Part shown: piece by piece, positions 1 to 64,000 of the stretch
How the letters are laid out: each line of letters begins with the position of its first letter
How positions within the stretch are numbered: position 1 is the first letter of the stretch
Assembly: GCF_000003815.2 (NCBI RefSeq)
Contig: NC_049994.1
Location: 7,526,424-7,590,423 of the forward strand
Length of the DNA: 64,000 nucleotides
Origin: Branchiostoma floridae
Taxonomy: Eukaryota; Chordata; Leptocardii; Amphioxiformes; Branchiostomatidae
Direction of reading: 5' to 3'
Position numbers and translations under genes: made by a program
Notes under the pieces: model-generated
Databases searched by the model: none
Told to the model about the DNA's origin: nothing
The model's input: only the letters and a program-made list of their open reading frames with translations

Positions 1-138
1 GTTTGCCCTTCTGAAGATCTGACTGGAATATTCGGATGAACTGATGTATATGATGAATATGATGTATGTAGCGTTTATTCCGGCCAATTACGATAATTAT
101 CTAATTCAACGTTAAATGTAGATTAAAGCTAACGTATG

Positions 139-230
<92 letters not shown>

Positions 231-721
231 CGCATGCCACGTTATTATCAACGCCAATGAGGTGTCTGAGTAGTTTTCAGGGTGTTTTAGCGTTCAAAAT
301 GATCTTAGTGTATGGACCTAGTATAACACGTAAAATAAAGATAATTTATGCAAATCATTATGACGTCATGATTACATCATCAAGAACTAGAGTTCAACGA
401 ATCCATCTCTTCGCCAAATAATCATGCCTTTATTTAAGACTTTAAGGTCTTATTCATGTATTACTAAATAGCAAATGACTGCATGAACTGTGTTCCTCAC
501 AAACACACAAATATTACCAAAACCCAGACTGTGACCTGACAGATGACATGGTAGCATCCCTGGTCAATCAGAATTTCATGCTTGTCAAAGACTTTTTCCC
601 CAGTGTAAGGGCGTCCAGCTCACAAGCTAAGGCTGCTCCAGCAAAACATCTATATAACAGCTGTGTCCATAGATATAGGTCAAAATGAGATATATAGAGC
701 ACAGTTTATTTCTGTTAATAA
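1..721. other. Intergenic sequence, no gene seen
   Basis: AT-rich intergenic DNA. Apart from the TA microsatellite listed separately I see no open frame with coding character, no RNA gene and no splice-bounded exon. Confidence 0.5.
141..227. repeat. TA dinucleotide microsatellite
   Basis: An almost pure run of alternating T and A about 85 bases long, with one small interruption (acat) near position 171. It is self-complementary, so it could extrude a cruciform or slip during replication. Confidence 0.95.
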
Positions 722-1745
722 GTTTTACTGAAGTACCTTAGGAAGCCACTAGGGGGCCCACTATCATAATTTATCTTCGTTTTCCTGACCCCTACCCACC
801 TACCAAATATTATCAGGATTTTTTCAAGGCTTCTCGAGTTATACATTCCACAAACAAACGGACGCACACACTTGGCCCGCTACCGTCCTAACGAAAAATG
901 CTACGTCAACTATTTTCGAACACAACCTTCCTTTCCGCAACCGCTACTTAAATACTAAATATCATGAAAATCCATACACAGCTTCTTGAGTTATATGCTG
1001 TTGGCATGGATTTATGAACTTTCCTCATTAATTATGCAAATTAGCTACTGATTTGCATAATTAGTATTACATTGTATAAGTCATCACTCATTCTATCTAC
1101 ATACCGAAAATCCTGANNNNNNNNNNNNNNNNNNNNNNNNNNNNNNNNNNNNNNNNNNNNNNNNNNNNNNNNNNNNNNNNNNNNNNNNNNNNNNNNNNNN
1201 NNNNNNNNNNNNNNNNNNNNNNNNNNNNNNNNNNNNNNNNNNNNNNNNNNNNNNNNNNNNNNNNNNNNNNNNNNNNNNNNNNNNNNNNAAATTAAAAGTT
1301 TTGCTGCAGTATCTTAGGCAGCCACTAGGGTGCCCATTATCGAACTTGACCTTTGTTTTTCTAACCCCCATCCACCTAACAAATATAATCAGGATCCATT
1401 CAAGGGTTCTCGAGTTATCTTGCATACAGACAAACGCACTTACATACAAATCCCGCTACAGCACCGTAGGTAAGAGCCAGGTAAACCATTTTCGCACTTG
1501 ACCTTCCTCTTCAAAACCGCTACACACCTACCAAGTTTCGTGAAAATCGCCCGGCTAGATTTTGACTTATGCTGCCCAAAACAAACCGCAAAAAACATAC
1601 CAAGCTCGCTGCAGTACCGTAGGAAAACGCCAGGTAAACCGTTTTCAAACTTGGCATTCCTTTCGACAACCGCTACACACCTACCAAAAATCACAAAGTT
1701 CCATCCACAATTTCTCGAGTTATATGCTGTTGACCTACATACAGA
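722..1745. repeat. Block of dispersed-repeat fragments, interrupted by an N gap
   Basis: Several ~150-250 bp relatives follow each other. Each carries a stretch like 'taggcagccactagggtgcc', then 'cctacccacctaccaa', then 'ctcgagttat', for example near 735-845, 1305-1415, 1605-1720. The same signature recurs at 33330-33450. They look like decayed copies of one mobile repeat, probably related in inverted orientation to the 1.08 kb family at 1901 and 17944. The short open frames through this block are not coding. Confidence 0.6.
1117..1288. other. Assembly gap (172 N)
   Basis: Run of N inside repetitive sequence. Any open frame crossing it is meaningless. Confidence 1.
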
Positions 1746-1900
1746 CCCAAATCGACAAAAACATACTCTTCTTGGCGAAGAGAATAAAAAGGCCAGTCGC
1801 TCACTTTCAGATGTTCCCCCTGGCTTGTAATTCGATGATTATCACTAAAACGTTACAAAAATGTACATAATAGTGACTTGAAAAGATCCACGTGCAGTTT

Positions 1901-2980
1901 TTACCTCCATGAAATGTCATGGAGGTTATATTTTACCCTGCGTTTGTGTGTCTGTCTGTTTGTCTGTCTGTCTGTCAACAAGATAACTCAAGAATGGCTG
2001 GATGGATTAGTTTCATACTTGGTGTGTTGGTGGGGTGCGATGAAAGCTGGAAGTGATTAGATTTTGGGCCCCCTAGCGGCTATCCTTGGTACTGCAGCGC
2101 AACTTCCGGTTTTGCTATCTCGTGTTCTGAACAAGATATGGTCCCAATTTTTGATATGTTAGATAGCTATTGTGCTCAGGAATAAGTGACATAAGTTTGG
2201 GCCCCCTAGCGTCTAGTTTAGGGATAGCAGGGGCATTTTTGTCAAAATCTTCTGAAGTGCATAACTCAAGAAGGAAACAATTGATTTTCATGATGTTTGG
2301 TATGTAGGTACCTTAGACTATATTATACAAGATAAAATACTAATTATGTAAAACTAGATTACATTTGCATAATTAATGAGCTTATTCTATCATAGCAGTG
2401 TTTTCTACGTATCTCTTGTACCGGACATGAAATGGTTTTGATATTTGGGTGGTAGATAGCTTTTAACGTCATGACAAAGTGGGGCAAGTTTCAGCCCCCT
2501 AACATTTAATTTTGGGGTTTTTAGGCACAGGCGTTTTTATCAAGACACTCCAAAGAGGATAACTATAGAAAGGAATAATGCATTGCCATCATTTTTGGCA
2601 TGCAGGTAGGTTAGGCAAAGATGCTCATAATGATATACATTTTATGCAAATGAGGACTTGATTTGCATATTTAATGAGGAAATTGTACAATTCCATTGTT
2701 TTCAATAGCTGAACTTCAGTAAATGTAACACATGTAATTATGATAGGTGAAACATAAGCAGATACCAAATATGCAAATGAGGAACTGATTTGCATAATAT
2801 ATTCAAAAATAGCAAATCCGCATAAAGACTGATGATGGAAATTTTATACTTGTGACATGTGTACGTTAGTCAATAATTAACATCGCTTTGCATAAATTAT
2901 GTAAATGGTAAGTAAGTCATTTGCATGAAATTTACAAAAGCTCCCAATTTTCATGGAGGTATGAGGTCGCCGAACTCTAG
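1901..2980. mobile_element. 1.08 kb dispersed repeat, copy A
   Basis: The sequence starts with the short palindrome 'cctccatgaaatgtcatgg' and ends with 'catggaggtatgaggtcg' followed by 'ccgaactctag'. Copy B at 17944-19033 matches almost end to end, so the borders are defined by comparison. The left part includes a (gtct)n tract. No coding frame, no clear terminal inverted repeat beyond the short 'acctccatg / catggaggt' ends, and no obvious target duplication. It is probably a non-autonomous DNA element. The family is unknown to me. Confidence 0.75.
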
Positions 2981-3053
2981 TTTAATTTTATTTTGAAATG
3001 CTGATGTTTTGTCGATTTACGTAGATAATTTCATTGATGTTTAACAAATTGCA

Positions 3054-3299
3054 ATGAGGAAGACACCCACCTCAGACATTCATATGGTGATGTGCGTAGC
3101 ACCAGCCGTTCAGTCGTGCCCTCAGCCTCTTGATTCTTGTTCAAATTCTGGTGACGGTGTAACGGCCATGACCCAAACGTTTCAACGGTACCACATGCCC
3201 GAATTTAACAAAGGAACCCCGGAACATCTTATAAGTCCATTGTATAAGTCCACAACAGGCGCCGCATTCCTTGACTACAAGTGGTATCCAAGTTTATGA
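3054..3299 (+). CDS. Unrecognised 81-codon open frame, possible terminal exon
   Basis: An uninterrupted 81-codon frame ending in TGA with balanced amino-acid use (Pro, Ser, Tyr, Trp) and higher GC than its surroundings. It ends in a Tyr-Lys-Trp-Tyr-Pro-Ser-Leu tail. I recognise no domain. It could be the last exon of a gene whose other exons lie outside the window or in the N gaps, or a chance frame. No convincing acceptor precedes the ATG. Confidence 0.2.
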   Translation: MRKTPTSDIHMVMCVAPAVQSCPQPLDSCSNSGDGVTAMTQTFQRYHMPEFNKGTPEHLISPLYKSTTGAAFLDYKWYPSL

Positions 3300-4587
3300 A
3301 GCTACAGAGAGCAAATTCTGACACGACGTCGGTGTGTTTTGGTTGTCCACCATCTTGGAAATTTCCAAGTCTCGTACCCAGGACATTGTGAGATAACCTA
3401 AACTGGATAAGAGAAGAGAGAATAGCCAGGGTTCCAATTCCTTCGTCATCGTTTATAGCAAGCAGAAAATATATCTAAACATAGTAGGGCAGGTAGACTT
3501 TTATGTATGGCTCTTCTAAAATATTTGGTTCACCTATAAAAATTGTTCCCCGCAACAACTTCTTCCAAATGGAGTGAGTTAGTACGTTTTTATGAGATGA
3601 CAATGAGCTTCATTACTCGTGCATTTCTACTGAGATACACTGAACTTGAACATGTTTCAGTNNNNNNNNNNNNNNNNNNNNNNNNNNNNNNNNNNNNNNN
3701 NNNNNNNNNNNNNNNNNNNNNNNNNNNNNNNNNNNNNNNNNNNNNNNNNNNNNNNNNNNNNTGCCCACTATTTTTAAACATTCCGCTGGCTGTATATCCC
3801 CAAATCGTTATATCATATATATTAGACAATGGTCGCAGCTGTATCGTACCGCAACCACTTCCAAAGCAACTTGAATCGCCATCAGAAGTGTTTTGTAACC
3901 CATGCTTCGCCAATTGAGTCACATTGTCCTACGCAAAGGCGAAACATAGTCGTCAGAGGGACTCCATCAGGAATAACTGACTGACGGTACTCTGCTATAG
4001 GAGAATGATTGAGTCAGTGAAGTCAAGTTTCTGAGTGAGATGAGATGCTGTTACAGTTGTCGCTGTATGAACCGCTTTTCATCTTCATGATAGTAACATC
4101 AGCCTCTTCGAACTTGATTTAAAAAAAATACTGTTTTCTGCTTAGAATCAATTACAAGTCACCGCGCGTGTGCTGTGTCTTTTTGTTCCAACATTTTAAA
4201 AACCTTTGTTAGACTGAGATGAGAAAATGTTTAGAACATGTTTGTAACCTTTGCTTGACTTTCGAAATATTCATACCGTATTTCTACATGTTCGAAACAT
4301 TTCTAACGTTCTTCTATCGTAAGTTGTGTTTTTAAGTTTTGAAACTCTCCGACTTCTGCAACATTCAAGAAAAGTTTTATTGGAAACAGACGAAGACCTG
4401 GGCTTGACCGTGGGAACTGGCCGCACAATGAATGCCCGACCCTACATCATTGTTGTAACACAAAACAAAGATAGCGTTTCAAGATGTTGTCACAGCGTGA
4501 AGGCGTTGTATACACAGGCAGAAAACTCGTCGTGCAATGACGGCATTGCCTCTGATAAGTTCAGTCTCTAGCTCTGTCACACACTAG
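3300..4587. other. Intergenic sequence, no gene seen
   Basis: No supported gene. It contains a 100-N gap at 3662-3761. Frames in this stretch are short, and two of them run across the Ns. Confidence 0.5.
3662..3761. other. Assembly gap (100 N)
   Basis: Exactly 100 N, the usual placeholder for a gap of unknown size. Confidence 1.
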
Positions 4588-4744
4588 TCTCCAAGCAGAC
4601 CCTACGGTGCCTTAGAAATAGTATCAAAGCTGGCAAAGGACTTAGTATAGCGGCACCATTGAACGTTTGACTTCCTTTGGCCGGTTATACTCCTTGTTCA
4701 CCTTTGATACTATCTCCCAGGCACCGTAGCGTCTGCTCGGAGAC
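4588..4744. mobile_element. 157 bp MITE with ~40 bp inverted repeats
   Basis: The left arm (gtctccaagcagaccctacgg ...) and right arm (... ccgtagcgtctgctcggagac) are reverse complements over about 40 bases with few mismatches, around a ~75 bp loop. Its 'ctccaagcag' ends resemble those of the MITE at 36578-36838. No clear target duplication. Confidence 0.75.
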
Positions 4745-4911
4745 ACACAGCCTTCCGACCTTTTCCAGACCCGATCATGATAGATCTCAATCGTGAGGAA
4801 GGTAATACGTGGTAACGATTTTGAGAAATGAGAGTCGGGAAAATTACACTCTGCTCGGTTGCGATAAAAGGGGTAAACTGGAACTGACCCTTAACTGCTG
4901 AGGCGTTTGAA

Positions 4912-4934
4912 AACAAACAAACAAACAAACAAAT
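4912..4934. repeat. (CAAA)n microsatellite
   Basis: About six repeats of caaa. Confidence 0.9.
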
Positions 4935-5287
4935 TCCAGGTGTAACAGTCGCGTTTCTTTTTAACATGCAATGTATTTATCATTTATCGGCATTTCAGTG
5001 TACGTTTCTTCTAATTTTCTAAACGCATCTTGTAGTCTATTAGCTGCAAATTACGTAAAAAATCAAGCCAAAATATTACAAAAACACTGCTAAAAAGCCC
5101 AACTGCTACTTCACATCTGCTTGGACTCGGGATAAAGGCTACCACCTGCAGAATTTAAGATCACGTAACGTTGCAAACAACCGGCCGACCGAACATCCAA
5201 ATAGAAGTTAAATACTATTGAAAAGTGTCGTCTGTAATACAATAACGGTTATTTATGTAGAATCATTGCTCTTACCGTTGAGGTAAA

Positions 5288-5480
5288 TACTGTAAGAGGG
5301 GAAGTGTTCACGGGGATTTAATTTCAGAATGGGGGAGAAAATAATACAAAGTTTTCGATGTTTGACTTCGCGTTTGAAATAAGTTAGTTGAGAGGGAACG
5401 AGACAAAAAAAATGTTTTCTAAGTGGTCAAGAGAAGCCCGCGAACATAAGAGCATCGCGAACATTTTCGTTTTTACAGTA
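5288..5480. mobile_element. MITE of the TACTGTAAA-end family
   Basis: Begins 'tactgtaagagg' and ends 'cgtttttacagta'. Internally it carries 'gttcacggggatttaattt' and, in inverted sense, 'gcgaac' stretches. Relatives occur at 11226-11326 and 43976-45476, with decayed pieces near 7440-7500, 13980-14048 and 32119. This is a recurrent non-autonomous family of the window. Confidence 0.7.
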
Positions 5481-5771
5481 ATAAACAACACTGTTCACCT
5501 GTCAGCCACATAGACAAAATACTCCTACCCAACATGCACTGCGTCATAAGGAGGCTGTGTATGAAGGTTTACAATCCTCCTTGATTACACCTACAATTCT
5601 ATCAAAATTTCGCCAAAGATATGGGTCATGCAAGTATTCAAAATAATTTCTACGTGAATGTAATGGATAAAATTGGCCATAAGGTGATTTTTACGCGTAC
5701 AATAATAGGATTGAAGTATACCATGTATAGGGTATACTACAAACTCCCTTGTCGCCCACACTAAGTTCAAA

Positions 5772-8700
5772 ATGGCGGACGTAGGTTCAGATTCTGCACA
5801 GGAGGGTGGTTCTGAAGCCAGCACACCGAGTAGCAGCAAGGTAAGAGCACCAAAGGACGTGTCAGAATAGAAATTAGATACTTATAGTCCATCTGGACTT
5901 GTTTCATGATGAACATGAGAGTTACAGGGTTTGTACGCGTGGTTTTGTATCTTCAGTGGGGAGGGGGGTCATGTTGCTTGAAATTTTGGGTACAGAAAAA
6001 AAAAATCACATCATACAGATGCAGATGCTGAAGAAATGATACCATACCTATTAAGTTTGTTGAGTTATAAGAATTTGCANNNNNNNNNNNNNNNNNNNNN
6101 NNNNNNNNNNNNNNNNNNNNNNNNNNNNNNNNNNNNNNNNNNNNNNNNNNNNNNNNNNNNNNNNNNNNNNNNNNNNNNNNNNNNNNNNNNNNNNNNNNNN
6201 NNNNNNNNNNNNNNNNNNNNNNNNNNNNNNNNNNNNNNNNNNNNNNNNNNNNNNNNNNNNNNNNNNNNNNNNNNNNNNNNNNNNNNNNNNNNNNNNNNNN
6301 NNNNNNNNNNNNNNNNNNNNNNNNNNNNNNNNNNNNNNNNNNNNNNNNNNNNNNNNNNNNNNNNNNNNNNNNNNNNNNNNNNNNNNNNNNNNNNNNNNNN
6401 NNNNNNNNNNNNNNNNNNNNNNNNNNNNNNNNNNNNNNNNNNNNNNNNNNNNNNNNNNNNNNNNNNNNNNNNNNNNNNNNNNNNNNNNNNNNNNNNNNNN
6501 NNNNNNNNNNNNNNNNNNNNNNNGATATTGATCCAGATGGCGGACGGAATGAGTTTAGTATGAGTTAGGCATAGCGATCTGTTGACAAAGGTCGCCTTTC
6601 GGGCTACTTTGGGGAAAGTGGAGATCGCGAACACCCCGGCGCGGTGTGCAAGACTCCAGGGAAGCCGGGGACGTGCAAAAAAACGGAGGAAAAGGTATCT
6701 CCACGGAACCGATACGCAAATACTTTTTAGTCCAATACGTTCCCCCCCGACTAGAAACAAAAACATCCTGTATATTAATTATTATATTACAATTAAATAA
6801 GTTTTTCGTTTCTAGTCGCCCCGGCTAATAAAACCTAATTATAAGCTCAAAAATCATCAAATTTTGAAACCAGTCCATAATTTCTTTAACTGAATATATC
6901 GAAAGAAAGAATGTATGTAATCATTTAGATAGGTCACCATTTGTACAGAGTTTCGTTGTAATTTTAGCATATGCAATTTCCTTGTTTCATTCTCTCTTGA
7001 TAATATCATTGATGACAGTTAGCGGTTTGTATAATGTTATGCATGTTGTAAAAAGTCTCACTCTTCAGGGGATTTATCTTCTTTGATTTTGTTTGTAGTA
7101 TGCCATGTTCTACATTGATGTCTAATTGTCGAGTTGTCATAGAACTAAGTGTATGTTTTTTGGTGCATGCTGGGTAATCTAGCGGGTGACGTCGCTGCTC
7201 AGCGTGATGGAGATCTCGGTGACGGAGCCGGAGCGCCGTACGGGCGTGACCGCCATTAACATGAAGGAGACGTACACGGTTTATCTGGTGGAGACAAGGT
7301 ACGCAAAATATTGTAAATATAGAAATGTTGTGGTGGTTCTATGTGCATGGTTTTCACGTTGCCAATTCATTCGACTCGAAACCACCGAGAGCATTTTTCC
7401 ATGACAGTACATGTATGTGGCTACAGTAGATGGCGATACCGCGAAGTCAAAACCACCGTGAACACTCCATTTTCCCGCCACTGCGAAATGAAATTCCCGC
7501 AAACTTAAATGCAATTACAGGATGGTGGTCTCACTCTGAATGAGAAGCACTGTACATTCATGAACTTTTGCCATGATTTTATTTTGTCATAGAGGGGAAA
7601 CGGAGGTTTTTACAGTGTAGTAATAAATTTTTACAGTATTTCTTTTTTCCTCTGTTTCTTCAAAGTCTTTTTCTTTGTCTCCAAACAAATAAGGTCCATG
7701 ATCTGGACCAGTTGGCTGTCACCATGGTTACTGATAAAGTAGCACACACCCTTTGGCATTCAATTATACATGTACTATGTAGCAAGTGGTAGGACAGAGT
7801 TGAAGGGGCTGGTCACCAATGATTCTGAATGTATTCGAGTAAAAATAAACAGAGCAGTACATGTAGTTTGTTGGGCTAGAAGATGTGAAGGTAAACATGT
7901 TTTTGCTTGAAAATGTGACCTTCCTAGTTGACAACTCTTACTGTTCTCTTGACTTTCAGAATCACAGACATGAAGTCAGAACTGCTGCCTGAGACCTTTA
8001 CGGATGAGACCTTCTCCCTGTGGCGGCGCTACAGTGAGTTTGAGCTGCTGAGGAACTACCTGTGTGTGACCTACCCTGCTGTGGTCATCCCTCCACTGCC
8101 TGAAAAAAAGGTACTGTTTGTTTGTTTGCTTGTTTGTTTGTTTGTTTGTTTGTTTGTTTGTGGAGACACCACAGTGAGTTTGAGCTGCTGAGGAACTACC
8201 TGTGTGTGACCTACCCTGCTGTGGTCATCCCTCCACTGCCTGAGAAAAAGGTACTGTTTCCAAGGCTTGAAATACCGCATGCATATGCAAATTTGTGCAT
8301 GTAACATTGGGGTGGTGACCAAATAGACCAAACTTGCACCAGTGCAAGTTGTTTTATCCATTGTTACCTCACATTAGGAAAAACCTTACACATACCAAGA
8401 ATATTATCTGTCCTTGAAAGGTAAAAGAAAAAAAACCCTGAATCAAATGACAAGCCAAACAATATTTAAGGACAATTTCATCTCTACAATGCTAACAATT
8501 CTGATTCTGTTATCATTTTGGGGGGGATTTGCTTATGTGTAGCTTTAAAGCTTAGTGGTGTCGATTATTGTTTCAGTTTGTTCACTGACAGGTATATGTA
8601 CTTCAGACGTATACATGTAGGTTCGGACCTGGAGCTGAACAATTCTTAAGCTACAGGTACAGGAAAGGGCTTTTAGATACACAGCCCCAGTCACTATGAC

Positions 8701-11700
8701 CCAACTTCAGGGTTCTCCCCAGATTTTTTTAGTATAGTGGAGGGGCTGGCAAAAATAACCCGAACCAATGCACTGACCTTGCATGAAAATCATTTTGCAA
8801 TGACAGGGGCCCGGTGTCAAATACTACAAGTATAAATACTATAATATATTGTAGTGATTCCTTTGTTGTGAAGTGGCAAAACGACTATTGTTTTGATCAT
8901 CGCCCATTCACAAGTTTTTGCAGACAATGCCCACTTGAAAAGTGATGCTACTTGGCACAAAAATCTGTGAATTTTCATTAATCTTAGCAAAACTAACCAA
9001 GAAAATAGGGAAGAAACACACTAAATTTCAAAAGTAGTATAGTGGAGGGGAGCAAAGAGTACAGTGGAGGGCCTCCATTATTCCATCCTCTGGGGAGGAC
9101 CCTGTGGGATTTGAACCTGTGACCTCCCATATGCGCTTACATTGTACGTCTCCCTTGTTGTTCCCAGATCCACATGATGTGGCAGAAGTTGTCAGGAGGG
9201 GAGGACAAGTTTGACCCAGACTTTATCGAGCGGCGCAGGGCGGGACTGGAGAGTTTCCTACTGAGGGTGGCGGCACACGGACAGCTGTCACAGGACAAAA
9301 TCTTCCACTGCTTCCTGCACCTGGTAAACCATCAGCAAAACCTTTCTTATTTGTGGCATCGTGCGTGATGTAACTGGTAGAGTGTTGGGCTCGGAACCTA
9401 GAGATCCTAAGTTTGATACTTGCCGTGCCGTCGCCGCTGTGCCCCTGGTAAATTCACTTGACACAACCTTCATAACTTCACCCAGGTGAAAAATGGGTAC
9501 CTGACTTCGGTTGGGAGGTAAAATGTTACCTTTACCTTCTGTTGTACAATAGTAATACAACAGAAATGCGAATTCCCAGTAGATTTGTTGTGGAGATGTT
9601 TCTACTGTCCCAATGATGATTTTACGATTTACAGTACACTTGTAGTTGGGATAACATTTCTTGTGCATTGTTGTTTGTACAGGGTGAAAATTGGAAGGAA
9701 ACAGTCTTGGCTACTGGCTATCAGAACAAAGTGAGTCTTTTCCTTTACGTTCCACTCAACAAAATAATAAAATAAGAATAAAGAGTATACTTTGGTATTT
9801 GCTGATACGATTCTATTGTTACTTATGTTTTGTGATTTTTCAAGTCAAGAGGAGGAGGAAGAAAAATAATCACTGTTGTACGTGACATGATTGTGTGTGT
9901 GCACTCTTTGATTATTTTCTGTGTACATTTGAGTCACTGCTATTATGTCACAAAACAACCAGAGCCGAAAGTCTGCTTTGGGACTACCAGAGGATATCAT
10001 CCATATAATCAAGTCAACATGGCCTAAAGCATGTGTCAGAGATAATTTTGATACAGTATTGGATCCTATGCTTGCTTGCTTGTTTGCTTGGTTAATCATG
10101 ATGCTTGCTCCTGTTTAAACTCCTGTACTTTCCCTTTCTGCTGCCTTAAGAAAATCTACTTGATTCTAAGGACTGCTCAGGTATTTAAGCACTATACCCT
10201 TATCTAACTTCCTTAAAAGTATGTAGGGAACAATAAAAACCTATATGAGTTATCAGCTAATGCATTACACATAGAATCAACATGCTACTTGACATGCTAA
10301 CTTTTTTCATACTGTGCTTCATACTGTGAATTTTGCCTACTAACTTGTATAACAAATTCAACAAGTTATACAAGAATGAGTTTTGTTTATGTATTAGGGT
10401 TAAGGAAAGGATTAACAATGCTGATGTTTTCTTTGATAGTTTTCCATTTAAAACATGTTTTTTTCTTTAGATGGACTCACGTCTGAAGACACTGAATGCC
10501 CAGTTCAGACTGAAGAACCCAGATAGGTATGCTGATTACCACTAATACAAATCTGCATAGGCGATAATGTAAAAGTTAGCAAGTTCAGGGTGTCATAATC
10601 TCATCCGTGAACATTCCAGGTCATAAGAACTCACCCCAAACAGCAGCCCGCTATCTCAAGTGTCCAAAAGTCTAATATTTAAACTTTCTGGCCAGTGGAA
10701 GGTCCCGTAGTCTTCGTGTTTGCCGCCATCTTGGCATCACGTGACCTCAAGTTAGGGACTGACCACTTCAAATTAGGGGTCAGGTCAGGCTAAAAAAATC
10801 AACCAAAAACTTGTTTTTTTGCCTAATCTGAACGTCTGCACCCTACACTGTCTCACCATATGAAATGTTTCTAACATTTTCCTGCTAAAAGTCGAAAATA
10901 GGCTAAAATACTGTATGGACTCGTTTTGGGCCTTCTGCGCCTGCGTCAATTAGGGTCATTGCCCTGTTGCATTTTACTGTTATCCAAAACAAACATGGTG
11001 ACCTTTGACCCTCTTCACTTCCTCCTAACAAGTTTACAGAGTTGACAAAAGACAGATTACAACTCTGAGTGTCCAGACCACTGCTGCAGCAGAACACAAT
11101 GGATTACTACTAAACCCTGTTTCCTGATCTGCAGACGTTTCCAAGACCTAAAGAACTACAGTAGTGAGCTGGAGGCCAACATCGCTAACCTGCTGAAGAT
11201 CAGGGAGGTACGTACAGTTTTCTCATACTGTAGTTCACAGGGATTTAATTTTCTGGCAGGGAGAAAACTTAGTGTTCGCAGTGGTTTTGAGTTCGCGATA
11301 GTGCTATAGACACATGCTGTACAGTAATGGAAACTCCAGTGCCTTAACGGACAGCCAGTCGGAAACCCTTAATGGTAGTGACTGTACAATGGTGTAGTAT
11401 TGTGTGCAAGTAGCTTGACAAAAGGAAAACTACCATGAGGAAACATCCAGCATTTTCTAAGAAAATGTTGCCTTTCTAGTTGTTTTTACAATTCCTTCTC
11501 ATTTAACTCAATCCCAACATCTGTGTTGTGAGCTCCAGTTAGCAGTCTATATAATTGGTAGACTAAATGTTTTCATCTTGAATTTGAATGCACGAATCTC
11601 ACCACATTACTACTATGGACTCTGTACTAGTAATAATACTAGTTCAAAGGTCATTTTCATTGTACAATGTTGAGATCAATATCTGTTTTGTCTTGTTCAC

Positions 11701-14700
11701 AAGTTGAATTATTGTTTTTTCCTACCACTACTATTCACTGTATATATTTTTATTAGTTAAAAGCCTGAACATTGTTGTTCCCATGACAGAGGCTTGCGGA
11801 GCGTCTTTACGGGATCCACAAGATCCACGCCAACTACGGGCGCGTGTTCAGCGAGTGGAGCGGTATTGAGAAGGAGATGGGGGACGGACTGCAGAGCGCC
11901 GGACACTTCATGGACGTGTAAGGGACTGTTCATTATTCATCTACAGGGCTCGAAATACCACCTGCATATGCAGGTTAGTGCAGGTAAAATTGGAGCTGTG
12001 CAGGTATTTTTGGTGTCTGCCTGCACCTAACCTGCACTGCTCTATGTACTGGGTTTTATTTATAAATGTCATATGATGTAGGTGTGTATGAATTGTTATT
12101 AGCTGCATTGACTGTTACCACCCATAAAGTATAGAACAAAAATGGTTCCTCAACAATGTTAGTATGATCCATACTTCTTAAATTCAGAGTGGTGCAGGTA
12201 AAATCTGTCTGGTGCAGGTAATTTTCAATGTTACCTGCACCAGTGCAGGTATGCAGGAAAACGTATTTCGAGCCCTGATCTACGATAATGGGTATAAAAT
12301 GGGTGTGTACAGACTTTCCTCACTCTACTCGGGTGTAATAATGGTTACCTGACTTCAGTTGGATAGGGAAAAGGCAGTGGAAGAAGAGGGATGGGCTAGC
12401 CACAGTGGATAACCTATTGATTACGGACTAAACAAGAGAGCTTTGGGAAAATGCTGGCCGGTGCGTATTTTGGATAAAAAGCCTGGGTGTTAAACAAAAT
12501 GGCATGAAAAGAAAGTGGTTAAACATACATTGTAAAAGTCTTGAGTTGGTCTATTTTCTATCAAAAGACAGTTAAGGACAGGGATTTCTTAAACAAAGAA
12601 AAAAAACCACTTAGAAATCGGATTTGAAGTCATGCATGCAGAACCAGACTGCGACTTAAATGCAGCAACTTAGACTGCTCGGCCATTCTGACTTGATTGG
12701 ATGACAAAGGAGTTTTAAATTAAAAAGGGCTTTTAGAAGGGCTAGGTTAAATTGACCTACCAAACCAGCCATAGAACCAAGGCCTCAATTGGCACATATA
12801 GACGACATGTACCTTTATCTTAACCTTTACGTTTTGTCATATCCTGTACAGGTATGCGGCTTCCATAGACTCCATGTTAGAGGAGGAGGACACGTATGCT
12901 GATGCCCTGAAGGAATACCTGTACTTTGCTGATGCTCTAAGGTCAGTGGTATAATACTGTTACAGTAATTTTTGAAATATCTGCAGTATTTTGATTTCAA
13001 ATATCATGACACTGCACATGTTTGTTTTGGTGCTACAGTAATGACAAAGAACTTAAAAACGCAGGGAAATTTTTTCCAATATTGTATTCCTTTTCGGTAG
13101 CAGGCTTTTTTGCATCACCTAAAGCTAGGGGTGAACACCTTTTTAACAGTATTAGCAGTCCATTGTCTGCCAAAAATTTTGGGTAATCCTCAACTCTTCT
13201 TAGTGTCCAGGGTAGGACAAGTAAACTAGCCCTACTGTCCAGGGCAAGTGAAAGTGCTGTTCAGGCAAGTGCATGACCTACCCCACTTGCCCGATTGGGC
13301 AAGTAAGATTATTCCATTGATTGAGTGCAACTTTGATATACATGTACTTGTTACTTTTTACAGTCATGACATCAAGCAATGGTCAACAGAGAATTCCATT
13401 GCTGGAAGTGCAAATGCATACAATGACATTTGAACTTTGGGCAAGTGAAAAATTGGTTCGGGCAAGTAAATTTTTCATGTGCTTGCCCGCTAGGACAAGT
13501 GAATTTTAGAATAGAAAACTTGTCCAACCCTGGTGTCAGTCAGATAAAGTTTTGTTGTTTCATTATGAACTCAGTACATGATATACATGTGTGACAGTTT
13601 CCGCTGTAATTTGTAACAGATCCATATGCAGAAAACAGGAGCTGCTACAGTATGAGGTGGAAAAGTTGGAGGACAAGCTGGTCTATCTGAAGGCACAGAA
13701 AGAACAGATGGAGCAGGGGGTACGGTTGTTTCTTTGTTTGTTTTGCAAGACCCGTAAGCAGGCTTAAGGCATAAAACATCAGTTTTGCATAACAAGTGCA
13801 AGCTGTCAAGGTGAACTGTAAGGTTACATACTCCAGGATTGACCCTACGCAATTTTTTTGCAAATATAGAAGCAATTAAAAACAATATGGTAATACAGAT
13901 TCTGAAGAAAAAAATAAAAGAAAAAAGTATTAAAATCATTGTACAGGTCTGGAGAAGAAATCATGCTTGAGGTGTAGCTCTCAGAAATATTTTTTTGTGG
14001 TTTTTGCTTTACTGCAAACTCAAAACCACCACATTTTTCCATTACAGTATGTGACTATTACTCTTAATTGCATTTACAGCGTTACTTGATTCCTCAGGTA
14101 AGAAAATGGGGGTAAAGTGCCTTTCCCAAGGGCAAACATTAGGGCTTGCATGGGATTCGAACCCAGAACCTTTAGACTGTCCTGTTGACATTTTCATGAT
14201 TCCCCTCCCCTCCCCTCCCCCCAGGGTGACGTGAAGAGTGGTTTCTCCCTGAAAGGCATGACCACCAAACTGTTTGGGGCCGACACCCCGGAAACCAGAG
14301 ACAAGAAGATCAAACTACTGGAGGAACAGACCCAGCAAACTGAGGAGCAGCTTCAGGCCGCCAAATGGGAACTCAGGTAAGATACAGGTGATGGTACAGA
14401 TGAAACAGTGTCTCTGGTTGGTTAATGAATGAATGAATGAATGAAAGACCTTTATTGTACATTCATGCCTCAACAGGCTAGGTACAGTTCACTGATAACA
14501 GACATATGTAACAGACATTTGCAGAGACAACAACGTGTAATTTAACTATTTGAAGGTGCTAAGCTAACAGGTTGGTTGACATCTTCTCGCTTCTATGTAA
14601 TTGTGCAGTACTGACTGTGACTGAGTAAAGAGACTTTTTATACACCCAACCATTGCTCTATTCAACCAACATTTCGGCGACCGTCCAGGGATAAACAAGT

Positions 14701-17700
14701 CCACTAGCCCTATTGTCCAGGGCAAGTGAAAGTGCTGTTCGGGCAAGTGTATGTCCTACCCCACTTGTCCGATCGGGCAAGTAAGATTTTTCCATTGATT
14801 TTAGTGCAATTTTGATATACTTGTTACTTTTTACAGTCATGACATCAAGCAATTGTCTACAGAGAATTCCATTGCTGGAAGTGAAAATGCATATACTAGT
14901 AACAGTGACATTTGAATTTTGGGCAAGTGAAAAATTGGTTCGGGCAAGTACATTTTTTATGTGCTTGCCCGATTTTAGGATTTAGGATTTTAGAAAACTT
15001 GTTCAACCCTGCCGTCTGTCACCTTCCTCATCAGAAGTCACTTTACATATGTTGTATGTAAATACTTAATGTAACGTTGTTTGTGACGGCATCTGCAACT
15101 GTAAGCAGTGACACCTAGTGCTGCAATACAATATGAACATTTAGTCATCGAAACATCGGTGGAATAAAGCAATGGTTGTGTAAGAAGGGTCTCTTATTTT
15201 TTATATCATTGTTAGTTATTTACTAGGACTTGGTGTTGAAGATGAAATGAGTGATTTCTTATAGCAATCTGGCAAAAGATTGTGCCTCAGCACTTCAGTT
15301 TCATGGTACTGAAGTGCCACCTATGAATCCATGATGGTACTGCAGCCTGGAAACTGTCTAGCCTATATTTAGACAGGAAACAAGATGGCAAGCCAGGGCT
15401 CTAGCCAGCTTGAAATTTTTTTCCGTCAGCCAATTCCCATTGTCGCGAAAACACTATTCTAAATGAGGCGCGTGATCGTTCCTGACCGGGTTTCGCGTCG
15501 TTAAGAGGCGACACCTGGTCAGGAGCAGTCCACGTGCTCTCATTAACCACCTGTACATCCTCACCTGTCCATAGAACCTTTTATACGCCTGGAGCCTTGC
15601 TTTCTCATATCTTGGCCGATCTACGCCGGAGATGTCGGAAGGAGGTAGCTGGAGAGCTTTAGAGAAGCAGAGAGACATGGGCGGAAGTGACTTGAGGGTG
15701 TTTGATTTTTAGTTTATGGTATAGAAGTATTAAGAGGGTATGGAAAGACAGGCGCATGAAGCTGGGAACTAAATGGAAATTCATAATGCGTCTGAACTTT
15801 GTGAGGTTTGGTACGGTTCAGAAACTTGTCAAGCAGCATCAAGAGAAATAGCTTGACACTATCCTGAGACGGAGATGGTAACAACTCATCGTGAACTGGG
15901 AACATGGAAATGAATCCCGCCTATTGTTGCGTTCGTCAAGCGCGGGTGAAGTGGCTAGGCCTGGTTTACGCCTACCGCGGATGGCTCGGAGCTCGGTTTC
16001 TTAAGGGAAAAGAGAGAGGGGAGTAGACAAGGCAAATGAACTGGAATGGCTGGCGGGGCTTGTGATAAAGTAGGATTCATTTGGAAAGACACTGGATTGC
16101 AGGGATTGGAAAACTGTGGTAGCCCGCATCGGAGGTAGCTGGGATGTGGCGAAGAAGAAGATGTTGGGTGAGTTCAGGGCGGCCTGCTGAACATTCGCTG
16201 ATCCAGCCGCAGACAAGAAGATCGGTGTAGCATATTTCAGGCCGTCCCCGTTGCCGGGGATGTGTTGTACGAGAGATGTGAGAGGGTTAACGTTTGGGGA
16301 AGTAAGGGGATTAAAAACGCCCACCCACCCGCCCCTTTTAACGTTCTCTGCTCGTAGACCGTTCAGTGACCCTTCGGCCGACACTCCGGACTTTTTTGCC
16401 CATACCTTAACCTTCTTCCGGAGATTCGCCTGGGGGCACTGCGGATAGGGTACTATTCCAGGAGTTAGAGAGACTGAACTGAGACCTTGAAAAACGGGTT
16501 TTTAATGAGATTATTGCATGCGAAAGGACACCGACACACTTTCGTCAACAATAATAACAATAGCAAAACAAACAGTGTGTGGCTTTTGCATCCATGGACC
16601 GCATCCCCAAGCTGCCTGTAGCTTCCACCAAGGAGTTTTGTCCGTCAAGGTTGACAGATTGGTTTTAAATTTTTTCCGTCACATGCAGCAAATTTCCGCC
16701 AATTTACGAAAAAAGGGCGCTGGCTAGAGCCCTGTGGCAACCAGAAGTTAGTAAAACTGAATCCTTTATCACTTCTGTTTCATGGTACTGAAGTGCCACC
16801 TATTTATCCCTGATGGTACTGCACCCTGGAACCTGGCCTATATCTAGATTGCAGCCAGAAGTTAGTAAAACTGAATCCTTTATCACTTCTGTCCCTCCCC
16901 TAGCACCTACATTGATCGGTCCCTACAAGACGTGGAGCGTTTCAAGCGACAGAAGGTTCGCGATCTGCGGGAAATCTTCATCAACTACTCCATCATGCAG
17001 ATCAAACTCTGCAAAAAGGTAAGTCTAAAACTACTTCTTCCTAGCTGAGCTTGGGACATACAAAATGTAAGACCATGGCATATCTGAAGAAAAACAGATG
17101 CATATATGTTCAGACTAGAGAACATAACGTATGAAGTTAACAAAGTGACATTAGAATCAAAGAGACAAAACAAATTGGTGTTGCAACCAAGGAGTCTTTT
17201 GTTCATGTATTCAAAATATGCACAAGTGGTGCTATTGTGGTAGCTGAGTATCACTTACTAAGTTGGCAAACTCGTCAAAACTGCATCATCTACATATAGC
17301 GTCATTTCTACAAGTGCAATCAAGGCTACAACGTGACATGTTTTCCCGTTTTGGGTATTTCCTTGTCATTTTGACCATCTCTGCTGGCAAAAATCAGTGC
17401 ATGAGCTGTATGTACAATGTACAGCTTGAATAAACCCATAATAGGTAGTTTTATTGCACAACAATTGTACGGGGTACAAAGTATGGCATCTATATATACA
17501 TAACTACAGTTATGGCATCTATATATACATAACTACAGCTCTATAACTTAACGCTTATCTAACTAATACAGAAGATGTAGTATGGGATGCATATGTGTTT
17601 TATGATATACCCTTCCACCTCCTTCAAAATGTAGGAAATTAATGCAGAATTAAAAACATAAAGATGTGTCAACCCTCTCATTGGTCAAACTCCAAAGTGC

Positions 17701-17865
17701 CATGCTATCATTGGTTAAATAATGGTCCATGTAAAATGATATCTTATAGTTTTTGGCAACACCTCAGGGGTGAGCCAAGAGGTCATTTGTAATTGTGTTC
17801 TTTCAATCCTTTTCCAGGGTATCTCCCTGTGGAACAATACCAAGGAATGCTTCACCAAGATGTGA
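5772..17865 (+). CDS. SNX4: Sorting nexin 4 (PX-BAR endosomal recycling protein), 13 exons
   Basis: Exons: 5772-5840, 7183-7298, 7960-8110, 9168-9323, 9683-9730, 10471-10526, 11135-11207, 11790-11917, 12852-12941, 13620-13719, 14225-14376, 16904-17018, 17818-17865; 433 aa, all GT-AG with consistent phases. Human SNX4 has 450 residues and aligns over nearly the whole length. The PX domain (exons 2-5) includes WRRYSEFELL, the phosphoinositide-binding basic motif, and PPLPEKK. The rest is the helical BAR region, with hallmark stretches GRVFSEWS, EKEMGDGLQSAG, FSLKGMTTKLFG and the terminal ECFTKM. SNX4 binds PI3P on early endosomes and, in known systems, supports tubular recycling and autophagy. 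The start is the ATG of 'aaaatggcggac'. A short exon between exons 1 and 2 (the human FWLKK part) may be lost in the N gap at 6080-6523, so the exon 2 acceptor is the least certain. A partial copy of exon 3 lies in intron 3. Confidence 0.95.
6080..6523. other. Assembly gap (444 N) in SNX4 intron 1
   Basis: Run of N between SNX4 exons 1 and 2. It could hide a small coding exon. Confidence 1.
8111..8157. repeat. (TTTG)n tract at the junction of a duplicated exon
   Basis: A run of gttt/tttg units right after the exon 3 donor of SNX4 and directly before the duplicated exon segment. It may have helped mediate the duplication. Confidence 0.85.
8158..8253 (+). pseudogene. Partial tandem duplicate of SNX4 exon 3 (PX core)
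   Basis: The last ~85 bases of exon 3, including the donor 'aaaaaggtactgttt', recur ~143 bp downstream. The copy stays in frame and reads W-R-H-H-S-E-F-E where exon 3 has W-R-R-Y-S-E-F-E. The remainder differs by a single synonymous-looking base (gaa/gag). It has a perfect donor, but its only possible acceptor is the weak 'accacag'. If spliced in place of exon 3 it would lack the exon's first half. Most likely a recent non-functional duplicate or an assembly/haplotype artefact; an alternative exon is less likely. Confidence 0.8.
8258..8365. mobile_element. Decayed relative of the 11944-12276 MITE
   Basis: Carries 'aaggcttgaaataccgcatg' and 'cttgcaccagtgcaagtt', which parallel 'agggctcgaaataccacctg' and 'acctgcaccagtgcaggt' of the complete element downstream. 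Confidence 0.5.
8708..9104. mobile_element. hAT-like MITE with CAGGGTTCTCCCCAGA ends
   Basis: Left end cagggttctccccaga; right end is its near reverse complement (tctggggaggaccctg). Sub-terminal 'tagtatagtggaggggc' is also mirrored or repeated inside. CAGGG-type ends are usual for hAT elements, but I see no clean 8-bp target duplication. Confidence 0.6.
9355..9530 (+). mobile_element. tRNA-derived SINE
   Basis: An A-box-like 'taactggtagagtg' is followed ~35 bases later by a B-box-like 'aagtttgatacttgcc', then a tail with 'aatgggtacctgacttcggt'. The tail recurs at ~12340-12365 ('ggttacctgacttcagttgg'), showing a dispersed family. It does not fold as a complete tRNA and is not a functional tRNA gene. 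Confidence 0.55.
11226..11326. mobile_element. Short MITE of the TACTGTA-end family
   Basis: Begins 'tactgtagttcacaggg' and ends 'gctgtacagta', with internal 'ttcgcagtggttttgagttc'. Same family as 5288-5480 and the outer element at 43976-45476. Confidence 0.65.
11944..12276. mobile_element. MITE with CAGGGCTCGAAATAC inverted ends
   Basis: Fifteen-base inverted ends cagggctcgaaatac / gtatttcgagccctg. The same five bases, 'atcta', flank both sides, which may be the target duplication. Internally it repeats 'gtgcaggta' many times. It lies in SNX4 intron 8. Confidence 0.75.
13207..13533. mobile_element. MITE, CCAGGGTAGGACAAGT ends, copy 1
   Basis: Left end 'ccagggtaggacaagt' is mirrored by 'acttgtccaaccctgg'. 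The interior has 'gggcaagtgaaagtgctgtt' and 'cccacttgcccgat'. Copy 2 lies 1.5 kb downstream in the same orientation. Confidence 0.75.
14100..14185 (-). mobile_element. tRNA-derived SINE fragment (B-box)
   Basis: On the minus strand it reads 'ggttctgggttcgaatccc', a perfect RNA polymerase III B-box, then 'gcccttgggaaaggcac'. The related fragment at 31745-31850 shares both parts. No tRNA cloverleaf. Confidence 0.5.
14427..14512 (-). mobile_element. 3' end of a retroelement with (ATTC)n tail
   Basis: A run of aatg units is followed by 'aagacctttattgtacattc'. On the minus strand this reads 'caataaaggtctt(tcattc)n', a polyadenylation-like motif plus simple-repeat tail. The same tail ends the elements at 38345-38412 and 56340-56655. 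Confidence 0.55.
14685..15012. mobile_element. MITE, CCAGGGATAAACAAGT ends, copy 2
   Basis: Close relative of 13207-13533 over its whole length, with the same ends and interior. It sits in SNX4 intron 11. Confidence 0.75.
15296..16870. repeat. Small tandem duplication split by a transposon
   Basis: 'ttcatggtactgaagtgcca' and the following ~60 bases occur at ~15299 and again at ~16780. 'ccagaagttagtaaaactga' and the following ~20 bases occur at ~16741 and ~16856, just before the SNX4 exon 12 acceptor. The simplest reading is an older ~115 bp tandem duplication into which the hAT-like element at 15394-16734 later inserted. Confidence 0.6.
15394..16734. mobile_element. hAT-like non-autonomous DNA transposon, 1.34 kb
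   Basis: Sixteen-base perfect inverted ends, cagggctctagccagc / gctggctagagccctg, flanked by an 8-bp target duplication (tggcaagc / tggcaacc, one mismatch). CAGGG ends with 8-bp duplications define hAT-type insertions. The interior has higher GC than the intron around it. Minus-strand frames such as 15454-15678 (74 codons) and 16001-16384 (127 codons) show no transposase motif that I recognise, so I treat the element as non-autonomous. Confidence 0.88.
17453..17575. repeat. Short tandem duplication in SNX4 intron 12
   Basis: 'tatggcatctatatatacat' plus 'aactacag' occurs twice in tandem (17493-17537 area), following 'tttattgcacaacaattgta', which looks like the end of a dispersed repeat. Confidence 0.6.
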
Positions 17866-17943
17866 CCTTTCAACTTTGACCCTGTGCAATAGTACTCCCC
17901 CCTCCTTCAGTTCAGCTCAAATCCATTGATGTTGTTGTGGTTA

Positions 17944-19033
17944 TTACCTCCATGAAATGTCATGGAGGTTATATTTTACCCAGCGTTTGTGTGTGTGTGT
18001 GTCTGTCTGTCTGTCTGTCTGTCTGTCAACAAGATAACTCAAGAACGGCTGGATGGATTAGTTTCATACTTGGTGTGTTGGTGGGGTGCGATGAAAGCTA
18101 GAAGTGATTAGATTTTGGGCCCCCTAGCGGCTTCCCTTGGTACTGCAGCGCAACTTCCGGTTTTGCTATCTCGTGTTCTGAACACGCTATGGTCACGATT
18201 TTTGAGTGTTAGATAGCTCTTGTGCTCAGGAATTAGTGACATAAGTTTTGGCCCCCTACCGACTAGGTTTGGGATAGCAGGGGCATTTTTGTCAAAAACT
18301 TCTGAAGAGGATAACTCAAGAAGGGAACAATGGATTTTCATGATTTTTGGTATATAGGTACCTTAGAACATGTTGTACAAGATAAGATACCAATTATGCA
18401 AAATAGGAGTAAATTTGCATAATTAATGAGAATATTCTATCATGGCAGTTTTTTCAATGTATCTCTTGTCCCGGACATGATATAGTTTTGCCATTTGGGT
18501 GGTAGATAGCTTGCAGTGACATGACAAAGTGGGGCAGATTTCAGCCCCCTAACATGTAATTTCGGAACTGCAGGGGCGTTTTTGTCAAGACATTCCAAAG
18601 TGCACGGGGGGGGATAACTGCAGAAAGGATTGACGGATTGGCATCATTTTAGGGGTGCAGGTAGCTTAGGCAAAGGTGTTCATAATGATATACATGTTAT
18701 GCAAATGAGGACCTTATTTGCATAATTAATGAGGAAATTGTATAATACCATTATCACTAATAACTGGACTTTAATAAATGTAACACTTATTAATTATGAT
18801 AGATGGAATATAAGCAGATACCAAATGTGGTAATGAGGAACTTATTTTCATAATTTATGTAAAAATTGCAAAGCCGCTTTAAGTCTAATGATTGGAATTT
18901 TAGACTTGTGACATGTGTACGTTAGTCAATGATGAACAACAACACGCATAAATTATGTTAATGTCTTAGTCAATTGCATCAAATTTACAAAAGCTCTAAA
19001 TTTTCATGGAGGTATGAGGTCGCCGAACTCTAG
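17944..19033. mobile_element. 1.08 kb dispersed repeat, copy B
   Basis: Matches copy A (1901-2980) from the 'ttacctccatg' start to the 'gccgaactctag' end, with scattered substitutions and small indels. It begins 79 bases after the SNX4 stop codon in the same orientation as copy A, so it may form part of the SNX4 3' UTR. No coding frame of note. Confidence 0.8.
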
Positions 19034-19265
19034 TTATCATTATTATTACGCAAGGAAAAAAAAAGAATTAACTAGCGATGTACACTTACGGCAGATTTTA
19101 GTTAGCTTGCCAAGAGTTTTTAAGTCACGTCTGTTTGGTAAAATATACTTAGCAATTTTTAAGCTTTAAAAGGGTATGGTTGCAATTGTATATCCAAGCA
19201 TTTGACAACTCAATGATACAACATACACTGAAAAATTGTTTATTGGAAAAGACCCTACATAAGAT

Positions 19266-19342
19266 TAGCCTGGGGCCAGCCTTTTCAACTTTTTGTCGCT
19301 CTCCCACTCGGTACAGTGGCTAAAAAGGCTGGCACCAGGCTA
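19266..19342. repeat. Small hairpin MITE
   Basis: 'tagcctggggccagcctttt' is mirrored by 'aaaaaggctggcaccaggct' around a ~35-base loop. Confidence 0.65.
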
Positions 19343-20990
19343 ACATAAGATAGTAACCCCAGGAATTTACCCTGAAGACATTTCTTCATCAAATAATGCA
19401 AATTGCCACTACAAGTGGTTGCTTTTTTTGCTTGACGTTGGTTACATGGAGTGAAAAGATATAGTAGTGGCAAAATGTGAGGTAAAAGAAAGTTGAGGGT
19501 AGGGCTAAACTCATTCAATTGCTTAGGTCTTAGATTTTAAAAAAGCGTAATGTTAGTTTGAAATATCAACATGAAAGCAAAGTCTGAGGGATAAGTCTAT
19601 ACCTTGGTACACACAGTTTCAGATGCCAGTTTTCTTTCCAGCCCCCTGTTTTCATGATGTCTTCTCACCAAAAATAATGATGTTCAAACCTAAGGGACAT
19701 TTGATTAACTCAAAGAGTCACAAGTAGTATACTTAAAAATATCTTCACACCATGGAGCAATGTGCTTTCATACACCACAATAGAATATTGCTTTGCTTGC
19801 TCAAAATGTAGTTATGTACCATGTATGAGCAATGATTGTAATGTGACAGTGTCAAAGGTACCATGTAAAATTTAACATAGTGTTGAAGAGGTTGATCAGT
19901 CAGGTATTACAGTAAGTAGAATATTTTTCAATTACTTTTGAAAGGTATGAACACGTACTTCCAAATTTTCTCTGTCTTCACAATACATCTTGTTCACGTG
20001 ACCTAGTGTCAATAGTTACCTATAGTCTTGCAAGAGCCTGAGAAAATTTGTTATGAGGTACATGACATTGTATGTGTTTGAAGTCTCACTGATATTGAAG
20101 ACTATTCTAAAATCAAAATTCACCATAATGTCAAACAGCCTCTCCTAAATCAGTTACACATGTCTTGCTTTAATTTGTAAGTGGTACATGTATTTGTGTC
20201 AGTGCTAAGTAATAGTTTTAAATGCTGCAACAAGTCTTAATTACAATTTTCACAGAAAAGCGCAATCATAGGCATTCCAGCATATAAAAGCAAGGCAGTC
20301 TTAGGGATGTATCTCAGTAGACACAGTGCACAAAAAAGTCACAATTTTAGGTGACAAAATGTTTTTGTTTGCTCCACTTTGTGAATGCCTGGTTTGATAT
20401 GACCTACATTGTAGTACAGTGAGATACCCACTGAAAAAGGAATTATTGCACCATGGAAAAGTTTTATGATATTTGACAATGTGCACTGCTATAATTATTT
20501 CATGTGAACTTATAGTCAGTAATTTCACACAGTTTTAATAATTTTTATCAGTACATGTAGTTAGATGTAAGTGGTCGCTGCTTTAACCTATTTCACTTTC
20601 CTTTGATATAGAAACAATAAAAATGATATGGACCAAATTGAAGAATGAAGATGATATAAACATATATAGATAGAATCTGTTGCACAAATAAGCAAACCCA
20701 ACTCATTGCTTAGTACATGTACATGTTGAATGTTATATCTCCTTTGTCTAATATACATGTCCAAAATGTCTGGAATAAAAATTGAACTTTTAAACTTCCA
20801 AAAATGTTTCTGTCTGTTGGGCTGATTGATTAATATGTACATCAACATGTGAGGGAAGTATCACATTTGAAATTCCTTTTTTGCATTATGATTAATAGTA
20901 ATACTTATATTACTGTTTTCTACCTTGTGTAGACATGATAATGCTACACAGCCATCACTGTAGGGGTATCTGTTCAATTGAGCTTACAAG

Positions 20991-21164
20991 TACAGTAGAA
21001 GACAATTGCACAGCGGATTAACACACACTTTTGTTAACTGCACGGAATGCCAAAATCCCAAACCGGTGCGGTCCAGCTGGATAACTTTGCATTATTGCAC
21101 CAGCCGGATAATTGCACAAAATGCGCTTGTAGATAGGTTGTACACTTAAACGGCCTCTACTGTA
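20991..21164. mobile_element. MITE with tacagtagaag... ends (minus orientation relative to 55348)
   Basis: Ends 'acagtagaagacaattgcac' and 'cggcctctactgta', with an interior 'ccggataattgcac'. Reverse-complement relative of 55348-55524. Confidence 0.65.
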
Positions 21165-21884
21165 TCTAAAGGCTTTCTACAAGGGTCATACCAAAATTGT
21201 CTCAACCATAGAAACTAGGTGGAAAACAAAGTCACTACACAAGTACCCATATTGCTTGTATAACATTCCACTTTATTTCACAACATCATCCATAATGTTC
21301 ATCCAGCCTGGCTAAATGTAAAGTGTAAAAGAAAACTAGGCTATAAAACTTAATGAAAGGTCAATACCTTAGCATTATCTGACCTTTGACCATCTGGAGT
21401 TCAAAGGTGAAGACCAGTACAGAGATGTCACATGACTGGTTAAGAATAATAGCGTAAGACCGCAAAGCCTCTTAGCGTAAAACAGTCACTTTTAACTTAA
21501 AGTTTTGTATTGGAAATGCGACCAATGAATGAACTATACAAAAATGGCTTCTTAAAACTAGTGGTCTATTTTTTATTATTTCATGATTCAATCCAAGGAG
21601 GTCATATAACCTCCTTGATAAAACATGCCATGGCTTTCTTATCATTTTAATAACTGAGGCTGGGGCTTAAACCTATTTGTATCATAATACATTCTACTAC
21701 AATAAGCACCTTTTTTGCATAAGTAGGATCCATAATTATGGCACTTTGCTAAATAAACAATTACACAGTACAACACAAGCTACAAATGTACATTGTAGCC
21801 TACAGCAAGAATTAACCAATCAGAATTCAAAGCTGTTCTATAATGACAAAGACGGGTTGAAGTACAAATGTACATCTGATCAAA

Positions 21885-22095
21885 TGATGCCATTTCATTG
21901 GTCAGGTGGGAATACTTTACCTTTTTTTAATCCAATCATAGTTGTTGCCTTTCCATTGGTCAGGTAGAATAAATGACATTTTTACATCCAATCGTAGCTA
22001 ATTCTACCAACAGCATAGATGGGTTGAAGGTCATGTGATCATATGATGCCTTTTCATTGGTCAGGTTGGAATACATGATATTTTTTACCCAATCA
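21885..22095. repeat. Degenerate repeats rich in CCAAT/ATTGG
   Basis: 'cattggtcaggt' occurs at about 21896, 21954 and 22057, each followed 20-40 bases later by a 'ccaatca' or 'ccaatcg'. Spacing of ~60-100 bases suggests a decayed minisatellite or a palindromic family. CCAAT can bind NF-Y, but I see no promoter here. Confidence 0.5.
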
Positions 22096-22559
22096 ACAAG
22101 AAGCAATATTGAAGCAATACAAGGATGCTGCTCTTTGGACTTGAGTATTGGTTACAACTACTCCATAATTGTTCAAAACACATTTTTCCGTACACACACA
22201 CACACAGTCAATGTCATGTACAAGACATAGAAAACAATGTTCTTTTCTATAGGAAAATACACTATTTTGTTGTCCGAATATACACACACATCAACAAGTA
22301 TTCTTCGTTTATACTTTGGACACTCACATACAACACAGCTAAAACACATCCTCAATGTATCTACATTGTATTACATTGTACAGGTCTTGGTTAAAATACA
22401 CTAGGTTCTGTTAAACAGATGAACATTGATCCCTCTCGTCACATGTATATTAGTGGTTAGAGTTTGTTATCAAGGTAAAGATATACATTGTTGCCTGAGT
22501 CAGTGGTGTTACTGCAGCTGTTATATTGTAATGGTTATGCTCCAAATGTTGACTATATG

Positions 22560-22994
22560 TAACCTGGGTACCATCTGGGTAGTAGTTTGCTTCTATGTTC
22601 GCTTCTGCTACCTGTCTGGAGAACTGCACATTCAAACCGTTTGGTGGTAACGTCAGTTGATAAGCAAATTAAGGAATAGGTTCTAGAGCGCTCGTTTGAT
22701 GACAACAGGCCCTCCAGCAAGAGGACGGAGGGCGTTTCGGGTGTTGTAACGCCTGTTCCAACTATCATTTGAACCCATTCCTTAATTTGCTCATGTGTAG
22801 GGACCAATCAGCGCCCTTGTCCAAAATTTGGACAATTCCAGATGTTAATGTGGTCAAGCTAGGTTCCCAGACGGAACAGAAGAGATTAAAAGCGACTGTA
22901 TATAGTGTATAATAAATGTCAGAGCGAGAAGCGACTGTATGTAGTGTATAATAAACGCCGGAGGGAACTACTTTCCGGATGGTACCCAGGCTAG
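22560..22994. mobile_element. 435 bp MITE with AGCCTGGGTACCATC-type ends
   Basis: 'taacctgggtaccatctgg' plus 'gtagtagttt' at the left is mirrored by 'aactactttccggatggtac' plus 'ccaggcta' at the right. The interior contains an 84-codon frame on the minus strand without recognisable domains. I regard that frame as chance. Confidence 0.7.
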
Positions 22995-24630
22995 ACTATA
23001 CTCTCATCACTACAGACTATACATGTATGTAGTGACAACAAGAACTGCAGGGGTTTTGGATATCCTGCATAGTAATATCTGTTGTGTTCCTAGTGTGAAG
23101 TGTTGTTGGTCTTCAGCACCAAAAATAATCACGAAAAAAGAATGCTCTGAAATAAAAAGTACAAGTATAACAGCAACTTCAAAGTGTGAAACATAAAGTG
23201 GCAGTCATGGTGTAACTTTTTGGTACACAGTGGTAGTTTGAAGTTTTTGAAGTTGTTTCAATGAACTGTTTCTAATTGAGTTCAAACTACAGTCAGTTTG
23301 CATATTCTGTACTGATCAAGAACAATGTCCAAGCAGAATTATTATGTGATTAACAGTTCGGCCAAACAATTTGTTGGTTCTCATATTTAAAAAGAACATG
23401 CTTACATGCAAAAACATTATTCTAATGACAACAAAGCTTGAGGACTAAGGTTTTCTTGCATGTGTGCAGTAGTCTTAGTTTCATGGATTTAATACAGTCA
23501 TCTTGAAGTTTTCCTCCCTACTCTATGCTTTTATAACATCCCTTGCAAAATTTTTAAATATCTGAGAATCAAGGAAATGAAGTGGCTTAGATTTTAAGAG
23601 ATTTTGTGGTTGATCGTGTATAATGTGAAAGGAAGAAAAGCATTTAGTGGATTTTTTTTACCACATATGAAATATAGCCAGTCACAGTCAATGAGCTTCG
23701 GCTGAACATACTCATTGCCAAATTATTTTCGAATATAAAAATCACTTCAGCGTATTTTTAACCAATGATATGTACCCCTATCACACAAGATGGGACAGTG
23801 ACCTTTGAACCTTGGCCAATCATGAAATGAGAGAATATTGGGAATGGTAGTGTCTTGCAGACTCGTCGATCGATTTTCAAGTGAGTATCACTTATTTAGC
23901 ATAACCAACAAAATTTTGCCCAGGAAAATTGCTTCTCATAATACACATTTCTTCATAATCATATCTGATTCAACACTTTTCTGGCTTAGCTGTATTGATA
24001 CAATACAAGTAAGAGGAATACTAAAAGACACAAATTCACACTCGATAGAACACTTTAGACAAACACAAAAGTTTGGAATTCAAGATAGAAAATGACTACA
24101 ATAGATCGATCCCATAGTCCCTCCTATGTCCTTCAAAAGGTAGCAAGGGAAAATAAAAAGTTTCAAATGCAAATATTTTGCAGACGTGCAGACACTCTCT
24201 TATTGGCTACACTAGTTGCCATTCTCTCATCGGTTAAACTGATGACAGTGGGATCGGTCTATTAGATGCAATAAATTTTTGTAAACAGTGCCCTTGCAAC
24301 ATTGTAAAATCTTAGGTCACTAAGTCCTTTTGGTTTTCATGATCATCTCCTACTTTCATAGAAAGACAGATTGAAAATAAATAGTAAATAGCTACACAGA
24401 ATTTGAGACAGGGAAAAGGGACAGAGTTAAGTGGATTATTGGCAACATCTTCTAAGCATAAGATTCATACTAAGTTGTCTATCATCTTCTATCAAATCAA
24501 GTTGAGCAATAAGCATTAATAGCATTAAAAGTTTCTGCAGCATTTCATAATGGGACATCACCCTAAGCTTGCTAAAAAGGTCTCCCACGAATGTGCTGTT
24601 GGTCTCTCAACGCAGTTTGTGGTTGTGGCA

Positions 24631-27600
24631 TTACAAGTCCTCGCCCAGACGTTCAATCTCGTCCAACAGAAAGTCCAGGTCCTCCTCTGTCACTGAGGGG
24701 CTTGAAAACACCTGTAGGAGACCATCATTTGCATAATTCAGTTTCAAAATTTGCATAATTCAGTTTCAAAATCAGGAGCAGGGTGAGGTCATATGGTTTG
24801 ACTAACGACATGTCTATAAATTTACATTTAATTCCACCACAAAAAATATCAGTTTTCATTCCTGAAAATGATCATCTAAACATAACCTGATCACACAGGC
24901 CAGTAGTAGTCCTATCATACGTTATGCAGATCGGGTTGGCTGGGTTTACACAGTCACACATTTTCCAAGTGGACTTGGAGTGCACTCTTCTAGAGTAAGT
25001 TACCTAGAGTCGACTCAGGACAGTGTACTAAATAGAAATTACCTTTAGATCTATTGGAATCAAAATGAGTAACCTTGAAACCATGCTTGAGTATAGCTCA
25101 GGGAGAATGGCAAGTTGTGTTTTCTTGTGTGTAAATCCATGGAGTCAACTCTGCATTACATGTAACTCCAGGTGAGTTATACAACGCTAAGTTAGGTGTC
25201 ACATAAAAATCAGTGAAAACACTTGGGGAATTCGAAAATTTGTTTCGTACTTCTTGTGCCATAAGCTTTTGGTGTCTCTTCAAGATTTTAGGCAAGTTGA
25301 TCATGATTCAAAGCATAGGCAATAGTGCAGTCATCACAAGTCACTTTGTGGCAGAATGCTCCTAATAAAAAGTATTCCAGTGGAGTGTACCCTGCTTCGA
25401 CTCGAAAACCTATGTGTAAACCCAGGCAATGACTCTTGTTCTGTGATAAAATGAAGAAGTAAAATGTACTAAAAAATCATTAAACCGTGTACATTGTGCA
25501 TTTTACTGCAAGAAATATTAGGCAACTACCTGTCGGAAGAAGTTGGGCTTGTTGCCCAAGGGTTGGTACCCGACCAACATGGTACCGGACAGCACCATCC
25601 GCTCCTTGATCTTGGGTGCCACCTGGTGCAGTTTGTCCTTGTAGTCTGCCTCGTCCTCTTTCCCGCGCAGACTGGGCGGAATGTACCAGAAACACACGTT
25701 GCTGCACTCCGGCTGGGGGTGGGGGGTGGCAATGCAATTATCAGTTAATGTTCCTACAAAAGTAAAGTATTTTGTGAAATTTAATGTGCATGCACTGACA
25801 GAAGAATCATTGCAGATTATAAAGATCTTTCTCAGTCAAAGTATACAAAGTGTGACTTTTTCAATTTTGCCCTGAGACTCTTTGATTCCTTTTTTCTTTT
25901 TTTAAGAGTTTGCTCAGTCAAGGCCACATAGACCACCTCTAAGCTCTGAACTAACTTCACTGTAGCAGCATCTCAGAGTCTTCTTCCTAAGTCAGAAATA
26001 TCAAGCTTATGCAAGCTTGATTTCACTGACTTAATAGGGGAAGCAGGGGTTACAAACTTTTTAAGGCTGCTTGGCCATTTAGGCCACAAATGCTTTTGAT
26101 CCACTCACACCAGGATGGTTTCTATGAGTTTGGATAAATGATGGGTTCTTTTTCATGCTCAAAAGTGTTACTGTCTCAAACACGGGACCTCCATTTAACG
26201 CCCTATAACAGGACATCCCTGTTATAAACTTACATGTAAGCTAGGTATCCATCTTCACCGGAGTGAAATGACATGCTTCATCCTACATGTTATTTGCCTT
26301 ACCTCATCAAGAACCATCTTGAAGCCTTCCCTGGCCTTAACTTTTTCCACCAGATACCTGTGAGATAAATAAATCAATAGATTTATCAATAGATTTCACA
26401 ACATCTATCAAGCACAAAAATTGCTGTCATAACAACAGTGCCAATACATAGGCCCGGTTTCCTGAAAAGCAGCCTAAAACCAGACAGTTAGGGGCATTGC
26501 CTTTTTCACAGGTTTCATTTAGCCTCCTTTTCAGACTTCAAATGGGGCTGGCTTTCATTTGGGGGGTGGTGCTGGTTTGCTAGTTTCAAAGTTGTCTAAG
26601 ATTCTCTAATACAGGGAAAGAGAATTTGCCAAGGAAGGGAATTTGCTTAGGGAAGTAGTTTGGGAAGGGAGTTCAGGAAATTCGAAGCCAGAACCTTAAG
26701 TAATTCCTTTACCTGGTCTTGTCGAAGACTGCGTCCATGTCCTCATGCCACCCCTGGTTGCCCTTGGCCTTCCACATCAGCCACAGCTTAAACACATCCA
26801 CTTTGCGCCCGCACTGGATGGACTTGTCTCCGGTGTCGTACGACACGTCGTAGAACTTGTCCTGCTGGAACAGGTACTTGGCCTTGGCCTCGTGACAATG
26901 CTGTAGAAGGTTCTGATGTTGGGAAACAAGAACATCATTTTCACACCTACAAATGTAAAATGTTGTAATATGTTCAAAATGTAGTTTTTGATGACTTTTT
27001 ATCAATATTGCCTCAGCCACTTACATTTGTGAAGTCTGCCAGTTTGGTTCAAGAGCATTGTTGTTCAAATTTTTGACAGAGGTGCACGCAAGCAAGTTTG
27101 AATCAAACTACATGGAGCTCAGGCAGGGTTGTAGCCAGCACCTGTCCTTCAGTCCTTTGAAGGAATTTTGCAGCTGGGGACTAAAAAAGGTTTCCCCCAT
27201 TCCGTCCCCAGGGACGGACAAAATTGATATGTAAAGATATAAAAAAAACTGAAACCCGTGTGTTCTTCCTCACCAAAATAGATGACATTGAACAGCTTAG
27301 TCTACAAGCAAAATTTGCACCTCAAAATGCAGGAAATAGTGTTTCAGAGGGTCTAGGTTTCAAAATATTCTGGGACCACCTAGAAATGACAAGGTGCAAC
27401 ACCACGCCATGCCTTCGGTGCTCGATAGGATTCCCATTCAAAATCGAAGGGACTGAAAATGATTTCAGGCTGGCTACAACCCTGAGCTCAGGGCAGTACC
27501 ATGAAATACGGACCAGTGGGAACACTGATATCGAACATAATTACAGCCCGGGTATGATATCACTGTTACAGTAAATATATTGTGCATCTGAGAAATAGCA

Positions 27601-30600
27601 TTGCAATGCTAGAAGTTGACAAATTTGGTGTCCTTGAACAAAAATAGTAATGGCATTTCAACCTCTGAATCCAGAATTTGAACGGGGCAATCAGCACAAA
27701 GTGTGTTCAAATCATTCTATGGAAGCCCTTATGATAAGTCAAGCCCATGTGATATTATCCCATTATCACCCAGTCTTGACAAGACATATCAAATGTTATT
27801 GCAGCCCAGCAAAGTAAAGACCAGTTCGGGACACCCATATCAAACGTTATCAGCACAACACTAAGTTTTCTTTAAACTCATCTCTATACTGTTCAACTGA
27901 AAGCTTCCAAGTCCTTCTACAGTAACAGTTTCTGTTCCCCTGACAGCCAAAACTCTTGACGACAACAGTTTCCTTCCTGTCTACAACTTATCAGCCTTCA
28001 GAACAAATGTTCACCGCTAAATCCGTGTACAATTATTTCCACGCATACGCATTTCCAAGTGGTGTGGAAAGAAAGTGGAAAGTGATCTCGATCCAGTTTT
28101 AGCTCACTGAAGAGCTAGTCTTCCACTGGTCGTGACAGAGAGGACAGATGCTATGTACAGTATTTACTGGTTCATTGTACCGGGGAAATTCCCCTAGCTC
28201 TTTTTGACAAGCACAATGAACAGTGGACCACGGCTTAACGTCCTGTCCTAAGGACTGCAACCCTTTCTGGTAGCGTGCATGTCGGGTGAGCGACACAGCC
28301 GGAATCAAACTCTTGGCTTCTAGTTCCAGAGGCAGGGCCGCTAACCACTGGACTACATGCGCTACCTTGTGTAATGACCTTGCTCTGAACAATCTCGTTA
28401 AAAAAGAAAGAAATACAACAGCCCATCCATCCGTACCACCCGTACCTCGTGCTTGAGCAGGAAGGCGGAACACTGCTGTCCCGCGCCCATCATCTTGTGA
28501 GGGTTCCACGTTATGGAGTCGGACCTCTCCACGCCTCGCATCCTGCTGGCACGGTACTTTGGTGACATCATCACACCACCGCCCCAGGCAGCCTGCCAAA
28601 AAACAACCCTTATTGTTACTGTAAATGTGGAATACAAAACAGTGTATTCCGTGTCACCCAAGGTACCAACTGGGTAGGATTGCCCGACAATCAAGGGTGA
28701 TGTGGAATAAACTTTGTTGTTTTCTTTTTATGTCATATCTACCCAGAAAAAACATACATTTCAATGTATGGTCACAGGTAAAACAAAGTGTGTTCTAATT
28801 GTTTGATGAAAGCCCTTAGGATACAGTAAAATATGGACAAGTTTGGAACACACACCTTGGATGTTGTTATGGCCGAGGTAAGAAGTAAATTTATATATCT
28901 TCATGATGACTTGATTTTGCGATAGAAGTGGAAGGGGGGTTTTGAGATGTTTATGATACGGAATGCAATGGAAAAAATATTAAACCACTGTGAAAATTTT
29001 ACAGTGTAGTTCTGTTACACCATATCAACTTGGTCAATATGGTCAGATATATTAAGTTTTTCTCCTTGCCTTCTCTTTTTATCTTGCTGAATTTTCGCTA
29101 TTAACTGATTTTCCGAAAACCAGCAAAATTGATTGGTGTGACCTTACATCTCAATGACTTGCCAATCCAATGAAGCTAGGAAATGCAGCTAGGAAGTATC
29201 AGTAAATAATGTGAACCACTCACGTCTACGTGCATCCACAGTCCATGCTTCTCACAAATGTCGGCAACTTCATCCAACGGATCGTAGGCCCCCAGCACGG
29301 TGGTCCCGCTTGTACAGTTCACAAAGAATGGAACAGCGCCCTGCAAAATAGAAACAACAAGAAAACAACACTGTTAGTACAAACAAACGAAGCGGCTGAC
29401 CTTATGTCGTCTAACCACTACTGTACGGTAGACCAATTTCATTTCTAGTTTAACCTTCTACAGCTGCCAACATAACATGAAGTGCTTTACCAGTGCATTC
29501 AAGTTGGTGCTTGGCAGTTGGTTGGTTAAAGGATTTTCCAGGTGTCTTGCCAAATGTCAATTCAAGTTAAGTTTTGTTGATGGTTGTCACCAGTTGGGAA
29601 ATTCCTCTAAACTAAGAATGCAATTGGTCTTGGCCAGGTATAGTCTATGCACAACAAGTCAATTCTTTTACAGTAATGTGAATGCCTACCAATCTGCACA
29701 GTATAATAGTAACATGGCTATCATTTTCTTCAAGTTCACAGCAACAGTTGGGTAAAGGAGGCTGTCTTGAGTACATTACGTTTTCATCTTCAAGGACTAT
29801 TTCAGATAACAAATCTTCCGTCACAGTACGGGTTAAACAAGACAAAGAGAAATAGCCGTTACACCCCCTGTTCTGACACCCCTATGTTCTGACACCCCCC
29901 CAATTCTAATATAGAAATGTCAGAATGTAGGGGTGTCCAGACATATATGTAGGGCATCAAAACATGGCGCTTTCAGAACACAGGACTGTCGCAAAAATTG
30001 GCCATGCATTCGAAAATGATATACCGGTAATTTTCAACAAAGAAAAGATGTAAAAATTTCTTTAGATAGCTGTTAAAGGTTTATCATAATGTATGACATA
30101 TTCCAAACTTAAAAGATACTCCAACAAAAATCTATTCTTGCCCAGCATTACCCACTGATACTGAGAACTTTCACATGACAATCACATGATAGTCACATGA
30201 CAATCACATGACGGGTGTGTGGGTAAGACATGGAACACCAAAGGTCAAACAGATGATCACAAACATCACCTCAGCCTTAACTCGCAGGATCTGTGCCTCA
30301 AGGTCGGATGCTATCATCTTACCCCTAGAACAATAAGAGCGTGGTCAAAACAACAAATTCGGTTAAAAAAACACAAACAAGCTACTCTCTTCACAACAGT
30401 CTAGTATACGATACGCATTATCTATAAGGGCTTGTGTACATGTAGCTTCTCAGTTGTCGACTTGCTGATCAATTTTCGTAAAATTCACAATGATGTTTAG
30501 GAATGATCTTGGTCAAAATCGATGCGCATAATTTTTCATCAAAAGGAACCCTCTTTGAAGAAAATTGCTGGCAATCCAAAAGCTCATTGGAGTCTGTCGT

Positions 30601-33065
30601 TACTTTTCTTTTTTGGTCTGAATCATTTTTGAGAGATCTTTGCTATAGGAAATGTGTTGATGAGAGAGTAAAAATACATCGTCATTGTGTAATGACAAGA
30701 AACGCAGCTTGAATTCATGATATTTACCTTTCGTCACAGTCGACCAACACGACGTTGTTGGTTCCAATCCCCAGGACACTAGCAGCTTTCTTGATAGAAT
30801 AGTGGCTCTGAAAATGAACATCAATATTTAGATAAAGAGTCAATCTCAGTCAATTAGCATGACGTCAGACTGTGATATAAAATCATTCTCCTATGCAGGT
30901 TCAAACCCGAGTCATAGAACTCTGCTCAGTGACTTTCACTCGCAACCCATATTCGTTATTATGGGTATTGCAACAAACCAGTTGTCAGCCAATAAGGAAG
31001 AAGCCTTTGTGTTGTCTAAAGGGAAAACATATTCTAATTAAGGCAAGCTCAATAATATTCATGACTGATGCAGTCGAAATGCAGCCTTCAACAAGGGCAG
31101 TTCAACAACAGTCCTTTCTGAGACCTAATAAGGTACCAAATTTGAAATCTGTAGAATCTGTGGATAGAGAGTGATCAGCATCACCACAAAGTACACAATG
31201 ATACTTAGAAACCATCATCCTCCTACTTAAAAAGAATAATTTTGTCTGCCTGCATACTCGGCATGTTAGACATTGGAAATCTTGGGGCTGTGCACTGATT
31301 GGCTGGTACCCAAATAAGGCAAGTCATTAATATTTATAAGCAGGATGGGCAACAGTGAGATCTAATATAGCATGGGCAAGCAGAGTATGGGCCCGTCAGA
31401 GTTCTACAACACAGGTTTGTCTCTGCAAAGGAGAATGTACTTGGATAAAGCTGGCGGCCCCATATACATGTATAGGAAAGCTAGAACAGCGTTTCAGCAC
31501 TAAGGAGAGGACCTATCCCAAGTTTGACATTTTACATCTCATGCTCTGTTTCATACAGAGCCACCTAGTGAGAAAAGAAATTATTGCAGGCACTGCTGAC
31601 TCTTGCTATCCAGCTGCAAATTCTGATAGATTTATTTCATCTACTCAAACTGGGATGGACTCATAGGTGTGGCCTTCCTCAAACATGGGACCTCCATCTA
31701 ACATCCCATCTGACGGACGTCAGCCAAAGCTAATTACTCATTTTTTTCTTGGTCGTGTTAGGAAATAGGTGTAAGGTTCTTTTCCCAAGGGCACTGCGCT
31801 GGGACTTGCCTGGGATTTGAACTCAGTACCTCCAGATTCTGAGTCAATAACCCTAACCACAAGGCCATCATACCACAACATCAACGACAATATAGCAGGA
31901 GGAAAGAAGAAAAAAACTCACCTGTTTGGATGTGAAAACGACCAGTCTAGGCAGCCCAAACAGCCCAGTCTTCTTGATATCGGGCATGTAGCGATAACGG
32001 GCCACATTCAGGGCATACAGGTTTGATATAGAGCCACCTAGTGAGAAAAAAAATTATTGCAGGGACTGCTGACATACTCTATCCAGCTATTGATGAGTTG
32101 TATAGTTTCCTCCATAAAATATCATACTGTAAATCTTGAAATGCTTGCAGTGGTTTCATTTTTTAAAATTTTTTGCAGTGACCTCTCTGCCATGACACTT
32201 TAATACGTGCTTCCAATGTTAGTTGTACTGCAAAATATTTTGTCAACCACAAGCTTAAAATGCAGAAAAAAAATTAAGTCTCTACTGAAATAAACAATTT
32301 TACAGTACCTGGACAGAAGATACCGTCCCCTCCTGAGTACCCCACAATGTCTCTCATCTTGTGCAGAACCACGTTCTCCATGATGGTGAAGACTGGGGCA
32401 ACCTCAAAGGTGTACCTGTTGTCAGGACATAGAAGTTTAGATACAGGATGATACTCTTAGATTAGCCTTGAAGTTTGAATTTATCATTGAGTTGTAATTT
32501 TGCAAGCCTCTTTGTTCCTTTCTTCTATACACAATGTAGCCTTGTATTTCATCATTCTAAAAACCAACACTTTTGTCAGCCATTTTGTAATGCTAGTTCA
32601 CCTTTATCCACGAGGTAACCTATATCATTTGTTTTTAAGAATAGGGTCTTTAGGGATATCAAGTTGGTGCTTTCAAACTGCAATATTTTGAAAATACAGC
32701 ATGTTGTGCATTGTAATTCAAAACCATGGTTCAATATATGTCAAAATCAGGTATTTGAAGCTGAACTTTAATGTAATGTTAGAGTCTCAACACTACACAG
32801 TGGTAAATGCCACAGTCAAGAAGAGCCCTGTGCTGACATTAGTGTGTCCTGCATGCACCACGTTCAATAAAACAAATGAGCTTGCACACTTTCTGTGGCA
32901 AACATTTATCTTTAGAAGCATTTGGTGCCCAAGCCTTGTAGTACTGGCTATTCCTGCTAGGTGCCTCTACTTACTGGCTGGTGTTGAGTGTCTCGGTGAG
33001 CCATTGGCCTGCCAGGGCGTAGGTGTTCTGCCCAGAAAACAGTTGGTTGAAGAAACGAGGGTGAC
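24631..33065 (-). CDS. CSAD-like: PLP-dependent acidic amino-acid decarboxylase (CSAD/GADL1 type), 5' end missing
   Basis: Exons in transcript order: 33065-32975, 32415-32309, 32037-31922, 30807-30728, 30324-30270, 29340-29224, 28592-28446, 26912-26713, 26357-26303, 25712-25530, 24711-24631 (TAA). About 410 residues are visible, with all phases consistent. Motifs: [27 protein letters not shown] at the 29224 junction joined to AAWGGG, the PLP lysine in [46 protein letters not shown] and LNTSQ fit cysteine sulfinate decarboxylase/GADL1 (hypotaurine or beta-alanine synthesis) better than GAD65/67. Family members run ~490-520 aa, so roughly 85-90 N-terminal residues are missing. No 5' exon is seen before 34678, where the giant element begins. 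The first exon's phase requires one base from an upstream exon. Confidence 0.92.
28090..28370 (-). mobile_element. tRNA-derived SINE
   Basis: On the minus strand 'gtagtccagtggttag' (A-box-like) is followed by 'agagtttgattccgg' (B-box-like), then a body ending '...cagtggaagactagctcttc'. The same tail occurs in the opposite orientation at 43800-43885, proving a dispersed family. It lies in the intron after the PLP-lysine exon. Confidence 0.65.
30171..30212. promoter_or_regulatory. Cluster of four TCACATGA motifs in a decarboxylase intron
   Basis: Four copies of tcacatga sit about 11 bases apart. The palindromic-like octamer matches the M-box/E-box (TCATGTGA) recognised by MITF/TFE bHLH-zip factors in animals. 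It may simply be a minisatellite. A regulatory role is inference. Confidence 0.35.
31745..31850 (-). mobile_element. tRNA-derived SINE fragment
   Basis: Shares 'ttcccaagggca' and a B-box-like 'gatttgaactcagtacctcc' (minus strand) with 14100-14185. Confidence 0.45.
32593..32700. mobile_element. Fragment of the CTAGTTCACC MITE
   Basis: 'ctagttcacctttatccacg' and the following ~90 bases match the left part of the MITE at 63782-63988 in the same orientation. The right end is missing. Confidence 0.6.
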
Positions 33066-33109
33066 CTGCAGCGCACATGCACAAATAGATAAGAGATATA
33101 TCATAGTAA

Positions 33110-33500
33110 AATATGTAAATCTTCACATAAGATGTATACATTCCAAAAATCATGACAATCAGCCATCTCATTCTTGAGTTATCCTCTGTCAAAATCTTAG
33201 ACAAAATTGGTCCCTAACGTTGCAGTTCCAAAATAGCTGTTAGGGGGCCAAACCTACAAAACTCTATCTACCACTCTAAGGTCATGACCACAGCACGTTC
33301 AGAACACCAGACATCAAAACTGTTTTCCTGCAGTATCATAAAAGGTTCTAGGAGGCCTATAATCGAACTTGACCTACATTGTTCTAAAGCCTACCCACTT
33401 ACCAAGAACATTGTATCATAAGAATCCAACAATAGCTTCTCAAGTTATGAGGTCTATGTATGTACACACAAACACAAGCATACACACACACACAAAATAG
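33110..33500. repeat. Dispersed-repeat fragments
   Basis: 33170-33330 resembles the 1.08 kb family in inverted orientation ('agttatcctctgtcaaaat', 'gttagggggccaaac', 'taaggtcatgacc'). 33330-33450 matches the 722-1745 block ('cctataatcgaacttgacct', 'cctacccacttacc'). A (ca)n tract follows at 33470-33500. Confidence 0.55.
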
Positions 33501-33744
33501 ATTTTACATTGTTTACTTGCACTTAACCACTCTAGAAATGAAATACCCCCTACTACTAATAGATCAGTAGAAACTTTGTACTAATAACAAGTCGCAATTT
33601 TATTACGGAAAAACAATTTAATTCCGGACTGCACGTCAATAACTCAAAAATGCTTTACCCAATCTTGTTCATATTTTTATTGAGTACATAGCAGGGGGTG
33701 ACTAATACGCGGAACACATTAATAAGTCCCTAGGGAGAAGTCCA

Positions 33745-34015
33745 ATTATACATAGTTATGCTATAATTATACATAAATTTTTCCAGTATACATAATTATA
33801 CATAACATTTTTTTTGGTATACATAATTATACATATCCCTTTTTACCACTATACATAACTATACATATCCTTTTTTACCACTATACATAATTATACATAT
33901 CACTTTTCACTATTATACATAGTAACCATAACCCATTTGGCTATTATACATAATTATACATAACCCTCTTCACCATTATACATAATTATACATAACCAGT
34001 ATAGATAATTATTGA
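33745..34015. repeat. Minisatellite of 'atacataattatacata' units
   Basis: At least six imperfect ~38-40 base units, each with 'tatacataattatacata' plus a short pyrimidine-rich spacer such as 'accctcttcaccat'. Very AT-rich and locally self-complementary. Confidence 0.8.
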
Positions 34016-34099
34016 TAATGCATACATATAATTTGACATTTTAAGTAATGTGAAATTGTGTCAAGTTGTCATCCTTGAAAGATTTTCTGATATTACATG

Positions 34100-34205
34100 T
34101 AACATCATCATCATCATCATCCAGGCGTGCTGGTTGCACGGATGGCCATGACTCTCTTCCTCCATCCTTCCCTGTCCTTGGGCAGTTCTTCACCAAGCAG
34201 CCAGA
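34100..34205 (-). mobile_element. 3' remnant of a non-LTR retrotransposon with (ATG)n tail
   Basis: On the minus strand it reads as a C-terminal peptide ...NCPRTGKDGGRESWPSVQPA... running into a (gatgat)n tail encoding Asp repeats. A C-terminal frame followed by a short simple-repeat tail is typical of 5'-truncated LINE copies. Only ~100 bases remain. Confidence 0.5.
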
Positions 34206-34677
34206 ATGTACCATGTAACAGTTTATCTTATATTTTATGGATTAGGCCTTTGAAAAACATTTTGGGATCACGGTATTTGACAATTTTGTGCCCATGACAA
34301 TGTTGGTTTTTGGTGCTCAGATGTTGGACGAAACTGCCTGCTTGTTAGTCCTCAAAAGGATTTTTACTAGAAACCATATTTCTCAGCCATTCAGGGGCAA
34401 TTTCAACAGTTTTGGTGATCTAATGCTTTGGTACAGACCCTACCTACCCTTTTTTTCACTGCATTTGTTTTTCATCATATTTCCAGGTCAGTAATGCCAT
34501 GTACTGTGACATCATTTCATGCAAATATCATGACATTTTATCTATAATGAAATAAATGGGAAATGGTTTGGGTTTCCAGATTTTTATGCACATCCCCGAC
34601 TTGAGTTCAACTGTCATGCACTTTGCTTAAGTCTTACTGTATTCAACTGGTCTATCTAGAAAATAGATACCAGATAT

Positions 34678-34830
34678 GTTACCAGTCAATGTCACACCAA
34701 ATTAATTTATTGCTTCTCAGATTTTTTTCAGAAACAAATTGGACTGACAGGTAAAAAAATTTCAAAAGGTCTGGGGTGAAGATATATGGCTTAAATAACA
34801 CATACCACACAGGACATAGGTGTGCCTTAA
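34678..34830 (+). repeat. Left terminal inverted repeat (outer part)
   Basis: Reverse complement of 63633-63781. Shared landmarks in order are 'cacaccaaattaatttattg', 'ttcagaaacaaattggactg', 'gaagatatatggcttaaata' and 'cacacaggacataggtgtgc', with about ten mismatches or indels over ~150 bases. Confidence 0.92.
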
Positions 34831-34869
34831 AACTCAATGCTTTATTAAAACTCACTAGTTACATGAAAC

Positions 34870-35925
34870 AACAAACTAGGAACATCACTTCAAACAAAAT
34901 AACATCAAGAAATCTTAGTTTCTCAGAATGCTACACTACATGAAATCTGAACTCTACATTCAATTTTCTAAACAGGGAGTAAGGGTACTTAGGGTGCCCA
35001 GATAGGCTAATCATCGGAGCATGTAAGAAAACTACAGTCTGGGAGATTTCAAGGTTCTATCAACTTAACCCTAAACTACTGATTTAATCAACCTTACTTG
35101 TTGGATACATTTACAGGAAAAAAGGTAGGAACATCAGTGTAAACAAAATATAACAGCATCAAGAAATCTTAGTTTCTCAGAATGCTACACTACATGAAAT
35201 CTGAACTCTACATCAGTTTTCTAAACAGGGAGTAAGGGTACTTAGGGTGCCCAGATAGGCTAATCATCGGAGCATGTAAGAAAACTACAGTCTGGGAGAT
35301 TTCAAGGTTCTATCAACTTAACCCTAAACTACTGATTTAATCAACCTTACTTGTTGGATACATTTACAGGAAAAAAGGTAGGAACATCAGTGTAAACAAA
35401 ATATAACAGCATCAAGAAATCTTAGTTTCTCAGAATGCTACACTACATGAAATCTGAACTCTACATCAGTTTTCTAAACAGGGAGTAAGGGTACTTAGGG
35501 TGCCCCGATAGGCTAATCATTGGAGCATGTAAGAAAACTACAGTCTGGGAGATTTCAAGGTTCTACCAACTAAATTCTAAACTACTGCTTTAATCGGTAA
35601 CCTTTAACTTATTGGATACATTTACATGTAAAAAAAATGGTAGGAACATCACTTCAACCAAACATAATAGCATCAAGAAATCTTAGTTTCTCAGAATACT
35701 ACACTACATGAAATCTGAACTCTACATCAGTTTTCTAAACAGGGAGTAAGGGTACCAGTTGAGTACTAAGGGTGTCCTGATAGGCTTATCATTGGAGCAC
35801 GTAACAAAACAGTCTACAGTCTGGAAGACTTAAAGGTACTATCAACTAAGTTCTAAACTACTTACTGTTTTCATCAATCTTACTTGTTTGAAGATGATGA
35901 CTTGTTGGATACATTTACACTGTCA
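34870..35925. repeat. Left subterminal array, four ~250 bp units
   Basis: Four head-to-tail units. The landmark 'aggaacatca' falls at about 34878, 35127, 35380 and 35642, giving periods of 249, 253 and 262. Each unit also holds 'cagaatgctacactacatga', 'gctaatcatcggagcatgta' and 'aaaactacagtctgggagat'. The first three are nearly identical and the fourth is more diverged. Mirrored units occur at the right end. Arrays of this sort commonly hold transposase-binding sites in large DNA transposons. Confidence 0.92.
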
Positions 35926-36016
35926 ACATTATGTTCGGCTTCAGGTTTGGTCTATTGATTGTAGTGTCATCTGCGGGGCAATGCACAAAAGATAATGCAG
36001 TCATTTTTTGAAAGCA

Positions 36017-36022
36017 TTTATT
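36017..36022 (-). terminator. Polyadenylation signal of gene L
   Basis: AATAAA on the minus strand, 35 bases after the TAA stop of the coiled-coil/Tudor-like gene and ~90 bases before the subterminal array. Confidence 0.7.
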
Positions 36023-36056
36023 ATCGCTACAAGAAATGGAAGTTTTGATCCTGTTT

Positions 36057-39000
36057 TTACAGGCGACGGGGAGGTTTGAAAGCCTTGAATTTTTTGTCAA
36101 TGTTTTTTTTCCCCCTCACCTCATACTTTTTATCACTATATTCTACCACATCCAGGTTTGTAGCGATAATGAAGGCTTGGGGAACGATGTCAATATCTGT
36201 ATTTTCGGGTCTCATGTACTTCCCTGTACCACTAGATGGATCGGGGTGAATGAACTGTACTTTGGCTTTACCCCTTTTATACACTTGAAGAACTTCCCCT
36301 GGATACCATCCCGGCACAGGATCTGAATACCAGACCCCCACCCAGCTGCCTTTTTGCACCGGATTTTCCAACAGGCCTTTCTCTGACTTCTCTCTGACTT
36401 CTTCAACATTCTTGTCACCATCTTCAAGTTGAAGGAAATCTTTGTCCCTTTGGCTTTCACTCAGGTGCTGATCAGCAAGTATCTGTAGTCAAACAGAAAT
36501 ACCAAAATGAACATTATTTCTTACAACAATGTGACTATATGTCAAAAAGCAGTTACTCAAGAAACTGGCTAATTTTTACTCTCCAAGCAGAGGTCAAATC
36601 GCGCAGATATAGTAGTAGTCCAAAAAATTACACGAGCGCCCTTCCTTCCTCTGCAACAAAACGCATAGGGGCGGGGATATCCTTTCAAAATCTGTGTTAG
36701 TGCTCCGCCCCCCCAAGCATAAAAAGATTGTTAGCCAAATAGTTTTACTGCCCCAGATCAATGTGCACCCCACATGTTCAGCGGGTTGCTTTTTCGACTA
36801 CTACTATATCTGCGCGATTCGACCTCTGCTTGGAGAGTAGCTAATTTTTAAAACGGTAAGATGTGTCAGACAAGATCAGTTGCCTTTTATCAGTGACACT
36901 GGAGAGATCATGTTGGAGAGCAGTTTTATATACTAGCTGTAAGTTGATATGCCAAAGAGATCAACAAGAGCTCTTATGCATGTAGGATATAAAAACTGAG
37001 ACTGCTAAATACAAGTACAAAATCAATCTATGTCTTGGAGATACTCAATGTTTTTATCCTTTTTGGAAGAAGCTACTTCAACAAATGTAATAAGCAAAGA
37101 TTTGGTAATTATCTGGCTGAGACGTATGAAATCCTTCAACAATTTTATAGTTAGGCTAGCTCATTTTTCCATCACATTTCAACTCATTTCCTGCTGCCAG
37201 TACTGTACTTAAGGCCTGCTCCATATATAATTTTTTAAAGAAATTAACAAACCTCATTTTCTTGAATGTCTGGTTGTTCCTCTCCTTGCCTTCCTTCCTT
37301 CTCTCTCTTCAAGTCTTCTATCTCTTCGGTAAGGAGTTGTCTCTCTCTCTCCCATCTTCCCTTCTCTTTCTCTAACTCTTCTATCTTCTTGTTGAGGAGC
37401 AGTTTCTCTTTCTTCAGATTCTTCACTTCGCCTGCATCTTCAATGTCTTCAGCTGTTTCCAATCCCTTTCCTTGCCTTCCTTCCTTCTCTTTTTTTAAGT
37501 CCTCTAACTCTTGTTTTAAGTCCTCCACCTGCTCATTGAGTTGATCATTTTCCTTCTGTAGACGCTCTGCATTCTCCTTGCATTTCTGCTGTGCAAGCTG
37601 TTGTTGACACAAACACAAAATTGAGTCAGTTGATAATTGCAATTGAAGGGACACCATTATGTTTTTTTTAAATATGAGTGTCTGAACAAGACTGACAATT
37701 GGACGATGTATATCTAAGGCCTGCTTCATACCTACAACAAGTACATTATAGTCATGCGACTGTTACTGTCTATCATTATGGGCAACGATTGTCTTTAGAC
37801 ATGTGTTCAGAGTATCATGAGACACCCACAGCTCAGGATTACATTACAGTGTGTGCATCAGACCAACATTGACCTCTTGCACATGAATTGGTCTCTATCT
37901 GAAGTCTCCCCAATTAGAGTAACCTTGGGTGGGTTGGGAAAAGTCCTGTGTAACAAAAAAAGCACTGGTACATGTCAGCATTCAGGCTAAAAATGTTAAT
38001 AATGAACTTACCCTTATTGTATCTGCGGCATGGTCAAACTCTTTCAGACTCTTGAGCTGGCCATCATGAAATTTTTGCAGAAGATCAAAGACCTTCTGCT
38101 CATCATGGAGGCCAGTCAAGCAGCTGAACAGAGTCTGCTTCACTTCTGTTTTGCTCTGGCGTTGGTACGACCCTGTCTCCCATCTGTCCATTATGCCTTC
38201 AGCAAGCCTGAAGCAGCGCTTGCTGAGAGTGGCTACAGTCAGATGTGTTTGGTTCTGACTGTTTATCTGCTTCAACTGGAATGTTAAAAGAAAACTATTG
38301 TTAGGGCAAGAACAACTTAAAACATCAGAAAACAATAAAGTCTTAGAGGAGAAGAAAAAAGACCTTTATTGTATGTTTTTGCTTTCTAACAAGCTAAGTA
38401 CAGGGTCAAGGTGAAAAATCCTAATTTCATTTGTGTTACAAATAAGGAATACCCGACATGTCATCAATTGAATACTGAACTCAGAAGTCAGATTGTCCAA
38501 AAGTCACAATCAATGTGTTTGGTGTTTGCAATAGGCGGTTATACTTATAGGGCTGCATATACATGTACCCAGTACAGTTCAGTACAGTACAGTGGAAATC
38601 ATTTTGGTATAGGTCCAAAATATCAGAACATCAACAAGCAGGTTTTTGTACCTCAGTTCTGAATAAACTTATATAACTTTTCCTGCCAAAAAAGATTTCC
38701 CCTATCAAATTGATAAAGTTGAAGTTACTAAAATCAACACTTAAATGTGAGAATTTCTTTTGAAAGCTTGGTTTCTCTGCATAAGATACCAAATGTTTAA
38801 ATAAACATTCTGTTAAGTGTTTAAAATGTTTCTGTCATCATTGAAGATATTAAAAGTTGCTTTGTCACAGTGTTCAGGGGCTTTACCAGACTGACAATAT
38901 TGGCCACAGTATATGGAGAATAATCTACTAGAGGAGTTTATTCAATGGCCAATTTCTCAATTTTTGTCCCCAAATCCTACAATCCATGCTTTGACAGGAA

Positions 39001-42000
39001 ATGTCACGACTTAGACAAAATCAATTAAAAAAAAAACAGCACCACAAGCATCTGATTGAACAAAACTCTGTCTACATATTGGGAAATATCTCCAACATCT
39101 CTTTACTTCATTTCATTTTAAAACTTAAATGTAGTAGATGAAATTAATACTATTTGTAGTTCTTTTCTTAACTGGAATTATATACTTAGTAATTGGTTTA
39201 TTCATCATCTTGTCCATCATGGTTTAATTGCTTAGAAACTTTCCTTCTGTGGATGACAACAGCTACTCTCCAAGCAGAGGTAGAGTCGCGAAGATATAGT
39301 AGTAGTCAGGAAATTTACTGGTCCGTTCCTCTTACCTCTGCCTCAAAACGGAACGGTACAAGCCTATTAAATATAATCACTTTGACACATCCAGGGAGTT
39401 TTGTAAAGGTGCTAAGTTTTCGACAAGAGTAAGGAGTTTCTGCCTGCAGGTGTTTCCTGTCTGTCAGTCTGACCAAACAACACTCCACCACATTAATCAA
39501 TTTGCAATTAGCCCTCAGGCACGGACTTGCAAATAAACTTCTTTCAGGCCATGACTTCAGTTGCATGAATTAAGTGTCTCAAGTGAGTGACCCCTTCCTC
39601 TTTTTTCCCGAAACAGCAAAAACATGATACCAGTAAAACCAAAAAAAAAGACTATAAGACTTCAAGGTAAGATTTGTGCCCCTGTCCCTCCCAAAACCAT
39701 TACATCTAGAGTCAATCTAAAGCAAGGACAACAATAACAATCAACTCACATCTTTGCCAGTTACAGATGGGACATGCTTCTTTCTCCACCAGCTTTGTGC
39801 TTTCTTTAGTACCTCATCTTCTCTGGCCTTTTCCAGGTCTGGATGCTTCTCCCGCATCAGATTGACTGTAAGCCTGAAGTCCTCTTCGGTGGTGCTACTT
39901 TTGTATGATGTTTTCTTCATCTTCTTTTTCTGTCTGTTTCCTGCAAGATCCCTGTCTTCTTCTGATTCAGATGTAGGACGAGATCTTTGCAAAATGTTCT
40001 TCTTGGAACGCGGAGTGTTTGGGTGGGGCACTTTGTTCTGTAGCTTTATGACAGATCCCTCTTCTGATTCAGATGAGCTTCTACTGGTAGAGCGAGATCT
40101 TTTTGAGTTCTTGGAACGCGGAGTGTTTGGGTGGGGCACTTTGTTCTGTAGCTTTATGACAGATCCCTCTTCTGATTCAGATGAGCTTCTACTGGTAGAG
40201 CGAGATCTTTTTGAGTTCTTCTTGGAACGTGGAGTGTTTGGGTGGGACACATTCTTTTTCCGTAGCTTTACCTGGCGTCCGACAGATTCCACTTTTGATG
40301 CACGTGCAGTTTTGGCCTTAGAAGGTGATGCCTTGCCTTGTTTGGGAGACTGCTTGTTCAGATGCTTTTTCTGGACAGGGGTAACCGGGAACTTGTACGG
40401 ATCTCTTTCTTCTGATGGACCTGCAACAGTCACAGAGTGTTCCTCGTCATCTGAGTCTGCACCCTCTAGTTGTGTTTCACTTTCTTGAAGTTTCAGGTAT
40501 TTCTGTACAAACTGGCTAGCATCTTCTATTTCTTCCAGCTCGGCCCAGATTGATCCTTCGTGTGCCATATAATCACCCATGTCCACAATATCCTTCTCAT
40601 CTCCAGCATCATACCCCTGGTTGCTTGTGGAATCTGAAAACTGAAAAGAAAGGAATTTTCAACAAAGAGTTTGTCAATTTTGTACCTCAAACAAAGTAGA
40701 AGATGAAGTGCACTTCATTGTTGATTGTACTATTGTCAATGAAAGAAAGACTCTATAGTTACATAGAAAAAAAACACATGAGTAGCACTGACAAGTTTAT
40801 ATTCCTAATGCGTTTGAACAAACCGACCATAGCTAAACCCATACAGTCCTACATTTTCACAATTACCAAGAAGCGAGAAGAAGCCGAACTTCTGTGTTAG
40901 ACTAGATCTGTGATACTTTTATGTATAAACAAAAACTGTACTTTAAAAACTTTTCTTTGTGTTGTATTGACCAACTTTAAATGCCCAAAATCAATTAACA
41001 ATGGGTGCGAAATGTCACCTTGTGTGCCATTATATTAGTGTTAATTGGCTACTTTGCATTTGAAACAGTTGACTTGGTTCAAACCATCACAGTTGTCATT
41101 AATTCATTTGTCACTTGCATACAAGAAGGAGCCAGCCTATTTTAAAGTTCTCCATATAGGTCCTCTTGCTAGTAACAATATCTTTTCAAATCTTTTGGAC
41201 TGGCTAAAGGGAGAGAAGTTACTACAGTAGGTAGGAGTCTGTGTAAATTGTACTCCTCACATTTCCAAATGAATTAGTAAATAGTTAGGAACCTTCACCT
41301 CACCTTCTACCCCAGTGGCTAATACTAATAGGAATTGCAATTTTTTACACCCCCCCTCCCAAGTAATGATTAAGTATGAAAGTCAATGTATGTTCTATGG
41401 AAATATTGCAAAATAAAGTTCACAACCAACAATACATACTAATGTAAAAGTATGAGTGGCTATACAGAAAATCCGGGTCAGAGGATCAGGTCCAGGTCCA
41501 GACCTCACTATATAATTTGATGATAATCTGGATGCCAATTATATTTAGGTTCTAACCTAGCTGTTTTTTTGTAGGTCTTCCTATAATTTTGTCCTGTTCA
41601 TTCATATCTGCTGACATGACTAAAACAGTACAAAATTGACCTTCAAAACCAACTGAAGTATGTCAAATAAAATCTGGAGCCTAACCTCTGCTTGGAGAGT
41701 AGCCAAATCAGTCTGATTTCCAGCACATGTACCTAGATTTGAGCTCCTTGGTTGCAGGGACAACTCTCTCCCAAATATATTTTTAATCTTTGCAGAAGTC
41801 ACTAGGCACATGGAATGAAACTTGAGATTCCAAAATTCAACTGGAATCTTCTCTGTTCTCCAGCTAAACATGCATACTGCGTACTTTTTTGGCAGTGTTT
41901 TAGGTGTTTTCAAGGAGGTAATTTACCCCAGCCTGGATACCAGACCCCAGCCCAATCTTCTAGCGTCTGGTATCCAGGCTAAACTACCCTCTCCAAGAGG

Positions 42001-42392
42001 AGAGTAATGTGGTGGGTCACTGCTTTTATACCTACCACATATGGTTTGGGCAAATATTCTGTTGCTATAATTTAAAAGTAGAAACCATATAGTACATGTA
42101 ATAACAAATTTGATTATGTATTGATACACACTCTTGATACACAGCAAGAAATAATCCTTTTCAGACAATGTGTGAGAAAAAAAAGAAAAGTACTTACCCA
42201 AACAGAAATGAGCCTGGGGTTCTCTTTTACTCTGGAGATGTATCGAACTGGCACCCAGTCGTCATCATTCAGGTATAACGAATTGAAGTAACCAACTTTC
42301 TTCACTTTGCTGCGCTTTGTTGTAACGGTCACAAAACACCAAGTCATATCTGGAATATCTGATATATTTTCTGAATCAGATTCAGAAGCCAT
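36057..42392 (-). CDS. Gene L: element-encoded SR-repeat / coiled-coil / Tudor-like protein, 5 exons, 706 aa
   Basis: Exons in transcript order: 42392-42198, 40640-39750, 38275-38012, 37597-37253, 36482-36057; every junction is GT-AG in phase 0. Residues 1-65 begin MASESDSENISD and hold a small Trp/Tyr-rich segment (VGYFNSLYL, WVPVRYIS). Residues ~66-362 are acidic then Lys/Ser-rich, with three near-identical 36-37 residue repeats of type HPNTPRSK...SRSTSRSSSESEE, a KKKMKK basic cluster and a helical tail ending WWRKKH. Residues ~363-450 are helical with no known domain. Residues ~451-565 are a strong Glu/Lys/Leu coiled coil. Residues ~566-706 hold a Tudor-like fold (VGVWYSDPVPGWYPGEV, VQFIHP, KYMRPENTDIDIV) and a basic tail. 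I infer a nuclear DNA- or chromatin-associated partner of the transposase; the family is unknown to me. It runs divergently from gene R. Confidence 0.85.
36578..36838. mobile_element. 261 bp MITE with ~43 bp near-perfect inverted repeats and target duplication
   Basis: 'actctccaagcagaggtc...gcgcagatatagtagtagtc' is mirrored by 'gactactactatatctgcgcgattcgacctctgcttggagagt'-type sequence at the right. Direct repeats 'gctaattttt' flank both sides. It lies in the last intron of gene L. Solo ends of the same family occur at 39263-39306 and 41686-41704. Confidence 0.9.
38345..38412 (-). mobile_element. 3' tail of a retroelement
   Basis: 'aaagacctttattgtatgtt' plus 'tctaacaagctaagtacagg' mirrors the tail of 56340-56655. 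Only the last ~65 bases are present. Confidence 0.5.
40005..40235. repeat. Coding tandem repeat of 108-111 bp in gene L exon 2
   Basis: 'ggagtgtttgggtgggg/aca' recurs at 40012, 40120 and 40231. The first two units are almost identical at DNA level, which argues for recent in-frame expansion of the SR-like Ser/Arg repeats. Confidence 0.92.
40690..40990 (+). mobile_element. 3' end of a non-LTR retrotransposon
   Basis: A frame ending ...FIFLMRLNKPTIAKPI..., then a stop, matches in style and partly in sequence ('aagaagcgagaagaag') the element at 56340-56655. Both sit on the plus strand. Too short to classify. Confidence 0.4.
41930..41980. repeat. 51 bp perfect hairpin MITE
   Basis: 'agcctggataccagac' is mirrored exactly by 'gtctggtatccaggct' around an 18-19 base loop. 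It sits in intron 1 of gene L. Confidence 0.8.
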
Positions 42393-43568
42393 GATGACGT
42401 CACTGGTAGAAAACTTGACAAACTTTGGACTTCCCAACCAACAGCAAGCAAGCCTCAAGGAGTGACTAACAATGAAGACTCTAGGTGCAAGCAAGCCTTT
42501 AGGGGCGACTGACTTCCTATACAAAAAGGGGTGCTTGTGAGACTTTCAGATAATGAAAGATGGATTTTCTTTTCTTTTCATGCTACTTAAAGCTGGAAAT
42601 TTACACAATGATGGCCAGGTTTACATGTAATGGCAGTTTACAATGGTTTGGAAGAAACTAAAAATATTCTTGATTCAAATCCGTCTTCACTACTACCCTA
42701 CAAAAAATATTGATGGTGCCTCCCATTTTCTTTGTTCCCCAAGCAGTTATCAACAGTCATTGAACAATTGTTCCCTCTCAGTTCTGGAACTGAAATGAGG
42801 GAATTTAGCACCTATGTGCTAATTCATTTATCACAGGCATCATTATTCACGCTGATGCAAAACATATGCCAACAGTTCTCACCATGCTCTGTGTTTAAAC
42901 AATCTCTTTCAACCTCCTTGGTTTAAAGTAAGCCATCTACTCTTTTTGGAAAAGAATGCATTCAAACATTTATAGCACAATATATGAATCATAACAAGTC
43001 AGAATGATAGAATTTGTTTTTTGATTTGATAGAATAGTTTTATTCCACCGCGGTAGAATCAAGTTGCGGTAGAATAAAACTCCTCTGCCGGCTAAGACTC
43101 CTTCTCCAGCTTAATTTGTTACTGTCTTAAACCACCGCAAGATCTGCTTGGAGGTTAAACAAAACACACGTTAAAAACCTTAGGACAACATAATAATTCT
43201 ATCTCATGATTCGTCATAACCAGGAGGGCACAAGGCGTTATATATTCATCACAACATTCTTAAAAAGATACTAAGATTGTGCTAAATCACAACAAGGAGG
43301 CTGAAAAAAGACCAATTTGTAACAGTGGGGGGTTAAGTAGAGTTAAACAGCCATGTGAATGATCAGCCTTTTCTAGCGTAGTAGTTTCGCTACTGGCTTT
43401 GTGATCTGCCAGCCTGGGTTCTATCTGGGAGGTTGGCATGAAATTCTTTCTGCACATTCTTTCTGTTCCTACTCGCCCCTTTAATTCTTACAAGCTTTTA
43501 AAGGAATAACAGTCCTAAAGTACAATCACATTTAGGAATAGCCAAGGAATAGCCAAACCCCAGCCTGG

Positions 43569-43788
43569 TTGTAAGAGGGTCTGCATGGGGGGTCCCGACA
43601 ACGATTTACGCTGAATTCAGAAGAACACCCTATGTATTACGCTAAATCAAGGAAGGCAATTACGCTAAATTTGGTCGACTCGCTACGATTTACGTAGATA
43701 AGATGGTTTTCCCTGCGAATTACGGGAAATAAAATAGGCTGCCTATGCCCTACGGAAAAGAGCATGCAGACCCTCTTGTAAAATAATC
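43569..43788. mobile_element. MITE with TAAGAGGGTCTGCATG ends
   Basis: 'gtaagagggtctgcatg' at the left is mirrored by 'catgcagaccctcttgtaa' at the right. The interior repeats 'gatttacgctgaatt', 'attacgctaaat' and 'aattacgggaaat' motifs. Confidence 0.75.
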
Positions 43789-43789
43789 T

Positions 43790-43900
43790 ACCCCACTCCA
43801 TAGGGGAATTTCACCAGTACAATGAAGCTGTAAATAGCGTCTGTCTTCTCTGTCATGGTTAGTGGAAGACTAGCTCTTCAGTGAGCTAAAACTGGATTAA
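43790..43900 (+). mobile_element. SINE tail, same family as 28090-28370
   Basis: Carries 'ggggaatttcaccagtacaatga' split by substitutions relative to the other copy, 'tctgtcttctctgtca' and 'agtggaagactagctcttca'. The tRNA-like head is absent. Confidence 0.6.
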
Positions 43901-43975
43901 AATCACCTTCCTTTCCTTTTTCCTTTCCTTTCTGTGAAGTTCAACTGTCATTTCCTGCCAGGAGGTACTGTAAAT

Positions 43976-45476
43976 GCATTTAAGTTCACAGGGATTTAAT
44001 TTTGGAGAAGCGGTAAAAATGATTTTTCGGGTGGTTCTAAGGCCCACTTTACATTACGTTTTTCGCGTTAGCGGGACTGGCGTTAGCGGGACTGCGTTAA
44101 CGGGAGCCCCGTGTAAAGAGAGTTCCCGTTAACGTAGCCCCGCTAACGCCAAATTTTCTCCCGTCCACTCCGAAGCGTACGGCCGTAGGCTCAGCGGGAG
44201 TCCCCGTGAACGCCAAACTGCGTATAAAGAGAACACGTCGGGCTCGCGTTAGCGGCAGTCAGGGTTTAGACGTTTAGCATAAAGCGCGCGCTTATTAGCA
44301 TATGGCGCGAAAATGGTAGGTACAGATTTGCAAAACATTGGAGGAAAATTGCCAGCAGCGATCATGTTCATAACGCTGGGTAAGAATACAGTGATAAGAA
44401 AACAGTCTTCCGATAGTTACTTTTTTATATACTAGTAGAATGAATGTCAACCCAAAAATCAACCCGAACTACGCAGAAAAAATAGTTTTCACGGCCTGCC
44501 TTTTCCGTAATGGCCACCTACGCAGGCTCTTACGTCATTCGGGTCTGCAGTCAACCTTCAAAGCAGGCGGGATGTCAGCGAAAAATAGTCTCATTCTCAC
44601 ATTTTTGGACGACCTATTTTTGCACAATTTTCGTGGAAGACCTTTAAAAAAATATACGATAAAGTTCGATTCCGAATAATTTCTCTTGCAATACATTGTT
44701 ACGTTGTACCGAAACCAGAAGCCGCTATCTCTGCAAATTGTGTATAAAGTAATCCCATTACGCGTCTCCGATTGGCCGTTGCTATGACAGTGGTGGCCGT
44801 TGCTATGACATTGGTGGGGAAATTCCCGCTACATGAACTGCTGGCAGCTTGAGTTTTTACGTACGAGGTAGTTATTATACCTGCAGGAATTATGCGTATA
44901 TCACGGTTATTTCAGTACGTAGCCATAATTTAGCAGGTCATCACTGAAAGAAAGGGATCTTCTATCAAACAGTTCGCTTTGAAAGGGTTTTTAAGTGCTT
45001 TTTTATCGAAAATTTTGTGGTCGAAGTTACCGGAAGTGTCAGCGAAACAACAAGGTAGGCAGGGACTTGTATTTCTCATGCAAGTCACGTATTTGAATTT
45101 TCAATCACTTGGTAGCGGTACGCAAACAAAAAATTTACGGTTGTTCAATATAACAACGTGCAGCTAAAAAAAAACTGCGATCTTAACGGGTAGAATTTCA
45201 CCAAGATTTTACAATCCACCGCGCGCCGCGGGTGTCCTGTCAGATTTCCGGGCGGTGTGTCTAAAGAGGTGCCGATAGCGGCGTCCCGATAACGGGGAAT
45301 TTACCGCTAACGCGAAAAGCGTAATGTAAAGTGGGCCTAAGTTTGCGGTAGCACCATGCACTGCAGTCTCTTCTTGCCACGGAAAAATGTTTGCGGTGGT
45401 TTTAAGTTCGCGGTGAAGCTGCCACCGCAAAAACCGTGAACATTAAACCATCGCGAAAGTTTCTGCATTTACAGTA
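43976..45476. mobile_element. MITE of the TACTGTAAA family, disrupted by a nested element
   Basis: Left end 'tactgtaaatgcatttaag' followed by 'ttcacagggatttaatttt'; right end 'ccgtgaacattaaaccatcg' then 'ttctgcatttacagta'. The two halves are separated by the element at 44041-45337, so the original was ~200 bp. Confidence 0.8.
44041..45337. mobile_element. PIF/Harbinger-like non-autonomous transposon, 1.3 kb
   Basis: Long inverted ends: 'ggcccactttacattacg' and 'cgcgttagcg' are mirrored by 'cgctaacgcg' and 'cgtaatgtaaagtgggcc'. A 3-bp TAA flanks both ends, matching the TWA duplication of PIF/Harbinger elements. Subterminal 'cgttagcgggact' motifs are repeated. An internal plus-strand frame at 44440-44679 has no recognisable domain. 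Confidence 0.88.
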
Positions 45477-46142
45477 TCTGATACTGTGATAGCACCTTGA
45501 ACATAGATTTGGTATATTCACCATGGGTACCAGGGAATGTTTATGCTTATTCCATGTTTTTTTGTCATATCCTACCATATACCATCACTAATTTTCACTA
45601 AATTTGCCTTCTAACAAAATAAATGAATAAACAGTTTCCAAATTCAAATCTTGAGTCAGTATTTAAATAAAAACCCCTATTGTGCAGCTGGTGAAGGCTG
45701 CTGCACAAAGACAGGTATTCTTGTCCAACCAAGGTGCCAATTGCCATCCTAGTCCCATATTGTGAAACCACCAGGAATTTCTTTAGGTAATATCCATCAC
45801 AATGGGCAAACAATCTACCCTACTTCAGGTCAGGTTGTCAGATTGCCTGGACATGGAGCATTCAGCCCCTGGGTCTGGCAGCCCAGTGGAAGAGTAACAT
45901 GTTGCTGGACTGTTACCTCAGTGTCTTTTGCGTGCTTCTTGTACTAGTCTTTCAAAGTTTCAGTAGAAGAATGTAAAAGGTGGCCATCTTATAGAAGAAG
46001 GTTAGTAACTTTGGTTTATTGCTTTGTTGCAGATTATCTGAATTTTTCACGATTTTGAAATTCTAACAATTTATAAGTAGTATGAGATGACAAAACTATT
46101 AGTAAAGTAACATTCTTCTTTTTTTTTATTAGTAGGTGGAAA

Positions 46143-49100
46143 ATGTGGGGGAAGAAGTTACCAGAATGGTGCAATTCGCCCGAGGTCATTGTGAAACACA
46201 GGCCTATGGACAAGAAGGACATACAGAAGGTAAAACTACATGTCATAATCTTTGGCCAAATCTATCATTTACATTGTATATTCCTTAAGAATTGCCAGTG
46301 AATTACTTTTAATTTAATTAAAACTTTTAATGTAAGTCCAGTGACTGACTGTAATTTGATGTAATGCCAGCCTGCCCTATATACTGGGTCACTGCCCCCG
46401 GGAGCAGATTTGGAATTTCAATACATGATGACAGGTATGATCAACCTCCTTGGTATGATACATATAAAATACTTTTGGGAAATGGGAAACTCCTTGGAAA
46501 CTAGCTTGACAGTATAGATCATCGTAGGCTCAGCAAAAATTTGTCTCTATCTCAGAGTATTCCGCCCAGGCCCATACCACATGTAATATACCCTACGAGA
46601 ACCTGAGAGACGGTGCGCAAAGAGTTACCAAGCCCTGCCATGCACACACCTGCCCGCAACAACCTCCAACCCACCCAGCTGGCCTCTTGAACTATCACTT
46701 GCCTCTCACAAGGACGTTACATCAGGTAACGTCCTTGCCTCTCACGTGAGGCCAGCTGGATCGTCAGGCGGGAGGGAGTTGTTAGGGCGTGTGTGGCAGG
46801 GATCGGTAACTCTTTGCGTGCCGTCTTTTATACGTAGGAGTTTCCTTGGTTTTCTAAGGGTTAAATACCACATGTTGGACAGGGGTATTGGATTTGTACA
46901 GGGTCCTTGTCTGAGAACTTCACTTATGGGTTTGCAGTAATGGAAGACCCCTTTCACACTAAAAAAAAAAACGAAGTGAGTTAAACATGGAATTTGATTC
47001 CATTATTGCAGTGTGAACGTTCCAAATCTGATTGATTTTCTCCTATTGGATTCATCTGTGTCCCACCCCTGGGTGGCAGATTTGGTGGAGTGTGGCGCAA
47101 TGTGATTGACCAGCTTGTTTAGAGGTTTTGAAGTCATACATATGGTTACAGCAGACCTAAGTAGACCTGAAATTATGCAGACTAAATTATGGAGGTTGTA
47201 AGTTTGGGTTTAATCTGATAATATCTAAAAATTGTGAACGCATTTTTCGGAATGGGTACAAAATTTTTTATTTGATTCAAAGTTAAATTCAATTCTTTTT
47301 TTTAGTTAGTGTGAATGGGGTCTTTAAGGTGGCAGGACAAATAGGCTGTCGGAAATACAATCTATTCAGGCCCTTTTAGAACCTGATCATACTATTTTAA
47401 AGATTGATAGCAACAATAAAGTTACATTAACAATAAAGGTTAAAAGCCCCTAGTCAAAAAACCTGAAATACTACAATGAGTATTGTGGAGTCTGAGGAGT
47501 ATGCAATAATTTAGATTATATTTTTCCTTTTTTTAATCATTGTTTACCTCAGGCCTATTTTTTTGTACAACTTATGCAGGCTGCAACTTTGTTGGAGAAC
47601 CCACCCCCTGGTCGGCTACAATATGACTTGAAGACTCTTAGAGATGGAGAATGGCTACCTGACTTAGTAAGTATGCCCAAAGACAGTGTCCTTCAAGTTG
47701 GTAATTGTCTAAGAACCAACAGATCCTGCTTACAAATTGTAATTATTAATAACAAGCAGTCTAACTTCATAGCTTTCTTAGGAAAAGTTCTTTTGGCTGT
47801 GAGCTGCCCCGAGAGGTTCTCTTGTTTGGAAATAATTGATTTTATTGCCACGAGGCTCTGAACACTCCTTGGCTAAACTCCTTATGCCATAAGATCTGCC
47901 AGGAGATTACACTCACACTGCAGATGCACACAGAGAGAAGGTTTTATCCTCCTTGCAGAGAGACTGATAATCATTCAAAGGTTCTTGTGACCTAAAAACT
48001 TCATATTTGGCTAAAGGACAATACTTACACAGACTATATATCTCCAAATTGCAGAGGAAGAGAATTATCATGTTTCATAATAAAACAATATGTTAGCTTT
48101 GCTGGGCTAGGACACTTACAGTATTTTAATGAATATTTTTGGCAGATCATTGAGGAATATCTGAAGTTAATCAAGACGGAATGCAGTACAGAGGTAAGGG
48201 TCACAAAAGGTTCTATTCACTTGTATTGTTGTAACAAATTGATTTACTATAACAATGGTGTACTGGTCCAGGAGTATTTGTGCATGATGACACTATTTAT
48301 CAATGGGAAATTAAAGGCTTGTTATATATAATACAGCTGTGGATGCAAGTCACTGTTTTTTGTCTTGAAGGACTTGTGTTCACACCTTGTATATTATGTA
48401 TGCATGTAGGCACTCTTTGATGGTCCTTGGTCAAAGACAAGATTGTCTGCAAGATGGAATCTTACACTTGTATGTTAGAATTTGCAGGATATAAATATCA
48501 ATAGTAACTGCTTGATTAGTGATCTGAATAAAAAAACACAGGAACATGACTGTTCAAGACTCTGTCATGCTGCTAGGACATCAAAAATTTCCCTACATGC
48601 ATTATGCATAATATCTTAACAATGATTATACTAGAGAGCCAGTGAAGTCTATCTATCTTTGATATATCAGTATAACGTCCAATGTATAGAACCTGAAGTT
48701 ATGGTAACTAAACTTTGAAGTTCCATGCTGAAACATATTGCCATTTAAAATTTGCAATTACAGGATGTTCTGAAAGGAAAATGTCCATTATTTAAATTTT
48801 CTAACAGGTGAAAAAGAACACTGTCAGATCATGGAGGATTTATCTAAGATAAAACCTCCTTGGTCGGATGGGGAAGTGCAGGACATTCTCCTAAATTTTC
48901 CGGAGATCTTTTCAAAAGTCCATGCTTTTTCTATATCTTTATGCACCAATTTTGTAAAAAAAGAAGGCGGAATGGACAATATTACCTAAAAATATACAAT
49001 GTTTTTCAGAACCATAAAGTTGAGTACTTTGACTGCACTGCATACACGAGTCACCTACGAAGCAAGCCAGTCTTCAGATACTACAAAAGGCATCGATTGA

Positions 49101-52100
49101 AGACAAGCAAGGTAATCTTTTAATCGCTAATTCATTGTGTTATATCCTTTGGCACTCTTCCAAAAGTTTAACATTTACATTCACTTAAATCATGCAAATA
49201 TAGAATTATGCACTGAACAATGTCTTGCAATTTTTGTTGCACAGGATGTAGCAGGCAGTGACATAGTTTTCTTACCTGTGCACCAATTTGATCACTGGGG
49301 ACTAATGGTAAGTTCAGTACACAATCATGCGGCTTAAATTGTTTTGTATTTATCTAGTAAATATAAGTAATGTCAGTCTTTTTTCAGAATGAAATATAAC
49401 ATATGCGATCCACTATGTAACATTTTGGTCCCAAAATTGATAAAAGTCTGTATGACAGTAATAGAGCAACCATTTTCAAGTCCTTGTTTTGTATTGCTAC
49501 ATTATTACATATTTGAATTTTCTATGAAAATAAGTTCTATAAGGCAGCAATAAAGTTGGGTTAATTCCATCCAAAACTACAAGATCTGGCACAGATGAAG
49601 TTTTACATTATTCATTGTGTGGTGAATTGTCAACAAGCGTCTGGCTGGAAACACAAAGCCAGCAGGTTGAGCAATTTGTGGCCTAAAACTGCAAGGTTTT
49701 ACATAAATTTACATATATGTGGTGAATCAACAGGCAGCCAGGTCTCAGAGTACAGAGCCATCTGTGGGCAGTGTATTGGTTTGATCAAGGAGGTTGTGAT
49801 ATAACCTCCTTGGTTTGATGGTGCAACATCCCTCGCTCCCTAAATATTGGTACATGTTACAATGCAATGCAATAGGGTTCACTTATCTTACCAATTGTAA
49901 AGAAATGTTAGGAAAATCAGTGTCCATGTACAATAATTTTAAATATTGTATCATTGTTGGCCATCTAGGAGGTTACAAACTCCATGATTGTACTAATAGT
50001 AATACCTGTTTCTCAAAACATTTATTAGGTGTTTTACCCAAAGAAGAAGGTTGTGCTTCTACTGGATTCTCTATCTTCAAGTTGTTTGATCAACAAGAAG
50101 ACAGCTTTGGAAAAAGCGAAGTATGTCATCTACATGTATTTCTTTTTTCATCTTGGTTATATCAATTAGTTTATCTATACAGCCATGTTGATTTGATTAT
50201 ATGGGGTTTTAAGTTCGCGCATTATTAAAAACTGCCGCAAACATTCTGTATATCGGCAGGCGTTTAATACTGGGCTATGAAAATAACAAGAACAAAATCG
50301 AACTCTTAGTCAAGAGTTTGTGACCATTTTTTGTACCACTAAGTTCCTACAGTCAAAGGTATAGAGGCTGAAGGTCTTTATTCATTCATTTCTCATCTGC
50401 TTCATTATAATATCTTATAATATAAGAGAAGGTGTAAACAAATATTGGTATCAGAACATTCCATTTGATCTATTGTCTGCAAAATTGAGTACTGATTGCT
50501 CAGAGCCCTTTTCTCATTTTACAGGTTATTCCTTGAATGTTATAAGTTGGCTCCAAGTGATAAGAACTGGGACCAGTGGACTTTTTCAATGCCAGATGCT
50601 GATGTAAGTCTTTACTTTTTCTTTACCTTAGTTCAATTATTTAAAACACATAGTCTGTGTAATGCAAACTCCACTGTCCAGGGCTGTAACCGGCCCCTCC
50701 CCGCGGCAATGTAGGACAGGCCAATAAGAAGCGCGATTAAATCAGGCTACAGTTAACAATACTGTAATAACAACAACAATGAAAAAAAAGAGAAATAGAA
50801 GAAGAGGAAGCAGAATATTAAGTTTTCAATCTTTCTTTTCTTGTACACATGTTAAGTTTTTTTAAGTGCATGTAACAGGTGATTTTGTATTCACACTAAT
50901 AATTAGTGTTTGAATTCTTTTTGCTTAGATTGACTCTGTTTTGTCAATTGGATCACATCCTCAAGGCACATTTGAGCTTGAATAACCATCCTTTTTCTGA
51001 CATCATGCAGGTCAAGTAGAGTTTATGTAATGTACACAGACTCATATAACTCAATTCTATCTTCTGCAGGAAATACCACAGCAAACAAACGGCGATGACT
51101 GTGGTGTGTTTGTCTGCCAGGTTTGTAAAATGAATACCTTTAATTAAGTTAATTGTAATTTGAGTGTAACAGTAACTCCTATTTGTTACACATTGCTGAT
51201 CATACCATCTTATAACCATCATCATCATCTTTGTTAGATATGCTGTAAGGAAACTATTGTTTTATACAAACAGTTTAGTAAAACAGATCAGATTCATCAG
51301 ATTCCTTTTCTGGCATGCATGCAAAACTGTCTAATTTCACTGTCACAGTGGTAGTTAGAATTTGCACATGGCTTAATTTTGTACAAAAGTGTATTGGAGT
51401 TTATTCAGATACACTCCAATAATCAATATGGTCTTTCTTTCTCTCACTTACTGCTAGTTTGCCTATCACCTGGCTTGTGGTAATCCACTTCAACTTTCAC
51501 AGGTTAGTATCAGTCTATTCAATACAATTTTTAGTTTCATAGCCATTTACATGAAAAAAAATGAACCAGTTCAATCAACAAATCATTTTTAGAATTTATC
51601 TAGCCTGGTAGACAAACGCGTTTGCACTTTTCTTCCACACCTTCACATTCCAAAAATCAGTTTGATGACAAAACAATTCAATGGTTCAAACCAGTCCAAT
51701 ATGTTTTATGCATGCTTGACAAATTCACAATATTAACTTAAGACATGGAAAGCTAGGTCCCAGTGAGGTTTTGGAGATTTGGAGAACTGTTTTGATATAC
51801 TAAATACATGTATATACCTGTCCATGCAGCGGATGATGCCAAGAGTGCGCAAGTGGATGGTGCTTGAGTTGTGCGAGGGATCAATAAGGTATCTAAACTA
51901 GTTACTATATTCTATATTATGTAAGTATATTCTTATGAAAATCTGTAGAATTCAAAATTAATGTGCATCAACCATTGTGACTGTCATGGTGGATTTCATT
52001 TTAGTTTACATGCATGGTCAAAATCAGAAAAAAAATTGGCTGTATTTAACTTGTATTTAACATTGAATTAGCTATGCTATGCTATGCAACATCATAATTC

Positions 52101-55100
52101 TCTAACCGAACAGCAGCTGTAATGTAGAATAACTCAGGGCTTGGTCAGGGGCTAGGTGTAGCCAATATGCCTTAATTACATGTCAAAGTTGCAGATTTAA
52201 TGATAATAGTTTATTGTTCTACACATTGGTGCAAGCAAATAATGTCAACATCTGTTGATACTACAGCAAAAAGAGCATCATGTATAATGTGGTACCAATG
52301 TTGTTCTCACAGAGAGAATCGTGTTAAGATTTCTGGAGCTGCAGAGGAACCCACAAGAAGGTACTTGTACAAGACTTGTTTATGTTGTGTCTCCATATAC
52401 TCATTCTTTTTACAAAATTTTAGTGATATTATTTGATGTCTGATGTCTTTTTCATTTTAAGAAAGTACAAGGTGTATATAGCTACCCACAGATAGATCTG
52501 AACTATTCTCCTCTTTATACCATTACCATAACTTCATAAACTTAAAGACTGTTTGCTTTTCAGAGAAAGAGACAGAGTAATTATGAACATAGCAAAGAGG
52601 CGACACAGATCACCACCACCTCTGCCAGAGAATAGGTATGTTATGTATATTGACTATCTGACTTTAAGTTTAAGTTAAGCACAACTTTGTAATAAAAATC
52701 ATATTACACCACAGGCGATAGGCCATTGAGTTTTCGTTCCTAAGTCTTTATATAGCGCCCAGACTATTGTTCGGGTGCCTCCAAGTATTACACAAGTGAG
52801 TTCCGATCGAACCCGAAGGGCCAACACATCTGTTAAAATAAGGGAACTTCATGACATAAAGTTTATTTTCATAAGCTTAAAATGATAGGTTTATCACAAA
52901 AACTTAGCAGTATGGGCTTGCAAACAAGAAATGGAAGAAAAAGTGGAGCTTGAGACAGCCCTGAGTCACACCAATATATTTCCAAAGTTCTTGGGTCCCA
53001 GGTTGGACTAACAGAAGTGGTTGATCATCTGAGTCCATCCATACAAAACATAATGAGGTCGTTGCCCAATTAGTCGGGGCATGCATCTTATACAGAAAAG
53101 AGCACTAGTTTCTTGCTGTTTTTAGTAGGCTAATTTAATGATTATCTACTTGCAGACACCTTTCTGTGAGAAGAAATATTCTGGCTGTCCTGGGAAAGCT
53201 GAAGGATGAAAGTTGCTCCAAGCAAGAGGAAGAGGATGGAAGTGACACAGGCAATGAAGCTGACATCAGCAGCAACAATATCTCTTGTATGTGGAAGAAA
53301 TTTATCAGTTTACAGTATGATTTATTTATTCATTCAAAATGCGACGGTACATTACACATTTATCAGTTTACAGTATGATTTATTTATTCATTCAAAATGC
53401 GACGGTACATTACACAGACCTATAGGCAGCACAGCTGATTGTATAGGTCTACAAATAACATGACATTGCAATGGTACAAGACAAATTTACATATAAAGAC
53501 GGTATATACATAATGGTATATTAGAGAAACGTGAAATTCAAAGATTTAAAGTTGAAGTGGCACCCACACAAATTTTGATCTCAGTAAAAAAATTTCATTG
53601 TGCCATGAATAGATTTAAATCTTTCCGACAACAAATTGAGGAACATTTATTATTATTTTGCAGTGAATGACTCCCTCCATGATCAAGCTACACATACCTC
53701 TACACCAAAAGGGAAATTCAGAAGAAAGACACCAAAAGGGAAATTCAGAAGAAAGAGAGGTAAGTTTAAAGTTCCTATTGATGATAATAATCACCTGTCT
53801 ACCATAATAGGCCATGATATGGTACAAGTACCCATGGCAAGAAGAGAGATACTTTTATACATGACAATGGACCTCAATTCTATCTGGAGAAGATTTAGAA
53901 TACTGAGTGTAGAATAAATGAAGCAATTTCATATTATCTTGTTGAAAGTTACATTTAATGCACATTTAGGTTTTGTTGATTGTCTCCCATATGTACATCA
54001 CATCATATATTTTACTACTAACTTTCTGTGAGCTTGCCCCAGAATCATGTGCCCAATGTAGTTCCACCCTGAGATCAAAATTTGTGTGGGTGCCACTTCA
54101 ACTTAATGATAGCCCTTGTGCCTTTCTTGTAATTCCCATTACAGCTCCAGGGATATGTAGCCTTTGTATGAACTGTATATTAGGCTTCTTTCCGACAACA
54201 AATTGAGGGACCTTTATTATTATTTTGCAGTGAATGACTCCCTCCATGATCAAGCTGCAAGTACCTCTACACCAAAAGGGAAATTCAGAAGAAAGAGAGG
54301 TAAATTCAAACTTCCTCTTGATCATTGAATGTTTTTGTGAACTGCATACAACAATTTGTCTGCACATCCTCCTATATGCAGGGACATCCAACAGCCAAGT
54401 ACTGCCTGTCTGGATGTGCCCTGCTCTTTCAACCGCACCCTTAGTTCCTGACTGCCCTGCTTATAAATATGAATGAGGTTACCCTTATACATGCGAGACA
54501 GCTTTTGAAAACGGAAAGCCTGATATATCTCTGATTGGCTGACAGCTGGTTTGGGGGAGTCCACAGGAACTAATGGTGACGGTTGAAAGAGCAGGGTACA
54601 TCCAGTCACAGGCAGTTTGGCTGTTGGATGTCCCTGCATAGGAGGATGTGTCTGCCAACATTTATCAGGACCTGCATGTATGTTTAGCCTCCTGCAGAAA
54701 CTTTTCTACAGGCAATCATTTGTTTCTATGAGCAAGGCAGTTTCTTTTAAGGTAGAGTAATTGGTGAAAGTGTTTATAGGCAGCAGATACAGCTGTCCCT
54801 GTGACTGGAAAGAAAACATACAGTGTACTGTACATGTACTCATAGAAAAAAATGCCTCCCACTTTGTGCAGAACCACTGTATGTTCAGTAATTTGATGGC
54901 TTAGAATCAATACAATTTTTAAAACACAATTATCATGTTGCAGGTAGGACAAAGGAAGAAAAAGGAAAACTTGCAAAGATAGCTTTAAGCCAGGAGTCAA
55001 TCAGGGAGGCCTGGACAACAACATGTGGCTGTGGGAGAGACTGCTGTGGCAAGCTTGGCGTAGAAAAAATTGCCAAAGCTAGGCAGTCCTTCTGGAAGCC

Positions 55101-58100
55101 ATACAGTCGACACAAGCAGAGGCTGTTGATCATGGAAAAGCTCCGGAATGCTGATAGGAGGAAAGAACCCGACCATGATCATTATGAGTTTTCCGTCGGT
55201 GGCTTTCTCGTCTGCCTCAAGGGATGGTGGACTATTTACGGTGTTAAGAAATCAAGGTATGTTGTACAAACATTTTTTTTCCTTTCATACATGGTAATTA
55301 CTGAGTTCAAAATTATTTCCAGGAGCTATGCTGTGGTAAAACAATGGTGCAGTAGAAGCCGCTTAATTGCACGGCCTATTTGCCAATGATTCTGGTGCAA
55401 TTATCCGGCCGGTGCAAGAATGCGAAGTTATCTTGCTGGACCGCACCAGTTTTGGATTTTTTATTCCATGCAGTTAACAGAAGTGTGCTTTAATCCGTTG
55501 TGCAATTAACTGGCTTCTACTGCACTGCTTTTAAGTGCTTGATGATAAAGATGGTGATAAAATTACTTTTTGTTTTATGCTTTTTGATGCCAGTAAGCAA
55601 TTCAATCAAATTTTAGAACTGAGGGAATGGCACCCTGTAAAACCTATCCTTAAGTAATTCTCTAGAAAAAAAAGGGTAAAAGAATATTCAAGACAGTTTG
55701 AGTGATAAGTATTTTAATAAAATCCTCCAGGTTCTATGAGGTGAAGGATGATTATGAAGCCGGACAAAATGTTGCATCTGATGGAAGGAAGGGGATGTCG
55801 TACGACACAAAGAGGTACCTGACTGCGAAAGAGTGGTTAGGACAGTATGCAAAGAAGTTTGGTGATGACATGCCAAACAGTAAAAACAAAAACCTTCCAC
55901 AATGTGCCACAAGGACGGTCATTTTTGAAGCGTATGAAGATGCCCACTCTAATGAAAAAACGCTGAAAGAATCCCGATTTAGCCAAATGTGGAAAAAAGA
56001 GTTCCCCAATCTCAAGATTCCAAAGGTAGGTCAAAGTCTTTTCTAATTAATAGTTTAGTTACTTTGTCTTATTCTTCTAAATTGCATGGTTAAAAAACAG
56101 TCAGTAGGTGATATATGTTTCTGCTATGTACCTAAAGACAGTACTTCTTGCAGGAAAATAGATGAAATATTGTGATTTGACAATCTGGGGCATACTCAGC
56201 TATATCATAGAAAAGTCTGAAAAGGTGGTCCAGCACTGCTGTGACACATGTCTGAGCTCATCCTTTCATTCAATGTGGTCCAGCACTTTGCTGTATTGAG
56301 CATGAAATTAGACTGAAATTGCTGGCTTTTGTTTGAGATTGGGAGGGAGGGACTTTCATTGACGAAAAAACACTGAAAAATTTACATTTCTAATGCAATT
56401 AGTCAAACCATGACTTGTGTATTCTAAGCTCCACCTGCAACTACACTTACAGCAGCATTAAGAAGCGAGAAGAAGTTGAACCTGTACATACTGTAGTATT
56501 ACTTTAGACTTTGTAGTCTCAGTCATGTATCACACCCTACTCAGATTGTACTTTAAGAATCACTACTAGATGTGTCCTATTCACCTTGATCTGTACTTAG
56601 TTTGTTAGAAAGCAAAAACATACAATAAAGGTCTTCATTCATTCATTCATTAAAGCTTGTAAAAAAACACTTCACACAGCAATGCTTTAGGCTCGTTTAT
56701 CAATAAAGTTGGCCTCCACTATAATGCACTGACAAAAATATTGGTGATGATTGTGACACATATTTTGCAAAGAAAGGATGATGAGTGAATTGCCCACAAT
56801 TAGAAATATTTTAACATTTGCAAAGACAAGTTTTAGTTGACATGATTAATAATTTCATTGCAGAACAACAGATTTACAAAGTGTACTGAGTGTGACACGT
56901 TGAAGAAGCTCCTTAAGTCTGCCAAAACAAAAGCAGACATCAAAGAAGTCCAAGACAGAAGAACTGCTCACTTCAGCTTACAGAAGTAAGTTCAACATAT
57001 TTAATATTTTTTAGAGATTTGTAGCATTTAGCAATGGGTTTTAATATTTCATAAAGTGCCTCTGTCAACACCCTCCAAGCCATGTATTTTGTTCCTGAAA
57101 CAGCCTTTTAGTTTTATAATGTCAAAACCTAATATTATGTCTGGTCTTTAGACATGATGCAAAAAATGAAACGGTTCTATCGGTTTGGCCAAAGAATCTG
57201 ACAGCAAACGGTTTGCACGATGCAAACTTGCAAACCATTTCAGTTCCTTGAAAAGGCATGGTAATGCATCTGTAATGCAACCTCTGACCCCTGAGGTTGT
57301 TGTGATCTTGCCCAAACTTGTACTTCAGTGTCAAATTATTGATCTTCGATCGAAATTGAACCAATGTCTTACTGAAGCCGGGTTCTGCCATGACCTTGGA
57401 AATGCCTCTGAAAACATTGTGGTCCAGATATATGCCATGCTATGACATTTCCACTTGATCTCCTGACACATACCCCTGCGATATCAGGACTGCTGGCTCC
57501 TCAGTCGACCAGGAGGCGGCCCGATATAATATAAACGAATAATAGCATAATTGAAAACGAAGACAAAACTCCCAAATGACAGATTTCTAATTGTACTTTC
57601 CCCATGACGGCCACCAAATATGAACGCACGTGCCCAGATGTAAAACAGATCACGCCGCTTTTGTGTTCATGATGACAAAGGTTGCAATTCAGGATTACTA
57701 GAAACCGTTTCAGAACCGCCTTGCGAGGAGGTTTGGAAAAACTGTCTCAGATCCATTTCGCAGCGTTCATGATGACAAATCGTATCCGTTGCAGCTTCCA
57801 AACGGATAGAGCCGTTTCATTTTTTTGCATCATGAACGGGGCCTTAGTCTTTAGAGACAGTAGGCAACTAAGAGATAGATGCATTGTTACAGGTGATACT
57901 TTTATCTGTAGATGTGCCATACAATGTAGTACAAATTTGTCTAGTTTTTAGTCATCAGATCTAGCCCTTTAAGCTCTTCCTCATACCAGAAAGAAAGTTA
58001 CAGTTGCCAGGTGTATATTCATAGAGATGCCAAGTCATTCTTTTTTATTATCTGCTAAAATAATTAGTTTTATTCAACATAAAGCTTTGCAATTAGAAGA

Positions 58101-61100
58101 CAAGTTCTTAATGCCCCTGTCACACCAAGGTTGGGAGCAAGGTCAGCTGCAGTTGGCAGGATTTACCACTGTTCAGCTGTTTAAAACATTCAGGAGTCGA
58201 CGGGAGGTTTGGGCATGGTTGTAGACTGCTTTGCTAGTGGCAGGGCTTTATACATGAGCTTAAGCCATATATATATTGATGATTTGTATTACATTTGTAA
58301 GGCACATGGCATAGATTTATTAATCTGAACTGATCTCTAAGTTACATCTTTCTTTGAATTATAGATATGATTATACCATGATCGCAAACTTTTCTTTTTC
58401 AGTTCAGCCAGACAAAAATACTACAAACACATCAAAAAAGCAAGAAATAAGCCCGAAAACTACCTGTCAATCATAATTGACTCCATGGACCAGAACAAGA
58501 CTGCTGTGCCTCATTTTGCCACTCAGACAAAGGTAAGGGGTACTTTCACTAATGATATATTTCATGTCATACCTGCGACGCGAAAACGTTTGATACGGGT
58601 GTTCCGGACCGTGTGATAAATCCGAATCACACAGGCTCGAAGTTTGTATCACATAGGCTTCCTTCGAGTAAATTGAACTATTTCGAACGGGCCGAATATG
58701 GCACGGTTGACAATTCGAATACCGGATTCGGACGTTAGATTTGCTGTTGTTACAATCTTTTGTTCAAGGACACAACATTTTCTCAACTTCTGGTGCATTT
58801 TGCAACAAAATATGTGTTTTCTCAGGTGGGCATGACATATAGAATACAACACGGTGTATTCCGCATCACCCTCCGGCCTTCGGGCGATCCTTCCCACGGG
58901 AGGGCTGGGACCTCGGGTGATACGGAATACACCGTGTTGTATTCTATATGTACCATATACAGTACAGACTATTTAGATTGATTTCTTGCTTGAATCAAGG
59001 CGGTTATATAGGGAAGTCCATGCTTAAATGTAACAAGGGAATGTGAGCTGTATTCAAATTGTCAGGTTCCTTACATGTCATTTTACGATAGAAATAATTC
59101 AAAAGTACATATATAAGTTCAATCAAACACTAAAAACTTAATACTCTCTCCTATTCTAATGCTACTGACACTACAGGTTAATGTTCCTAATTTGGAAAGA
59201 GAATGCTGATTTCTCTTGTTGTTTTTACAGTTGCAAGCGAACTTGAAACCACTGAGAGTGCACTTGACAGGCGCCCTGGCACATGGACAAGACAGGGCAT
59301 TCATCTATGCCTGGACTGAGAAATTCAGGATGGACACCAATATTACTGTCAACGTTCTGATCAGCATTCTGCTGGACATTGCTAACAAGGTTTGTTAAAA
59401 ACAGAGCCTGTAAAAATATTTTGTATGGTGAGGCCTAAAAATGTCAGTGTAAAAAAGATAAGGCCAATTGAATAAGTTATAATCATTTTTGGCTAAAACA
59501 TGAAACAGCTAACATGGATGTCTCATTGAAGTCTCAATCCTTGTGTTATCACTGGCTGATACAAATCTTGAGTCCAAGTTGCAACTTCTTAGCCATTTGC
59601 TGTAATACCACACATGCAATTCACTAATAAAAGCTTTTTCACATCATAGCATAACTCTGAGCAATCTTAAAGGACTCAGCAATCTGTATACATTACAACA
59701 TTTGCACATTTATAATTTTTTCATACTTTGGGCATTTAGAAATAGGGTAGAAACAGGCCACAAAAGGAGTCCTTTGTTTATTGGTGCCACCAATATATAA
59801 GCCCGGGATAACTGTTTTCCTTTGACAAGTTAGAACCAAATCGAAACTTCACATGGTCGAATACCGGGTATCTCCAGAAGCTATTAAGTTCCCGCACGGT
59901 CGGAAAACTTAAAAAAAAAAAACTGCCCCTATAGTAGAGAGAGAGAGAAAGAGCGAGAGAGAGAGAGTTGTCAGCACACAATGGCATCATATCTTCACTC
60001 GTACATTGGGGTACTGATATTCAGACTTCCTACGCATAGAAATAAGTTCAAAATTGCCTTAGAAAACACGACTTTCAATCCCTGATAATTCTTTTGGTTC
60101 CTTAGTTAAGTAAAAAACTATTCAGAATGTCTAAAGCCTTCTTTTGTTTTGTGTGCAGGATTACAGTGGCCGCCTTCCAAACACCTTATACCTACAGCTG
60201 GATAATTCAGCAAAGGAGTGTAAAAACAAATACATCATTGCTTTTGCTGCCTGGCTGGTGCACCTCAGAATCTTTAGAAAGGTAAGGAATCATAATGAAT
60301 TGATCACCACCAATGGAAAATATCAATGAAGGCAGATGCTGGGTGACAGATGGTAACAATGTCTGACATTTGGCCTGTCTGTTGTAACTTGAATAATTTT
60401 TGCTTGCTAAGGAGCTTATTACCCATTTTATGAGCTTTTCTGTGTGTATGTAGTAGGAGGTGGTCCGGGAGTTATTCTTTTAAATTGGGACTTTGAAATA
60501 TCTTTGGAAAATTACCTATAATTATTAGCCTTCTTAATTCAATAAGTATTTCTTTATGAGATGAATCATTTAACAGCACCATAAGCATTCTAAAGAGGCT
60601 TTCTGTTATTTGCATTTGTACAACAGGTGAAGTTGGGCTATCTTATGCCAGGACACACACATGAGGACATCGACCAGATGTTTAGCAGATTCTCGACACA
60701 TTTAGAAAGGGAAGATGCACCAACGATTCCAGAACTGTTCCAACACTTGACAAAGGCATATACACCAAACCCAGACTGCAGGTATGGTATTTAATATCTT
60801 CAAGCATTTCTGACATGTGAATGTAGTGGATAGAAATACCAGTCTCTTCAATAAATCTGTTTTCATCTTTAAGGAAAGAGATGTGAATTTTAGCTACTAC
60901 AACTACATCATCTACATTCTTATAGCCCCAAATGGCCCTGCATGGGGCATCATATGGGGGAACCGCTGCTTTGTGTCACGCTGCTAGTCTGCCGGTTACT
61001 AAGTCATTAAGGGTCACTTGGGCAGCCCTGCGCTGGACGGCCTCCACTACCTGCATCCCTTTGTTGGTGTACGGGTCCCAGACGATGGCACTATATTCCA

Positions 61101-62799
61101 AGTGAGGCCGTACCAGCGCTTTGTAACAAGTGGCCTTGACCCTAGATGGAAAATGGGTCAAGTTGCGCCGAATGACTCCTAGGACCTTACCAGCTTTGCT
61201 AGTGGCGTGGTTGATATGGGTGTCCCACCGCAGATCGTTGGACAGTTGTATTCCAAGATAGGGGTAGGACTTAACACCGGTGAGGGCTTCTCCACAGAAG
61301 GAGTACTGAGTTAAGATGGGGTGCTTCTTACGGGTGTTATGGAGGATGACATATAGAGGGGTTGAACAACATAAGCCAACCATTTTGCCATTCTGTTAAC
61401 GCATCGAGGTCAGACTGCAGACCTTGGGCGTCAGAAGGCTTGCTGATAGTTCGATAAATCAAGCAATCGTCAGCAAATAGTCGAACATGTGAGTCTACGG
61501 AATCGGGTAGGTCGTTAATATAGAGCAGGAATAGCAGAGGGCCTAACACAGTACCCTGCGGAACTCCAGAGGTGACCTTGACAGCTTTAGATGTTCCACG
61601 GTCAAAGACAACACTCTGGGTTCTCTCCGTAAGGAAGGCCCTAAGCCAAGACTGAAGGAAGCCAGAAATACCATAGAGCTCGAGCTACTAGTAGGAACTT
61701 CATTTAAGAAACACATTTGTTACACCAGTGTGCATTCTTGGAACATTTTTTAGGCTGTAACCACTTTAATGTAACATATTTCTTATACACAAAATGTACT
61801 TTGAACACGGAATGTCATTTTGCTTAAACTGTTGTGTTTTGCCTCTCTTGTAATATTCAATTGTTATTTTCAATTGTGCTTGTTGTCCTCTTCCTTGTGA
61901 GGTCTTTTTTTCCTTCAAAAGGCCATCACCAATTCATTGTGATTTCTTTTTTTTCATAGCTCACTACATGGCAAAATTTCACATCTTTATCTGAAGCTAT
62001 AAACATTCATAATGATTTAGGAATCAGCAAATAGTAGCACGAGTATGTTTGAATGTAGTTTGTTTGAATCAGATTCTATAGTCTACCATTCTAAGTCTAG
62101 AGTGACTCTACTTTTACCCAACCACAAACAACAGCACCATCTCCTGATTTCTGATGATAAATGTTAGCATTGTCATTTAAATAACGCATTTATCATTTCT
62201 TCTTTTTTAGACTCATGACCAGTATGTGGGACTTTCGGGACATCATTGACAAGGAAATTGCCGCCATTTCTGGTCACTCACGACCACACCAGTTCACAGC
62301 CAAGCTTGTAAGTGGAAAAGTCCAACTAAAAGCAAAGCTGTGGCCCGACCCCGAGGAACCAGAAGTTGACATCCCTGTGAATAGATTCATCCCCCAATTC
62401 CCCAAATGCACATCTGTAAAAGAGTGGAAAATAAATGAGCTTGACAGTAGAATAGTAGAACACAAGATTGCATTGAAGTCAGTTGAAGAAGATTTAGAAA
62501 AGTGGGCAGAAACCCCAATGGACAAAGTTTCCTTCACCACATTTTGGACAAAATTCTTAGTAGATGAGGAAAGGCAACCAGGAAAACCAGCTTGGAGGTT
62601 GAGTCACCTTAAACATCATATGCCACCCCTGGATGAAAAATCAGTTATTAATGATGAAACAAGGGCTTCATTGGAGAAATTAAGCAGAAAGAACAAAGCA
62701 CCAATTCAAATTGTGGTGAAGGGGAAACCAGGAAACAGGAAAAGAAAACTGCAAAAGGCAGATGTTCAGAGGTCATGTCCAAAAAAGGCACGAAAGTAA
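46143..62799 (+). CDS. Gene R: Ulp1-type protease fused to a DUF7869-like DDE transposase, 23 exons, 1004 aa
   Basis: Exons: 46143-46229, 47580-47666, 48146-48193, 49010-49111, 49245-49307, 50029-50120, 50525-50603, 51070-51120, 51458-51502, 51830-51888, 52313-52360, 52564-52635, 53156-53286, 53664-53759, 54231-54299, 54944-55256, 55731-56025, 56864-56985, 58403-58532, 59231-59389, 60159-60281, 60627-60781, 62211-62799. All GT-AG, phases matching throughout. Residues ~30-218: Ulp1/SENP cysteine protease (DGEWLPDLIIEEYLKL; His125 in DHW; Asp142 in LLLDS; Gln191 and Cys197 in PQQTNGDDCG). Residues ~219-376: basic linker. Residues 377-620: Cys-rich, CGCGRDCC (404-411) and CTEC (586-589), probably zinc-binding. 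Residues ~640-808: RNase H-like candidate with Asp646 (IIIDSMDQ), Asp731 (LQLDNSAKE), Glu770/Asp771/Asp773 (GHTHEDIDQ). Lys-rich tail. Likely nuclear transposase with a deSUMOylase-like module. No stop or frameshift seen. A 5' non-coding exon is possible. Confidence 0.9.
46609..46825. repeat. Long palindrome (hairpin MITE) in gene R intron 1
   Basis: 'gacggtgcgcaaagagttac' at the left is mirrored by 'gtaactctttgcgtgccgtc' at the right. The arms continue inward through 'caagccctgccatgcacaca' and 'ccagctggcctc' to a small centre near 46715-46735, where 'aggacgttacatcaggtaacgtcctt' forms an inner hairpin. Confidence 0.85.
46944..47324. mobile_element. MITE with AAGACCCCTTTCACACTAA ends
   Basis: 'aagacccctttcacactaa' is mirrored by 'ttagttagtgtgaatggggt' plus 'ctt'. 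Inside, 'gcagtgtgaacgttcc' hints at further symmetry. Located in intron 1 of gene R. Confidence 0.8.
53300..53417. repeat. Two-unit 58 bp tandem duplication
   Basis: 'atttatcagtttacagtatg' through 'cgacggtacattacac' occurs twice head to tail, essentially identical, just inside the intron after exon 13. Confidence 0.9.
53551..54102. repeat. 34 bp perfect inverted repeat bracketing exon 14
   Basis: 53551-53584 and 54069-54102 are exact reverse complements ('gttgaagtggcacccacaca' start). They enclose exon 14 and lie just upstream of its duplicate, exon 15. Confidence 0.85.
53610..54305 (+). repeat. Tandem duplication of gene R exon 14/15
   Basis: The acceptor region plus exon ('tttccgacaacaaattgagg', 'tattattattttgcag', 'tgaatgactccctccatgat') occurs at ~53622-53760 and ~54190-54300. 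Both exons have phase 1 on each side, so either or both can be spliced in frame. Exon 14 has in addition an internal doubling of the basic KGKFRRK motif. Confidence 0.9.
54364..54650. repeat. Palindromic MITE in gene R intron 15
   Basis: 'acatcctcctatatgcaggg' plus 'acatccaacagccaa' at the left is mirrored by 'ttggctgttggatgtccctg' plus 'cataggaggatgt' at the right. The arms extend ~70 bases. Confidence 0.85.
55348..55524. mobile_element. MITE with TGCAGTAGAAGCC ends in gene R intron 16
   Basis: 'tgcagtagaagccgcttaat' is mirrored by 'attaactggcttctactgca'. The interior 'ttatccggccggtgca' and 'ggaccgcacc' matches 20991-21164. Confidence 0.8.
56340..56655 (+). mobile_element. 3' end of a non-LTR retrotransposon with (ATTC)n tail
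   Basis: A decayed C-terminal frame is followed by 'gcaaaaacatacaataaagg' and 'tcttcattcattcattcatt'. The AATAAA-like motif plus simple tail identifies a retroelement 3' end. It lies in gene R intron 17. Confidence 0.6.
57152..57846. mobile_element. hAT-like non-autonomous element with 8-bp target duplication
   Basis: Direct repeats 'gtctttag' lie at 57144-57151 and 57847-57854. The ends 'catgatgcaaaaaatgaaac' plus 'ggttctat' and its mirror 'atagagccgtttcattttttt' plus 'gcatcatg' are inverted. The left extremity has lost the outer 'ggccccgtt' seen at the right. It lies in intron 18 of gene R. Confidence 0.8.
58565..58990. repeat. Repeat region with a ~37 bp-arm palindrome in gene R intron 19
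   Basis: At 58836-58950, 'catatagaatacaacacggt' plus 'gtattccgcatcaccc' is mirrored by 'gggtgatacggaatacaccg' plus 'tgttgtattctatatg' around a GC-rich loop. A related arm ('cagtgtattccgtgtcaccc') occurs at 28638-28660 in the decarboxylase intron. Confidence 0.8.
59937..59968. repeat. (GA)n microsatellite
   Basis: Imperfect gagaga run in gene R intron 20. Confidence 0.85.
60925..61690 (-). pseudogene. 5'-truncated LINE reverse-transcriptase fragment
   Basis: Minus-strand reading shows SGVPQGTVLGPLLF, then the catalytic FADD box (HVRLFADDCLIY), then after a frameshift near 61380 the downstream segment with YLGIQLSNDLRWDTHI and a C-terminal RPHLEYSAIVWDP motif. These are standard non-LTR (jockey/CR1-like) reverse-transcriptase signatures. 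Only the palm-to-C-terminus remains and the frame is broken, so it is inactive. It is antisense in the last intron of gene R. Confidence 0.88.
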
Positions 62800-62829
62800 A
62801 GGTTTGACTGCATGAAAAAAGTCAACTCC

Positions 62830-62963
62830 AATAAAGTTAACTCCATTTCATGTCAAAGTCTAAGCCTATGGGGTAATATTATGCACATCGTTGATGATGA
62901 TAATGTTTTTGTTTTCAATGTTATTGTACCTCACACAATAGTTGATCATCGTGTGTTAATAAA
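62830..62963 (+). terminator. Polyadenylation signals of gene R
   Basis: AATAAA hexamers at 62830-62835 and 62958-62963, 31 and 159 bases after the TAA stop and before the right subterminal array. Confidence 0.6.
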
Positions 62964-63107
62964 GGGTAAACACCCTGAGTGGTACATCATAAGATACATG
63001 ACATTGTGTAAAGCCTGATTGGTTGGTCAAAGAAACCACAATTAGCATACAAGGTGGTTTATGACTTGGGTTTCCCTTCCAGACACATAAGACTATGGAA
63101 TGTACCA

Positions 63108-63630
63108 TTACTCAAAGTAGTTTAGTATTTAGTTGATAGTACCCTGAAGTCTTCCAGACTGTAGTTTTCTTACATGCTCCAATGATTCAAGCCTATCAGG
63201 GCACCCCACCCTTACTACCTGTTAGGAGACTGATGTAGAGTTCACATTTCATGTAGTGTAGCATTCTGAGAAGCTCAGATTTCTTGATGCTATTATATTT
63301 TGTTTGAAGTGATGTTCCTAGTACCATTTTTTTCATGTAAATGTTACTACCCAACAAGTAAGGTTGAATAAAGCAGTAGTTCAGAATTTAGTTGATAGTA
63401 CCTTGCAGTCTTCCAGACTGTAGTTTTCTTACATGCTCCAATGATTAGCTTATCAGGGCACCCCAACCTTACTACCTGTTTCTAGACTGATGTAGAGTTC
63501 ACAAATTTTCATGTAGTGTAGCATTCTGAAGATTTCATGATGCTGTTATATTTTGTTTGAAGTGATGTTCCTACTATTACTGTTTCATGTAAATATATCC
63601 AACAAGTAAGTTTGAATAAAACAAGTTTTA
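63108..63630. repeat. Right subterminal array, two ~252 bp units
   Basis: Mirror image of the left array: 'gatgttccta' at 63311 and 63563, each preceded by 'tcatgtagtgtagcattctg' and 'actgtagttttcttacatgc'. Only two units are present versus four on the left. Confidence 0.92.
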
Positions 63631-63632
63631 AG

Positions 63633-63781
63633 GCACACCTATGTCCTGTGTGGTATGTGTTATTTAAGCCATATATCTTCACCCCCGACCTTTTGAAATT
63701 TTTTCTTACCTGTCAGTCCAATTTGTTTCTGAAAAAATCCGAGACGCAATAAATTAATTTGGTGTGGCATTGGGTGGTAAC
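63633..63781 (-). repeat. Right terminal inverted repeat (outer part)
   Basis: Reverse complement of 34678-34830, beginning inward at 'ggcacacctatgtcctgtgt' and ending 'ggtgtggcattgggtggtaa' plus c. Confidence 0.92.
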
Positions 63782-63988
63782 ACTAGTTCACCATTATCCA
63801 CGGGGTAACCTATATCCGTTTGTTTTAAAGTTGGGGTATCTAGGGATCAGGTCGATGGATGACGGTTTCAAACTGCATAATTTGAAAATATTACAATTTG
63901 AAACCAAAGCCTGGCAACTTGACATGCCTAAAATTCCTTGTTAAAAACACAACGGATAAAGGGCACCCACAGATAAAGATGAACTAGT
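63782..63988. mobile_element. MITE abutting the right end of the giant element
   Basis: Ends 'actagttcaccattatcc' and 'ggataaagg...gataaagatgaactagt' are inverted relatives. A partial copy lies at 32593-32700. It directly adjoins the last matched base of the terminal repeat, so it hides or has split the target site. Confidence 0.7.
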
Positions 63989-64000
63989 AGTAGTATATAA

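What the first reader, a model, noticed from the sequence alone, without database searches (positions are those of the whole stretch)
34678..63781. A ~29 kb giant DNA transposon with mirrored compound termini and two intact divergent genes
Sequence shows ~150 bp outer inverted repeats followed by mirrored ~250 bp tandem units, enclosing exactly two complete genes that run outward from a central region, one toward each end. Both reading frames are intact and the termini are very similar, which argues for recent activity. Polinton/Maverick elements are the familiar giants of animal genomes, but none of their genes occurs here. Classification as a transposon is inference from architecture. I cannot exclude that a repeat database already holds this family.
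Basis: partly seen in the sequence, partly recalled or inferred. Interest (0 to 1): 0.95.

Follow-up and report, generated by a model that had tools for sequence, protein, structure and literature searches.

The report
Giant two-gene lancelet DNA transposon
A 29 kb stretch of a lancelet chromosome looks like a giant jumping gene carrying an intact cut-and-paste enzyme of a kind that databases list only as 'domain of unknown function', plus a partner gene; the same gene pair sits inside other giant elements with clear insertion scars elsewhere in the same genome.

Summary
Confirmed and extended. Window 34677-63782 (29,106 bp) has mirrored compound ends (outer inverted repeats of about 158 bp, 94% identical, then ~253-bp units) and encloses two intact multi-exon genes running outward. 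The right gene (22 exons, 978 aa) is a Ulp1/SENP-type protease (PF02902) fused to DUF7869, which models as an RNase H-like DDE nuclease; its listed structural matches are retroviral integrases and Mos1/SETMAR. The left gene (5 exons, 706 aa) found relatives only in lancelets; it has a coiled coil and a weak Tudor/Agenet-like end. In the window's own genome the left gene has 25 more exon-level matches on 8 contigs. Of five such loci fetched, four carry right-gene exons. Two are complete elements (31.3 and 35.2 kb) with long terminal inverted repeats and perfect 4-bp target-site duplications; two further repeat pairs (41.7 and 13.1 kb) also have perfect 4-bp duplications. So the gene pair belongs to a mobile family. 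Against: this copy has no target-site duplication, its tips differ from its relatives', its outer 110 bp is a dispersed repeat, and its genes are divergent where both complete relatives have them in tandem. Repbase could not be consulted.

The parts
34677..34834 (+). left outer terminal inverted repeat (TGTTACC...)
   Evidence: its nt 16-125 is also a dispersed genomic repeat
34860..35930 (+). left subterminal array of ~253-bp units
36057..42392 (-). left (accessory) gene; exons 42392-42198, 40640-39750, 38275-38012, 37597-37253, 36482-36057; 706 aa; acidic/Ser-Arg region, coiled coil, weak C-terminal Tudor/Agenet-like domain
   Evidence: exons align with annotated relatives P0121/P0122
42393..46142 (.). 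central region between the two start codons (includes a ~1.3 kb stretch bounded by 38-nt inverted arms, 44037-45341)
46143..62799 (+). right (transposase) gene; 22 exons; 978 aa; Peptidase_C48 + DUF7869
46143..52360 (+). exons of the N-terminal part with the Ulp1/SENP-like C48 protease domain (His, Asp, Gln, Cys of the recalled Ulp1 motif present)
   Evidence: E 3.7e-20; homologue P0002
58412..58532 (+). exon with first putative catalytic Asp (D620, IIIDSMDQ)
60159..60281 (+). exon with second putative catalytic Asp (D705, LYLQLDN)
60627..60781 (+). exon with putative catalytic Glu (E744, GHTHEDIDQ)
63115..63623 (-). right subterminal units (two copies, mirrored)
63624..63782 (-). right outer terminal inverted repeat

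Best explanation
Window 34677-63782 is a giant DNA transposon of a multi-copy lancelet family whose autonomous unit is a pair of genes between long compound inverted repeats. Proposed mechanism: the RNase H-like DUF7869 domain of the right protein (D620, D705, E744; DD38E) cuts the two ends and joins them to a target with a 4-bp stagger; repeated subterminal units probably serve as multiple binding sites for it or its partner; the fused Ulp1/SENP-like protease may process or de-SUMOylate the transposase or its host surroundings; the left protein is an accessory subunit, perhaps chromatin- or DNA-binding. Shown: termini, open reading frames, domain identities, conserved residues, predicted fold, recurrence of the gene pair, TIRs and 4-bp TSDs in relatives. 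Inferred: cutting activity, roles of protease, left protein and subterminal units, and that this copy inserted as one unit.
Against: No TSD at the window copy: 4-bp flanks GATA and CTAG. Its TIR tip (TGTTACC) differs from the AACAG tips of the relatives. Its nt 16-125 occur at many places (40 matches scored of 351 candidates, 2 of them the window's own ends); of the other 38, the 6 inspected show no second end within about 1.5 kb. Gene order differs from C8 and C17. No second copy with the window's own pair of ends was seen in that capped list; the search with the 253-bp unit did not complete. The right flank starts with another repeat exactly at the junction. One of five left-gene loci fetched (C6, 20.02 Mb) has no right-gene exon in 40 kb, and the left relative P0125 shares no contig length with the 120 right relatives listed of 197.
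Confidence: 0.87

Rival explanations
1. The gene pair at this site is a domesticated or immobilised relic: a former transposon whose genes are kept by the host while its ends decayed or were replaced, so this copy no longer moves.
For: Both frames open although introns hold other repeats; no TSD; terminal sequence unlike the relatives; one close relative pair seen in each of B. belcheri and B. lanceolatum.
Against: End repeats are still mirrored and 94% alike, with 99% over 81 nt. Aligned stretches of the left protein are only 35-56% identical to the B. lanceolatum and B. belcheri relatives, unlike a strongly conserved host gene.
Confidence: 0.2
2. Two unrelated copies of a dispersed repeat happen to flank two genes in opposite orientation; 34677 and 63782 are not ends of one mobile unit.
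For: nt 16-125 of the TIR are a dispersed repeat; no TSD.
Against: Mirror symmetry extends through the 253-bp units, which have no further match in the 64 kb window at E below 1e-8; both genes stop just inside the repeats; relatives have the same layout with TSDs.
Confidence: 0.08
3. The family is an already catalogued superfamily (Sola is the best guess from the 4-bp TSD) and the element is only a very large lancelet member.
For: Sola2 elements have 4-bp TSDs (PMC3627910 passages); general likeness of the domain order to Sola is recalled, not tested.
Against: The Sola2-type elements described there have 12-13-bp TIRs and AWWT TSDs; here TIRs are 329-458 bp and TSDs ATTA, ATAG, ATTC, TTGG. No Sola sequence was available to compare.
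Confidence: 0.35

Closest known systems
ProtoRAG / RAG-like transposons of lancelets
   Same: Lancelet DNA transposon with two genes (DDE transposase plus a partner) between TIRs
   Different: ProtoRAG has tail-to-tail RAG1-like/RAG2-like genes, CAC-starting TIRs, 5-bp TSDs (PMC7481187, PMC7204232 passages); here no RAG domain in Pfam, AACAG or TGTTACC tips, 4-bp TSDs in relatives
Ginger1 transposons
   Same: Transposase fused to a Ulp1 protease in some families; 4-bp TSD; ends TGTNR (window TGTTA)
   Different: Gypsy-type integrase with zinc finger and GPY/F, C-terminal protease, about 2.6-7 kb, CCGG/CCGT TSD (PMC2836005 passages); here DUF7869, N-terminal protease, 29-42 kb for the copies with gene content seen
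Sola superfamily
   Same: 4-bp TSD; domain order similar by recollection
   Different: TIRs 12-13 bp in the Sola2-type elements described; homology not tested
Polinton/Maverick
   Same: Giant animal DNA transposon with TIRs; a Ulp1-like protease (recalled)
   Different: No polymerase, ATPase or capsid match in the two genes; TSD 4 bp against 6 bp (recalled)
Pfam DUF7869 (PF25273) proteins of animals, sponges, green algae, bryophytes (names)
   Same: Right gene is a member
   Different: No function assigned in the Pfam description shown; no paper in the library holds the name

Membership tests
cut-and-paste type DDE/TIR DNA transposon | terminal inverted repeats | tested here: met
cut-and-paste type DDE/TIR DNA transposon | target-site duplication of fixed length | tested here: inconclusive
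   window copy: none; relatives C8, C17, C7, C4: perfect 4 bp, 4 of 4 examined
cut-and-paste type DDE/TIR DNA transposon | RNase H-like nuclease with D, D, E | tested here: met
   by predicted fold of homologues and conserved residues, not by assay:
cut-and-paste type DDE/TIR DNA transposon | copies at unrelated positions | tested here: met
   gene pair inside TIRs on C8 and C17, fragmentary on C7; copies with the window's own pair of ends not seen
cut-and-paste type DDE/TIR DNA transposon | excision or empty sites | not testable with these tools
   no other haplotype or other lancelet DNA available
Ginger1 | Gypsy-type integrase core, zinc finger, GPY/F | tested here: not met
   Pfam finds only C48 and DUF7869 above cut-off in the right protein
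Ginger1 | CCGG/CCGT 4-bp TSD | tested here: not met
   ATTA, ATAG, ATTC, TTGG in relatives
ProtoRAG/Transib | RAG1-like transposase | tested here: not met
   no RAG1 match in Pfam
ProtoRAG/Transib | 5-bp TSD and CAC tips | tested here: not met
   4-bp TSDs in relatives, AACAG/TGTTACC tips
Sola | transposase homologous to Sola transposases | not tested
   no Sola sequence at hand; Bao 2009 paper not held
Sola | 4-bp TSD | tested here: met
   in relatives only; not at the window copy
Polinton/Maverick | family B DNA polymerase, packaging ATPase, capsid genes | tested here: not met
   the two gene models give no such Pfam match above cut-off; the remaining intervals were read only as lists of open frames

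The most novel reading that the evidence does not exclude
DUF7869 defines an undescribed superfamily of eukaryotic DDE transposases, spread from green algae and mosses to chordates. In lancelets it runs giant (13-42 kb) elements with compound ends, 4-bp target duplications and a two-protein machine, a protease-fused DD38E nuclease plus a fast-evolving, possibly chromatin-reading partner: an independent counterpart of the RAG1/RAG2 two-gene design in the same animals.
Probability: 0.45. Interest if true: 0.86.

Novelty: new variant of a known kind. Interest (0 to 1): 0.74.

Why it matters
It gives a testable function (DDE transposase) to a widespread domain of unknown function, with elements whose boundaries and insertion scars can be read directly. 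It adds giant, intron-rich, two-gene DNA transposons with intact genes to an animal group that also carries ProtoRAG, so the question of why some transposases need a second, perhaps chromatin-facing, subunit could be asked in an independent system.

Tried and rejected
Chance as the source of the mirrored ends: rejected. TSD at the window copy: direct repeats of 4-9 bp within about 35 bp of the ends gave only 4-bp words, none placed at both junctions; a 2-bp TA is possible only if the shared tip TGT is ignored (by eye). Viral contigs: 31 stretches matched a pattern, none a relative. Prokaryote genomes: two short bin contigs encode DUF7869; no TIR-like pair around the gene was reported in them, only short or adjacent inverted repeats; I take them for protist contamination (inference). 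PDB by sequence: only weak matches (for the right protein, for the left protein's C-terminal part). Fold search with the whole C48-DUF7869 model listed 50 protease entries (SENP/Ulp1/NEDP1 first, then bacterial and one viral protease of that fold) because one domain filled the list, so the protease-free homologue was modelled and searched. The direct Foldseek job was never accepted. Host-gene synteny: the nearest left neighbour is a GAD/CSAD-like gene (exons from 33066 down to 25521, minus strand); its N-terminal exons were found neither in the window nor in 8 kb to its right, so whether the element lies inside that gene is open. The first left-gene homology search scored only the 8000 candidates sharing most words; it was repeated with low-complexity parts masked, which did not lift that cap (7999 scored): 5 proteins, all lancelet, 3 of them from one B. 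lanceolatum locus name. Papers: Bao 2009 and Yuan & Wessler 2011 are not held. Searches for prior description; I saw titles and the starts of abstracts of the listed papers and none announced such an element; Repbase and Dfam themselves could not be searched.
Full report
Observation. Outer inverted repeats lie at 34677-34834 and 63624-63782, in three aligned blocks of 90%, 97% and 99%, 94.4% overall (151 of 160 columns), far above chance (score 272 against a maximum of 29 in 177 random pairs). Inside them are mirrored ~253-bp units, 3.3 copies plus a degenerate one on the left and two on the right (Tandem Repeats Finder lists no array on the right). Two left copies are 100% identical over 253 nt; left and right units are 77-92% alike. 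No further copy of these units shows in the 64 kb at E below 1e-8.

Genes. Exons were modelled by hand from open frames, splice sites and alignment to relatives. The left gene (minus, 42392 to 36057) has five exons, all introns in phase 0, 706 aa without a stop. The right gene (plus, 46143 to 62799) has 22 exons, every intron GT-AG, 978 aa without a stop. There are two alternative near-identical small exons, 53664-53759 and 54231-54299; the first was used. The right protein aligns end to end with the annotated lancelet protein P0002 (66.6% over 982 columns), and the left exons align with P0121 and P0122, so the models do not rest on splice scores alone.

What the left protein is. It has no Pfam match above cut-off. 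Scans of four C-terminal pieces list several Tudor-like families weakly (Agenet 0.0025, Chromo_MORC2 0.0024, Tudor_3 0.032, BAHCC1-like Tudor 0.12), beside unrelated ones; the PDB profile search gave nothing better than E 0.11. Relatives were found only in lancelets (P0121, P0123, P0124 on one B. lanceolatum contig, P0122 in B. belcheri, P0125 in a floridae x belcheri hybrid), but only about 8000 candidates were scored in each search. Roles for it are inference.

Is it mobile? Copies in the same genome. The assembly of the window (513 Mb; window = C16:7526424-7590423) was searched. The left protein gives 30 exon-level matches: 5 in the window, 25 elsewhere on C2, C6, C7, C8, C9, C17, C18, C165, 32-68% identical, several with stops. 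Five of these loci were fetched with 36-40 kb each. Right-gene exons lie in four (C8, C17, C7, and a single exon at C6 26.09 Mb) and not in the 40 kb around C6 20.02 Mb, which contains 3,607 N. At C8 the right gene matches P0003 from its first to its last residue; 12 of 22 plus-strand hits are at 95% or more, the others lower, in part because hits run past exon edges. At C17 it matches P0005 in the same way, 8 of 22 hits at 95% or more. Both proteins come from a floridae x japonicum hybrid, so the window is most likely B. floridae (inference).

Insertion scars. C8: an inverted repeat of 329 bp, 98.5% (324 of 329), bounds both genes: 19172381-19203703, 31,323 bp, flanked by ATTA on both sides. 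C17: 14138095-14173318, 35,224 bp, inverted repeat 458 bp at 85.6% (first 250 nt 95.6%), flanked by ATAG. A search with the C8 TIR gave 95 matches (40 of 72 candidates scored); besides C8 and inner parts of the C17 ends it showed two more outward-facing pairs: C4 33374605-33387734 (13,130 bp, left TIR listed as 100% identical to C8's over 329 bp, bits 590 against 594) and C7 18176850-18218513 (41,664 bp). Their flanks are TTGG/TTGG and ATTC/ATTC. So 4 of 4 repeat pairs examined have perfect 4-bp TSDs. The interior of C4 was not read. C7 holds left-gene exons on one strand and scattered right-gene exons on the other, with 13,653 N in the 36 kb fetched, so its gene order is unsure. Seven more matches that reach the TIR tip (C6 four, C14, C8 5.7 Mb, C13) had no partner in the list and were not followed.

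What does not fit. The window copy has tips TGTTACC, not AACAG, and no TSD (GATA/CTAG). Its outer segment (nt 16-125) is a dispersed repeat: 40 scored matches of 351 first-look candidates, 2 of them the window's own ends. Six of the other 38 were inspected and have no second end within about 1.5 kb; five of these six share 237-388 bp with each other, more than they share with the window. Either the window element belongs to a branch with other terminal sequences, from which short derivatives spread, or its ends were replaced. The window's gene pair is divergent; C8 and C17 have left then right on one strand. The right flank is a MITE-like repeat starting at the very junction, also present at 32587-32696. 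The search by the 253-bp unit did not complete.

Other species. Close relatives of the right protein are in B. belcheri (P0001, 83%) and B. lanceolatum (P0007, 85%, fused by annotation to LAMB1). The third left relative, P0125 (contig 22212590), shares no contig length with a right relative among the 120 listed. Orthology of position could not be tested.

Comparison with the known. Papers were seen as passages only: Ginger (PMC2836005), ProtoRAG (PMC7481187), RAG-like (PMC7204232), Fanzor/Sola2 (PMC3627910), KolobokP (PMC9587614), Repbase (PMC4455052), giant transposons (PMC6431247). Ginger and RAG-like membership fails on defining features; Sola could not be tested at the protein level though the 4-bp TSD agrees. 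'DUF7869' is in no paper of the library.

Verdict. The new content is the identification of DUF7869 as a likely DDE transposase domain, the C48 fusion, the recurrent partner gene and the 4-bp TSD. Novelty is scored as a new variant of a known kind because the mechanism is the ordinary DDE/TIR one and because Repbase could not be consulted.

Noticed in passing
window 25521-33066, minus strand: GAD/CSAD-like decarboxylase gene just left of the element; N-terminal exons found neither in the window nor in 8 kb to its right, so the element may sit in one of its introns.
   Followed up: partly
window 63783-63990 and 32587-32696: MITE-like repeat (CTAGTTCACC...) starting exactly at the right end of the element, with a partial second copy 2 kb left of the left end.
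   Followed up: partly
window 36577-36842, 39264-39350: Small repeat with 50-nt inverted arms, 96%, and a partial second copy, in introns of the left gene.
   Followed up: no
window 60979-61684, minus strand: Fragment of a reverse transcriptase (RVT_1, E 1.3e-10 for 61340-61684) in the last intron of the right gene.
   Followed up: no
window 53664-53759 and 54231-54299: Duplicated small exon of the right gene, both copies with usable splice sites in the same phase.
   Followed up: partly
G000:C4:33374605-33387734: 13.1 kb element with a left TIR listed as 100% identical to that of the 31 kb C8 element and TSD TTGG, perhaps a young shortened derivative; interior not read.
   Followed up: partly
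L001 and L002 (contigs in Bacteroidetes bins): DUF7869 genes in bacterial MAG contigs; likely protist contamination.
   Followed up: no
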